A stretch of DNA of 64,000 bases from the NCBI RefSeq assembly GCF_001411555.2, contig NC_049909.1:8005485-8069484 (forward strand), given 5' to 3'. Position 1 is the first letter of the stretch. Each line of letters starts with the position of its first letter. The stretch comes from Juglans regia. Lineage: Eukaryota > Streptophyta > Magnoliopsida > Fagales > Juglandaceae. The translations under genes and the position numbers were made by a program. The notes beneath the pieces were generated by a model. The model saw nothing but the letters and a program-made list of their open reading frames with translations, had not been told where the DNA came from and made no database searches. Shown in pieces: positions 1 to 64,000 of the stretch.

Positions 1-614
1 TTATTAAAACTCTTTTGTTTCATCATTCTCAATTCATTGTTGATGTTTTCTTCTACGAATAATCATAGAATTTATTATGTTTATGGATTCAGTCATACTT
101 TTTCTATTGAATGGATTAGCTCTTTGATTATATTTGGATCAATTATTTATCAATATTGATTTAATTCTTTATTGCAATATCGCTTCCTGAGTATATTGTC
201 ATCGTTGGATTTTCTCAATAGTGATAATAATTTACGTATTTTGAATGTGGTGAATGATTTTTCAAAGGGTTACATTTAGTTTAATCTTGGTTTATAAATC
301 TATAACTTCGGATTGAGAATTTTGGGAATTGAGTTTCCAATTGAGTTATTCAATGATTTAAGAATAATTAAAATACCAGATTTGTGCAAGAGATTCCCGA
401 CGTTTTACTATTCGTCAAATTTGAGTACTTTTCTGTTAGTCACTTTGCTTCACTTTAATTTGCATTTAAAATTAATTTTTTTTCTCCATTAATCATTTAA
501 TATTTTTCTTTAGTTTCTTTGTTCCTTCTGCTAGTCTTTTAATTTGTCTCTCTGTGGAATCGACACCCTAAAGATGTGCTACAACTACCGCGTTATTTTT
601 TAGATGTAATCAAA
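1..614 (+). repeat. Athila/Tat-like gypsy 5' LTR (3' portion)
   Basis: This is the 3' part of an LTR whose beginning lies upstream of the window. It aligns without net length change to 5481-6094, the end of the matching 3' LTR, sharing long near-identical stretches. Both end in CTACAACTACCGCG and then TAATCA, a canonical CA terminus. It is followed three bases later by a tRNA-Asp primer-binding site. About 790 bp of this LTR should lie upstream. Confidence 0.85.
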
Positions 615-617
615 TTT

Positions 618-635
618 TGGCGCTGTTGTCGGGGA
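618..635 (+). other. Primer-binding site, tRNA-Asp type
   Basis: TGGCGCTGTTGTCGGGGA matches the complement of a plant tRNA-Asp 3' end (TGGCGCCGTTGCCGGGGA) with two transitions. It sits three bases after the LTR end. This primer is typical of Athila/Tat gypsy elements. Confidence 0.85.
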
Positions 636-779
636 GATGGTAGAAGAATTGTTAGATAGTTTTTCTTTTCAGCAATTTGTAAAGGCAGTAACTTCATTAA
701 TTCTTTTAGGTTGTTGCATTATTTTTTTTCTTCTCTTTTTATAATATTTTTTTTACCTTGCATGTACAGATATAGAGAG

Positions 780-1562
780 CGCCAATTTGTGGAGATGATG
801 TGTAATAGTGAGTTACAAAAAGATCCTGGTGACGCCATAGAAAACCTCAATGAGCTTGCTAAAAAAATTCACACTTGGATTGGACCTAGTACTACTGAGA
901 GAATAAATAGGTCACGACCTGCGGGAAATCCAAATGGTGGTGGAATTTACCATCTCAGGGAAGAGGATAACCTAAAGGCAAAGGTTGGGATACTCACTAG
1001 AGAGCTAGAGATGTTAAAGACTAAGGACTTAAAGCCAACACAAGTAGCTAATCAATGCAGAGTCTTTTGGACCATGTTTTGTGTGTGGCGGGGGAGATCA
1101 CGTCGCCTAAGAGTGTCCCACACTTGCTAAGATGATAGGGATGTATGAGGAACAATGTAATGCCTTAGGTATGTACAAGAAGCCTTTTACACTTTACTCT
1201 GATACCTATAATCTAGAGTGGCGCAATCACCCCAACTTTAGCTGGAAGTCTTAAAACCAGTCGCCTGCACAACCTACTAGATCATATCTTGCACCATATC
1301 ATGCACATTCATCTTCTAGTAGTCATTTAGAAGACACTTTGCCTGCTTATATTGGGGCATACGGTAAGACCAACCATAAGTTCGAATATTTGATTATGCA
1401 AGTTGTTGAAGAAAATGAGGAGATAAAGAGCCAAGTGTCCAAATTGATGAGCTCATTGAGTGTGAATGAGCGATGTAAGTTCACTTCTCAAACTCAGTCT
1501 GCACCCCAAGGTCAACATATGGCTCAAGGAAATTTGAAGGAGGTCAATGTCATTGTGATATG
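780..1562 (+). pseudogene. gag: Athila-like gag remnant
   Basis: This is the C-terminal part of an Athila-type Gag, the structural protein of the retrotransposon particle. Frame one reads NELAKKIHTWIGPSTTER and then YHLREEDNLKAKV, typical of the region before the zinc knuckle. A knuckle CFVCGGGDHVA-stop-EC is readable at about 1075-1116, with an in-frame stop inside it and a frame change just before. After it come the words MYEEQCNALGMYKKPF and HPNFSWKS. A last open stretch ends at 1562. The N-terminal half of Gag, which should follow the PBS, is missing. Several stops and at least one frameshift make it nonfunctional. Confidence 0.8.
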
Positions 1563-1914
1563 AAGTGGTAAGTCCTTACACATCCCAACAACTGATAAGT
1601 CAGAGGATGTTGAAGCGGAACAAAGCAATGATAGTGTCGAGTTGCCCAAGAAAGCTGAGGTAATTAAGAGCCTAGTTAAGGTACCATTCCCTTAAGTTTT
1701 CAAAGCAAGCAAGTGAACTCTGGATCCTAACAATGAAATCCTAGAGAATATAAGGCAGGTGAAAATCAATCTTCTTCTTTTGCATGTAGTTAAACAAGTT
1801 CATACTTATGCAAAAGATATCAAGGATTTGTGTACATCTAAGAGGAAGCACCATGTGAAGAAAACAACGTTCCTGACAGAGCAAGTTAGTGCTCTGATTG
1901 AGCAGTGAATTCCT

Positions 1915-2299
1915 CCTAAGTACAAGGATCCTGGTTGTCCAACAATTGCATGTAATATTGGGAATCATGAGTTTGGGCAAGTGTTGCTAGATTTAGGAGC
2001 TAGTGTAAATTTGATGCCTTATTCCATTTATTTGTAGTTTAGTTTGGGCGAAATTAAGCCCACTTTTGTTGTGCTTCAATTGGCTGACCATTCAGTTAAG
2101 AAACTGAGAGGAATAGTTAAGGATGTTTTGATCCAAATTGACAAGTTTTACTACCCTGTTGATTTCTTAATCCTTGATACTAGTTATGTTGTTGACTCTA
2201 ATTCTAAAATCCCCTTAACTTTAGGTAAACCTTTCCTCGCTATTGCTAATGCTCTTATTAATTGCAGGAATGGTCTAATGAAGCTCTCTTTGGGAATAT
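1915..2299 (+). pseudogene. Athila-like aspartic protease remnant
   Basis: A retropepsin-type protease domain that would process the Gag-Pol polyprotein. One frame reads KDPGCPTIACNIGNHEFGQ and then VLLDLGASVNLMP, with the catalytic Asp in D-L-G-A-S at 1990-2004. The same frame continues through KLRGIVKDVLIQ to LTLGKPFLAIANALI, which resembles the second half of the fold. An in-frame TAG at 2035 interrupts it between the active site and the flap region. It lies between gag and the domain that normally precedes RT, in standard order. Confidence 0.8.
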
Positions 2300-2409
2300 G
2301 ACTCTTGAGCTGAATATTTTCCATATTGAAAAACAGCCAATAGAGGATGACGAGTGCCACCAAACGTATATGATTGACACACTCATAAATTAGGAAGTTC
2401 ACACAACTC

Positions 2410-2655
2410 ATGATTCTGATTCCCCTTGAATGTTTTCTTATTAATTCTGAGTTTGATACTATGAATGATTCAGCTAATGTTGTTGATATTTGTGCTGTTT
2501 TTTATGAACCTCAGGATAATGACCCACATATTTGGCAATCGAAATTTGAGGAGTTGTCTAAGAAAAGTGAAAAGCAGATTCATTCAAGTGTGGATAGTCT
2601 CAAATTGGAATTGAAGTCACTGCCCTCAGGTCTTAAGCATGCATTTCTCGGCTGA
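2410..2655 (+). pseudogene. Protease-RT linker remnant of the Athila-like element
   Basis: An 81-residue open stretch reads VDICAVFYEPQDNDPHIWQ and then FEELSKKSEKQ, ending SLPSGLKHAFLG. Athila-type polyproteins carry this kind of sequence just before reverse transcriptase (LPxHLKYAFLG is the usual end). Here the reading stops at once. The next recognisable protein sequence is the integrase tail, so RT, RNase H and the integrase core have been deleted. Confidence 0.65.
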
Positions 2656-2699
2656 GGTGACACTTTTCATGTTAGTATTTTTTCAAAATTGAATGCTGG

Positions 2700-3064
2700 T
2701 AAGCTTATAAAATTTCAGTTGATCAAGTTGGAGGAGTTGAGAAATTATGCTTATGAGAACTCTAAAATCTATAAGGCTAAAGCGAAAGCGTTTCATGATA
2801 AAAATTTGGTAGGAAGACATTTAAGCCTAATGACCTATTATACTTAAATGATTCTAAACTTCACAAGCACCCAGGAAAACTTCGATCTAGGTGGACCGAC
2901 CCCTTTATAGTGAAGCATGTTTTTGAAAACGAGGCAATAGAAACAGAGGACCCTTGGTATAGCCAGGTCTTTAAAGTAAATGGTCAACACCTTAAAATCC
3001 TTATTGATAGGCAAGTGCCTGAAGTGAAAGACTATCCACTTGCAGACCCGATCTATCAACCTTG
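2700..3064 (+). pseudogene. Integrase C-terminal tail of the Athila-like element
   Basis: This segment reads LIKLEELRNYAYENSKIYK and, after a one-base shift near 2815, FKPNDLLYLNDSKLHKHPG, then LRSRWTDPFIVKHVF and VFKVNGQHLKILID before a stop at 3062. Those are the usual words at the end of Athila/Tat integrase: an amphipathic helix, the GKLRSRW-GPF motif and the NGQRLK motif. The HHCC finger and DDE core are absent. The tail therefore lies about 50 bp after the linker before RT, which marks a large internal deletion. Confidence 0.75.
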
Positions 3065-4677
3065 ACAACACCACGCATGTATATTTTTCTTTATTTGTTT
3101 TGTTATTTTTGCTTTCTCCTACTTTCTTTCTTTTCCTTTTTGTTTGCTGTTGTTTTATTTGTTTTTGTTTGCAGGTTAGTTTCAATTTGTCATTTTAGGT
3201 TACCATCTTTGGTGCTTAGCAAGCTACCCACCTCACTCATCAGGTGTATTATACCCCTTTTAGTTACTTCCCATTCAAATTTGATTCTTAAATATTGATG
3301 AAAATGTTTCATTTAAGTTGGGGTGGTGGTGCAAATTCAATATTTAAAATGCTTGTTGGAACCCTGTGGCATATTTTCATGTGTCAAAGTTTTTTAATTT
3401 GCATCACACGTAGATCCCTTTCACATGTGTACTTATTCTCATTCATAGCGATCTTCATGAATTCACCAAACCCACCATAATCATTTTTTTTTTTAAGCAA
3501 TCACAGAACCCCTAATGCACTCATCCAAGTTTTGTGGTAAGATGATGGTTTGACACATGTAGCTAGAGAACTCTTTTGATTAAGTATTCATGCTAGTCTT
3601 GGAGACGATTGAGAGCCTACAAATGCAGTAAATTGTGATAAGCCTTCATTGATCTGTTGAATTGGGCAGTTCTTTTGAGAGTATCATTACATGGTTTGTG
3701 GTAAGATGATGGATATACTTAGGATATGACGAAGGTCAACTTAGGATCAACGTTTGAACCTTTCAAGCTAATCATTTCCATCATAGACCCCTAGTAGCTA
3801 ACTTTGAGCCAATAAACACACATGTAGCTTTTTCTTTTCATATGCGCACATCATCCATGCCTCTCCACATTGGAGTATAGCCGATACACTGATTTTTCTA
3901 CACTTTTTACTTCCAAGTGTATATTAGGTGTGGAATTTTCATTTTCTTTCTTTTGTGTTGAGTTTTCCAATTAAACAAAAAGTCAAGGTTGGGTAGAAAT
4001 GATAAGAATACCAAAGTGGCGTGTGTTTGTTATCAAATTAATGGAAAAAAAGAGAGAAGAGGAAGAAGAAGAAGAATGAAAAGCATTATTATTCAATAAT
4101 CTAAAAAGTTGGAGAGTACATCAAGTGAGAAGTGTGGTCTATTGAGTTATTTAATAAGATTCCCTTTGTATGTACTTGGAAGTTTTTAAATCATTTTCAT
4201 CCTTTTTTTTTATATAGCCTCGAACCTAAGCCACGTTACAATCTTTTGTGTTGACCGTTCTGATCCTAAGTAAGCTTTTGGAAAGAGTGGTGGAAGTCTC
4301 ATTTGTTAGTATTCATATCATAAGATCAATATTTGTTTGTTGCTTGTACATAATTGCCTTATTCCCCATGAGAGTGTGTGTACACCTATTGTCAACTCAT
4401 AGAGAGAATCCTCACCCATGAGTTATGGAGTTGAACCTTTCGCTTGAGATGTTCTTGATGTTGCATGTGTCAAGGCTTCTGGTTAGATGGATGTAGTTTG
4501 GAACACTCACACATTCTGTGGATTGCTTGTGATAGGATTATTGAATTCCTAAGATTGCTTTGATATGTAAATCTGGAAAGTGTGACTTGGTGGCCTTTGT
4601 GTGTGATTTTCTTTGGTCTTCTTCGTTGTTTTGGCATGAAAATTGCTAAGGACTGCAATAAGCAAGTTTTTTTTTTT
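3065..4677 (+). other. Noncoding region between integrase and 3' LTR
   Basis: About 1.6 kb between the integrase stop and the polypurine tract. In Athila elements an envelope-like ORF may lie here. I see only short unrelated open frames and no membrane-protein signature worth calling. A T-rich stretch lies at 3090-3175, directly after the pol stop. Confidence 0.6.
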
Positions 4678-4680
4678 TTG

Positions 4681-4689
4681 GGGGGGGGG
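4681..4689 (+). other. Polypurine tract of the Athila-like element
   Basis: A run of G residues after a T-run, immediately 5' of the 3' LTR start TGATGAGTG, is in the right place to be the plus-strand primer. The homopolymer has probably changed length. Confidence 0.6.
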
Positions 4690-4690
4690 T

Positions 4691-6094
4691 TGATGAGTGT
4701 ACGAAAGTGCACTCTAAATACCCTATTATTGGACTAAAATGCTAAAATATGAATAGAAATCATAAGAATTAATGTGTATTCTTGAATTGAGTTTCTATTT
4801 ACTTTAGAATACTCCTGAGCAGATTTTTATATTTAATTTCTGAGTCTATAAAAGAGCAAGTCCAAACCCAGTCAAATTCAAAGGACTTTCAAGTCGGCAA
4901 GACGTTGGAATAACCTAAGGACTTTCAACGAGTGTAAGACTTTCAAATAAGGATAATGATGAGGTTTGAGAGTAATTCAGATCAAGAGAAAAAAGTCAGT
5001 CTGAAATTCACTAGAAGACAGGTTTACATACTTTAGTATTTTAATCATACATTTCCCTCAAATATCAGATTGATGCGACTTTTGATGCATTGAAAATATA
5101 TTTTGAACGGCTACAAAGTTGTCTCTAATAAGGAATTCTAAATTCAAACTTCTGAAGCATGTACATGTCTGCCAAGTTGAGTCCTAAAATTTGGGCGATT
5201 TTGTATGCGGGAATATGAAAGACATTAGGGTTTCTTTCCTACCTTATATAAGCATTTCATTAGCATGAAATTGAGAGTTTTTTGAAGAGGAGGGAGACGG
5301 CTCAGTACTGAAGAACAAACGACGAAATTAATTTCCATGGTCGCCGTTTGCTTTATTTTTCTCTTGAGATTTTTGTTGTCCATTATATCTATGGGTAACT
5401 AAATTCTCAAGTAGGGCTAGGGATGAACTTGCACATTTGATGATATTTTTAATTTATTTTTGATTTATGTATTTGATTTCAATTACTAAAACTCTTTTGT
5501 TTTATCATTCTCAATTCATTGTTGATATTTTCTTCTCTGAATAATTATAGAATTTATTCTATTTATGGATTCAGTCATACTTTTTCTATTGAATGGATTA
5601 GCTCTTTGATTATGTTTGGATCAATTATTTATGTATATTGATTTAATTCTTTATTGCAATATCGCTTCTTGAATATATTGTCGTCGTTGGATTTTCTTAA
5701 TAGTGATAATAATTTACGTTTTTAAAAGTGGTGAATGATTTTTCAAAGGGTTATATTTGGTTTAATATTGGTTTGTAAATCTATACCTTCGGATTGAGAA
5801 TTTTGGGAATTGAGTTTCCAATTGAGTTATTCAATGAATTAAGAATAATTAAAATACCAGATTTGTGCAAGGGATTTCCAACGCTTTACTGTTAGTCAAA
5901 TTTGAGTATTTTTTCTGTTAGTCACTTTGCTTCACTTTAGTTTGCATTTAAAATTTATCCATGTTCTGCATTAATCATTTAATATTTTTCTTTAGTTTCT
6001 TTGTTCCTTCTTCTATTCTTTTAATCTGTCTCTTTGTGTAATCGACACCCCAAAGTTGTGCTACAACTACCGCGTAATTCTTTGGGCTTAATCA
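4691..6094 (+). repeat. Athila/Tat-like gypsy 3' LTR
   Basis: A 1404-bp LTR starting TGATGAGTG directly after the G-run and ending TTAATCA. Its last 614 bp match positions 1-614. The next base begins a reading frame of an unrelated chromovirus RT, so this is the right-hand boundary of the insertion. The five bases after it are GTGTT, and the same five should precede the left LTR outside the window. Confidence 0.85.
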
Positions 6095-7569
6095 GTGTTC
6101 AACCCATATCTAGATAGCTTTGTTGTCGTACTCATTGATGATATATTGATCTATTCCAGGAGCTATGAAGAGCGTAAGGAACACCTCAGCTTAGTGCTAG
6201 AGAAGTTGAAAGAGCACAAGCTTTAATCCAAACTTAGTAAATGTGAGTTTTGGCTGAGAGAAGTAAAATATTTAGGGCATGTAATCTCAAGTAAAGAAGT
6301 GGCAGATGATCATAGCAAAATAGAAGTAGCATTGGATTTGCAGCGTCTTACTAGTGTGCATGAAATTCAGAGTTTTCTGTGTCTAGCTGGATACTATAGA
6401 AGGTTTGTGTTAGGTTTTTCCAAACTTTCAAGACCACTCATTGGCTTAACTAGAAAGAATGCCAAATTTGTCTGGACAGAGAAATGTGAGCAAAATTCCC
6501 TATAACTTAAAAGGTGATTAACAACTGCACCTATACTGGCATTGAAAGAACCATATAAGCCTTATGTGGTGTATAGTGATGCATTCAAATCAAAGCTTGG
6601 ATGTGTGATAATGTTGGAAGCCTGAGTTGTCACTGATGCCTTTGGTCAATTGAAGAATCATGAATAGAATTACCCTACCCATGATCTAGAATTAGTAGCA
6701 GTAGTTTTCGCTTTAAAGATCTGAAGGCGTTACCTATAAGGGCAATCTTGTGAAATATTCATTGACCACAAAATTCTTAAATACTTATTCAGTCAAAATA
6801 ATCTAAACATGAGGCAAAGAAGGTGGTTACAAACAATTAGCGACTATCATTGTAAAATTAAGTATCACCCTAGTAAAGCTAGCGTGGTTGGAGATGCATT
6901 AAGCCATAAAATGCAAGCTAAAAACTCTTCAACTTGCGCCTCAGAAATGGACTGTCTTGTATACAACATGAGAAGATTACTAATTGGGAGCCTTCAACAA
7001 GATACAATCATTGTTGCAATGCAAGAAATCATGCCCGTAGATTGGAAGGAGGAAAAAGTACGTCAGTTAGAAGATAGCAAGTTGTTAGACATTAGATGAA
7101 AAATTGAAAAAGGGGAAGGGCCAGAGATATTTCGGATTGGTGAAGATGGTATGTTCTATTTCAAGAATCCAACTAATTATGAGATAAAGGACCAGAGTAT
7201 GAAAGAAGTGCATCAAACTCCATACACAGCCCACTCTGGTAGTACAAAATTGTATCAGGATTTGAAACGAAGTTTTTGGTGGGAAGGCATGAAAAAAGAT
7301 AGCCAAATTTGTAAATAAATGTTCAGTGTGTAAAATGATATAAGTAGAGCATCAAAAGCTAGCTAGTGAGTTACAACCACTATCAATTCATGAGTGGAAA
7401 TGAGAAGATATTTCCATAGATATTATGGAATATGAAAGAGTAGATTCTATTAATAAAAAAAAAGAAAATGAAAGCAGCCCAGGACATGCAAAAATGTTAT
7501 GCTTAGCACATAATGAGAAAATTGGAATTTGAAATAGGTGATTGGGTTTACATTAATGCATCACCTATG
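6095..7569 (+). pseudogene. pol: Chromovirus pol 3' half: RT end, RNase H, integrase
   Basis: A decayed Ty3/gypsy pol, entered in the middle of RT. It starts [21 protein letters not shown], where IDD is the RT catalytic motif. RT then continues KCEFWLREVKYLGHVIS and LCLAGYYRRFVLGFSKL. RNase H follows (PTHDLELVAVVFALK, FIDHKILKYLF, RQRRWLQTISDYHCKIKYHP). The integrase finger region follows with H-T-A-H-S-G-STKLYQDLKRSFWWEGM. The integrase DDE core is deleted near 7436-7475. The helix QDMQKCYA and GDWVYINASPM, which normally lie after the core, follow directly. There are many stops and frameshifts. The gene resumes at 11252 after the hAT insertion. The 5' half should lie upstream of the window, beyond the Athila-like element. 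Confidence 0.85.
7562..7569 (+). repeat. hAT target-site duplication, left copy
   Basis: CACCTATG precedes the left terminal inverted repeat and is repeated exactly at 11244-11251 after the right one. Eight-base duplications are typical of the hAT superfamily. Joining the two flanks restores the integrase reading sequence of the host element. Confidence 0.9.
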
Positions 7570-8026
7570 TAGGGGTGTAAATTTAAACTGGAAAATCGGA
7601 CCGGACCAGTTGAACCAGTTTTGAACCGGTCCAGTCCTGGACCTATTCTTGTAATGCGTAAATCGGCCGGAACCAGTCCGGTTCCAATTTTAGAATTTCC
7701 CGGACCAGACCGGTTGATAAAAATATATATATAAATTAATATTTTATATATAAGTTTTATATAAAATATTTTATATATATAAGTTTTATATATAATGTAT
7801 AATTATATGTGAAAATTTTATATATAATATATATAATTATATATCATATATAAATAATTTTATATTATAATTTATAAATTATAAGATAAAATGTTTATCT
7901 TAGATATGAACATTTGTAATTTGTTTGATCATATGCTATTAATATAATTATATATAAGATAATGTTATTATAAAATAAAAGTTTAATCTTAACCATGAAA
8001 ATTTAATTGATCATATATTATATGGC

Positions 8027-8165
8027 TATACTAATATATAGTTTATAACTAATACTAATATATAGCTATACTAATATATTAGTTTATAACTAATACTAAT
8101 ATATTAGTTTATAACTAATACTAATATATTGTTTATAACTAATACTAATATATAGCTATACTAAT
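8027..8165. repeat. AT-rich short tandem repeat within the hAT element
   Basis: A unit of roughly 26 bp, containing TTTATAACTAATACTAATATAT, is repeated about four to five times with small changes. Looser TACTAATATA repeats continue on the other side of the GC-rich cassette (8896-9035 and 9490-9600). Confidence 0.7.
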
Positions 8166-8893
8166 ATTTGTTTTTTAGTTCTTTTTGTTTTTTCCAGGCC
8201 AAACAAAGGGAGAATCGCCGTTCGTGATCTTTTGGGTCCCTATAGTCAACACGCGTCCCACCAGGAGGTTGCCCAGCCGCTGATCTACACGTCGACCGAA
8301 TATGGCCCCAACCGGAGTGGAGCGTAGCCTGCACGCGCAGGACGAAAATTCCGAGCTCGTCGGCGTGTGTCCTTCACGCTCCACCAAGGAGCTCTTCGCC
8401 ATTGCAACAAGCGGCTGCTGCCGAACCGGCGACTCTGGATCTTCCAAGATTGACCGTCGGTTTTCCCTTCTAAGGCGTTTTTGTGCACTGTTTTTCCATT
8501 TTTACAATGTTTTCTCAATGTAATTTATTTATGCCTTGTCTTTATTTTCAAAAAAACAAAAAAATCTAAAAACTTTTGTCCCTTCGGACCTAGGTCCAAA
8601 GGGTGTTGTCCCCCCTCCGCTTAGTCGATGATGTTGGGGTTTGGTTTCTCCATACTCAGTCTAGTTGGGTATAGAGTTTTATGTTTGGTTACTGTGAACT
8701 CTGTCGGGAACAGAGTTGTGCTATCTCTTAGACTTCGGTCTTTAGAGATAAGCCATCTGGACGAGACCATGTCAGTCACAATAGTGTACTGAGATTCTAC
8801 TAACGTTTGTAATTGACTTGTTGTTTGAAGTCAAATTTGTATGTCCTCTTTAAATGAATGGAATGAGATCCATTTTATCAAAAGAAAAAAAAA
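8166..8893 (+). other. GC-rich cassette with A-rich tail, possible truncated retroposon
   Basis: About 730 bp of much higher GC content than its surroundings interrupt AT-rich repeats. It ends AATGGAATGAGATCC, then ATCAAAAG and a run of A, reminiscent of plant L1-type LINE 3' ends. The flanks read ATACTAATATT on the left and ATAGTAATATT on the right, a possible imperfect target-site duplication. Short ORFs overlap on both strands at 8175-8523, but none resembles a protein I know. A captured host fragment is the main alternative. Confidence 0.4.
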
Positions 8894-9039
8894 TATAGTA
8901 ATATTAATACTATTATATAGTCTAATATATAATATAGCTATACTAATATATAAGTCTATAACTATTTAATTAATACTAATAGTTTAATATAGGCTATAGT
9001 TATAGTTATACTAATATAATTATACTAAATCACTATAAC

Positions 9040-9211
9040 TGTAACACCCCAATGGAAGGTCCAAACCACTTGGCCTATACTCCAAAAGGACTAGTCAATG
9101 ATACAATTAGAGCTCCATTAGAACCTTATAAAGAGCAAGAACTTCTCCTTCCCAAGCAATGTGGGATTCCATACACCACCTACCCTTATCCATATCATAT
9201 GGAGTATCACA
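9040..9211 (-). repeat. TRIM LTR (3' LTR on the minus strand)
   Basis: A 172-bp copy, very similar to 9314-9485, with differences such as CACTTGGCC against CACATGGCC. The LTR-LTR differences indicate some age. Confidence 0.9.
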
Positions 9212-9313
9212 ATCTACCCCCCTTAAATTCCCGAAGTCCTCGTCGGGCCTGTCCATTGTAGGTGGCATGGCTCCAGTCCCACATTTCTGGTTGGGATAGT
9301 CTCTGATACCATT

Positions 9314-9485
9314 TGTAACACCACAATGGAAGGTCCAAACCACATGGCCTATACTCCAAAAGGACTAGTCAATGATATAATCGGAGCCCTTTTAGAACCT
9401 TATAAAGAGCAAGAACTTCTCATTCCCAAGCAATGTGGGATCCTATACACCACCTACCCTTATCCATATCATATGGGGTATCACA
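9314..9485 (-). repeat. TRIM LTR (5' LTR on the minus strand)
   Basis: A 172-bp copy next to the initiator-Met primer site at 9301-9311. It ends TATCACA on the plus strand, before the ATAAC duplication. Confidence 0.9.
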
Positions 9486-9489
9486 ATAA

Positions 9490-11090
9490 CTAATACTAAT
9501 ATATAACTATACTAATAAGCTAATATTAATACTATTAGACTATAGTATATTAAATGTATTACAATTATATATATATACATAGTTATACTAAATCACTATA
9601 GTCTTAAGTCTATTAAATGTATTACAAATATATATAAATTTTAATTATCATTTAAAAAAAAACACATTGAAAAATGAAAATAATCAAATATTTTATAAAT
9701 ATGCCAAGCGGCACCGTTTTCCCTACAACTAAAACCTAAAATCGTCTGTATTGCCCCTCATTTCTCAAACTCTTCTCAGTTCTCACTTCTCAGTGCTCAC
9801 AGACCACAGTCACTGCTCTCGTGGCTCGTGGCTCGCCTCTCACTCTCTCATCCGCTCACTCTTTGCCTGGGCGTCTCTCGTCTCTCACTCTCAACTCTCC
9901 CGTCTCTTACTCTTTCGTCTCTTACTCTCTCTTCTCTCAACTCTCTCAGCCCCTGTCTATCTGCCGAGCCTGCCCCCTAAATGGTAAGTTTTTTATTTAT
10001 TATTTTTTTGAAATTACATACTCGGATTTTTGTGAATGGGTTTTGTGATATTAGGATTTTTGTGATTGGGTTTTGTGATGTTGGGATTTTTGTGATTAGG
10101 TTTTCAGTTTTGTGAATATGTGATATTAGGGTTTTTGAATCCGAAATTTAAGATTTTTTGTGATTGTATTTATTATTGTGTTTGTGATGTTAGGGTTTTG
10201 TGATTGAGTTTGTGAAATTACTTTGAAATTATGATAGATGATATTTGTGATATTAGGGTTTTTTTAATCCGAATTTTACTTTGATTGGGTTTTGTGATTG
10301 AGTTTGTGAAATTGTGTTTTGTGATTGTGTTTTTTTTTTTTTACCTTTTAGTTTCCCTTCTCGGAATTTACCAAATAAACTTCAACAAACTCAACGCCAA
10401 ATTTACTATGTTTTCTTCAGCTTTTACCTTACCAGTTACCTGTCACCCTGAAACTTGAGTGACAGATTACCAAACAGTTTTTCCAGTTTCACAATAAAAA
10501 AAATAATGATAGACTTCATATTGATAATTTATAACAAAATTATATGTTAAATCGACAGTATTTTTTGTAGTACTATATGAAGGCTCAACAATTTCCTGTT
10601 TATTTTTGTTACAACAGAATCATAGATGGACTTCTAATTTGGATTTGTAATTTGTTGGGCTTTTAGACTTGTAATTCAGACTTTTAAGTGTTCGGACTTG
10701 TAATTTTTTAGACCTGTAATTTTTTGGACTTTTAGATTTCTAATTTAGACTTTTGAACTTATTTTATTCCATAGGCACATAGGCTTGTTGATGTCCATTC
10801 TTGAGTTTCTTGTGATTGCTTTAAAAAATATGTGTAAGTACTATGCTTGTAGTAGTTATATTTATAAGCTTTTTTCCAATTTTTGTACTAGTTATATTTA
10901 TAAGTTTGTAGCAGATTTATTTTAGTAAATCAATTTTTTGGAAAGCAGTTTTTCCTTTTTAGTAAAACAGATTTTTTATTTAAGTAGTTTTTAGTAAAGC
11001 AGGTTTTTTTAGTAAAAGTTAAAACATATTTTTTTTAATCAGTTTTTTTTTTTTAATGACAAACTGTCAAACTTACATTTTAAAAAAGCT
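9490..11090. other. hAT interior, right half, no gene
   Basis: After the TRIM, AT-rich TACTAATA repeats give way to a CT-rich stretch (9750-9970) with overlapping short frames made of TCTC words. A long T- and G-rich region with repeated GTTTTTGTGATTGGG follows (10030-10330). The rest to the subterminal repeats is AT-rich. I find no transposase motif. Confidence 0.6.
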
Positions 11091-11251
11091 GGAAAACCGG
11101 ACCGGACCGGACCGAAAACCGGTAAAACTAGAAGTACCGGTTTAGGAGGGTAACTAGTGCATAATCGATTTTGAAAAATTCAAAACCGGTACATACCGGT
11201 TTGATCCTAGATTTTGTCCAAAACCGGACCAGTTACACCCCTACACCTATG

Positions 11252-11638
11252 TAAGGAGTAATTTGCTTTGAAAAGAAAGGTAAGTTGAGCCCAAGATATG
11301 ATAGACCATTTAAGATAGTAGAAAAAGTGGGTAGCTGCTTACAAACTAAACCTTCCTATTGAATTCCAAGGTATCCATGATGCATTTTATATATCTTCTC
11401 TCAAGAAGAATTTTGGCAATCAGTCTCTTGCAATCATTACCCTAGAGAATATTTCGCTGCAACTAATTTTTTCATACGAAGAAGTTCCTATCCAAGTCCT
11501 AGCCTGAAAGGAAAAAGAACTAAGAAATTGAAAGATTTCATTAGTGAAGGTCCTATGGAAAAATCATGACATACATGAGGCTACATGGGAAAAGGAAGAT
11601 GATATGAAAGCAAAATATTCTTACCTGTTTGAGATATA
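11252..11638 (+). pseudogene. pol: Chromovirus integrase tail and chromodomain
   Basis: This continues the pol cut by the hAT element. It reads FEKKGKLSPRYDRPFKIVEKVG, the GPY/F-type module after the integrase core. After frame changes comes a chromodomain-like end, KELRN-stop-KISLVKVLW, then KNHDIHEATWEKEDDMKAKY and YLFEI before a TAG. The LVKVLW, ATWE and DM-KYP-LFE pattern marks a chromovirus of the Tekay/Del kind, whose chromodomain is thought to direct integration into heterochromatin. In-frame stops show that it is dead. Confidence 0.83.
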
Positions 11639-11738
11639 GTATGTTTGTTCTATAACTTTTATGGATTGTTGTATGCATATATGTATTTTGAGTTGCATAA
11701 TAAAAATTGTGGGAACCAGAGGGATATCATTAAAAATT
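11639..11738 (+). other. 3' noncoding flank of the chromovirus pol
   Basis: About 100 bp after the pol stop. It contains GTGGGAACCAGAGGGA (11709-11724), a purine-rich stretch that could be the remains of a polypurine tract, but no clear LTR start follows. Confidence 0.4.
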
Positions 11739-13456
11739 CATTTGGCTAATGTATGGATTCAATTCTTTCTATAATATATAAAAAAAAAATAAAATTGCTA
11801 TAATATATAAATAAAAAATAAAAACGCTATAATATATAAATAAAAAATAAAATTGCTATAATATATAAATAAAAAATAAAATAACTATAATATATAAATA
11901 AAAAATATTTATCACTATTATATATAAATAAAAAATAAAATCACTATAATATATAAATAAAAAATAAAATCACTATAATATATAAATAAAAAATAAAATA
12001 ACTATAATATATAAATAAAAAATAAAATAACTATAATATATAAATAAAAAATATTTATCACTATTATATATAAATAAAAAATAAAATCGCTATAATATAT
12101 AAATAAAAAATAAAATCACTATAATATATAAATAAAAAATAAAATCACTATAATATATAAATAAAAAATAAAATCACTATAATATATAAATAAAAATATT
12201 TATCACTATTATATATAAATAAAAAATAAAATCACTATAATATTTATCACTATTAAATATAAATAATAAAATCATTATAATATATAAATAATAAAAAATC
12301 ACTATAATATATAAATAAAAAATATTTATCACTATTATATATAAATAAAAAATAAAATCACTATAATATATAAATAAAAAATAAAATAACTATAATATAT
12401 AAATAAAAAATAAAATCACTATAATATATAAATAAAAAATAAAATAACTGTAATATATAAATAAAAAATATTTATCACTATTATATATAAATAAAAAATA
12501 AAATAACTATAATATATAAATAAAAAATAAAATCACTATAATATGTAAATTAAAATTAAAATAACTATAATATATAAATAAAAAATATTTATCATTATTA
12601 TATATAAATAAAAAATAAAATCGCTATAATATATAAATAAAAAATAAAATCGCTATAATATATAAGTAACAAATAAAATCACTATAATATATAAATAAAA
12701 AATAAAATCACTATAATATATAATAAATAAAAAATAAAATTACTATAATATTTATCACTTATAATATATAAATAAAAAATAAAATCATTATAATATATAA
12801 ATAAAAAATAAAATCACTATAATATAAAAATAAAAAATAAAATCATTATAATATTTATCTCTATTATATATAAATAAAAAATAAAAAGACTAAAATATAG
12901 AAATAAAAATAAAATCACTATTATATATAAATAAAAAATAAAATACTATAATATTTATCACTATTATATATAAATTAAAAATAAAATCACTATAATATAT
13001 AAATAAAAAATAAAATTACTATAATATTTATCACTATTATATATATAAATAAAATCATCATAATATTTATTACTATTATATATAAATTAAAAATAAAATC
13101 ATTATAATATTTATCATTATTATATGTAAATTAAAAATAAAATCATTATAATATTTATCGTTATTATATATAAAAGTAAAATAAAATCACTACAATATTT
13201 ATTAATATTAAAAAATCACTATAATAAAATCATTATAATATTTATTATTAAAAATCAAATCACTATAATATTTATGGGACCCACACATTTTTCAACTACC
13301 TACTCAAAAGTCAACATCTCAACATACTTCACACATCCATACAACTCAAAATACTCTCAATGGGACTCACAAACTCACTCCAATCTCTACTCATAACTAT
13401 TCACAAACATTTTCAACACTTCTCAACACTTTTCAACACCAAAACGTAGCCAAATG
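11739..13456. mobile_element. TIR-bounded element filled by a minisatellite
   Basis: The block begins CATTTGGCTA (11739-11748) and ends TAGCCAAATG (13447-13456), perfect 10-bp inverted repeats. Right of the array, 13269-13446 is unique sequence with TTTCAACACTTCTCAACAC words. The left unique part is only about 30 bp, so the element is very asymmetric. I see no convincing target-site duplication and cannot name a superfamily. Confidence 0.45.
11773..13265. repeat. AT-rich minisatellite, about 29-bp unit
   Basis: Roughly 50 copies of a unit whose consensus contains CACTATAATATATAAATAA followed by AAAATAAAAT. A second variant inserts AATATTTATCACTATTATA. The two variants alternate in a higher-order pattern between about 11880 and 12600. 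Copies become more degenerate toward the right end (12860-13265). Confidence 0.9.
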
Positions 13457-14105
13457 ACTTCCATTACTTAAGATAGGATCTTTGGGAAATTCTTGGATCA
13501 ATGGGCTTGAAGATGAACCTATAGCATGTTATGGATATTAGATGGATATGAGGAGGACTCAAGCTTAGTTAAATGATAGATCAAACTTTTGAAGAAAAAG
13601 GCCAAAGATGGGCCCAATGTAAGGCCCAATTTGAAGTCCAAGATGAGGCCCAATATGAAGCCCAAAGTTTAGGCCCAATTTGGTAAGATAGTGAGGCCCA
13701 AGGAAAGGCCCAACAAGCTAGACCAAAGGCCCAATATTAAGGCCCAACAATTTTTACTTAAGGCCAATTCCAAAGCCCAAAACCAAGCCAAGCCTAAAAC
13801 CTAAACTTGGGGCCCAAGTTGCCCAAACTTGGAGACCAAGCCAAGAATCTCGCTCACCACTCTTGCCGTTCAGGTTTCACCACCTAGAAATCTAAAAAAA
13901 TTCTGAAATTGGTATGACATTATAGGACAAAAACACAACATAATGGCATATAAATTAGGTATTAGCCAATTGACTCAAATCTCACTCCTCTTAAGAAATT
14001 TTCTAAAAAACCAAGCATCTCTTCCCTTGAATTAGATCAAACATTAGCAGAACTACACTAGCAACAAATGCCAACACATGTTATACACATATGAGGCATG
14101 CCAAA
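13457..14105. other. Unassigned sequence with GGCCCAA repeats
   Basis: About 650 bp with no gene. Between 13600 and 13815 the word GGCCCAA or a close variant recurs about ten times at short, irregular spacing. The rest is unremarkable. It may belong to the 3' region or LTR of the chromovirus to the left. Confidence 0.4.
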
Positions 14106-14604
14106 TGTAACGCCCCATTCTCGGAGGTCCGGAGAGTTATCTCTTGTAACCTAAATCCAATTTCCATAACATATTTAAATACTCCAATATTCCCAAAAAA
14201 GTACAAATCATTCAAACTAAAAATATATGTTCCTCTACCAGGACACCAAATAAAAACCTCAATGAGATAATTTAAAACTTCACTAAATATTTAGAAATAT
14301 CTAGGACTCCAAATATCAAATAACATAAAATGATAAACCTACGAAATAAGACTCTCTAATAAACATGTACCCTCAGGCACTTATTTCTCTACGATCATCA
14401 CACCTTGCTAAAACTTCCTACTCTTGTTCTCCAGCTGAACCACCAAAATTATCTGAAAAATATTAGGAGATAAGTGGTGAGTTATCAGAGAACATATACT
14501 AGTATGTAAACATGAGATAAGCGATTCAACACCTATTCACGAATTGCAAGATGATGAATCAAGGATAGATAAATGGACAACACCTATTCACGAATTGCAA
14601 GGTG
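14106..14604 (-). repeat. Long gypsy LTR, first part, split by insertion
   Basis: It starts TGTAACGCCCC and follows the same path as the solo LTR beginning at 25891: AGCTGAACCACCAA, then TTATCTGAAAA, GGTGAGTTATC and ATACTAGTATGTAAACATGAG. On the minus strand this is the 3' end of the LTR. From about 14520 the match ends. A near-duplicate ACACCTATTCACGAATTGCA (at 14530 and 14581) follows, which may be another insert. The LTR resumes beyond the 8.8-kb element. Confidence 0.7.
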
Positions 14605-14609
14605 ATGAT
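14605..14609 (+). repeat. Target-site duplication ATGAT, left copy
   Basis: ATGAT precedes the LTR at 14610 and is repeated at 23388-23392 directly after the right LTR, as expected for a gypsy insertion. Confidence 0.88.
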
Positions 14610-16832
14610 TGTGGCGCCCCCGACCCCCATGTAAGGAAAACACGGAAATCGAGACGCCGGGATGATGACAACACGGTCACACATCCCAACGTAAGTGCCA
14701 AGTGTGTGTACATGCAACGGTGTACAACAACAATGCAGCGGATTAGTCAACTAAGTACCAGAATTTAAATACAAGTAAACATCAGTAAAGATTTAAAAAC
14801 AGTTATACAGTCATCCAAAATAAAGTTAACACATGTCCCGAAAATACAGAAGGGTAAAATAAATAAAAACAAGCTAGTGATCCCAGATCACTCCTCGGGC
14901 GGAGCCGTCTCCTCAGACTCACTCTCCTCCTCCTCAACTGCATCAAAATCTGCGTTACCACAGAATGGTACCGCAGGTAAGTATAACCCAAAATAATCCT
15001 CAAGAAATAAAAATGCATTTAATGCCACCAACATGCATGCATATGATGAAATATGCATTTTTCCTCAAAACATCATTTTCCCCGAAAATGATAATTTTCC
15101 AACACACGCCAAAAATCTCATTTGGCCCAAAAAAATAATCCGTAAAACATTTTCCCAGAAAATGATTTACACAAAATCCAACTCACACTATTTTCCCAGA
15201 AAATAGTCCATTTAATCCGTCAATACCCTATGCACCATGGCCTCCCCTAGGGACCATCCGCATGTCCTGGCTTCGTAGCGATGCCCAGTTTCGCGCCCAG
15301 TGCGTACATGGCCGAGCACCCACTACGCAACGAGCGATGCCCAGTTCCGCGCCCAGCGCGTACATGGCCAGACATCCTCTAGTCCCCACCAGCAGAAGGA
15401 CCACGGAGTCGGCACGAATCTCTCGTCCGATCCCATTGTCGCCCAGCGACAATCCAGGGGACGTTACTCAGTTTATTCCGCTCCCGAGTAACCAGAGGAG
15501 CTCCACCGAGATAATGCCCCATCTCGGTTTGGGGTCGTGATACGCACGCACCCAAATTCCATTCTCACATGAAAACCCAGTTTTCATAAACACATGAACA
15601 TGAATGCAATACACGAAAACCCAGTTTTCCTTTACAAACATGATCATGCATGAAATAATGATATGCACATGTACCAACACAAATCCACATTCCTCAATAG
15701 CCCATAACCAATCCAATCAAACCAACCCAAACAACTCCAATCATAAATCCATCCGACCCCCGTACTCCTCGGACTCAGTCCGGCATGCCAAAAAATACAG
15801 TGAAATGCGTTAGTGCAAAAATACATAAAATTCATGAGAATACTTTGGAGAAATACTTACAGCGCTATATGATAATTTCCGGAGGATCACGAAGCTGAAA
15901 AAGGCGACGTCTGAGCAACACCACAGTGTAAAATACACTGTGGCCGTGGGTCACAAATACCCACTTTTCAACGGAGACAAACGAAGACCCCAAAATGGTA
16001 GGGTAGGGCCTAGAGAGGTCGGTGAAACCAATGGTGGTGGTGGTTTGCCGTGGGTGGCGGCGCAAGGGGCGGTTTTAAGGCCAAAAAGTCGAAATCGGAA
16101 ATGTACTTAGTGTGGCTTCACCGGTGACGGATCGGAGCTGGGGTTGGGTCCAAAGGGTTGCCAAGAGGTCGGGGATGAAGTGGTAGGAAGATGGTGGCCG
16201 GAGGTTGAGCGACGGCGGCGCGCGAAGGAAGTGAAGGCCGTGGCAGGGTGTTGCGCGTGGAGGCTAACGGCGGCGAGGTAGGAGCTGAGATTCACGGGGA
16301 ATGGTCGCCGGCCGATGGGGAGGGGAACGGAAGGGGCGGTGTTGGTCACGGGAGGCGCACGGCGGCGCTGGGTGGAAGAGAAAGAAACAGACGGAAGAGA
16401 GAGGGAGGGGGCTGGGCTTCGCGGCGCGCGGGAAAGGAAAATACTGGGAGAAGAAAAGGAAAAGAAAGAAAAGAAAAGGAGGAAAAGAAAAATAGGGGAA
16501 AAGAAATGAGGTCCAATCCTCATAACTTGGGTCACGAAAATGATCCAACGGAAATGATTTTAAAACCACAAATTAAATAAAATAATTTAAACGTAATGGT
16601 AAAGTCAAATTGAAATAATTAAATCTCACAGTAATTAATTTAAATATTAAAAGCAGTTTAAATGCACAACAATAAATAAATATTAAGAAAGCACAAAAAT
16701 AATTTTCACCAAATTAAAAAATCCTAAAAATAACCCAATTAAAATCCAGTAATTTTAAAACAAGAGAATAATTTTTTGAATAACATAAAAATAATCTTTC
16801 AATAAAAATACACTAAAATACGGGGTGTTACA
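14610..16832 (-). repeat. 3' LTR (minus strand) of the 8.8-kb chromovirus
   Basis: On the plus strand it runs TGTGGCGCCCCCGACC...GGGTGTTACA. Outside 16206-16515 it is almost identical to 21156-23387. It contains a 35-bp direct repeat, about 53 bp apart (15281 and 15334), with the words GCGATGCCCAGTT and GCGTACATGGCC. It also contains a GC- and purine-rich block (16206-16515), which on the transcribed minus strand is CT-rich. The long overlapping frames there are compositional. Confidence 0.93.
14938..15860 (-). other. Putative LTR intron
   Basis: On the minus strand GCGCT/GTAAGTATTT begins at 15860. A stem-loop follows near the far end, with TGCGGTACC and GGTAACGCA arms (14951-14975), then TTTTGATGCAG ending at 14938. 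The layout matches that in the other LTR families here. Splicing is inferred only from sequence. Confidence 0.4.
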
Positions 16833-16850
16833 TCCTCCCCCCCTTAAAAA
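16833..16850 (-). other. Polypurine tract
   Basis: On the minus strand an A-run leads into AAGGGGGGGAGGA directly before the LTR start TGTAACACC. This is the expected plus-strand primer. Confidence 0.85.
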
Positions 16851-16943
16851 AAAAATTTCGTCCTCGAAATTAGCAAGGTCAAACATTAAACTAAGACAGG
16901 AACAAGATTCAACCGAGAGCATACTTAGAACATACCGTCAAAA

Positions 16944-18760
16944 TCAAACAAACAAGTAAGGATAATGCTCCCTCATGTCGGCTTCTCTTTCCCAAGAGAA
17001 ATCTTGAGCCAACGGATCACCCCATGACACTTTCACCATAGGTATTGTCTTGGACCTTAATCTTTGCTCTTTCCGATCCACGATCTGCGTCGGGGCAACT
17101 TCATAAGTAAGGTTAGGCTGAAGTTGAATGCGTTCAGGGTCAACAAACGTGGCTCTTGCTGTCCAAAACTCTTCTTCAACGAAGACACATGAAACACATC
17201 ATGAACATCCCCAAAATAATCCGGCAAGGCAACTCTATAAGCATCATGCCCAACTTTCTCTACGATCTGAAAGGGCCAACAAATCTTGGACTAAGCTTTC
17301 CTTTCTTACCAAAGCGCTTAACGCCTTTCCTAGGAGAGACTTTAAGATAAACCCAATCACCTTCTTCAAAGGATAAGTCTCTTCTTCTTGTATCTGCGTA
17401 ACTCTTCTGGCGATTTTGCGCTTCTGCCATTTTAGTCCTTAAAAACTGAACTTGATCCTTCATTTCTTGAATTATCTCAGGCCCAATTACTTTACTCTCG
17501 CCGACTTCATCCCAACACAAGGGCGATCTGCACTTCCTTCCATACAAAGCTTCATACGGGGCCATCAGGATGGAAGAATGGAAACTGTTATTATAAGAGA
17601 ATTCAATAAGCGGTAGATAATTCTCCCAACTTCCTTGAAATTCTGTGACACAAGACCGCAACATATCCTCTAAAGTCTGAATAGTACGCTCTAATTGACC
17701 GTCTGTTTGAGGGTGATACGCAGAACTAAACTTCAACTTAGTGCCTAAAGCTGCCTGCAAGCTCTTCCAAAAATGGGACGTAAACCGCGGGTCCCGATCT
17801 GACACGATACTCTTGGGTACTCCATGCAAACGCACTATCTCCTTGACATATAACCGAGTCAACTTACCCAAAGAGTCAGTATTAATAACAGGCAAGAAAT
17901 GGGCACTCTTGGTCAACCGATCAACAATCACCCAAATTGAGTTCTTCCCACTAGGAGTCCTCGGTAAACCCACAACAAAATCCATAGAAATATCATCCCC
18001 CTTCCACTCAGGAATAGGGAGAGGTTGAAGTCTACCAGCAGGTCTTTGATGCTCAGCCTTTACTCGACGACACGTGTCACATTTCTCAATAAACAAAGCG
18101 ATGTCCAACTTCATTCCTTCCCACCAGAAATTCCTCTTTAAATCTCGATACATCTTCGTGCTTCCTGGATGAACTGAATAAGTAGCCGCATGGGCTTCTG
18201 CCAAAATCCGCTCTTTAAATTCAGAATCTCGGGGAATCACTCTACGATCCCGAAACCGAAGAATACCATCCTTATCCAAGCTGTAATGCAAGGGTCCTCT
18301 AGACTTCCTGACTCTTTTCCTGATAGCTAACAATGTAGGATCTCTTCTTTGAAGAGTCTTCAATTCTTCAAAATCCACTACTCGGACATCCAAGACTGAC
18401 GATAACAATTCCTCTTGCTGTGAACTCTCGATAAGAAGTCTCCTCATTCCACAAAGGAGAGAGTCCAGATCTGATGACTCTGCTTCATCCACTTGTTGAG
18501 ACTTTCTACTCAAAGCATTAGCGACTAGATTCGCCTTTCCTGGATGATACTTGATCTCACATTGATAGTCGCTAATCAGCTCTAACTACCGCCTCTGTCT
18601 TATATTGAGATTCTTCTGAGTAAACAGATGCTTCAAGCTCTTGTGATCAGTATAAACTTCACAGGCTTCACCATACAGATAATGCCGCCTAATCTTAAGA
18701 GCAAAAACTATTACCGCCAACTCCAAATCAACACCTATGCTACAACTTCTAAACCTCCAT
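16944..18760 (-). pseudogene. pol: Chromovirus RNase H end, integrase and chromodomain
   Basis: Read on the minus strand. RNase H end (about 18760-18530): [40 protein letters not shown] and one stop in RRYW position. Integrase (18513-17260, open for 417 codons): finger HPGSTKMYRDLK with CDTCRRVK; core with D in SMDFVVGLPRTPSG, D in SIVSDRDPRFTSHFW and the E of SYNNSFHSS-APYEALYGR region; then GDWVYLKVSPRKGVKRFGKKGKLSPR. A one-base deletion near 17270 ends this frame at VGPF. The next frame continues QIVEKVGHDAYRVALPD and HDVFHVSSLKKSFG. After one further shift comes the chromodomain region LRSKTIPMVKVSWGD, SWEREADMREHYPYLFV and a stop at 16944. Upstream RT, protease and gag are absent. The integrase frame is the best-preserved coding sequence in the window. 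Confidence 0.9.
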
Positions 18761-21140
18761 TGAATTCTACTTTTGGTAACCTAATAGCCACTTCCAAAGC
18801 TAACCATCAATAACAAATTGCACAACTAAATTATTAATCTCCAATTACAAGTATCTTGTCAAAATTCAAGTCACCACTAATTCCCCAAAATCAACACAAT
18901 CTGAACTCCTGACTACAACCAAAAATACCACGCTCCTGCTGCGCACTCTGATATTCGCAACATGCATAAAACTTATGTCCTCAAGAAACTAACACCATCG
19001 AGTACAAGGTAGCTCCATTCCTATTGACCAAAAACTCTTATCACATCTTGGTAGAAAAATACTCCCTTTCCGAAAACCACGAATTATAACTCAAATTCCT
19101 CAATTAACTCTCGCAGCCTTAATCAAAATCAATTCCATAAAATACATCCACCTCATCTACGATAAGGAACATACCTTAAAAGGCTCGATTCCAACTTGCC
19201 GAATCAATAAGAGCACCTATAAACTTCTACCTGACAATCTAAACCCCAAAAGCTCATCACTTACATTCTGAACATCTAATCTAGCGGTGACTAAACTCAC
19301 TACGAACCACCATAGACTACACCAAAACATTATCAAAACCTTCTTGGTAACTCACCCACTTATCTCTACTCCTACAAGCTAGCATTAACATAACTAATTC
19401 CTTCAATAGTACATCACTATTATACCTCAAGGCAAACCATACTGCTCAATCTTCAATCCACCAAAAGTCATTGCAAATCACCCAAGGATCCTAATACTTT
19501 ATTAACCGCATACTTGATCATCTTATCCACTGTTGATACCTAAGGTTCAACTTCGAAGATCTTATCATACACCATACATGATGTCCCAACAATCTCTCTT
19601 CCAGTTAAATAACAATGTCCTTAATTCAACCAAGTGGATGCTCAATTTCCAAAAGAAAGTATAACCTCAAAAATTTAAATTCCTAGGTGACCTCAAGTCA
19701 CAATTAATTCCTGAAGATAATTACAATAACTATTCCCAACCATGCTTCATTGAGTAACCCACTTCAACTGCACACTTCGATCAACTCACCAAAAACTCCA
19801 AGCCAAGGTCTCTTAAATTACCACTATTGTGTTGACTCCTCTTCAACACCTACCAAAGTCTCTTCCTCCAAACCAAAATGAGACTAGGACTTGTACTCTC
19901 CGAAATCCATAACCACTCACCACTACTATACATCAATGCCACGCACCCTCAGCCAAAACCAATAATCCTCCAAACGTGCAAATGATCATCATTACCATTT
20001 CCATCACTAGACCTATATCCTCGGAATCAACAAGAATCATTTCCTAAATCTGCACCATCTCTTATCCTTAAAATTGATACAGATTAAATCCTCAACCTAT
20101 CACTGAAACATCAAGCTAAAAGCAATAATCTTTTGAATTAGATCAACATCCTCAATCCTCAGAAAATACACGAACTAGATAATTCCCTTCAGTCTCCAAA
20201 GAAATTATCCTAAAAAAAAAATTCTCATATCAGTAACTCAACTCTCATCAATCCTATTTTAATTCAGTCCTTCAACTTTGTAATTCTAAAACCTTAAACA
20301 AAATAAAATCATTTTCCGAAATCCTTAAAATCGATGACCTCAAATCTAAAACATTCACCCTATAAAACTTGTAAATTCTAAAACCCCAAATGTTATCAAA
20401 TTGCTTATCAAGGTCGGCAAGATCGAAAACTTCTAATCTAAGTAATCCTTTAATTGCTTGTTGAACTTACCACCTTAAATCTCATAACTTATTTCCTAAA
20501 AGCTATGAAGCCTCAAACCTCAGATGAACTTATCATAAATCTAACCTTGAAATTTGAACTTACAACCTCCTACCCCAAAAACTCATTACATAAATTCTAC
20601 GGAACCTAAGACCTTAATTATCCTAAGCAATTTAAAATTATTCCCCTCCTTAGCAGCAATTCGAATTCCTACTCCAAAAAGTTCACCCTGACCATGATGT
20701 TCGAGCCTCGATATTAAAACAAACCAATCACCAAGAGTTCAGGCCTACTACACCAAATGTCCAAGCCTAACAATGGCCTTCTCAGTCATACTATCTTCCT
20801 GTCATAGCGTAATCCTTAACCCGCCTTTCAATTCCGAACAAAACAAAACAAAACAAAATCAAATCATAACATATAAAATTTCATACATAAAATAGCATAC
20901 GACAAAATGCATAAAATCAATGAAGTAGCTCACAATAAAATGATTAAAACAATAAAATAACATACCATAAAATAAATCAATAAAATAAATAAACAAAATA
21001 AATAAACAAACAAGTAATATACAATAACTAAATAAAACCAATAAAACCACAAACTTTAAATTAAATAATTTTCAAATCATAACTTTTAAAACTTTCTGGT
21101 ACTGCACCTATGGGACATGTGGTTTTACCCAGAGCCGAAC
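18761..21140 (-). other. Noncoding interior of the 8.8-kb chromovirus
   Basis: About 2.4 kb where gag, protease and RT should be. On the plus strand it is rich in short A/C words with no long frame in any direction. No RT or protease motif is readable. Near the PBS (20870-21060) it becomes AT-rich, like a leader. It may be unrelated filler acquired when the coding region was lost. Confidence 0.6.
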
Positions 21141-21155
21141 TGCTCTGATACCACC
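21141..21155 (-). other. Primer-binding site, initiator tRNA-Met type
   Basis: On the minus strand GGTGGTATCAGAGCA follows the 5' LTR end at 21156. TGGTATCAGAGC is the standard complement of plant initiator tRNA-Met. It fixes the element's orientation as minus. Confidence 0.9.
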
Positions 21156-23387
21156 TGTGGCGCCCCCGACCCCCATGTAAGGAAAACACGGGAATCGAGA
21201 CGCCGGGATGATGACAACACGGTCACACATCCCAACGTAAGTGCCAAGTGTGTGTACATGCAACGGTGTACAACAACAACGCAGCGGATTAGTCAACTAA
21301 GTACCAGAATTTAAATACAAGTAAACATCAGTAAAGATTTAAAAACAGTTATACAGTCATCCAAAATAAAGTTAACACATGTCCCGAAAATACAGAAGGG
21401 TAAAATAAATAAAAACAAGCTAGTGATCCCAGATCACTCCTCGGGCGGAGCCGTCTCCTCAGACTCACTCTCCTCCTCCTCAACTGCATCAAAATCTGCG
21501 TTACCACAGAATGGTACCGCAGGTAAGTATAACCCAAAATAATCCTCAAGAAATAAAAATGCATTTAATGCCACCAACATGCATGCATATGATGAAATAT
21601 GCATTTTTCCTCAAAACATCATTTTCCCCGAAAATGATAATTTTCCAACACACGCCAAAATCTCATTTGGCCCAAAAATAATCCGTAAAACATTTTCCCA
21701 GAAAATGATTTACACAAAATCCAACTCACACTATTTTCCCAGAAAATAGTCCATTTAATCCGTCAATTCCCTATGCACCATGGCCTCCCCTAGGGACCAT
21801 CCGCATGTCCTGGCTTCGTAGCGATGCCCAGTTCCGCGCCCAGCGCGTACATGGCCGAGCACCCGCTACGCAACGAGCGATGCCCAGTTCCGCGCCCAGC
21901 GCGTACATGGCCAGACATCCTCTAGTCCCCGCCAGCAGAAGGACCACGGAGTCGGCACGAATCTCTCGTCCGATCCCATTGTCGCCCAGCGACAATCCAG
22001 GGGACGTTACCCAGTTTATTCCGCTCCCGAGTAACCAGAGGAGCTCCACCGAGATAATGCCCCATCTCGGCTTGGGGTCGTGATACGCACGCACCCAAAT
22101 TCCATTCTCACATGAAAACCCAGTTTTCATAAACACATGAACATGAATGCAATACACGAAATCCCAGTTTTCCTTTACAAACATGATCATGCATGAAATA
22201 ATGATATGCACATGTACCAACACAAATCCACATTCCTCAATAACCAATAACCAATCCAATCAAACCAACCCAAACAACTCCAATCACAAGTCCATCCGAC
22301 CCCCGTACTCCTCGGACTCAGTCCGGCATGCCAAAAAAATACAGTGAAATGCGTTAGTGCAAAAATACATAAAATTCATGAGAATACTTTGGAGAAATAC
22401 TTACAGCGCTATATGATAATTTCCGGAGGATCACGAAACTGAAAAAGGCGACGTCTGAGCAACACCACAGTGTAAAATACACTGTGGCCGTGGGTCACAA
22501 ATACCCACTTTTCAACGGAGACAAACGAAGACCCCAAAATGGTAGGGTAGGGCCTAGAGAGGTCGGTGAAACCAATGGTGGTGGTGGTTTGCCGTGGGTG
22601 GCGGCGCAAGGGGCGGTTTTAAGGCCAAAAAGTCGAAATCGGAAATGTACTTAGTGTGGCTTCACCGGTGACGGATCGGAGCTGGGGTTGGGTCCAAAGG
22701 GTTGCCAAGAGGTCGGGGATGATGTGGTAGGAAGATGGTGGCCGGAGGTGGAGCAACGGCGGCGCTGGAGCGAAAGTGGCGCCGCGGCTTTGGAGGGTGC
22801 GTGTGGGCTGCCGGCGGCGAGATGGGGGCTGGGATTTGGGGGGTGAGGTCGCCGGAGGGAAGGGGTGCTAGTCGGCCAGGCGGTGTCGCGCACGGCAGCG
22901 CGACGGCGGCTGGGCTAGGAGGTGGACGGACGCATGGGTAGAGAGAGAAAGAGAGGGCTCGCACACGGGGGGGGAAAAGCAGCGGGAAAGAAAGAAAAAA
23001 GAAAGAAAAAGAGAAAAAGAAAAGAAGAAAGAGAGGAAAGAGAAAAATAGAGGGAAAGAAATGAGGTCCAGTCCTCATAACTTGGGTCACGAAAATGATC
23101 CAACGGAAATGATTTTAAAACCACAAATTAAATAAAATAATTTAAACGTAATGGTAAAGTCAAATTGAAATAATTAAATCTCACAGTAATTAATTTAAAT
23201 ATTAAAAGCAGTTTAAATGCACAACAATAAATAAATATTAAGAAAGCACAAAAATAATTTTCACCAAATTAAAAAATCCTAAAAATAACCCAATTAAAAT
23301 CCAGTAATTTTAAAACAAGAGAATAATTTTTTGAATAACATAAAAATAATCTTTCAATAAAAATACACTAAAATACGGGGTGTTACA
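21156..23387 (-). repeat. 5' LTR (minus strand) of the 8.8-kb chromovirus
   Basis: 2232 bp, TGTGGCG...GTTACA on the plus strand, next to the PBS and followed by the ATGAT duplication at 23388-23392. The last 330 bp are practically identical to the other LTR. The block at 22748-23065 differs strongly from its partner. Confidence 0.93.
21484..22404 (-). other. Putative LTR intron, second copy
   Basis: The same layout as 14938-15860: GT start at 22404, stem-loop around 21497-21521, AG end at 21484. Confidence 0.4.
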
Positions 23388-23392
23388 ATGAT

Positions 23393-25134
23393 CTTCTCTC
23401 AAGGGATTCACAAATTGCACCCTAAAGAGCCCAAGTAAAAAAGTACCGAAGTGTTCACAAGAACAAGCCAAACCGTTCCACATAGGAAAAAATGTCAAAT
23501 GATCAAAGATTTTAAACTAAGGTGCTAAGGGTCCTATTTATAGAGAGTACAAAGTGGAAACCATAATAGGTTCCTTGATAAATAAAATAAATAAATAAAC
23601 CATCATTATACCCGTGGCTGGGCCTTTACAGAAACAGAATGGAACATCATTGGAATCAGATCACATTCATATGCAGAATCAAAACTTCATGCCAAGGTTT
23701 TCAGATGACACATTATATAAAAAAAAAAAAAATACTGAATAGTTTCAGATCATTTCTCATGTTCGAAATAAATAGAATCGAAACATCTTCATTTATTCAT
23801 AGCAAAAACTTTTAGAATTTCTTATTCGCTCTTTTTGCATAGTTCAGAAACAGAATGCACAAAATTAGTTCATGTTTACACCAATCATGACAAAAAAAAA
23901 AAATACTTTCTCTTATAAAGAATTTATGCATATGCAGAACAAACATCTAAGGTCGTTTTCAGACTTCTTTTAAAAAAAAAACATGCATATTTTCCAAGTC
24001 AACCTCATTTCATTTCTTTTCTACAAAACTAGTATATGAACCCCGCTTACCTGACTTCCGTATATTATTTACGCTTTGAGTCGGAACTCTAGTAGAAACA
24101 CCACCTAAACAAAATATATACCCAACATTTAATAAACCAAAACAGGCCCTTCTTATCTAAATAACTATCATAAAATTAAACCCGAACAGTACCCTCCTCA
24201 AACCCTTAGCATTTAAACCCCATCACCGCCACTAAAAATTTCCATGCAACAGCCAAATACGACTCATAAAGATTACCTCTTACCAACAAGTATTTAATCA
24301 AAGACAATCAAACCCAAAACACCATTCCACCTTTGATCACTGTTAATCCCCACCAGCCATGTAATTAGAATTCCACACCACCACCATATCAACTACACTT
24401 TATCCACATTTCAAAATCCAACCGTGTAATGCCCAAGAATATTACCAAAAGTTTTGGAAGAGACTTACCTAAAAGAATCACAAAAGCTTCGCACCTCCTC
24501 GAATCGAAGCAACCCACTGTAAACTAAGCCCAAAATTCACTGGAATCTCTTGTGAAAGAGACGGTGGTCTGCGCAAGGAAGGATGGAGGGGTATGACTGT
24601 GTGCACGACAACCAAAACAGAGTTGGTGTGTGTGTGAAAACAAATCAAAGAAAAACAGAGTAAAAGAGGGTCTGTGTGAGTAAAACCAGAGGGACAAAAA
24701 GGAAAAAGAAAAGAAAAAAAAAATGAATGAGAGATCAAAGAATGAGAGAAGGGAGTTACCAAAGGTAGTGCGAAAATGATGAGGAGAAGGTCGACAGTGA
24801 TAGCTCCAACAACCCAGGGTTGAACGCACGGTGAAGGGAGAGAGAAGTTGAGAGGAAACCGATAGAAAAATTGTGTGCTGAAAGGTGAGGTTTTTTTTTT
24901 TTTTTTGAATGTGAGGAGATAGAAGCAACTACAAAAGTTATGGGTTTGGTGCATACGGGTTGGGAAATATGCGTAATTGCAATGCAAGGGAAGATCCTGC
25001 AAAGAAATAAAACAGTGCAGCAGAAGGAGAAAAAAGAACTCACCAAGTGACGCCGTTTCAAGCTTCCTTCAAGTGATCCCTTGTCGTGGGCCGAGCTTCA
25101 TCAAGTCGGGATGGGCTTTGGCCCAGGAGTTACA
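23393..25134 (-). repeat. Long gypsy LTR, second part, split by insertion
   Basis: From about 23605 it matches 26815-28359 closely (CCCGTGGCTGGGCCTTTACAG, then GATCACATTCATATGCAGAAT). It ends CAGGAGTTACA at 25134. With 14106-14520 it makes one LTR of the 25891-28359 family. The part at 23393-23605 does not match that family and holds a TATA-like CTATTTATAGAG (23533), so a further small insert is possible. Flanks CCAAA (14101-14105) and TTAGC (25135-25139) are not a duplication. Confidence 0.7.
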
Positions 25135-25480
25135 TTAGCCGAGCAATACATGCTCGATTTAAGGTTCATGGGGCTCCCTCTTTCTGTCCTTCTCATTCTA
25201 ACATACTTTGGGTTCTAGAGCATCTAGTGGAGTGAGTATTTACCCAAGGGCAATCCAAGACCTAACATGGATGGGGAAGCCGAGAGCTTTAGGTTTTCGA
25301 AACCCTAATTCCCTTGACTTATGGGCCTATGGCCAGTTCTATATGTGCTCTAACATGCACAGTTAGGACCTACAATAAGTGTGTGTTTGGGGGTCATGGT
25401 GCCATGATGGCAGTAGTGGTTGGATAATGATATGCTTGGCTATATGGTCATTTAATCCCACGACGTGCACACATGTGCAC

Positions 25481-25515
25481 GTGTGTGTGTGTGTGTGTGT
25501 GTGTTTGTGTGTGTC
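25481..25515. repeat. GT dinucleotide microsatellite
   Basis: A nearly pure GT run with one GTTT interruption. Confidence 0.95.
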
Positions 25516-25728
25516 TTAGTCATGCTTTAGGGGGATCTGAAACATGCTTGGTGGCTTAGTCATCCTAGGGTTTTCGATTAGGGCTAAAGCTCTTGACTTG
25601 GACTAGATCAATCTTAGGGTTTTCGACTAAGACTAGGGGACATTTAGGGTTTTGACTTAGACTAGGTCTTCCTTAGGTTTTTCGGATAGGGCTAGGAAAT
25701 ATGGTTTCCTTAGGTGTCTTGATTAGAC

Positions 25729-25890
25729 TGGGAACTGTAATTAAGCGAGGAGTTGCATTTAGACTATGAGTTATAATTAAACTATGAGTTGTACTTAAAC
25801 TAGGAGTTATACTTAACCTAGGAGTTGTACTTAAACTAGGAGTTATACTTAACCTAGGGGTTATGATTAATCTAGGAGTTACACTTAAAC
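25729..25890. repeat. 18-bp tandem repeat, left part
   Basis: About nine copies of GAGTTRTACTTAAACTAG with substitutions. The array is broken at TAAAC by the solo LTR at 25891 and continues at 28360-28412 with about three more copies. Confidence 0.85.
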
Positions 25891-26290
25891 TGTAACGCCC
25901 CGACCTCGAGGGTCCAAAAAGTTAACTCATATAACCTGATAATCAACTCCAACAATCCTAATGTATTTCCAAATCCAAGAATATATACTTCCAAAACTTC
26001 AAATCAAACGTAAATACTTCAAATTAATAAACCATACATACTCACGTATCAAATCCTCAATCCAACAACCCAAATAAAAATATCAACTCTTCTTCAGGTC
26101 CCAAATAACAAACTAAAATAAAATAAAATTGATATAAGTCTCCATCAACCGTCTAAATCCATAGAAATCAACTTAATAAATAAATAACATCCAATAGCAA
26201 TACTAATACCGCGAGATACCCAATATCTATTCAAAGATAATCTTGTCCACAACCTCTAATACTGAACCTCAGCTGAACCATCAATGTTAT

Positions 26291-27239
26291 CTGAAAATAT
26301 TATGAAGATTAAGAGGTGAGTTATCAACAACTCAGCAAGCAGAGAGCATATACTAGCATGTAAACATGAGCATTTATAACGTTTAGTATGCAAATAAAAT
26401 ATTTACTTTCAGAATGCAGAAACAACACATTTACTCTTGAAATGCATAAACAAACTTGGTACAAAAACACTAGAGCGAAATTTCCAAAGAGACAAACTTA
26501 TTTCCAAAAAAGAAAAATCCAATGGCATATCCAAACTAAAACATTATAATCATATCATCTTTTAGCATCACATCGGGACAAATTCCATGTTTAACCCCCG
26601 TGGTAGGGTTATAAACCACCATTATACCCATAGCTGGACCGTATAACATGTTTCACCCCCGTGATAGGGTTATAAACCACCATTCTACCCGTGGCTAGGC
26701 TGTATACCATGTCTCACCCTCGTGGTAGGGTTATAAACCACTATTATATCCGTGGCTGGGTTGTATTCCTTGTTTCACCCCCGTGGTAGGGTTATAAACC
26801 ACCATTATACCCGTGGCTAGGCCTTAACAGAAAACAGAACAGATATCATCAGAATCAGATCACATTCATATACAGAATTAGAACTTCATGCCAAGGTTTT
26901 CAAATGACATATCATATAAAAAAAAAAGTACTGAATAGCTTCAGATCATTTCACATGTTCAAAATAAACAGAATTAAAATATTTTCATTTATTCATAACA
27001 AAAACTTTTAGATTTTTCATATTCGCTATTTTGCATAGTTCAGAAATAAAATGTACAAAATTGGCTCATGTCTACACCAATCATGACAGAAAATACTTTC
27101 TCTTATATAGAATTTATACATATGCAAAATAAACATCTGAAGTCGTTTTCAAATTTCTTTTAAAAAATAAACATGCTTATTTCAAAGACAACCCCATTTC
27201 ATTTCTTTTCTGTAAAACTAGTATATGAACCTCGTTTAC
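26291..27239 (-). other. Putative LTR intron
   Basis: On the minus strand GTCAG/GTAAACG begins at 27239. The stem-loop TGAGTTGTTGATAACTCA lies at 26317-26334. It is followed by a T-rich stretch and TATTTTCAG ending at 26291. Confidence 0.45.
26583..26835. repeat. 61-bp tandem repeat in the solo LTR
   Basis: Four copies with GTGGTAGGGTTATAAACCAC and TATACCCGTGGCTGGG at a period of 61 bp (26600, 26661, 26722, 26783). Each unit contains the near-palindromes GTGGTAGGGTTATAAACCAC and CCCGTGG. The relative at 33968-34150 has a 31-bp period, about half. Confidence 0.85.
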
Positions 27240-28364
27240 CTGACTTCGGTGTATTATCAACACCTTGAGTTGGAACTATAGTAGTGACACCACCTAAACA
27301 AAACATATACCCAACATTTAATAAACCAATCCAGTAAGCTATTATTTATTGAGTAATAAACCAAAACAGCCTCTTCTTAACTCAATAACTAACATAAAAT
27401 TAAACCCGAACAGTACCCTCCTCAAACCCTTAGCATTTAAACACCATCACCGTCACTAAAACTTCCCACGCAGCAGCCAAATACGATTCATAAAGATTAC
27501 CTCTTACCAACAAGTATTTAATAAAAGACAATCAACCCCAAAACACCATTTTGATCACTGGTAAACCCCACCAACCATGTAATTAGAATTAACACCACTA
27601 CCATATCAACTACACTTTATCTACATTTCAAAATCCAACCATGTAACACCCAAGAATATTACCAAAATTTTTGGAAGAGACTTACCTAAAAGAATCACAA
27701 AAGCTTCGCACCTCCTCGAATAGAAGCAACCCACTGTAAATTAAGCCCAAAATTCACTGGAATCTCTAGTGGAAAAAATAGATGATGGTCTGCGCAAGGA
27801 AGGATGAAAGGTCTGAGTGTGTGTGCACAGCAACCAAAACAGAGTGGGGTGTGTGTGTGAAAACAAATCAAAGCAAACCAAGTAAAAGAGAGGGTTTGTA
27901 AGAGTAAAACCAGAAGAAAAGGAAGAAGAAGAAAAAAAATAAAAATGAAAGAGAGATGCCGGAATGAGAGAAAGGAGTTACCGACGGTAGTGCAAAAATA
28001 ATGAAGTGTAAGTCGATAGTTGAAGCTCCAACAACCCGAGGTTGAACTCACGGTGAAGGGAGAGAAAAGTTGAGAGGAACCGAAAGACAATGTCTACTCA
28101 AAGGTGAGGGTTTGTTTCTTGAACGTGAGAAGAGGTAGAAACAACTGCAGAGGTTATGGGTTTTGTGTGTACGGGTTGAGCAAAATGCGGAAATGCAGTG
28201 CAGTGGGGAGATTTCGTGGAGAAGAAAAATAGTGCAGTAGAAATGGGAAAAGAATGACGCCGTTCAAGCCTCCCTCCAAGTGACCGTCAGTCGTGGACCG
28301 TGCTTCGTGAAATCGGGCTAAGCATCAATGGAAACTGGGCTTAGAGCCCGAGTGTTACATAAAC

Positions 28365-28634
28365 TAGGAGTTTCACTTAATCTAGGAGTTATACTTGAAC
28401 TAGGAGTTGCAATTTAAAAAGGTTTTTATATTAACCTAGAAGGCTTACTCCCTTGGGCTCTTTATTGGGCTTGGGTGAGCATAGTGTTTGGGACTTGATC
28501 ACCCTCCCTTGATCTTAATGGGCTTGGGCCCACTTGTGGGGCTTAGTCCAAACTTATTTTCGAAATCTAGAAACCATAATCCTAGTGTAATCATTACTTT
28601 CTGAATTTAGAAACCTAAATGTTCAGGGTGTTAC
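28365..28634 (+). other. Continuation of the 18-bp array and flank
   Basis: The interrupted 18-bp repeat ends near 28412. The rest has GGGCTTGGGCCCACTTG words and ends AGGGTGTTACA (28624-28634), which looks like an LTR terminus, but I cannot pair it with a start. Confidence 0.35.
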
Positions 28635-29989
28635 AGCTTCAGCATTTAGTATTATGTTCATGTGATCATGGCTCATTATTATTCAATACGAGAATGAATT
28701 TGCTGATATTTTCTGTGATGCTATCTACAATATTTAATGAAAACTCATTTCTACATATTAAATTTTTATCTGTTCATTGTTGCACATCCATTATTATAAG
28801 ATGAATATTATTTGTGCACTAAGATATGCTCATTATAATCCTACTCATTTGTTCACATTGCCAATACTGAATTTCACTTACTGAGTTTTTGAACTCACCC
28901 TTTCCTTTTTATATTTTTTAGATGAAACTGTACAGCATGATATGAGCGTGATAGAAGCTTCAATGAGATGGTGGCATAGTTGTACAATGAAGAATGAGCT
29001 ATAGCAATATGGTTTTTACTATTCCTAGACTTTGTTTATTCGAGAAGAAATAGAAGAGGAAAAAAGTAAGAGATGATTTTTTTTAATCAGATAAAGTTAT
29101 ATTATACATTTTTGCCTCTATTTTAATATCAATATTGTCAATATTCTATAATTGATTTTGAAGTCCTTTTTGAATTTCTGCTGGCTATGAAATGATTTTA
29201 GTTTAATTAAGAAAGCATCCCTCTTTGGTTGGATCGACATGCATGTTTAAGTGTGCTCACCTGAGTCGGTGAGCACTACTTTACTCTTCTAGTTTGCTCA
29301 CCCGGTTGGCGAGAACTACTATCTTTCTCATGTTTGCCCGCACTGTTACCTTTCCTTATGCTCACTTGTGTTAGTGAGCACACTGTTAAACTTCAGTGTG
29401 CTTTCCTCATGTATTGGTGAGCACTGCTATTCTTCAGTGTGCTTGCTTGTGTTAGCAAGCACTCTTAACTCGTCCAGGTACGGGCCAATGGTGTTGCTAG
29501 CCCCAAAGCAAGCACTCCTTGGGCATGATACCTTTTTAATCCATGGGCGAGCATGTCCCCTTTACTCTTTGCTCACTCTAGTGCAATGTTGCATTTCGTA
29601 CCTCGCCCAAGTTGGCGAGCATTGTTACTCTTCAGTGTCATTCTTCAGTTTGTTCACCTAGTTGGCGAGTACTACTATTCTTTTGCTCGCTTGGTTGGCA
29701 TACAGTCTTTGCTCGCCCTGGTGCGAGATGCTTTTGGATCGCCCCAGTACGAGCAACCGTGCACAGTAATTCATAAAAATATTTTCATGGTTTTTTAAGA
29801 GTTAAAAATATTGTGATTGTTCCTATATTATATTATCTGGAAAGAAATATATATATATATATAGCAATTATGTTCATTTTATGTTATATAGTAATTCATG
29901 AAAAATAAATATATTTCCACAATTTAACTTGAATGTGATGTCTGATCATCCTCCTAACCAAAGTCCATTTGGGGGCATGATAGCTTACA
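28635..29989 (+). repeat. 5' LTR of chromovirus D (3' part)
   Basis: The sequence ends TAGCTTACA at 29989, immediately followed by a GGTATCAGAGCA primer site. It includes the LTR signature CTTACTGAG...ACTCACC plus a T-rich tract and TTTTTAG at 28921. A run of short hairpins follows (29253-29727). The LTR start lies further left and was not determined. Confidence 0.7.
29253..29727 (+). repeat. Array of short hairpin-forming repeats in the D LTR
   Basis: About eight units of roughly 45-60 bp, several with a GTGCTCACC...GGTGAGCAC type inverted repeat. Clear ones lie at 29253-29276 (9-bp stem), 29359-29380, 29439-29462 (8-bp stem), 29602-29619 and 29712-29727. Units 29359 and 29439 share loop TTGTGTTA, but their stems differ by paired changes. 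Confidence 0.75.
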
Positions 29990-30001
29990 GGTATCAGAGC
30001 A
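29990..30001 (+). other. Primer-binding site of chromovirus D
   Basis: GGTATCAGAGCA follows the LTR end CA at 29989 and matches the complement of initiator tRNA-Met except for its first base. Confidence 0.85.
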
Positions 30002-30132
30002 TAATTCCTGGACAAGTTTACATTATACATCTTATTAATTTTATCAATTGGTTTTCTAATGATTAGTTACCATTTAAATCCTATACTAAACGTTTTATGA
30101 GTTTTCATAACAAATAAGTTATTTTCTTAGAA

Positions 30133-30946
30133 TGGAAGATCCTACTATTGACCGGTTTTGCTGTTTACAACCACCTACTTTTAATGGGAATGAAGGACCA
30201 ACTGTAACACCCCAATGGAAGGTCCAAACCACATGGCCTATACTCTAAAAGGACTAGTCAATGATACAATTGGAGCCCCATTAAAACCTTATAAAGAGTA
30301 AGAACTTCTCCTTCTCAAGCAATGTGAGATCTCATACACCACCTACCCTTATCCATATCATATGGAGTATCCCACCAACAGCTACGAAAAATCAAGTCTT
30401 TAACATTGAAGAGATATTCACAATACTAAACTCAACTAACAAATTGTCAGGGAAAACTAGGTAAGGGAATTTGCCAATCTAAAACAAGCATCCTTGATGG
30501 TGGAGGAGTACGCAGCCAAATTTCCAGAGTTGTCCCAATTTGCACCAACCTATTTCTAAACGAAGAATAGAGGACCATGAGATTTGAAGAAGGGTCAAAC
30601 TTGCGAATTCAAGATCGCAGATGTAGCTTACGGCTAAAGGACTATATGGAGCTAGTAGAATGCTGCATGATCGTGGAGAAGAGTATGGCAAAGAATTCAA
30701 CGTTCTTTGCCCAAGGGCAAGATCCTATGGCGAGGAGGAAATTCTTTTAACTCCAACTCAGGATAGACATCCAACAAGGGCAAGAGCCTACGGCGAGGAG
30801 GAAAGTCCTTCAACTAAAATTCAGGAAACAAAAGGCCCAATTACGCAAAGTACAATAAAGCTCACACTGGAAATTGTTGTAGCAACTAACCCATTTGTTA
30901 CAAATGCCACAAGCTAGGGCACTTCTCTAAGGAATGCCACAAAAAT
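30133..30946 (+). pseudogene. gag: Chromovirus D gag
   Basis: It starts with ATG at 30133 and reads MEDPTIDRFCCLQPPTFNGN, then EGP, the typical gypsy Gag beginning where FNG-EGP precedes the capsid fold. A TRIM solo LTR splits it after 30202. Further on NLKQASLMVEEYAAKFPELS and QFAPTYF match the capsid core. A CCHC zinc knuckle CYKCHKLGHFSKEC is intact at 30896-30937, in frame with the protease. Much of the middle is missing and there are several stops and frameshifts. Gag forms the particle and the knuckle binds RNA. Confidence 0.82.
30203..30374 (-). mobile_element. Solo LTR of the TRIM family
   Basis: 172 bp, the same length and sequence family as the two LTRs at 9040-9485, flanked by exact CCAAC duplications (30198-30202 and 30375-30379). 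The terminal TATCACA is mutated to TATCCCA. It lies in gag of chromovirus D. Confidence 0.92.
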
Positions 30947-31510
30947 GTGACCCAGAGCCTAACCATCGGAATGGCTCAAGACAGAAGGCTTCCAGCCTTA
31001 CCACCACCTACCCGCAGAGGCAATCAAAGGAACATGACACCAACACGGATATTTGCCTTCAACCTAGGTGAGACGAAGGAAAACACAGACGTAGTCATAG
31101 GAAAGTTACATCTACTTTCTAAACAAGCTCTTGTACAACTTGGTTCTGGGGCTACGCATTCTTTTATATCTCGAGCATACATAGAGTTTTTTAACATTGA
31201 AATTAAACCATTGTAGAAAAAACATAATGTGTCCACATAGGCTGGAGACTCAACTCTTTGAGAAAGAATTGTTGAAAACTGTCCTATAGAGATTGTAGGG
31301 GTAACCTTAAGGGCAAATTTGGTAGTCTACAACATGAGTGGGTTCGACTTCGCTCTTAGAATGGATTGGTTATCTACCAACCATGCAAGAATATACTACC
31401 TTAACAAAAAGGTAACCTTCACCCGACTGAACGAATCCAAATTTAGCTTTACAGGAATTAAGCTTCAATCTCCTCCCTTACGAGTATTAGCTATCCAAGC
31501 AATGAATTAA
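30947..31510 (+). pseudogene. Chromovirus D aspartic protease
   Basis: A retropepsin domain after the knuckle. It reads RIFAFNLGETKENTDVVIGK and then LVQLGSGATHSFIS, where the family normally has LFDSGATHSFIS. The catalytic Asp is replaced by Gly (GGT at 31142), so this copy is dead regardless of its stops. After stops near 31216-31260 it continues VVYNMSGFDFALRMDWLSTN, HARIYYLNKKVTF, matching the DVILGMDWL region before RT. Confidence 0.85.
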
Positions 31511-31559
31511 AATGCTCAAGGATATATAGCTATTCTAGCTACTTGTCAAGTATAAGAGA

Positions 31560-31900
31560 ACCACCCAAGGAGGAAATTGCACCAGGAGATGTGCCCGTTG
31601 TGCGAGAATTTGAGGACATGTATCCAAAGACATACCAGGATTACCTCCAAATAGAGAACTAGAGTTCTTCATTGAGCTTTTACCAAGAACAATTCCTATC
31701 TAGAAGGCTCCTTACAAAATGGCACCTGTAGAACTTCAAGAATTAAAGCAGCAACTTGAAGAACTCCTTAGCAAAGGATTTATCTATTCAAGTGTATCAT
31801 TGTGAAAAGCGCCTATACTCTTTGTCAAAATGAATGATGGAACCAAGAGAATGTGCATTGACTACCACAAGCTAAATAAAGTAACGATAAAAAATCGTTA
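31560..31900 (+). pseudogene. pol: Chromovirus D reverse transcriptase, first part
   Basis: In shifted frames one reads [40 protein letters not shown] and [13 protein letters not shown], then [19 protein letters not shown] and KVTIKNR. These are RT fingers and palm motifs of Ty3/gypsy pol up to the KNRYPLPRIDD junction. The next insertion begins there. RT continues at 34752. Confidence 0.82.
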
Positions 31901-32901
31901 AGTCTATGAAAAGTAACAATAAAGTAACACCTGGGGCTAGCGCCAAGTCTTTTTTTTTTTCCTATTTTGGGTTAAGTCTATGAAAAATTCGGTTAAAATT
32001 TTTCAAATACTATTTTATGGGCCGAGAAAATTTAAAGAAGAGCCAATTTATTTTTTTTATTCATTGCATTTTTTTTATGGACCTTAAAGCCCAAGCCCGT
32101 GTTACCTTATTTTTTTTTAGACTCCACGTTGTACACAATTTTACGTCAATTTTATCGCTACACATGCATGCCGCTTTCTCCCATATCTAGGGTTTTAATT
32201 TGGCCTTTCAATCGCCTATTTATACCACACGTTAGAATGCACAACCCTCTCTTTTCGATCCCAAGAGTAGCCGCTACCCAGCTTCACGCAGTTCCTCCCA
32301 AACCGCTCCAACCATGCAGTACCACCTACCCAGTCCTGCACCTCCACGTAGCTGCCCTCTTCAGCCACCCCGTTGTTGCCGTCTTCCCCGTCTGCCGCCA
32401 TGCACTGCTGTTCGGCCACTCCTCATGCAGCAACGATCACAGAAACCACCATCGTGCAGCCCCCACAGCTTTTACCACGGGGTTTCTTCTGCCGATAGCA
32501 TACTCAGCCGCCCCCACCGTGTGCTTATACAGTGCACCACCCACGGCTAGCAGAGGAAGATCATCACCACAGGTTGAACCACGTGAGACGCCGAGCCCAA
32601 GGTTCGCACGATGAGAGACTCACCCACGCACGTCAAAATCCACCATTAGCCATCCCGCAAAAACCTCTGTTCCTCATTCCCGAAACAGAGGATGTGTTCC
32701 TCCTACCTTGAGCCACTGCGACAACTGCCCACTGAGAACTCCTTCATGTTGCAGCCCCAGAAATCACAGGTGAGATTTTCTGTCACCCCAGGTCCGCCTC
32801 ACGCCACCTCTGCCGCACGGTAATCTCCCTCTCTGTTTTCTCTCTCACGCTAGGCTTGCTCATCCCGTAACCACTCTCTCTCTGTTTCCCTCACCGTATT
32901 G

Positions 32902-32920
32902 CTCTCTCTCTCTCTCTCTC
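32902..32920. repeat. CT microsatellite in LTR
   Basis: A pure CT run in a pyrimidine-rich part of the LTR. Similar runs occupy comparable places in the other long LTRs. Confidence 0.9.
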
Positions 32921-33566
32921 AGTGCCCCACCACTGTGATTTGCCACTGCCCCCAGCTGTGCCGCCGTAGACTTCCACCCAAGCCACCGCTGCACATAGTT
33001 TTGGTATGCATGGCCCCTGTCACGTAAAGTTTGATCCTAGGTTATTTTCTCAAAGAGTTATGAGTTTTCTTTCCCAAAATGCCCTTGATTGGGTATGTAC
33101 CGATCATGTTTTTATCATCTGCTATGCGTGGGATTTTATTTGCAGTATAAGAATTCATAGTTACGGATAGAAGTTAATTAACTAAATATATGAGTTTTAA
33201 AATATGATTAAGTTAATTACCAAAATGAATCTAAGTTGTAGTTGTTTAATTTTAAGATATTTTGGTATAAATATATTAGCTAGTATTAAATCTTATAATT
33301 TGATTTCAATAGTAAATAAGTTAGATTTTGTGTTTTAGTCGAACTAATTATTTGGGCATAGATGAATTGAGAAGTGTGACGATATTTGAGGATTACGTGA
33401 ATTTAGTTTTTGAGGAATTAAAATAGGTTATTTTAGAAGTTTAGGATTAAATATCGAAATATGTGATTAATTGGAAATTAGCGAGAATTACGTGATTATT
33501 TTATAGATGACGATTAATTATTGTTCGACATCTTGAGGAAAATTCTGAAAAAGCTAAGAAATCCAG

Positions 33567-34520
33567 GTAAGCGAGGTTCTTATGCTAGACTTTGTATTAA
33601 AATAAAATGAGCTGAGGTTGACTTTTTGGAAAATATACATATTTGGTTATGAAAAGAAATTTGAACTACCTCAGTTATTTGTTCTGCATTATTCATGAGA
33701 TTCTGTTTAAGAATAAAGTATTTTCTGTCATGACTGGTGTAGACATGAGCTTATTTTTGACATTTTGTTTCTAAACTTTGAAAAAGAGAGCGAATATGAA
33801 ATTTTGTGTATAAGTTATGTTTTTGCGATTTGATTTTGTTCAGTACTTTGTGTTGATAACATGTGGCACTTGAAAAACCTTTGGCATGACTTTCTGATTC
33901 TGTTCTAATCCTGATTCTGATTCTGATTCTGATATGGTGATTCTAATTCTGTTTTGCTCTGATATGTGGCCCTATCGCGAGATATAATAGTGACATCTGG
34001 CCCTGTCACAGGATATAATAGTGACCTCTGGCCCTGTCACGGGATACAATAGTCACCTTTGGCCCTATCACAGGATATAATAGTGACATCTGGTCTTGTC
34101 ACAGGAGATAATAGTGACCTCTGGCCTGCCACGGGATATAATAGTGGTTTTCTGTTATGAGTGCAATCGCTTTGATAACATGGTGATTTATGTTCTGCTT
34201 GGCTTTCTGCAGGATGCACAACCCTACCACGGGGGTTAAACATGGTCTCTATTCTGATATGATATGATAAGATGAAGATGTTCAGTTATGTTGTGTCAAA
34301 GGAGTCTTTGAATATAAAAAGTTGGTTTCTGAATATGAAATGTTCGAAAAGTCTCTCTGATTTTCTGATAATATATATTTTTGAGATTTGCATATTAATA
34401 CTAAAATGTTTTATTTCTGCATTCTGAACTCTATGAAAATGCTCATGTTTACACACTAGTATATGTCCTCTGCTTACTGAGTTGTTGATAACTCACCCCT
34501 TATCTCCATATATTTTTCAG
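33567..34520 (+). other. Putative LTR intron
   Basis: TCCAG/GTAAGCG begins at 33567. The stem-loop TGAGTTGTTGATAACTCA lies at 34478-34495, followed by pyrimidine-rich sequence and ATTTTTCAG/ATG, ending at 34520. Confidence 0.45.
33966..34150 (+). repeat. 31-bp tandem repeat
   Basis: Six copies starting GGCCCTGTCACAGGATATAA at 33968, 33999, 34030, 34061, 34092 and 34123, exact period 31. They are related to the 61-bp array at 26583. Confidence 0.9.
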
Positions 34521-34751
34521 ATGACTTTGAATAGTCCAGCTATGGATCAGGATTATGGAGCATCAGTGAGATGATTATTTAAGCATAGTGGATTACTCAT
34601 AGAAGATTTTTGAGAAGTGGCGGATTTTATTAAGAGATTTTGTAGTATTCTGATGATTTTATATTTTGGAGTCTATAAATATATTGATGAATTGCGAGTT
34701 TTTAAGTTATAGGGAGTAACTCTTCGATCCCTGCAGGACCGGGGCGTTACA

Positions 34752-35128
34752 CTGCTACCCAGAATTGATGATTTATTTGATCTAAATGAATTCAACTGGT
34801 GTAGGGCTACCCGTGCGGTGCAAGCAATTTTTCAAAGATAGATCTAAGATAACGATACCAACAACTCAAAATCAAGAAGAAGATGCCTTGAACACGATAC
34901 AGAGATTAAGAAGAGTAGTTATACTTAGTAGCCCTACACCACACACTGCAGAGGGAAAAAATAAAAAGATAGAAAATAAAGACCCACATTAGCAGGTGTG
35001 TGATGTATGGCTACTGAGTAGAATAACTCGATTAAGAATCTCATGTCGTACCATTTGGACTGACGAGCTCACCAGTTGATTTTATGGACATGATGAATCG
35101 AACACTAAAAGACTTCCTACACAAATTT
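34752..35128 (+). pseudogene. pol: Chromovirus D reverse transcriptase, second part
   Basis: It reads LLPRIDDLFDL, then in a shifted frame FSKIDLR and YQQLKIKKK (the SKIDLRSGYHQL motif, damaged). About 100 bp of odd sequence follows. The final part reads VVPFGLTSSPVDFMDMMNRT, LKDFLHKF. The next words, VVVFIDD, lie beyond the insertion at 35129. Confidence 0.8.
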
Positions 35129-36010
35129 TGTAACACCCGGACCTAGAAGTTGTATGGTTGGACTATGGATTTTTTTTTTTTTTTTATTTGAGCTTGATTT
35201 TTAGGTTATTTTTATTTTTTGGGTTTTAGGTTATGGATCGAGTAGTGATTTTTTATTATGAGCTTTTGGCCCATCAGTTGCGGAACAAGGCCACACTCGT
35301 TTGATTAAACCTTAGAAAACCTATCAGTTTATGAGCTAGCAGTTTTCCTCACCCGCACGACTCTCTTCCCACCTGCATGCACGTCCCTCATGCACATCCC
35401 TCGTCCTTTTGGTTTTCATCTAGGGTTTTCCATTCAACTCTTTTTATACATGTACTTCTCTCCTGAAAATGAAGTAGCCGCAGCAACCCGCGCATAAATC
35501 CCTTTTCATTCACTACCTCTACACGTTCTCGGCTCAGTGCTCGTCAACTTTGCACCCATAAACCAGACCACCAAAAACCTCCACCGCAAAGCACCAACAC
35601 CAAAAGATAGCCCACTGTAGAAAACTCCTCCACCTTGGTCACGTAAACCCACCCCAAGTAGTGCATCACCCCCAACCACTTGCCAAGCCGTAACGCAACA
35701 CGATTTTATTTTTCGTGACGCCGCTGCTCTACCATACGAAGTCATAGTCAACAACTCCTCCTTGCAAATAGCGCACCACCCCCACAGCGTCGTCCCTGCA
35801 CCACCACCGTGAGTGCCCATCTGCTCAACCAAGCTATCATGCGCCACCATCCTCTTCATGAAGTCAGCCCATTGAGTCTCTGTTTTATCTCCCAAAAATA
35901 GAGCATCTTTGGAAGGCACCGTGAACCGCAGCCACCACCCCACCTTTGTTCATGGCCATGAATCAGAACCACCATAGCCACTGATCTGCACCCCTCTGCC
36001 TCAACCACCG

Positions 36011-36121
36011 CTCTCTCTCTCTCTCTCTCTCGGTAACACCTCCATGCACACGCCGTGTTTCACTTCGTCTATCATGACTTTGTCTCTCTCTCTCTCTCTC
36101 TCACTCGTCTCTCTCTCTCTC
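36011..36121. repeat. CT microsatellites in LTR
   Basis: Three CT runs (36011-36031, 36082-36102, 36108-36121) in a pyrimidine-rich stretch upstream of the putative intron. Confidence 0.92.
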
Positions 36122-36608
36122 AGTGACCTTCCGCCGCCCTCAACACCATCTTCCTCTCACCCAGCGCCACCGCTCGTTGCTCCTCTCGGTAAGTCCTAGC
36201 CCTACCACCCTTTCACTAGTTCGGTTTTGGTTTCCAAAATAGGAAGTAGTAACATTGTCCCATATAGTTGAACATAAATTTCTAATGAAAGTACATTTAT
36301 GCCCTTTGAGTTTTCATGCCAAAGTTTGAACTTTAATGTATTTTTGGTTGGACGTGAAATTGTCTCGAGCCTTAGTAGGATTGGAGAAATTAGGTGGGAA
36401 TCAATTATTTTTTTAGGGTGACAATATTTTAAGGGTTCTGAGGAAGGGTAGATATTGAGGAAAAGTATTAAATTTTATATCTCAGGTTTTAATTACAAAA
36501 TGTGTATTTGATTGGATATTTATGAAAATTGCGTTATTATGTTATAGGTGGCGATTAATTATTATTTGACATTTTTTAGGAAACTTTTGAAAAAACTAAG
36601 AAGTCCAG

Positions 36609-37438
36609 GTAAGTGGGGTTCCTATGCTAGATTTGCATAAAAAGAAATGAACTCAGGTTGGTTTGTAAAAATGTGCATGTTGTTTCAAAAAGAAAAGGTG
36701 AAAAACAACCTCTTTATATGTTTTGCATTCACTCATGAGATATGTATAAAAGAGAAAAGAAATTTTTTTGACATGAATAGCGTAGACATGAGCAATATTC
36801 GACATGTTTCTAAAAAATGTAAAAAAGCGAATATGATATCATTGAGATTTTTATACATGTGATATGAAATGATTTAGATCTATTTTTGATCAAATGGAAA
36901 TGATATGAATACTTATCTGTTTTGATTCTGATTTTGAATATGGTTATGATATGATGATACTGGTTCACGTGATATGGTTGGTACCAACATGATATGATAT
37001 GATATGAGTGCACCCACTTTGGAAACAAAGTGGTCTTTTATGTGTCCTTTCCTATGTGCACACTCGGGGCTTCGAGATTAAAAAATGGGAAGTTTCACAA
37101 TATGATACTGCCTGGTTTAGCCACTGGGGATAGCACAACCTTACCAAGGGGGTTAAACATGGTATATGATATGATACGATATGATATGATAAGATGAAGA
37201 TGTTCAGTTATGTTATGCCAAAGTGTTCTTGAATATGAAAATGGTTTATGAATATCAAAAGATTGAAATCTCACTTTGATTTTTCTGATAATACGTTTTG
37301 AGATGTGCATATGAAAACAAAATGTTTTGTTTCTGCATACCAAACTTTCTAAAAAGGGGCACATGTTTACACACTAGTATAGGTTTTCTACTTACTGAGT
37401 TGTTGATAAATCACCCCTTATTTCCATATTTTTTTTAG
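36609..37438 (+). other. Putative LTR intron
   Basis: TCCAG/GTAAGTGGG begins at 36609. The stem-loop region CTTACTGAGTTGTTGATAAA lies at 37391-37410, followed by TTTTTTTTAG/ATG ending at 37438. Confidence 0.45.
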
Positions 37439-37671
37439 ATGATTTTGAATAGTCCAACTAAGGATCAGGATTATGGAGCATCGGTGAGATGATTATTTAA
37501 GCATAGTGGATTACTCATAGAAGATTTCTAAGAATTGGCGTTGTATTAAGAGATTTTGTAGTATTCTGATGACTTTATATTTTGGAGTCTGTAAATATAT
37601 TGATGAATTGTGAGTTTTAAGTTATAGGGAGTAACTCTTCGATCCCTGCGGGACGGGGGCGTTACAAATTT

Positions 37672-38094
37672 GTGGTGGTGTTCATAGACGACATTCTCAT
37701 TTATTACTTGGACACTGATCAACTCTGAGATTCTTTTACAAATTTTGCATGAAAATAAAATGTACGCAAAATTGAAGAAATCAAATTCTGGATGAAGAAA
37801 GTGGCTTTCCTGGGGAATGTTATTAGTGGAGAGGAATCTCGGTAGACCCAAGCAAGATAGAAGCAACAATTGATTGGGCATGACCCACCAACATCCCTGA
37901 ATTCGAAGCTTCCTCATACTTTCCAGATACTACTGAGGGTTCGTTTAAGGATTTTCAAAGATTGCAACTCCCCAAACTACATTAACAAAGAAGACTACAA
38001 GGTTCGTATGGACCAATGCATGCGTGGATAGCTTCTAGGAGCGAAAAAGGTGATTGGTTACAGCAATGGTCCTAACTCGTCCATAGGGAACTAG
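37672..38094 (+). pseudogene. pol: Chromovirus D reverse transcriptase, third part
   Basis: It begins with the catalytic segment VVVFIDDILIYY. Later, across frameshifts, come VAFLGNVISGEE (family HVISxEG) and sequence where the FRGFLGLAGYYRRF motif should be. Near the end comes the KTTKFVWT-like TTRFVWTNACV. The next words, LTAPVLTLPEGT, are cut at TAG by the insertion at 38095. Confidence 0.78.
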
Positions 38095-39149
38095 TGTAAT
38101 ACCCTGCTCCTTCCTTCTTACTTACGCTTCTTCTTCTGACGTATGTTTCGTCTTGATGACGTAAGCAAATCCCGAAGGCAGAGATTATGTGATCATCTGC
38201 CCTTCTCACTAGCGACTACGAGCCATGTTATGCGTATCGAACCATGATGGTGTGTTTCGAAAGATATCGTGTGACTTCTAGGGCACGCCCAGTGTTTTAA
38301 ATATGCTGGAAATATTTATAAGGAGTATTTCCATTGTAATTGAATTAAGATTAATCTTAAATACGACAATCATAATATTCTTGAAGAGCTCCAAAAATAT
38401 TATAATTGCCGGAAATCATTTTTATATTATTATTAAAATGATTTCAATTATTTAAGATATTATGAGATTTAAATTATGTTGAAAGCTTTTATTAATTAAA
38501 TGGTTTTATTCCTTTTAATATGTTAAGTGAGACTTCATCATTTTATTAATGATGAAGAATATTATTTTATAAACTAAAGTTAGTTTAAAATAATATTCTA
38601 CCTTAATTCCTCTAAGTGCTTTTAATTAACTTAATGTTTTATGCGTTTTCAAATCAGTGTTTTAATCTCTCGTCGTTAGATCGTTGTGTAGATCCCCAAA
38701 CGAAGGGACTGGGTTAAATACCCAGACCCCCTCTCTTTCCCCTTCATTTTTGTGACGCCCCCAAATTCCGCTTGGGATCGGACGGACATTTGAAGCGTCG
38801 AGACATGCAACACAAGGTTACCTGCCCCCGTTCATGACATATAAGATGCAATATTCCTAACATGCATCTAGCATTATGCAATATTCGCAGCGGATAATTT
38901 GTTTCTTCAGCAATACTATGCACAAAACTGAAATATCCCAAATACTTAAAACATACTTCATACATAATGACGTACTAAGCAACTGAGATCATAACAGTAG
39001 TCCAAGATGGTTGTGATCAAAAGAGTGTTGGAGATTGAACTCCACAAATACAAGTAGTAATATGAGATAACTGCTGTACTACCATCTACGTCACACCATC
39101 GCTTAGTCGACCATTTCCAGTTGGTCGATTCTCAATTCTCCTTCAGATC

Positions 39150-40592
39150 CTGTAATAAGATCTACCATTCGGGGGAAATGGTAGTTGGGACTACTACAGT
39201 GAGATTTGATTACAAATCTCAGCAAGTTAACAGGAAACTTCTACACAGGTTAATGATACATGCATGGCAGTAAAAGCATAAATGCATAATCAAATCATAA
39301 GTAATCATAGCATAACTTGACATACAACATAACATAACTGGCATAACTTAAATTGAAACTGAAGCTTAGCATGAACGTGACTTGAAACATAACATGGACT
39401 TGAAACATAGCATAAACGTGAACTTGAAACATAACATGGACTTGAAACATAACATGAATGTGAACATTTATAATTTGAACTTGAACTTGAACATAACTTG
39501 AACCTGAGCATGACATAACATAAATGTGAACTTGGAACATAACGTGAACGTGAACATAACATAACATGAACTTGAAACATATTCTTGCCTCATGGGATTA
39601 CCATGATTGCGTGAACGTAAACTTGAACATAACATAACGTGAAACATGACTTGAACTTGGAATCTTATTCAATAGACTTAATCATTAAAGTGACCATATG
39701 GGTGCTACACAGGTCCCCTTGAGCCGTGTGTCCCTGCCAATTACCTCATCACATCACAGGTTTCTATACCAGCTGTGAGTGCGTTAATACGTACTCCACA
39801 GTTGTTGTGGCCCCACGTATTCTACGTGTCACAATTGCTGTATCTCACGTAGTATGCTCCACAGTTGTTGTGGCCCCATGACTTATCTGTTTGTGCCACA
39901 CTTGTTGTGGACACACGTAACATAATGTGTGGCACCATCGGCGTTAGTGCCTGGCGCGCTCCGGTGACCAGCTAATTAGGCCCCATTCGCAACCTGTTGA
40001 CTGTACTTCGTCAACCTAGGAAATTTCACACCTATTTAGACACTCCAGCGTGAACAAAGGAGTTCCACTAGGATATTACCCCATCCTAGCGCTTAGGGTC
40101 GTGATTAACATGAATAACTTAACTGGCATATATGACATTTCGTAACGTGACGTAACATGAACGTGGCATAAAAGACAGAAGTCCTGACGTAGCATAACGT
40201 GACATGAACTAAGACGACATACATGACATACTTCAAGACATAAATGTAACAGAGAACATTTCATAACATGCAACATTTCGTAACACGGCATACCATATAA
40301 CTGACAACATTTCTTAACATGGTGTAACATGTGATAATGAATATTACGTGACATGAAATACATGTAACGAATGGCTTACTTAACTTAACATGACATACTT
40401 GCAATATATAGCAATACGTGACAAAATATCTTGTGTAACAGATGAATAATTCATGACAGAATAAATTTTGTGTCACAGATAAATATGTAATGATTTGGCA
40501 TGGCACATATGATAACATGCATACATACAATTTAGTTCCCTTACTGATCACTCATACACATTAAACTGATAGTAAGTTAAAAGCTAACTTAC
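39150..40592 (-). other. Putative LTR intron in A
   Basis: On the minus strand CGAG/GTAAGTTAGC begins at 40592. A strong stem GAGATTTG/CAAATCTC lies at 39201-39220, and CTTATTACAG/GATC ends at 39150. The hairpin and low-complexity repeats lie inside it. Confidence 0.45.
39796..39915. repeat. Short hairpin repeats in A
   Basis: Units CTCCACAGTTGTTGTGGCCCC (two copies) and the related CCACACTTGTTGTGGACAC form 5-bp stems. CACGTATTCTACGTG lies between. B carries the same array with one extra unit. Confidence 0.75.
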
Positions 40593-43127
40593 CTCGATCT
40601 TCGCGCTTCGAGACAAAACTCAAGTGCGATCATGGGAAACTGAAAGTAGTGATTTCTAAAAATTAAAACTTAATCACTAACAATTAGGAATATGGAAAAA
40701 TATCAACTTAGAGTAAAATTACTAGTTTACCCTCTACATGTGGGAAAATGACCATTTTACCCCTAACTTAAGGATTTTACATCCTAACTCCAAAAATCAC
40801 CAAAATTTACATACCTTATGTAAATTTTGTCCTAAGCTCAAATATCAATTCAAAAAAAATTTAAAACTAAATACAACCATTAACACTCTATAGGGCTGAA
40901 ACTTACAAAGGCTATTTCCTTTGATTTTTTTTTTTTAATTCTTTCAAATCTCAAAACTCATGATTAAACCAAAATTTTTCTTCTACTATACTCATAACAT
41001 ATTCCTAAGAATAATCATGTTTTGAATCATGAACAAAAGTCATCAAAATCACTAAAACCATACTTGAACTTTTTGGTTTCTCTTCTAAGTTCAAAACAGA
41101 ATTTTGTTTCTAACTTGTTTTGATCAACCTCTTGATCCATGACTTATAAAGAAGTGATCTTCAAACCAAAACATCACATGGTTCAAAAAGGTGTCCTAAA
41201 ACAGATCCAAGCTTCAAACTCAAGATCACATGGGTAAACATCAACCAAAACATAAATTTAGCCAAGAACATCATCACTTTGGCCTAACCGAATATCTCCT
41301 TGCATAAAATTTCATATCTTCGAAACTAACATCAAATATCTTCAAAATAACATTCTAACATGTATATAAGAGGCTTAGGATCTTCCAATAAAAATATCAA
41401 AGCCATTGGAATAAGATTAAACCATAAAAGATTTAAACTTTCTCAAAACAGAAACTGTTTTTCCTCTTCCAGTTTCTAAGTTTCTAGACCTAAGAAAATA
41501 TTTCACCAAAACTTTTAATCATGCAACAAATCCTCAACCAATAATCATATACACATGTTAACAGTACTCCATAAAAATTTCGGACCAAGATCTATTCATT
41601 AGCTTGATCAAAAACTCCAAAATATAACACACTCTCCAGTTTATCGCCCAGAATGACCTTTCTGGGGTCTAAACAACTTTTGACTTATCAAATGATCTCC
41701 AAATGGAACAAATAAGGTATCCATGTAAACTAGACTCCAAAAGAAAGAACTTTAATGAATGAAGCTTTGCGAGAAAACACTTACAAAATCTTCGAAACAG
41801 GCGTTCAAAAGAGGTACGAAAAACTGTCCGAGAGTGCCTTTTGTGTTTTATGAAGGAAAAGTATAAAGGAGAGCTGCTTTTCGTGGGAAGTGGACTGGAG
41901 AGCTTCTTACACAAGCTATGTAAAGTGATAGAACTGAAGGAATGGTTGAGTGTTGGCCTTTTCTTCTCATAAAAATCAGACCAAGATCTTTTCTCAAGGT
42001 GGAGTGTGAGAGTGAAAGAGTGAGGTGGCCCTTTAGCTTTGTATTTCAAGAACCTTCTAGGCCCTTCTTGTACAGATCTGGCCAGCCAAGTGGGGGTACA
42101 AAACTTAGCCATGAAGCAATCCTATGGTGACCAAATTCGTGGGCCTTAATGGGCCTAAACCGAATGGGCCTAAAATTTGGGGTTTAAAGAGGGTTTGGGT
42201 TGCTATCAAGCCCAAATCTAATATCACTTGGCCCAATCAATTTTTCAAGGTTAACAAGGTTGGATAATGATGTTCTAGCACAAATTTGAAGGATTAATAG
42301 CATGTGGAAGTGATTTAATCAAGTGATTAAACACAATGCTATAAATCGGATTAGAAAATGTTTAGAGGCCAACTTTAGGGTTTTGGCGAAACCGTTTAGG
42401 GTTCCGATTTCAACCATGCTTTTGGGCTTTCGATTGGATTCCCACCATTTAGGGTTTCACTAGGATTGAAAACCTCTTTGCTCTGGCACAATATGGTTGA
42501 TCAGATGAAACAAAGTTTTGCTTAACTAACATGATTTCACAGCTTGATTCCTTCAAATCCATCAAACATTCCTCATAGTGCCAAGTGTCTAATATTATTC
42601 ACTAAGTGTGGCTAAGATCTTGCCAAATGTCCAAATAAAACTTCTCTAATCTAATTTGGACATTCCACACTGTAATTTTGAAACACTGCAATCAGTGTGC
42701 TTACCGAGGTTACTATTCACTCCGAAAAAGTGAATCTTAAACTTCCCACTAAAAATTCCTAAATATTCATATTAACTTACAGTGAAAATATTATACCGAA
42801 ATCCAATCTCGAAGTGCCCATAAAAATAATTTCACAATTTCCAACAAACGTTTCGTCCGGAATTATGAAAATAGGATATTGCGCCATAAAATTCTAAATA
42901 ATCCACTGAGTCTAATGGCGTAGACTATAATGCATTCTGACACTTCTAATCACCTCAAATAAATAAAACTCATATTTCTAGCAGCATAGTGAGTGATAAT
43001 ACTGACTATGTTGATAGACTAAAACCTATGCAATTGGTCGATTCGTAAGAACTTATGGAGTTTTCACGAGATTTCTAAAGACAATAGAAATTCCACCAAT
43101 GAATTTCTAGCGGGCTGTTACAATTTT

Positions 43128-43344
43128 TCCCCATAGCCCTCTCTCTCCTCCCTCTCCCCAGCGTACAACGTATGCGGCTTCTCTCCACGCCGAACGGTTC
43201 CATCACATAGCCCGGCGCCGCCGTGCGTCGCCAGTCCTCACTGCCGGCACCACCAGGTCCACCTCATGCCGGCAAGCCTCCCAAGCCCAACCCCTCTCCC
43301 TCACGCTCCCTCTTCCTCTCCGCTAAAAGTGCAAAGCCTGAATG
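43128..43344 (+). other. Sequence of C between A and B
   Basis: A short CC- and CT-rich piece of LTR C, containing GCCCTCTCTCTCCTCCC. It is bounded by the duplications of A (ATTTT) and B (GAATG) and continues the leader-like part of C. Confidence 0.75.
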
Positions 43345-46300
43345 TGTGACGCCCCCAAATTCCGCTTGGGATCGGACGGACATTTGAAGTGTCGAGACAT
43401 GCAACACAAGGTTACCTGCCCCCGTTCATGACATATAAGATGCAATTTTCCTAACATGCATCTAGCATTATGCAATATTTGCAGCGGATAATTTTTTTTT
43501 CTTTAGCAATACTATGCACCAAACTAAAATATCACAAATACTTAAAACATACTCCATACTTAACGACATACTAAACAACTAAGATCACAAGAATAGTCCA
43601 TAAGGTTGTGATCAAAAGAGTGCTGGAGACTGAACTCCACCAATACAAGTAGTAATCTGAGGTAACTATTGAAATTCCATCTACGTCGCACCGTCGCTTA
43701 GTCGGCCGTTTCCAGTTGGTCGATTCCCGGTTCTCCTTCAGATCCTATAACAAAATCTACCAGTCGGGGAGAATGGTAGTTGGGACTACCATAGTGAGAT
43801 TTGATTACAAATCTCAGCAAGTTAACGGAAAGCTTCCACACAAGTTAATGATGCATGCATGGCAGTAAAAGCATGAATGCAAAATCAAATTATAAGTAAT
43901 CATAGCATAACTTGACATACAACATAACATAACTGGCATAACTTAAACTGAAACTGAAGCTTAACATGAACATGACTTGAAACATAGCATGAACGTGAAC
44001 TTGAAATATAACATGGACTTAAAACATAACATGAATGTGAACATGCATAATTTGAACATGAACTTGAGCATGACATAACATAAATGTGAACTTGGAACAT
44101 AACGTAAATGTGAACATAACATAACATGAACTTGAAACATATTTTTGTCTCATGGGATTACCATGATTGCGTGAACGTAAACTTGAACGTAACATAACGT
44201 GAACTTGAAACATGACTTAAACGTGAAATACATGAACTTGAAATCTTATTCAATAGACTTAATCATTAAAGTGACCATATGGGTGCTACACAGGTCCCCT
44301 TGAGCCGTGTGTCCCTGCCGATTACCGCATCACATCACAGGTTTCTATACCAGCTGTGAGTGCGTTAATACGTACTCCACAGTTGTTGTGGCCCCACGTA
44401 TTCTACGTGTCACAATTGCTGTGTCTCACGTAGTGTATGCTCCACAGTTGTTGTGGCCCCATGCTCCACAGTTGTTGTGGCCCCATGACTTGTTTGTGCC
44501 ACACTTGCTGTGGACACACGTAACGTAATGTGTGGCACCATCGGCGTTAGTGCCTGGCGCGCTCCGGTGACCAGCTAATTAGGCCCCATTCGCAACCTGT
44601 TGACTGTACTTTGTCAACCCAGGGAATTTCACACCTATTTAGACACTCCAGCGTGAACAAAGGAGTTCCACTAGGATATTACCCCATCCTAGCGCTTAGG
44701 GTCGTGATTGACATGAATAACTTAACTGGCATACATGACATTTCGTAACATAACATGATCGTGACATAAAAGACAAAAGTCCTGACGTAGCATAACATGA
44801 CATGAACATAAGATGACAGACATGACATACTTCAAGACATAAATGTAACAGAATACATTTCATAACATGGCATACATGTAACATGCAACATTTCGTAACA
44901 TGGCATACCATATAACAGACAACATTTCATAACATGGTGTAACATGTGACAGTGAATCTTACATGACATGAGATACATGTAACAGATGGCATACTTAACT
45001 TAACATGACATGCTTGCAATGTATAGGAATACGTGACAGAATATCTTTTGTAACAGCTGAATAATTCATGACAGAATAAATTCTGTGTAACAGATAAATA
45101 TGTAATGACTTGGCATGGCACATATGATAACATGCATACATACATTTTAGTTCCCTTACTTATCACTCATACACATTAAACTGATAGTAAGTTAAAAGCT
45201 AACTTACCTCGGTCGTCGCGTTCTACTAGAATAAAGCGTGAAACACGAGGAACTGTAAAAGGTTATTCTAAAAGTTAGAAATTAATTACTAACAATTAGA
45301 AATGAGAAAAGAGACAACTTAGAGTAAAATTACCAATTTACCCTCTACATGTGGGCAAATGACCATTCTACCTCCTAACTTAAGGATTTGATATCCTAAT
45401 TCCAAAAAATTACCAAAATTTACATTCCTCATGTAAATTTTGTCCCAAACTCAAATCTCAACTCAGAAAAATTTAAAACCAATCACAACTATGAAAAACT
45501 CACTATGGCCGAAACCTACATAGGCCATTTGTCTTATTTTGGTTGCAATTCTTTCAAGTTCCAAAACTCATGAATAAACCAAAATCTTGTAACAAAGATC
45601 TTCCTATCCTAAGTTTAAAAACACCCTTAAAACTATCCATTAAGAAAAAGCTAATTATCAATACCAAACTTTTTGTAAAAAGACCCAAACTTTTTAACAA
45701 AAAGTAAACCTTAAATCACAAGTTTTGACCTTAATAAAAACATCTCCAAGAATTCCAAAAAATCAAATCTTACTTCTAACATATTCATAACATCATCCTA
45801 AGATCAAACATGCTTTAAAACATCAAACAAAACTCACCAAAAAACACAAAACAATACTTGGAGTCTTTGGTTTTAAACTTAGTCCAAAACAGAAACTGAT
45901 TTTCCCAACTAACTATGATCAATCTCTTGATCCAAGGCTTAAAGACATGTGATCTTCAAACTAACACATCACATGGTTTAAAAAAGTGTCCTAAAGAATA
46001 TCCAACCATCAAACTTAAAATCACACGGCTAAAATTTAATAAAACATGGATCTAACTCAAAAACATCAAAGTTTAGTTTAGGCCTAACCGAAATCCTCTT
46101 GCATAGAAAATCATATCTTTAAAAATAATACTAAATATCTTCGAAATAACATCCTAACATGTATATAAGAGGCTTAGGATCATCATATAAAAATATCAAA
46201 GCCTTTGGAATAAGATTAAACCACGAAATATTCAAACTTTCACCAAACAGAAACTGTTTTTCCACTTCCAGTTTTCAAGTTTCTAACTCTAAGCAAATCT

Positions 46301-47942
46301 ATCATCAAAAGCTTTATTCATGCAACAAAAACTCAATTAAAATTCATAAACACATGTTAACAACACTCCATAAAATGTTCGGACCAAGATAAGTCCATTA
46401 GCTTGGTCAAAACTTCCAAAACATAACATACTCTCCAGTTTCACGCCCAGAATGACCTTTACATGGTTAAAAATACTTTTTACCGACCAAATGAGAATGG
46501 AATGAGACTAATAATATATCCACGGAAACTAGACTCAAAGACGAACAACTTATGTGAAGGAATCATCGTGCGAAAATACTTACAAAGGGTCGTAAATGGC
46601 CACGCAAAAAGTCCCAAAAATCTGCCCGAGAGAGCTGTTTTGGGTTTCTCTCTAAGAACGGGAGAAATAAGTGATAAAATGGAGAGAAGTATGTCTTGCA
46701 CGATGTTAGACTTCTGGAGGGAGAAGTTATGGTCTTGAATGACCCTTGATTGGAGGTGGATATGTGACATAAAGTGGAGAATAGAGAGGGGCAGAGACTG
46801 CTTGCAGCAGCTGTGAAAGATGGAGGTTGATGGAGTGGATTTCTCCTCCACATCAAGGCACTATTGGGTGCAGCCAATGGCAGTGGATGGTCTGCCATGT
46901 GGGGGAGGAAACTTCTCCAAGAAGCTTTGCCAAGGTGGCCAATTTCGTGGGCCTTGGTGGGCCCCACCAAGTGGGCTTCAATTTGGGGTTTAAAGGGGGT
47001 TTGGTTAGGGTTTGAGATGCTATCAATCCCAAAATCAATTTTTCTTGGCCCAATCAAATTCCCAAGGTTTAAAAGGTTGAATAATGATGTCATAACAAGG
47101 ATTTGATTAATTAATAGCATGTGGAAGTGATTTAATCAAGTGATTAAACACAATGCTAGAAATCGGATTAAAAAGGGTTTGGAGGCCAACTTTAGGGTTT
47201 GGGAAAACCATTTAGGGTTTTGGTTTCAACCAAGCTTTTGGGGTTTCAATTGGATTCCAATAATTTAGGGTTTTGCTTGGGTTGAAGCCCTCTTTGGTCT
47301 GGCACAATTTGGTTGAACAGATGAAACACAACTTTGCTTAGGTGGCATGATCTCAGACCTTGATTCCTTCACAAATCTATCTAATGGTTCTTCTTTGTGT
47401 CAAGTGTCTAATACCATTCACTAAGTGTGGCTAAAATCTTGCCAAGTGTCCAAATAAAACTTCTCTAACCTAATTTGGACATTCCACATTGTGATTTTGA
47501 AAACACTGCAATGGGTGCGCTTATCGAGGTTACTATTCACTCCAAAAAAATACATAATAAACTTAGTACTAAAAATTTCTAAATATTCATATTAACTTAT
47601 AGTGAAAATCGTTTTAACGAAATTCAACCCTGAAGTGCCCCTAAAAATAATTTCACAATTTTCAACAGACGTTTCGTCCGGAATTATGAAAATAAGTTAT
47701 TGCGCCATAAAATCCTAAATAATCCTCTGAGTCTAATGGCGTAGACCATAATGCATTCTGACACTTCTAACTACCTCAAATAATTAAACTCAAATTACTA
47801 GCACCATAGTGAGTGATAACAATGACTATGTTGACAGACTAAAACCTATGCGATTGGTCGATTCGTAAAAACTTATGGGGTTTTCACGAGATTCCTAAAG
47901 TCAATAGAAATTCCACCTATGAATTTCTAGCGGGCTGTTACA
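43345..47942 (-). mobile_element. Solo LTR B, 4.60 kb
   Basis: TGTGACGCCCCC...GGGCTGTTACA with exact GAATG duplications (43340-43344 and 47943-47947). It is highly similar to A over its length but with insertions, such as one extra hairpin unit at 44448-44483 and extra sequence at 45600-45780. It inserted independently of A, 222 bp away and in the same orientation. Confidence 0.9.
43745..45207 (-). other. Putative LTR intron in B
   Basis: On the minus strand CGAG/GTAAGTTAGC begins at 45207. The stem GAGATTTG/CAAATCTC lies at 43796-43815, and TTGTTATAG/GATC ends at 43745. Confidence 0.45.
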
Positions 47943-47947
47943 GAATG

Positions 47948-48800
47948 GGCTCAAGGCCACTGCGCCGTCGTACGCCGCCCAATGGCTCCACCGCTCCCAC
48001 GGCGACCTCCCCTCCCACCGGCCATCATCCTCCACCGAAGCCAGCCCCTGTTAAGCAATCCTCCCTCTCCTTCCACTGCAAGTACCCGAAATGGGTCTCT
48101 AACCCATTTCCTCACCGTGCGCCGCCATACACAGCCACCGATGGCCACCCAGCACCACCATGGACCTCCCTCTTCCTCCCCCTTCCTCCTCCATGTGACC
48201 CGAGGCCTATAGCCTCTCTCCACCACACGGGTTTCCCCCTCATGCACACATGGGTTGCACACCGTGCACCGCCACTCACGGCTGGTAACCACCACCTCCA
48301 GCCTCCTCAGGCAGCCACCAAGCCAACCCAACCTCCCATGACTCCGATTTGCCACCCACGAAAGCACACTCTCTCTCACTCTCCCACGGCTTCTTCTCCA
48401 CTGCATGGCCAGATCTGCCACCCACGAAAGCACACTCTCTCTCACTCTCCCACAGCTTCTTCTCCACTGTATGGCCAGATCCGCCACCTCGACGCCACCA
48501 TGAGATCCACCGCACCTCCCTTAGCCAAGCCCTAGGTCCAAACCACCACTTTATGTGGTGGGTAACCACTGCACATGATGGACAGTCACTGTGTGTGATT
48601 GACCGCCACTGCACACGGCTAGATCCGTCGTGTTATGCTCTTTGCCATCATCACAAGGCCACCACGAGCCATTTCAAGACCACACCTAGCTATCCAAATG
48701 CCTAAACAGTTAACGTACATGGGTTAGCCGCCACGTACGACTCTTCCGACATCATCGGCTGTAACGATCAACGAGCAACGCACGGGTTATCCCGCCGATG
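47948..48800 (+). other. CC- and CT-rich part of LTR C
   Basis: Pyrimidine-rich sequence with many CCACC words and a 64-bp direct duplication containing GCCACCCACGAAAGCACACTC (48352 and 48416). Overlapping frames are open on both strands because of composition. I see no conserved domain. Confidence 0.6.
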
Positions 48801-49084
48801 GTATAACTCTCTATCCCTCATATTTATGTTAGATATTGACTAGTTGACTAGGTTGTGGACTGTACTGTTAGTATTAATGGAGTTGTGGTATTGTGATGTG
48901 GTGCTATGTGAAGAAGTATTGGGCATTCTATATAGTGAAGTGTTGGTCTTGTCTGTATTGTATGGAGGTGTATTGTGTCGTGTAATGTAATGTGAAGTGT
49001 TGGGCGTAATTGAGAAGTGTGCTGTGAAATGTTGTGGACTGTGCCATGTAGTGCGGTTGGGGAATATGTGCTACATTGGTGACG

Positions 49085-49930
49085 TGGCAGATGGAATGGG
49101 AATAGTACATGCTGGGTGTACGTTGTGTGTGGCATAATGTGTGACAAGGAGAGTATATGTAAAATATACCCTCCTGACGTAGTGTGGAAAGGGAAGAGTA
49201 CACGCTGAGTGTACTCTGTGTAGGGTATGATATATGTGGGGAGTACATATGGAATGTACTCTATGTGATGGTGTGATGCACCATATGGCGTGTATGCCAT
49301 AGTGGTGATGTGGCATAACGTGCATGGAGTATATGCAGAGTGTATTCCATATAGTGGAGTGACGCATCATATGGCGGGTATGCCATAATGGTAATGTGGT
49401 GTAGTGCGTATGAAGAGAGTACACGATGAGTGTACTCCATATGGCAGGGTAATACACCATGTGGCGGATATGCCATAATGGTGATGTGGCGTGTTGTATA
49501 TGTGGGGAGTACATGTGAAAAGTACTCTATGTGGTGGAGTGATGCACCATATGGCAGGGATGCCATAATGGCGATGTGTCGTAGTGTGTATGAAGGGAGT
49601 ATACGAGGAGTGTACTCCATGTGATATAGTGATGTACCATATGGCGGGTATGCCATAGTGGTGATGGAGCGTATGTAAAGGGAGTATAAGTGGAACGTAC
49701 TCCATGTGATGGTGTGATGTACCATATGGCGTGTACGCCATAATAGTGATGTGGCGTGGTGTATGTGGAACAGGAAGAGTACACGCTGAGGGTACTCTGT
49801 GTGATGTGATAAGTGTGAAGGGAGTACACATGGAGTGTACTCCATGTGATCGAGTGATGTACCATATGGCAGGTATGCCATAGTAGTGATGTGGCTTATG
49901 TGAAGGGAGTATATGTGGAGTGTACTCCAC
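49085..49930. repeat. About 90-bp minisatellite with paired hairpins in LTR C
   Basis: About nine copies at 85-90 bp spacing (the ATGCCATA word at 49294, 49380, 49470, 49560, 49650, 49735 and 49875). Each unit has two inverted repeats: ATGGCGTGTATGCCAT and GGAGTACAC...GTGTACTCC. Because the period is mostly 90, a multiple of three, long minus-strand frames stay open. Confidence 0.88.
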
Positions 49931-51204
49931 GTGGCAGCGACACTTCGTGTGGCATGTCGTAGAAATAATGGTGGTTATGTGATTGATGGGCGTGGAACGT
50001 GATGGATAGTGTCATGAACTGTGAAACAGTGTCCCGAAGTAGCTATGGCATAGCCTATAGTCTGAGGTGACAAGTGTCACTGTGATGGACTTAGGGCTAG
50101 GAGTATGCGTGAAGTAGCAGAACAAGTGTAAGAGTGCGCAGCGGAAGCATGCTTGAGGAATGTCACGAAGTGACATGACTATTGACAGTCGTGCTTGTGA
50201 TGGGCGAAGTAGTGGAACAAGTGTAAGAGTACGTAGCGGAAGCATGACTAGACAACGTCACGAAGTGACGTGGTTATTGGCAGTCATGCTTATGATGGGT
50301 GAAGTGTTAGAGTGTAGGAATGGCGTAACGGGAACGTGACGAGATGTCACGATGTGATGGGAGTACGTGAGGAACCGTACTCGTGATGAGTTAGGAATTG
50401 ACGTAGTAGAATGTTGGGTAACGCGACAAGGTCATGGTGTAGCTTGGGTGTAATCTCGGGCTATGTGACGTGACATAAGGCGTAGTTGTGAATGGAGTCT
50501 TGTCGTGTTAAATGTTGGGATGAACTGTCAAAAGGGACGGGTAGCATGAAGAGTCATGCTAGCCGGGTTAAAAGAAGATTGGTATCGGAGTATGGCCCTT
50601 GTCCCTACGAGCAGGTGATCAACATGTTATACGTTGATCTCAGGTGATAAAGGGTAAGGTACGTGTGTAATCTGGTTGGACACATGTGTCGGACGGATTC
50701 ACCATATGTAATGGGTAATCTGTCATGTGGCTTAAGCCTCAGAGTTGGCTTAGAGCCGTGTGGCTTGTATGGATGGGAATGAGGATTTAGTGTAGGCTAA
50801 GATGCATGAAGGTAATGATGGATGCATCGTTAGGATTGAGATGTGTGATTTCGTCGGTTGGAATCATGCATCGAATGTAGTTGTAAGAAGAGTAAGATGA
50901 ATGTCTTAGTGTCTTAATCCTAAGGTGAATCATGGGTTCACTTTAGTGGATGAGCACTCAAGGCAAGACTTTGAGTTGGAAGATGTGGTGACCATAAGTG
51001 GTCCTCAAAGGGTTTAACATAGTAAAGGGCACGTAAGTGCACGGGATAGAAGAAGAGTGTTCTAAGTGATGTGTAGTTCTATTTATAGTTCAAGTTGCTT
51101 ATGCATTAGATAGAGAATGATGCTAAGGTATGTGTATGCATGTAGGTTGCCATCTGACAAACACATGAATGGACTACATGATATGCAAATAGCATGGAGT
51201 CCAG

Positions 51205-52500
51205 GTAAGTGTTACGTTCATACTCTTCTAGAGTTTTCCAAGATACAAGAAACGTTTTTCCTTTAAGATGCTCACGAAAAGAAACGAAAGACTCTTTAAG
51301 AAGGAAAATGCTAATTGTTCAAATGTATAAGTATGTACGGCCCCTCCTTGGCAGCCCCTGTTTACGCACCCAAAGTATTAATTGTACGCATGTGAATGGA
51401 TGACTATACGCTGTATCTATTGTATGTATTTTCTGAGAAAATCCATAAACTGATGAAAATGCATGAAAGACATGACAACGGATGCTTTTATGAATCCTAC
51501 GAACCGACACTCTCATGTGCGCCACGTGGTGATACTCGTGGATGCCATGATTGACGACGTTCAAGGTGACGCTTATGGAATGCCACGAAAGCTGACTTTT
51601 AAGCCCATGTACCCATGTATGTTCTTAAATGACGTATGCACAAACGAACTGTTAAAGAAAGGATAGGACTGAAATGGACTGAAAGACGGAAAGACCAATT
51701 TCGCGCTTACGCCCCAAACAATGTTTTCTCATGAAAAGAAATGTTTTCTCATGAAAAGAAAGGACTGTTAAATGAAAGAATGAACTGAATGAAAGCTCCA
51801 ACTCTTTCGACCTAACATGAACGAATGAATGAAAAGCAAGCAAGAAAGAAATGAAAGCATGAATGTATGAAGATACGTAACGGCCACATGAATGAATGAA
51901 AATGGTACCAATAAATGGGCAGATTGCAATGCCGGGTAAGTAGTACTGGAAGTACACCTAGTGCTGCCCCCTATGAAAGGGATTTCCAACCCGTGGCCAT
52001 GGGCGGAATCTGGGTCCAAAGGAAGACCGCTAACCCCAAACACAAGGGGTGTAACAGTGTGTACTGGCCTATGAAAGTGATAAGAATGAATGGATGTATG
52101 CATGTATGTATGAACGCATGAATGCACGAACCTTTAAGAAATGAAGGCACTGACGGGGGACACGTTTTAAAGAAAGGAAAGTCTTTTGAAAGAAAACCCC
52201 GTCTAGTGAAGTTTTCAAAAGAATGCACGTATGCACGTAAACACGCACGAACTCTTGAAGAAATGAAGGCACTGGCGGGAGAAACGTTTTACGAAAAGGA
52301 TGCCCATGTTTAAAAGAGAAAAATCCCGTCCAGTGACGTTTTCAAACGAATGCACGTAAGCACGTATGCATGCACGTAATAGTATGTACAAATGATGATT
52401 GCATGAATGAAAACCTATAGTGTTATATTTTAACCGTATGAAGTAATGCTTACGAGTCTTCGACTCATTTTAGTTTTTATGCATTTCCCTCCCCCCACAG
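51205..52500 (+). other. Putative LTR intron in C
   Basis: TCCAG/GTAAGTGTT begins at 51205. The stem-loop GAGTCTTCGACTC lies at 52454-52466. Then comes a pyrimidine tract CCCTCCCCCCACAG ending at 52500. Confidence 0.5.
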
Positions 52501-52763
52501 CTGCATGATCGGGACGGACACGGCTCATGCGTAAGAGCACGAAAGTCTAGGCACGAGTTTTAAACGTACGAGAGGCCTTTTTATTATAAGATTTATGTTT
52601 TCCGTTGTAAACCTCTTTTATTGTCAAAGCATATTTTAATCTATAAACGTTGAGTCTCGCACCCTAAGTATGCAAGTGAAAAGTTTTAAATAAGACGGTA
52701 ATTCCCGTCGTCCTTTTAGAAAACTATTTTGTAAAAAGTCCCACCATAAGGACGGGCGTTACA

Positions 52764-53130
52764 ACTAGAAGGTTCACTATCTACAGCAATGTGTCAAGGA
52801 ACGGGCTAGGATGCATACTGATGCAACACAGAAGGGTGATCACCTATGCCTCCAGACAACTAAAAGCCTATGAGCAAAATTACTCCACTTATGATCTCGA
52901 GTTGGCAGCAATGGTTTTTCTTCTAATGATTTGGAGGCACTACCTATATAGGGAAAGGTATGAAATTCACACCGATCATAAGAATCTCAAATACTTCTTT
53001 AAATAGAAGGAACTAAATATAAGGCAAAGGAGATGGCTAGAGCTAATTAAATATTACAATGGTAGTATCAATTACCATCCCATAAAATTTAGCTTCGTAG
53101 CAGATGCCCTAAGTCGCAAATCATCATGAT
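52764..53130 (+). pseudogene. pol: Chromovirus D RNase H
   Basis: It reads [20 protein letters not shown] and [20 protein letters not shown], then [32 protein letters not shown], a stop, LNIRQRRWLELIKYY and VADALSRKS. The first catalytic Asp of RNase H is normally the D of YSDAS; here it is N (YSNVS), which would abolish activity. The YELSTHDLELAA-like and TDHK motifs are present. It lies directly after the giant LTR C. Confidence 0.87.
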
Positions 53131-53784
53131 CATCACTAACGACAATACCATAGGAGATAATCAAGGACAAAGAGAGACTAAGCTAGGTGGTTATCTCAAA
53201 CCAAGATGCGAATTTAGCAAGCCTTATTGTCCAACCCACCCTTACTAATTGCATCAAATAGGCTCAAGGGAGGGATCCCCAGATTGTTCAAATAAAAACA
53301 TAACTTTGGGACAAGGATGGAAACGAAGATTTACAACTCTCAGAGAAGGGAATCTTGACATGCAGAGGTAGGATTTGCATCCCTAGCGATGAGGAAATCA
53401 AGAAGACCATCATGTATGAAACCCATCAATCCATTTATTATGTACATCTTGGAAGTACACAAATGTACCAAGACTTAAAACTAAGTCTCTGGTGGAATAA
53501 TATGAAGAGAAAGATTGTGCAATTCATAACTAGGTGCCCGACTTGCCAATTAAATCTTACCAATTAAATTTGGAAGTTCAATGGATAATCTGGCAGAGCC
53601 ATATATCAGGAAAATTGTTCGTCTACATGGGGTTTTGGTATCCATCGTATCTGACAGAGATCCTTATTTTGCCTAAAATTTTTGAGAAGCTTGTAGGAAG
53701 ATATGGGGACCAAACCAGATTTTAGTACAATATTTCATCCACAGACAGATGGTCATTCGGAACAAACCATCCAAATTGGAATTT
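53131..53784 (+). pseudogene. pol: Chromovirus D integrase, 5' part
   Basis: Zinc-finger region: MYETHQSIYYVHLGSTQMYQ and DLKLSLWWNNMKRKIVQFI, then CPTCQ, with the second His of the HHCC finger (HPGST) kept as HLGST. The first DDE block after the finger is deleted. It continues in shifted frames as IRKIVRLHGVLVSIVSDRDP, then FSTIFHPQTDGHSEQTIQ. It is cut by LTR E at 53785. The remainder, with the chromodomain and 3' LTR, is not in this window. Confidence 0.85.
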
Positions 53785-54449
53785 TGTGACCAACCGCTCA
53801 TTTTTCTCTCGATTGGTCACGAGTCTCTTCTTTGCGTTTTAAATCTTAAATTTGTGTTTTAAATTTAGCAAATTATTTCCAAAGCGAGCCGAGTATTTTA
53901 AAATCCTCCAAATATTTTAAAAGTCCAAAATTATTTTAAATTTGGTGTTTTTAGTATTATTGAACCAAGCCTAATTTTTAAAGTAAGCCTATTTATATTT
54001 TTAGAGCTCCGAAAATAATATAGTTTTAGAAAATCATTTTATATAAATGATTTTATTTCTTTAGGAATATTATGTAATATTCACCATTTTATTTTATGTT
54101 AAAAACTCTATTTATTTAGATGATTTTATTTCTTCCAAGAAATATTTATTAAACTCATCATTTTATTTTATGATGAAGAATATTATTAGCTGGTCAAGAA
54201 TAAAAAGTTTGGTTTTAATACTTAGTATATTTACCTTCCATTTATTTTCTAGTCTTTACTTTCTATTTAGCCTCTTTTTATTCCTCTTAGCTTAATCTCC
54301 ATTATTGGATCTAGGTTAGGAACCCTAGATGTAGGGCTAGGAGTAAAACCCTAATCCATTTTCTTTCGTCTTTTCTTTCTCGCTCCAAGCTACCGGCATA
54401 GCAACCCACAATGGCCTCGTAGCCTGCCGTTGTGCACCCCATCCCCCAC

Positions 54450-54450
<1 letters not shown>

Positions 54451-54488
<38 letters not shown>
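54451..54488. repeat. (CT)19 microsatellite
   Basis: A pure TC/CT run of 38 bp in the CC-rich part of E. Confidence 0.97.
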
Positions 54489-54491
<3 letters not shown>

Positions 54492-55099
54492 ACCCATGGC
54501 CTCAACCCTTGCTCTTCCAGCACTACCACCAACCACCTCCGCCACCAAGTCTCGCCACAACCACCCCCTCTCATCCCTCACTTAGATCTCTCTCTTATCT
54601 CTCTCAATTTCTCCCTCCAACACCCCCTCCGTATCTCACCAGCCACGAGTTGCCTCCTCACTCTACCGTCGCAAGCCTATAACGCCACCACTGTCTCCTC
54701 TCCATTGACGTGAACCTTCCACCGTGAGACCTAATCGAGGCCCCCCAACACTCCTCACAGCAGATCACCTCCCATTTTCCTCTCCTCCCTCGATCTACGT
54801 CCACACACACACACACACCTTTCTCTCTCCACCGTGCACTACCACACTGCAAGGCCAACAATCTCTCTGTCTTCACCCTACACGGCCAACCAGAACCTTG
54901 AAGCACCTACCCTCCACACATGGCTCACTACCCAGCCACCTCTCAGCCTCTGTTTTTAAGTTCACGATAGTGACCACCTTGGCAACACCACACATAGCCC
55001 CACCTTGCACGTATGTAGCCACCACCATGAGACCTTGTTGGATAGCAAGCATCACAACAATTCAACCACTCACTATGGTATAATTTCTATCTCTTTCCC

Positions 55100-55620
55100 T
55101 CAATAATTGATTATGCAAGTGAAGCTTAGTTGGTGTTGTGAATGGTGTTCTATTGTTGATAATTGTGAATGTGAAGTGATGGGACTAAATGTGAAGTTTG
55201 TGGTATGGATGTGATTGTGAAGTGGTGGGATTACTGTGAACGATGCTATATGGAGTAGTTTGTGATGTGGTTGTGTAGTTTGAAGTGATGACCATTATTG
55301 TGTAGTTTGTGTTGTGGTTGTGCATAGTGTAAAGTGACGGGGTTATTGTGCAGTTGTGATGTAGTGGTGATATTGCGGTATGTTATGAAGTGACGGGATT
55401 TAATGTGAAGTTGTGTTGTGTGAAGGATGGGGTGATTGTGTAGTTGTGAAGAGGTCAGATGTCATGTGAGGTGATGGGATCACTATGCAGTTTGATAGGT
55501 GGTTGTGAACAGTGTGAAGTGATTGGATGTTGTGTAGTTATGATATGGTTGTATGTCGTATGAAGTGCCGGGATAAGCTATGTAGTTGGACGTGTTGTGT
55601 GAAGTGTTATGTTGATTGGA
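55100..55620. repeat. Degenerate GT-rich repeats in E
   Basis: Loose GTGAAGTGATGGG and GTTGTGATGTGG words recur every 30-60 bp. The region is analogous to 48850-49080 in C. Confidence 0.6.
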
Positions 55621-56317
55621 ATTGTATTGGCTAGTAGGCCTCTTGTAAAAGCAAGTGGGCGTTTGGGGAGACTATATGTTGATCTTTGGTGATAAAGGGG
55701 TAGGGTGCATATATGAATTGGTTGGATGCATGTATCGGATAGATTTGCCATATGTAATGGGTAGTCTGTCTTAAGCAAGAGTACACAATGTTTAAGCCTC
55801 AGAGTTGGCTTAAAGTTGTGTATTATGCTTGGTTTGGATTATGATAAAGTGTTGGTTAAATTATATATGAATGGAGAAAGAGATATATGTATTGACTAGG
55901 ATTGAAATGTATAACTTGGTTGGTTCAAGTTATGCATCAGAATGGATGGTTTAGTAGGAAGAGTGTGATGAAGGTGATAGTATGTCCTAACCTTTAAAGT
56001 GAATCAATGAGGTTCACTTTAAAGAATAAAAACTTGAAGTAGAATGCTATGTGTTGGAAAGGTGACCACAAGTGAGTCCCAAGCTATTGACTTGAGAATT
56101 TAGAGAAGAGTGATAAAGGAAAGTATGAAGGATCGAATTGGATAATAGAGTATGTCTAAATGAAGGAAGTCTAAGTCAATGGTAGTTTTATGCATTTCTA
56201 AGTTTTAGATGCATACACACTTGAAAAGGAAATGATGTCAAGTTATGTATGTATATAAGTTGTCATCTGACACGCACATGAATGGACTGCATGAAATGAA
56301 TATAGCATGAAGTTCAG

Positions 56318-57307
56318 GTAAGTATTATATTCATACTCTTATGGAGTTTTCTAAATGATATGAAATGAAAATGAAAAGCTTTTATGAAAAATGTTCTTCT
56401 ATGCAATGAAAGAGAATGAAATGATGTTTTATGAAAGTATGCTAAGTATTAATGTTTAAAGGAATATGTATGTAAATGCCTTCTTTGGAAGCTCCTATTT
56501 ATGCACCCAAAGTAATAGTTGTATGCATGTGAATGGATGTTATATGTAGTAGTTATTGTATGTATTTTCTATGAAATGAAATGTTAAGGTTTATGCTTGA
56601 TGATAAGAAATGATGTTTAAATGATGCAATGAAAGTGTATTTAAATGATGATATGAAAGGAAGTTCAAATGATACTATGAAAGGAATGTTTAATGGATGC
56701 TATGAAATGATGTTTAAATGATGATGTTTATGCTTATACTTTTAAATGATATTTATAAAATGAAATGGACTGATAAATGAAAGAAATGAAAAGGAAATGG
56801 CTGAAATGAATGAATGAAAGGAAAAGAAAAGAAAAGAATGAATGTTTAATGTATGAAAATATGTAATGGTCATGACTGAATGAATGAATGATGGTACCAA
56901 TAGACGGGCAGGTGCTACCCCTAACTGAAAGGGATTCCCAACCTGTGGCCATGAGTGGAATCCGGGTCTAAAAGACTGGAAACCCCAACTCACGGGGCGT
57001 ACCAAAGTCTACTGGTCAGAGGAAAAGTGAAAAGAGTAAATGAATCAATGAATCAATGAATGATTTAGTTTCTTTATGAATGAATGTTCAAGGTGTGAGA
57101 AATTTTTTATGAGAAAGGAAAACCTTTTTAAAAAAAAACCCCCCACATTGTAATGTTTTCAAATGAAATGAAAGTTTTGTGTAAACTATTTAGAAGAATG
57201 ATGATTGCATGAATGAAAACCTATGTTATTACATTTTTACAGTATGAAGTAATGATTACTGAGTATTCAACTCATTTTATTTTTATGTATGTCCCTCCTC
57301 CTCTCAG
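56318..57307 (+). other. Putative LTR intron in E
   Basis: TTCAG/GTAAGTATT begins at 56318. The stem-loop TGAGTATTCAACTCA lies at 57260-57274. A pyrimidine tract CCCTCCTCCTCTCAG ends at 57307. Confidence 0.5.
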
Positions 57308-57510
57308 GAACAAAATGAGTAAGAAGCGTCAGGACAAAAATAGCTCAAGGGAAGAGTGACAGAAGCCTAGGCACGTTTTATATAATGTATGAAAGTAAAT
57401 TTTTATACAAAGACTTTTAATTTAATTTAATGATTTCCACTGTAAACTCTATTTTAATTTATAGAGCATGTTTAATTTTAAAACATAGAATCTTTCATAT
57501 CCTAGCATTC

Positions 57511-59944
57511 ATTAGCCATACTTGTATTTTCATTGAACCTTAGTACATATCATTTTGTGTGGTGACATGTCAAACCCTAAAACCGTTTCATTTGGCAACC
57601 ACGTGTACCTTGTGTGCAATGGACCAAAATACCCTTAGCCCAGATTATTTTCAAGTATAATTCTGATTTTAGTTCCATGAATTTTCTTGAAAAATCCTTA
57701 TGGTTGATTGTGGAAAAACCCTAGCAAAACCCTAAATATTCTCAAAATGCTAATTTTACCCTTGGGAATTTCGGCCAACCCTAATTTATTTTTATTTTCT
57801 TTTCTTTTATTTTAACCCACCTCTTAACCACCCAATCACCACCATTTGAGCCACCATAGATGACTTGAGTACACTTTGCCTAGCCACTAGAAACCAAGAG
57901 AATAAGAAGAAATTGCTAACCCTTGCCCAAACCCTAACCGCCAATCATTAAGGGGCTTAAACCCTAGCATTAATTACAGTACATTTTCTCTCTCCACCAC
58001 CCACGAGACAACTCTCTCTCTCTCTCTCTCTCCCCCTTTGGTTGATTCTCTTACAACCTAGACATCATCATACTAAGCTACATGAAGGAGCTAAGCTTGA
58101 GAGACATCATGAGCCACCACCCAAACCGCCCAATGAGGAAGCACCCATGCCCAACGCCACCCCCCATCTCTTGGCTATATAAACCCCTATTCACCTCACT
58201 TCACTTCACTTCCTCTCTTCTCTCTTAAGTGTTCTTGAAAGTTCTTAGAGTTTGAGTGGGAAAGCTTCAAGGGCTCCAATCTTTGTGACTATTCCCTCTT
58301 TTGATCTTAGTTTCCTTGTTCTTTTTATGTTTATGGTGTTAGTAGTCATTTTAGCATGAGGATCCTTAGTAGTTGGGTTGCATATTAAGAATTATGGAGG
58401 TTTAGATTAAGATGAAAAACATGACATGACTAGTTTGAAGTTATATCTTATTTTGATAATCAAAGCATAAATGGTTCGACTTTTATCATGCTTCATTTAA
58501 GGAAATTAGCTTATTTTACTTGGGCTTGAAATGTGAGCATTTAGAGAGCCTTCTGATTGGGATAAGAGGAATGCATGATTTAGCATGTCATTGGAGATAG
58601 GATCACATCATGCATCATTGACATTTAGTTAGCATTTGAGGATTTCATTTAGGCATGACTACGTGTTGGGATGAACTTGCTCAAAGTTAGATTTTACGTA
58701 TGTCATGGAAAATTTTAGTGAGCATGTTCCTTTGAGGATTTTTGTTTCACATGCATTCATAAGGATCATTAGTGAGTTATTTAGCCATCGACTAGAGTGC
58801 ATGCCATGCATTTCATGAAATAGGTTATCGAAGTTTCAAAGGTTTAGATAGCATGCATCATTTAGACGTCTAAGGGCATTTTCATAATTTTCCTTTTCAT
58901 GTCACTTTTATTTTCTTAAGTTAGTTAAATTTTAACTTAGCACAATTTATTACACAGCCAGTACTTTGCTTGCAACTCTAGTAGTCTGTAAGTTGGCCTC
59001 TAACTTACACCTTGATCAATTATTTATGAATTATTAATAACTGTCATTTTTATAACTTTCATTTGTGCATGAACTGTCATATCATTGTTTACATCCAAAC
59101 ATCATTTTTGTGCCACCCATATGCATTTCATGAAAATTATTCTTTTTCAAAGCCTTGGCCTGAAAATTATTTTATCACAACACTAAAAGCTAGGATGGGA
59201 AAGTATCCTAGTGGAACTCCTATGTCCACTCTAGAGTGATTAAATATAGAGTAGTAACTCTTGGATTGACGAAAAATAGTCAATAAATTTTGACACCTAA
59301 CGTTGGTGGGTGTACATGTTATGATTTTTACGATGTTAAGCTAGGTTATATTACCAATGCATTGAGAATAAGTCTATAGACAACGTAGGTTCAATGTGAG
59401 TTGTACTATGGTCACTGGAAGGTACTCACAGTGCATATAGAGAATTGTGACGATACCACACGTTACGTTAATTCCACGATTTTATAATGAAAGATTAAGT
59501 TTTATGATGAAAATGAAATTATGTTCTCTGTAAGAAAATGTGCATCAGCAACCTATTTCCTTGAAAAATCTGAATACGTGACAAATACAACTTTTCTGCA
59601 TTTGCATGCATTTCATGTTTATAATTCTTCATGCATAGTTTATTTTTGTGCAAGTTAGTTGTTTAACTTACTGAAATTTTAAGTAAATCTCATCCCTTGT
59701 GGATCCAAAATGATAGAAGTTGTAGATGCAGATGAACCCAATGGACCAGTGGATCAAGAGGGTTAAGGAGGAACCAGACATCGACAAGAAACTTGATCTT
59801 ATTATGATACTTCTAGGCCTAACCCTTCGTGCTATAGAATGCATGAAGCAACTGGTGTAGATCCTTTTGGAGAACTGGATATTTTGTACTAAGATTAAGC
59901 TACCTGATGTTTTGAAACTTCTGGTTCAATCTATATTATTGGGA
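57511..59944 (+). repeat. LTR-like sequence F
   Basis: No gene. It has AAACCCTA words (57565-57790), a CT run (58012-58032), a TATA-like GGCTATATAAACCCC (58175-58189) and then CACTTCACTTCACTTCC, which reads as a promoter and start region. Further on comes a weak form of the stem-loop signature (59668-59695). It stops at the minus-strand element at 59945 and probably resumes at 63534-63634, ending GGGAGTGTCACA. Confidence 0.5.
58175..58189 (+). promoter_or_regulatory. TATA box of LTR F
   Basis: GGCTATATAAACCCC lies 3' of the CT run and 5' of pyrimidine-rich CTTCACTTCC. It has the form and setting of a plant TATA box. Confidence 0.6.
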
Positions 59945-60058
59945 TTTCGTGACATGGCATAACGTGTAACAAATAAACATTACATAACATAATATAATAT
60001 GTAACAGACATACTTGTAGTGACATGGCATAGCATAACATATATGATGACATAAGAAC

Positions 60059-60073
60059 ATAACCAATTGTCCC
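60059..60073 (+). repeat. 15-bp target-site duplication, left copy
   Basis: ATAACCAATTGTCCC is repeated exactly at 60694-60708. It brackets the LINE fragment. Confidence 0.92.
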
Positions 60074-60693
60074 CTTTTTCTTTTTCTTTTTTTTTTCTTT
60101 TTTTATCTGAAGAGCCGGTAGCCACACACATAGCCGCCCCATCCCAAGTTTATTAAAAAACCCTCACTTACGACGGAGGAAAACCGTGGTAACATTATTA
60201 CACTTGGGGGCTTACAGGATAAAACGCTATAAACTAACCCAAAACCAAGTGTCAAAATAAGCCAAAACCAAAACAAATTCTAACAAGCCTAAGCCAAAAA
60301 AACCAAAAAGACTAAACAAGCCGCAACTCAACGAACTAGCATGTTGAGCATAAATCAAATTGACGTAAAGCCGTAAACGTGAGTAGCAGACCACATTGAC
60401 GTAAATCAACGTGAACATAAATGTAGTGAATGAAAACGTAAACGTAGCTAACCACATTGACGTAAACAATCAACGTAAATCAGTGTAAATCAACGTAAAC
60501 GTAAGGCTAACAACTTCACCAAGAGAAAAACAATAGCTCAATGACCCCTCAAGTAAGGCAAGGAAAATTTATCCGTTCTAATCAATCCTTTAAAGTGCTT
60601 TGGAACATGCAAAAGAGATCTCCAAACCAAGGTCGAACCTTGAGCACCCATTTTTGCTAAATAGTCACATTTCCTTCTCGATAAATATGATTA
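60074..60693 (-). mobile_element. 5'-truncated L1-type LINE fragment
   Basis: On the minus strand it ends in an A-rich tail (T-rich on plus, 60074-60107) and is flanked by an exact 15-bp duplication, the hallmark of L1 target-primed insertion. At its 5' side the minus strand reads CDYLAKMGAQGSTLVWRSLL, HVPKHFKGLIRTDKFSLPYL and RGH before a stop, like the C-terminal end of plant LINE ORF2 after RNase H (the DYLAKMGA words). Only about 620 bp remain. Confidence 0.88.
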
Positions 60694-62395
60694 ATAACCA
60701 ATTGTCCCATTACCAACACACATATACAGTAATTTGATAGTAAGTTACAATGATCGTTGCGTCACAGAGTAAAAATGCGTGAAATACGAGAAACTGTAAG
60801 TAGAGATTTCTAAACGTCAGAAACTCCTCACTAACAGTTTAGAAACATAAAAATATTATCTTAAAGTAAAATTAACATTTTACCCCTCTATTATAAGAAA
60901 ATGATCGTTTTATCCCTAACTTAAAGATTTCACATCCTAACTCCAAACCTCACCAAAATTGACATTCATCATGTAAATTTTATCCTAAATCTAAATATCT
61001 AATTAGAAAAAATAAAACACATTACAACTATATCAAACATGCCTTGGCCAGAACATGCATAGGCCAAATCTCTTGATTTTTAGTGCAATTCTATCCAACC
61101 TCATTTCTCATGTTTAAACTGAATTATTGCAACATAGAAAATCATATCCTATGTTCAAGTAGCATACTAAAACAACCAAAAAACTTCACTTCACAAAATC
61201 ACAAATCTTTTTAATACAAAATTTCAAGCTTTTAACTATAAACACAACCCTTGATTCTCAAGGTTTTATCTCCTTTCAAAACATCTCGAAAAAGGCCAAA
61301 AGTTCAAAATCAAACTTCCAATATGTTCATACCACACTCCTAAGTACTAACATGCTTTGAATCATCAAGTAAAACCCACAAAATTACAAAAAAAAAAATC
61401 CATCACAAAGCTTTCGGCCTTAACAGTTTCACCAAAACCGATTCCTTTATGGTTTGATGTTTTGGATCAAACCCTTTGATCCAAAACATCAATCTACCCG
61501 AAAACCTCAAATACATTACCTAACCGAACCTCTTCATGCATAAAAAAAATTATCTTCAAAACCAACACCAAAATTCCTTAAAATAACATCATAACATGTA
61601 AATAAAAATCTTAGGATCATCATATAAAAATATCAAAGGAATTGGATCATGTTTTCACAACAAAATATTCAAGCTTAGTGAAAACAAAATTTGTTTTGAT
61701 CCTTCCAGTTTTCAACTTCTTTTTATCTAAGTAAAACTTTCTTAAAAAGCTTATAACATACAATGAATCTTCATCCATGATATACATTATCATGTTAACA
61801 TACTCCATTAAAACAATAGACCAAGCTCTTGCCAATAACTTGATCAAAATTATCAAAATATTACACACTATTTAGTTTATCACCCAAAATGACCTATTAA
61901 TACTTAAACCAACCTTTTACTGAACAATTGACCACCAAATTCAACGTAAATCATACCAAAAGAAACTAGACTTGCAGAGAAATAAATTTTGTGAAGGATA
62001 CTTTTTCAGAAACTACTTACAACTACTTCAAAAAATTCAAGCAAGGTAAATAAAAAAATCTGTCCGAGAGCTTCTCTAATTTTGTTTCCATGAAAAGAGT
62101 TGGAAAGTGACCAAATGAAAGGGGAAAAGACCTAGACGCCTCTTATGCATCTGTAGGGTGATATGAGGGGTGTTAATAACACTTAAAGTGATGGGCGTGT
62201 CAACCAAAACAACAGGCAAAACCAGCCCATGGTTTTCTACCACAAGCTATCATGTGAGAGGGAGGAGTGAGGTGGCCTTTGGCCTTCACATCATGTACTG
62301 TTTGGGGCTGCTTTGGGCGGTGTTTGGGCTGCCATGGCAGGGAGAAACCTTCCTCAACAATCCATGCTTTGGTGACTCAATTTCGTGGGTCTGGC

Positions 62396-62600
62396 CTCGT
62401 TTGTTTTCACAAAACTTCTCAACTCATCTCATCTTGTCTTATCTAATCATTATAACTTTCTCAAATTTCCATACAAAATAAAATATCTTTTTCAAATCCC
62501 AAAACAAAAATAATATTAAAACAATATATTCTAATAATATTTTGTTCAACTTTTAACTTTAATCTCAACTCATCTCATCTCATCTGCGAAAACAAAAGAG
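62396..62600. mobile_element. MITE of 205 bp with CTCATCTCATCTCATC core
   Basis: It begins CTCGTTTGTTTTCACA and ends TGCGAAAACAAAAGAG, a 16-bp inverted repeat with two mismatches. Inside are ACTCATCTCATCTTG and ACTCATCTCATCTCATC near the two ends, and an AT-rich middle. A and B lack it at the same point, where they read straight from TTCGTGGGCC to the next GGGCC words. I could not fix its duplication. Confidence 0.75.
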
Positions 62601-63533
62601 TAATGGGCCTTAACCAAATGGGCTTCTATTTAGGGTTTCAATGGGGTTTGGGTTGCTATCAAACCCAAACGTAATTTTTCTTGGCCCAATAAAATTACCA
62701 AGGTTTAAAGAATAAATAATGATGTAACAACATGAATTGGAGTGGTTAATAGCATATAAAAATAATTTAATCAAGTGATTAAACACTAAACTAAAATTGG
62801 GTTCATTTAGGGTTTGGAGGCAGACTTTAGGGTTTGGGAAAACCATTAGAGTGTTGGTTTCAACCAAGATTTTGGGGTTTCAATTGAATTCCAAGTATTT
62901 GGGGTTTCACTATGGTTGAAACCCTCTTTGGTTTGGCACAAATTGGATGGTTGGATAGAATAGCATTTGGCTTAAGTGGCATGATCACAAATCTTGATTT
63001 CCTTCACATTTACATCTCATGGTTCCTCTTGGTGCCAAGTGTCCAATACTATTACCAAGTGTGGCTAAGATCTTGTCAAGGGTCCAAATAAAACTTTTTT
63101 AACCTAATTTGGACATTGCACACTGTGATTTTAAAAACAATACTCTAGGTGTTAACACCGAGATTATTATTCACTCCAAAAAAGTGAAAAATAATTTTGC
63201 ACTGCAAAATTCTAAATATTCATACTAATTTCAATGCGCAAATCGTTTATCAAAATTCAACACTGAAATGCCTCGAAATAATCAAAACACATTTTCAAAC
63301 AAGCATTATTTTCGGTTACAAAGCTAATCGCACAAACTCTTTCTCATTCTCACACTTCTAAATACCTCAAATAAATAAAATCGTGATTCTGGCACCATAA
63401 TGAGTAGCAAAATGGATTATGGTAACAGACTAAAATCTATGCGGATGGGTCGATTCGTGAAAACTTTCAGATTTTCACAGGATTCCTAAAGCCTAAATAA
63501 ATTCCTCCGTTGAATTTCTGGCGGGCTATTACA

Positions 63534-63634
63534 TGTATTGCATTTTTTAACAGTTATGTACAGAAGTATATAATCTTGTGTTGCATGTCCCGACATTTTA
63601 ATATTTGTCAAATCCCAAACGGAGGTTGGGAGTG
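63534..63634 (+). repeat. Probable 3' end of LTR F
   Basis: About 100 bp after G, ending GGTTGGGAGTGTCACA, an LTR-like terminus. It is assigned to F by position only. Confidence 0.4.
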
Positions 63635-64000
63635 TCACATTCCGAAGCAGTTTTTGGAAGATATATTCACTTGAAAAGGCTGGCTTGCCCTGTCTAAGTC
63701 TACCAAGGTTTTTGTTTTGTTTGACACAGATACCATTATTGGCCTTTATCATAACTATTTTTGTTCTTTGAGCTATTTGGCCTAGAAGAGAAGCAAACGA
63801 ATTAGAAGACGACTGCTAAAAAGGCTGCTGGTGGTGGAGATCATACAGAAAAGGATGAGAACTGGTTGTTCTATGTGCAACCTATGTTTACTTGGTAGAG
63901 TATGTACAACCTATGTTTACTTGGTAGAGTAAGTTCATTGTACAAGATTGCTTGTTGTCGACAATGTTACTGACTGAAAAGTCTTATGTTGCTACTGTCC
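63635..64000. other. Unassigned right edge of window
   Basis: No gene or domain is recognised. It contains a 29-bp tandem duplication. It is not the missing end of D integrase. Confidence 0.5.
63872..63929 (+). repeat. 29-bp tandem duplication
   Basis: Two adjacent copies of a unit starting TATGTRCAACCTATG and ending TTGGTAGAG, differing at one base. Confidence 0.95.

Follow-up and report, generated by a model that had tools for sequence, protein, structure and literature searches.

Plant genes with leader introns have a CT-rich exon 1, a U-rich first intron and a short exon 2, and the splice acceptors of foamy viruses lie outside the LTR. In foamy virus a splice donor precedes the poly(A) signal of the LTR; U1 bound to this donor blocks the 5' site, and RNA structure masks the donor at the 3' end (portions of PMC3694450). 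In the portions used of a 2025 review, plant LTR elements are generally without introns except for Ogre and EVADE (PMC12786077); as only these two are listed there, an intron-like module inside an LTR is not a known default. The window analysed here, a 64,000-nucleotide stretch of walnut (Juglans regia) DNA, contains such a module in the LTRs of three groups, and it touches on the open question of how a single RNA of an LTR element manages to serve as message as well as genome.

Module layout, LTR setting and splice-site quality

The order in the convincing LTRs is a T-rich AG, an exon 2 of 54-63 nt, a strong donor, an intron 2 of 0.83-1.46 kb and a last exon of 228-439 nt which reaches the LTR end. 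The T-rich AG 54-63 nt 5' of the donor, absent from the earlier note, is present in B, C, D and E1 (the D2 exon-2 AG was positioned by eye; E2 reads AAG at this place), and B and C2, together with D in a weak form, have a second donor some 360-1310 nt beyond it on the upstream side. With this AG and the further upstream donor the layout becomes two introns flanking a small exon. Groups B and C comprise the following features.

25891..28359, minus strand: solo LTR B5, 2469 bp, TSD GTTTA
27294..27685, minus strand: B5 candidate intron 1, 392 nt, TTTTAG/GTAAGT ... TTTGTTTAG
27240..27293, minus strand: B5 candidate exon 2, 54 nt
26291..27239, minus strand: B5 candidate intron 2, 949 nt, GTAAAC...TTTTCAG, with a short tandem repeat mid-intron
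26318..26333, minus strand: B5 stem-loop GAG...CTC, preceding the acceptor
24050..24052, minus strand: donor CAG/GTAAGC of the partial LTR copy B3, rank 10 of 6949
33507..33566, plus strand: C1 candidate exon 2, 60 nt
33567..34520, plus strand: C1 candidate intron 2, 954 nt
34521..34751, plus strand: C1 exon 3, up to the LTR 3' end
35129..37666, plus strand: solo LTR C2, 2538 bp, TSD AATTT
36189..36547, plus strand: C2 candidate intron 1, CTCTCG/GTAAGT ... TTATAG
36548..36608, plus strand: C2 candidate exon 2, 61 nt
36609..37438, plus strand: C2 candidate intron 2, 830 nt
37439..37666, plus strand: C2 exon 3, up to the LTR end, 228 nt

The copies of groups D and E, together with element A, are listed below.

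38751..43122, minus strand: solo LTR D1, 4372 bp, TSD AAAAT
40593..40655, minus strand: D1 candidate exon 2, 63 nt
39150..40592, minus strand: D1 candidate intron 2, donor strong, acceptor unremarkable
40572..40592, minus strand: D1 hairpin containing the donor, GTAAGTTA / TAACTTAC
39201..39220, minus strand: D1 stem-loop GAGATTTG / CAAATCTC, preceding the acceptor
43345..47942, minus strand: solo LTR D2, 4598 bp, TSD CATTC
43745..45207, minus strand: D2 candidate intron 2, donor strong, acceptor unremarkable
about 51146-51204, plus strand: E1 candidate exon 2
51205..52500, plus strand: E1 candidate intron 2, 1296 nt, LTR end at 52763
52454..52466, plus strand: E1 stem-loop GAGTC / GACTC, preceding the acceptor
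56318..57307, plus strand: E2 candidate intron 2, 990 nt, in a truncated LTR copy
14610..23387, minus strand: element A, LTRs 14610-16832 and 21156-23387, TSD ATCAT

The location inside LTRs, which the earlier note had proposed for every copy, is firm for B5, C2, D1 and D2, solo LTRs with TG...CA ends and perfect 5-bp TSDs that enclose the candidate intron entirely. It is as firm for element A, which has the same kind of ends and TSD, and two H elements have them too. C1 and E1 have clear LTR 3' ends (34751 and 52763); their LTR starts were looked for and not found, and E2 is truncated. An acceptor outside the LTR, considered for B, was dropped once the TSD had fixed the LTR ends.

The Ty3/gypsy order of gag followed by RT - RNase H - integrase is present in the family G pieces L031/L032, and in element A the integrase precedes the 3' LTR; domain order was read from G and A, the copies of B, C, D and E in the window being solo or broken. 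In the pieces searched against Pfam, SH3_Tf2-1 was matched, and the chromodomain that marks the integrase end of chromoviruses (Tekay/Del) was not. A primer binding site, TGGTATCAGAG- or TTTTGTATCAGAG-like, follows the 5' LTR in L031, L011, L023 and L028 (family G), and one is also found in L055 and L059 (family H) and in element A at 21153, judged by the tRNA motif. The introns are just modestly T-richer than the exons, and E1 does not have this excess. Rfam gave zero matches at gathering score in the 64-kb window.

All nine donors and nine acceptors named in the earlier note (18/18) are in the sequence where it had placed them. Donors were scored with a rounded plant matrix on the 6949 GTs of the window, and acceptors with an ad hoc score of our own design on its 7043 AGs, which covered eight of the nine named acceptors (14938 was left out). 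Of the nine donors, described as near-consensus in the earlier note, six (33567, 36609, 40592, 45207, 51205 and 56318) are in the top 10; the B5 donor at 27239 has rank 44, and those of element A at 15860 and 22404, with rank 435, are unconvincing. Position 24050, the counterpart of 27239 and unnamed before, is also in the top 10, seven of which are module donors. Among sense-strand donors of the same LTR, that of the module scores highest in five of the eight LTRs scored (C1, C2, D1, D2, E1) and comes second in B5. The acceptors of C1, C2, E1, E2 and B5, in the best 0.2-2.6% of AGs, deserve to be called splice-like and stand with good donors; those of D1 and D2 (34-35%) and A5 (41%) are unremarkable. 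Element A, with weak donors and an unremarkable A5 acceptor, was rejected as a module member.

Recurrence across families holds for three LTR groups (B/C/G/H, D and E) with little sequence in common, and B, C, G, H, D and E all have the exon of 54-63 nt preceded by a T-rich AG of its own; the recurrence does not extend to element A, and intron 2 is homologous in B, C, G and H, so these families are not all independent. The resemblance to a plant gene 5' region inside the LTR, as previously suggested, is borne out.

Transmission, conservation and exchange of intron 2

Genome-wide there are 751 unspliced donor junctions of families G and H, and spliced junctions number zero in G, zero in H and zero in E. 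Three young LTR pairs (98.8, 99.6 and 98.9% identical, two of them with TSDs) have the module in all six LTRs, and since both LTRs carry it, it was copied intact. In family H the exon-2 AG is present in 23/23 copies, and of the 21 copies aligning at the acceptor 20 have its CAG; the middle of intron 2 is 0.93-0.97 identical, among the best-conserved stretches examined, and exon 3 drops from 0.78 to 0.68. When families B, C, G and H are compared with one another, identity averages 0.82-0.93 over positions -80 to -20 relative to the acceptor and 0.66 over the final 20 nt; past the acceptor it is 0.61 and then declines to about 0.42. In family D the donor is kept in 9/9 copies and the acceptor AG in 8/9. 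The donor lies in an 8-bp hairpin with full pairing in 8/9 fetched copies, one of which keeps its pairing through changes on both sides; in a third D-like copy of the window (at about 60.7 kb) the donor is apparently missing.

The refutation test set by the earlier note, on whether GT and AG are better kept than their neighbours, went against the module in decayed copies, though dead copies make a weak test: 26 such G copies gave no excess, and of the 16 family E rows aligning at the acceptor, 12 retain its AG and four have lost it. The G test used 26 of 36 extracted copies, after removal of duplicates (L003, L010, L012), truncated copies (L026, WB3) and copies of other or mixed families (L002, L005, WC1, WC2, WB5). 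In a structure scan of the G/H intron alignment one 120-column window reached z -2.7 and the others were weaker, and no family-wide structure is claimed.

The intron 2 of C2 is about 93% identical to that of family G, while their exons are 33-49% identical, and the 5' switch falls at the donor; intron 2 has been exchanged between LTR families whose exons differ. This could be read as a self-mobile, introner-like intron inserting into LTRs. However, the 3' switch of C2 comes before the acceptor is reached, leaving the final 20 nt of the C type, which does not match an insertion running precisely from one splice site to the other; no duplication was seen at the intron ends, C exons are also found with a C-type intron (L034), and recombination between element RNAs accounts for the exchange. 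We consider a mobile intron extremely improbable and have rejected it.

Message, genome and competing explanations

The sequences suggest that several Ty3/gypsy-type families have in their LTRs a leader like that of a gene, made up of CT-rich exon 1, intron, exon 2, intron 2 and a last exon which would run through the LTR end into the primer binding site. RNA from a start upstream of exon 1 would most likely be spliced to a compact Gag-Pol mRNA, and the unspliced fraction of the same RNA would be the genome. Should intron 2 belong to the stretch of RNA copied into both LTRs, putatively R/U5, depending on the true transcript start and end, lasting copies would be founded by unspliced RNA only, and intron 2 may therefore hold something required by the genomic RNA, for example a signal for packaging or dimerisation. 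That a spliced leader serves translation and unspliced RNA is retained as genome seems to us about evenly balanced between right and wrong. In its favour stand the placement within LTRs, the quality of the donors, the return of the module in three LTR groups, its intact passage in the young pairs, the absence of spliced copies among those found for G, H and E, the conservation peak inside intron 2 and the exchange of that intron between families. It would be doubtful, though conceivable, to go further and see in intron 2 a genome-identity signal for packaging or dimerisation, removed for mRNA and captured between families as a cassette keeping shared-packaging compatibility; on that view it is splicing that would decide whether an RNA becomes message or genome. 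Counting against the spliced leader are the results from the decayed G copies and the four E rows, the poor D1 and D2 acceptors, the poor donors of A, the small T excess of the introns, and donor 1, weak in D and shifting in position in H. The lack of any intron-lost LTR found also counts against it, being as if splicing were absent.

The earlier proposal that only unspliced RNA is packaged agrees with the want of intron-lost G, H or E LTRs beside the 751 unspliced G/H junctions, but a module never spliced predicts the same. Such a module, never or hardly spliced, would be a DNA-level control region (promoter, enhancer or terminator) or a structured leader, its splice-like sites being much-copied family sequence; the GT and AG of the decayed G copies, the four E rows and the non-independence of same-family copies point the same way. 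Yet three dissimilar LTR groups share best-in-LTR donors and the small exon with its own AG, and inter-family conservation falls at the acceptor, and we hold this reading possible rather than probable. The donor might also serve just to block early polyadenylation, with splicing to the LTR acceptor secondary, for which there is the foamy-virus precedent of U1 binding (portions of PMC3694450) and the paired hairpin of family D; against it, this role needs no conserved acceptor region and the hairpin is found in D only, and we consider it unlikely. Very unlikely is a small LTR-encoded protein whose end is encoded by exons 2 and 3. By eye, a reading frame continues from exon 2 across the junction into the start of exon 3 in G, H and B, and 22/23 H copies have an exon 2 of exactly 57 nt that lacks in-frame stops, but its variation is even across codon positions (12, 12, 11), exon 1 has no consistent ATG frame, and that frame has stops, by eye, in C1, L002 and L005. 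On the first two of these grounds coding exons were rejected.

If the spliced leader is the correct reading, a spliceable-looking intron in the repeated end, transmitted intact, would make the question of message and genome directly testable, and many solo LTRs would be dispersed, ready-made spliced first exons.

Comparison with known systems

The module resembles plant gene leader introns in its CT-rich exon 1, U-rich first intron and short exon 2, and differs from them in that the leader is owned by a retrotransposon and lies in its repeated terminus. Donor and acceptor are both inside the LTR, unlike in foamy virus with its outside acceptors. The strong in-LTR donor is shared with foamy virus, as is structural donor masking if the family D hairpin is compared (portions of PMC3694450). 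The barley element BARE1, likewise an LTR element of a plant, has RNA for translation that is facultatively spliced, and packages RNA from another pool; however, it is Ty1/copia, its 104-nt intron is found behind gag within the coding region, outside the LTR, and its RNA pools differ also by promoter (portions of PMC3735527). EVADE and Ogre, also LTR elements of plants, have functional introns and produce spliced RNAs, but their introns make subgenomic coding RNAs, and the portions used of the review do not mention an LTR intron (PMC12786077). In BARE, EVADE and Ogre the intron is in or between gag and pol, whereas the walnut module is in the LTR.

Position and architecture of the module

Self-comparison of the window, which belongs to an assembly of 571 Mb, revealed several LTR elements, among them the following solo LTRs and element A, delimited by exact ends and 5-bp duplications:

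25891-28359, minus strand, solo LTR B5
35129-37666, plus strand, solo LTR C2
38751-43122, minus strand, solo LTR D1
43345-47942, minus strand, solo LTR D2
14610-23387, minus strand, element A

The LTR copies C1 and E1 run to a clear LTR terminus and E2 is truncated. The module is a candidate gene-like leader composed of exon 1, intron 1, a short exon 2, a donor, intron 2, an acceptor and exon 3; its proposed location inside the LTRs was borne out, the candidate introns being contained entirely within the delimited LTRs. A further LTR pair (1-612 and 5483-6094, 91.5% identical) is accompanied by an Asp/Asn-tRNA-like primer site at 618. Tandem repeats are found at 11662-13000 (unit of about 29 bp) and, within LTR E1, at 49183-49937 (unit of roughly 90 bp).

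Groups B, C, D and E and the related families G and H, present elsewhere in the genome, have in common the order T-rich AG, exon of 54-63 nt, donor, intron 2, stem-loop (GAG...CTC, just upstream of the acceptor) and AG, with 228-439 nt from the acceptor AG to the LTR end. The AG upstream of exon 2 reads AAG in E2 and was positioned by eye in D2. An extra upstream donor defines a candidate intron 1 of 392 nt in B and about 360 nt in C2; D also has one, but with weak donors, and the H copies carry good upstream donors at positions varying between copies. A mid-LTR motif common to A and D comprises CACGACCC, a stem and GTGGA.CTCCT (in A at 22084-22000, minus strand, with a counterpart in the second LTR; in D at 40105-40040, minus strand). 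Its stem is CCGAGAT/ATCTCGG in A and CTAGGAT/ATCCTAG in D, changed on both sides with pairing kept, and is absent from the lowest-energy fold of D2.

Splice-site quality and conservation

When all 6949 GTs of the window, on both strands, were scored with a rounded plant donor matrix, seven of the ten top-ranked were module donors (56318, 51205, 36609, 45207, 40592, 24050 and 33567), the remaining three being 11280 and an antisense pair from the A LTRs. This pair (14977 and 21523, plus strand), among the top five, consists of near-perfect antisense donors, CGCAG/GTAAGTAT, each located where its A LTR has the stem-loop. Since the sites had been picked for quality, position within the LTR makes a fairer criterion. 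Among the sense donors of its own LTR, the module donor ranks first in C1, C2, D1, D2 and E1 (start points of C1 and E1 placed by hand) and second in B5, after B5 donor 1. The near-consensus donors described in the earlier note hold for these six copies and for 56318 in E2, and fail in both A LTRs, where the donor is a weak second; of its acceptors, eight were scored, those of C1, C2, E1, E2 and B5 being good and those of D1, D2 and A5 ordinary. Near 60.7 kb there is a third D-like copy, in which the donor seems to be missing.

Among B, C, G and H, mean identity amounts to 0.82-0.93 between 80 and 20 nt ahead of the acceptor, 0.66 over the final 20 nt, and 0.61 dropping to about 0.42 past it. 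In family H the intron 2 stretch from +340 to +620 has values of 0.93-0.97, and identity declines from 0.78 to 0.68 along exon 3; the H donor identity of 0.97 is biased by selection of copies by donor, and 2 of 23 rows are unaligned at the acceptor. The expectation that GT and AG would outlast their neighbours was not upheld in 26 decayed G copies, where the splice dinucleotides are not special.

Genomic copies and intron exchange

The C2 query gave 45 matches (best 40 of 5486 candidates scored), the majority covering intron 2 only. One G element (LTR pair L031/L032, 94% identical across 2.45 kb) has a primer site of iMet type, and its LTRs enclose domains of gag, RT, RNase H and integrase. 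Three H pairs are 98.8, 99.6 and 98.9% identical, two with target site duplications (AGGCA, ATGAT), the extracted sequence of the third beginning inside the LTR; donor and acceptor are present in 6/6 LTRs, so that the module survives recent retrotransposition. These young H elements (L055-L060, pairs 98.8-99.6% identical) would lend themselves well to expression studies. For family D there were 46 matches (best 40 of 4170 candidates scored), with the donor in 9/9 copies and the acceptor AG in 8/9. Exact TCCAGGTAAGTG sites number 628 genome-wide versus 34 for the control, and the first 20 listed are all LTR modules (16 E-type, 4 C-type). The E acceptor AG is retained in 12 of the 16 rows aligning there (18 in total). 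An E-type copy (L032:4719-7466, minus strand) has a deletion of about 1.3 kb that takes in the module donor and whose ends, judged by eye, do not coincide with splice sites.

C2 and family G are 93% identical in both tested parts of intron 2, versus 33% in exon 2 and 49% in exon 3 (gaps ignored), while C2 and C1 share 85% and 94% in the exons and 69-81% in the intron. C exons are also found with a C-type intron (L034), L005 combines a C-like exon 2 with G intron and G exon 3, and L025/L030 have their own exon 3 beside an intron that is 90-94% G-like. Sequences switch on the 5' side at the donor and, in C2, on the 3' side upstream of the acceptor. The straightforward mechanism of this exchange is recombination between families while RNA is being reverse-transcribed; a self-mobile intron is scarcely credible.

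Interpretation and known systems

Copying of spliced RNA would join exon 2 to exon 3 in the genome. This junction, sought over 26 bases with up to 3 mismatches (more changes being undetectable), was found zero times for G, H and E types, whereas G/H donor junctions in unspliced form number 751 (control 0); these mix both families, the R position being G-like in 15 and H-like in 85 of 100 listed. Candidate leader introns, with genome RNA kept unspliced, would account for this absence, and for position, site quality and the recurrent small exon; we give this reading about an even chance. The absence also fits if the module is not spliced at all, which we consider rather unlikely. A U1-type anti-polyadenylation role of the donor, for which the main hint is the donor hairpin of family D (fully paired in 8/9 copies, one via changes on both sides), is decidedly improbable, and it is very improbable that the exons are coding.

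Among the matches listed (open-licence papers), titles and abstracts describe no introns wholly inside plant LTRs. A 2025 review, in the part consulted, describes plant LTR elements as generally intron-free and names Ogre and EVADE as the exceptions (PMC12786077). According to excerpts of the respective papers, BARE1 has separate RNA pools, with its intron lying in the reading frame (PMC3735527), and foamy viruses have a donor within the LTR (PMC3694450).
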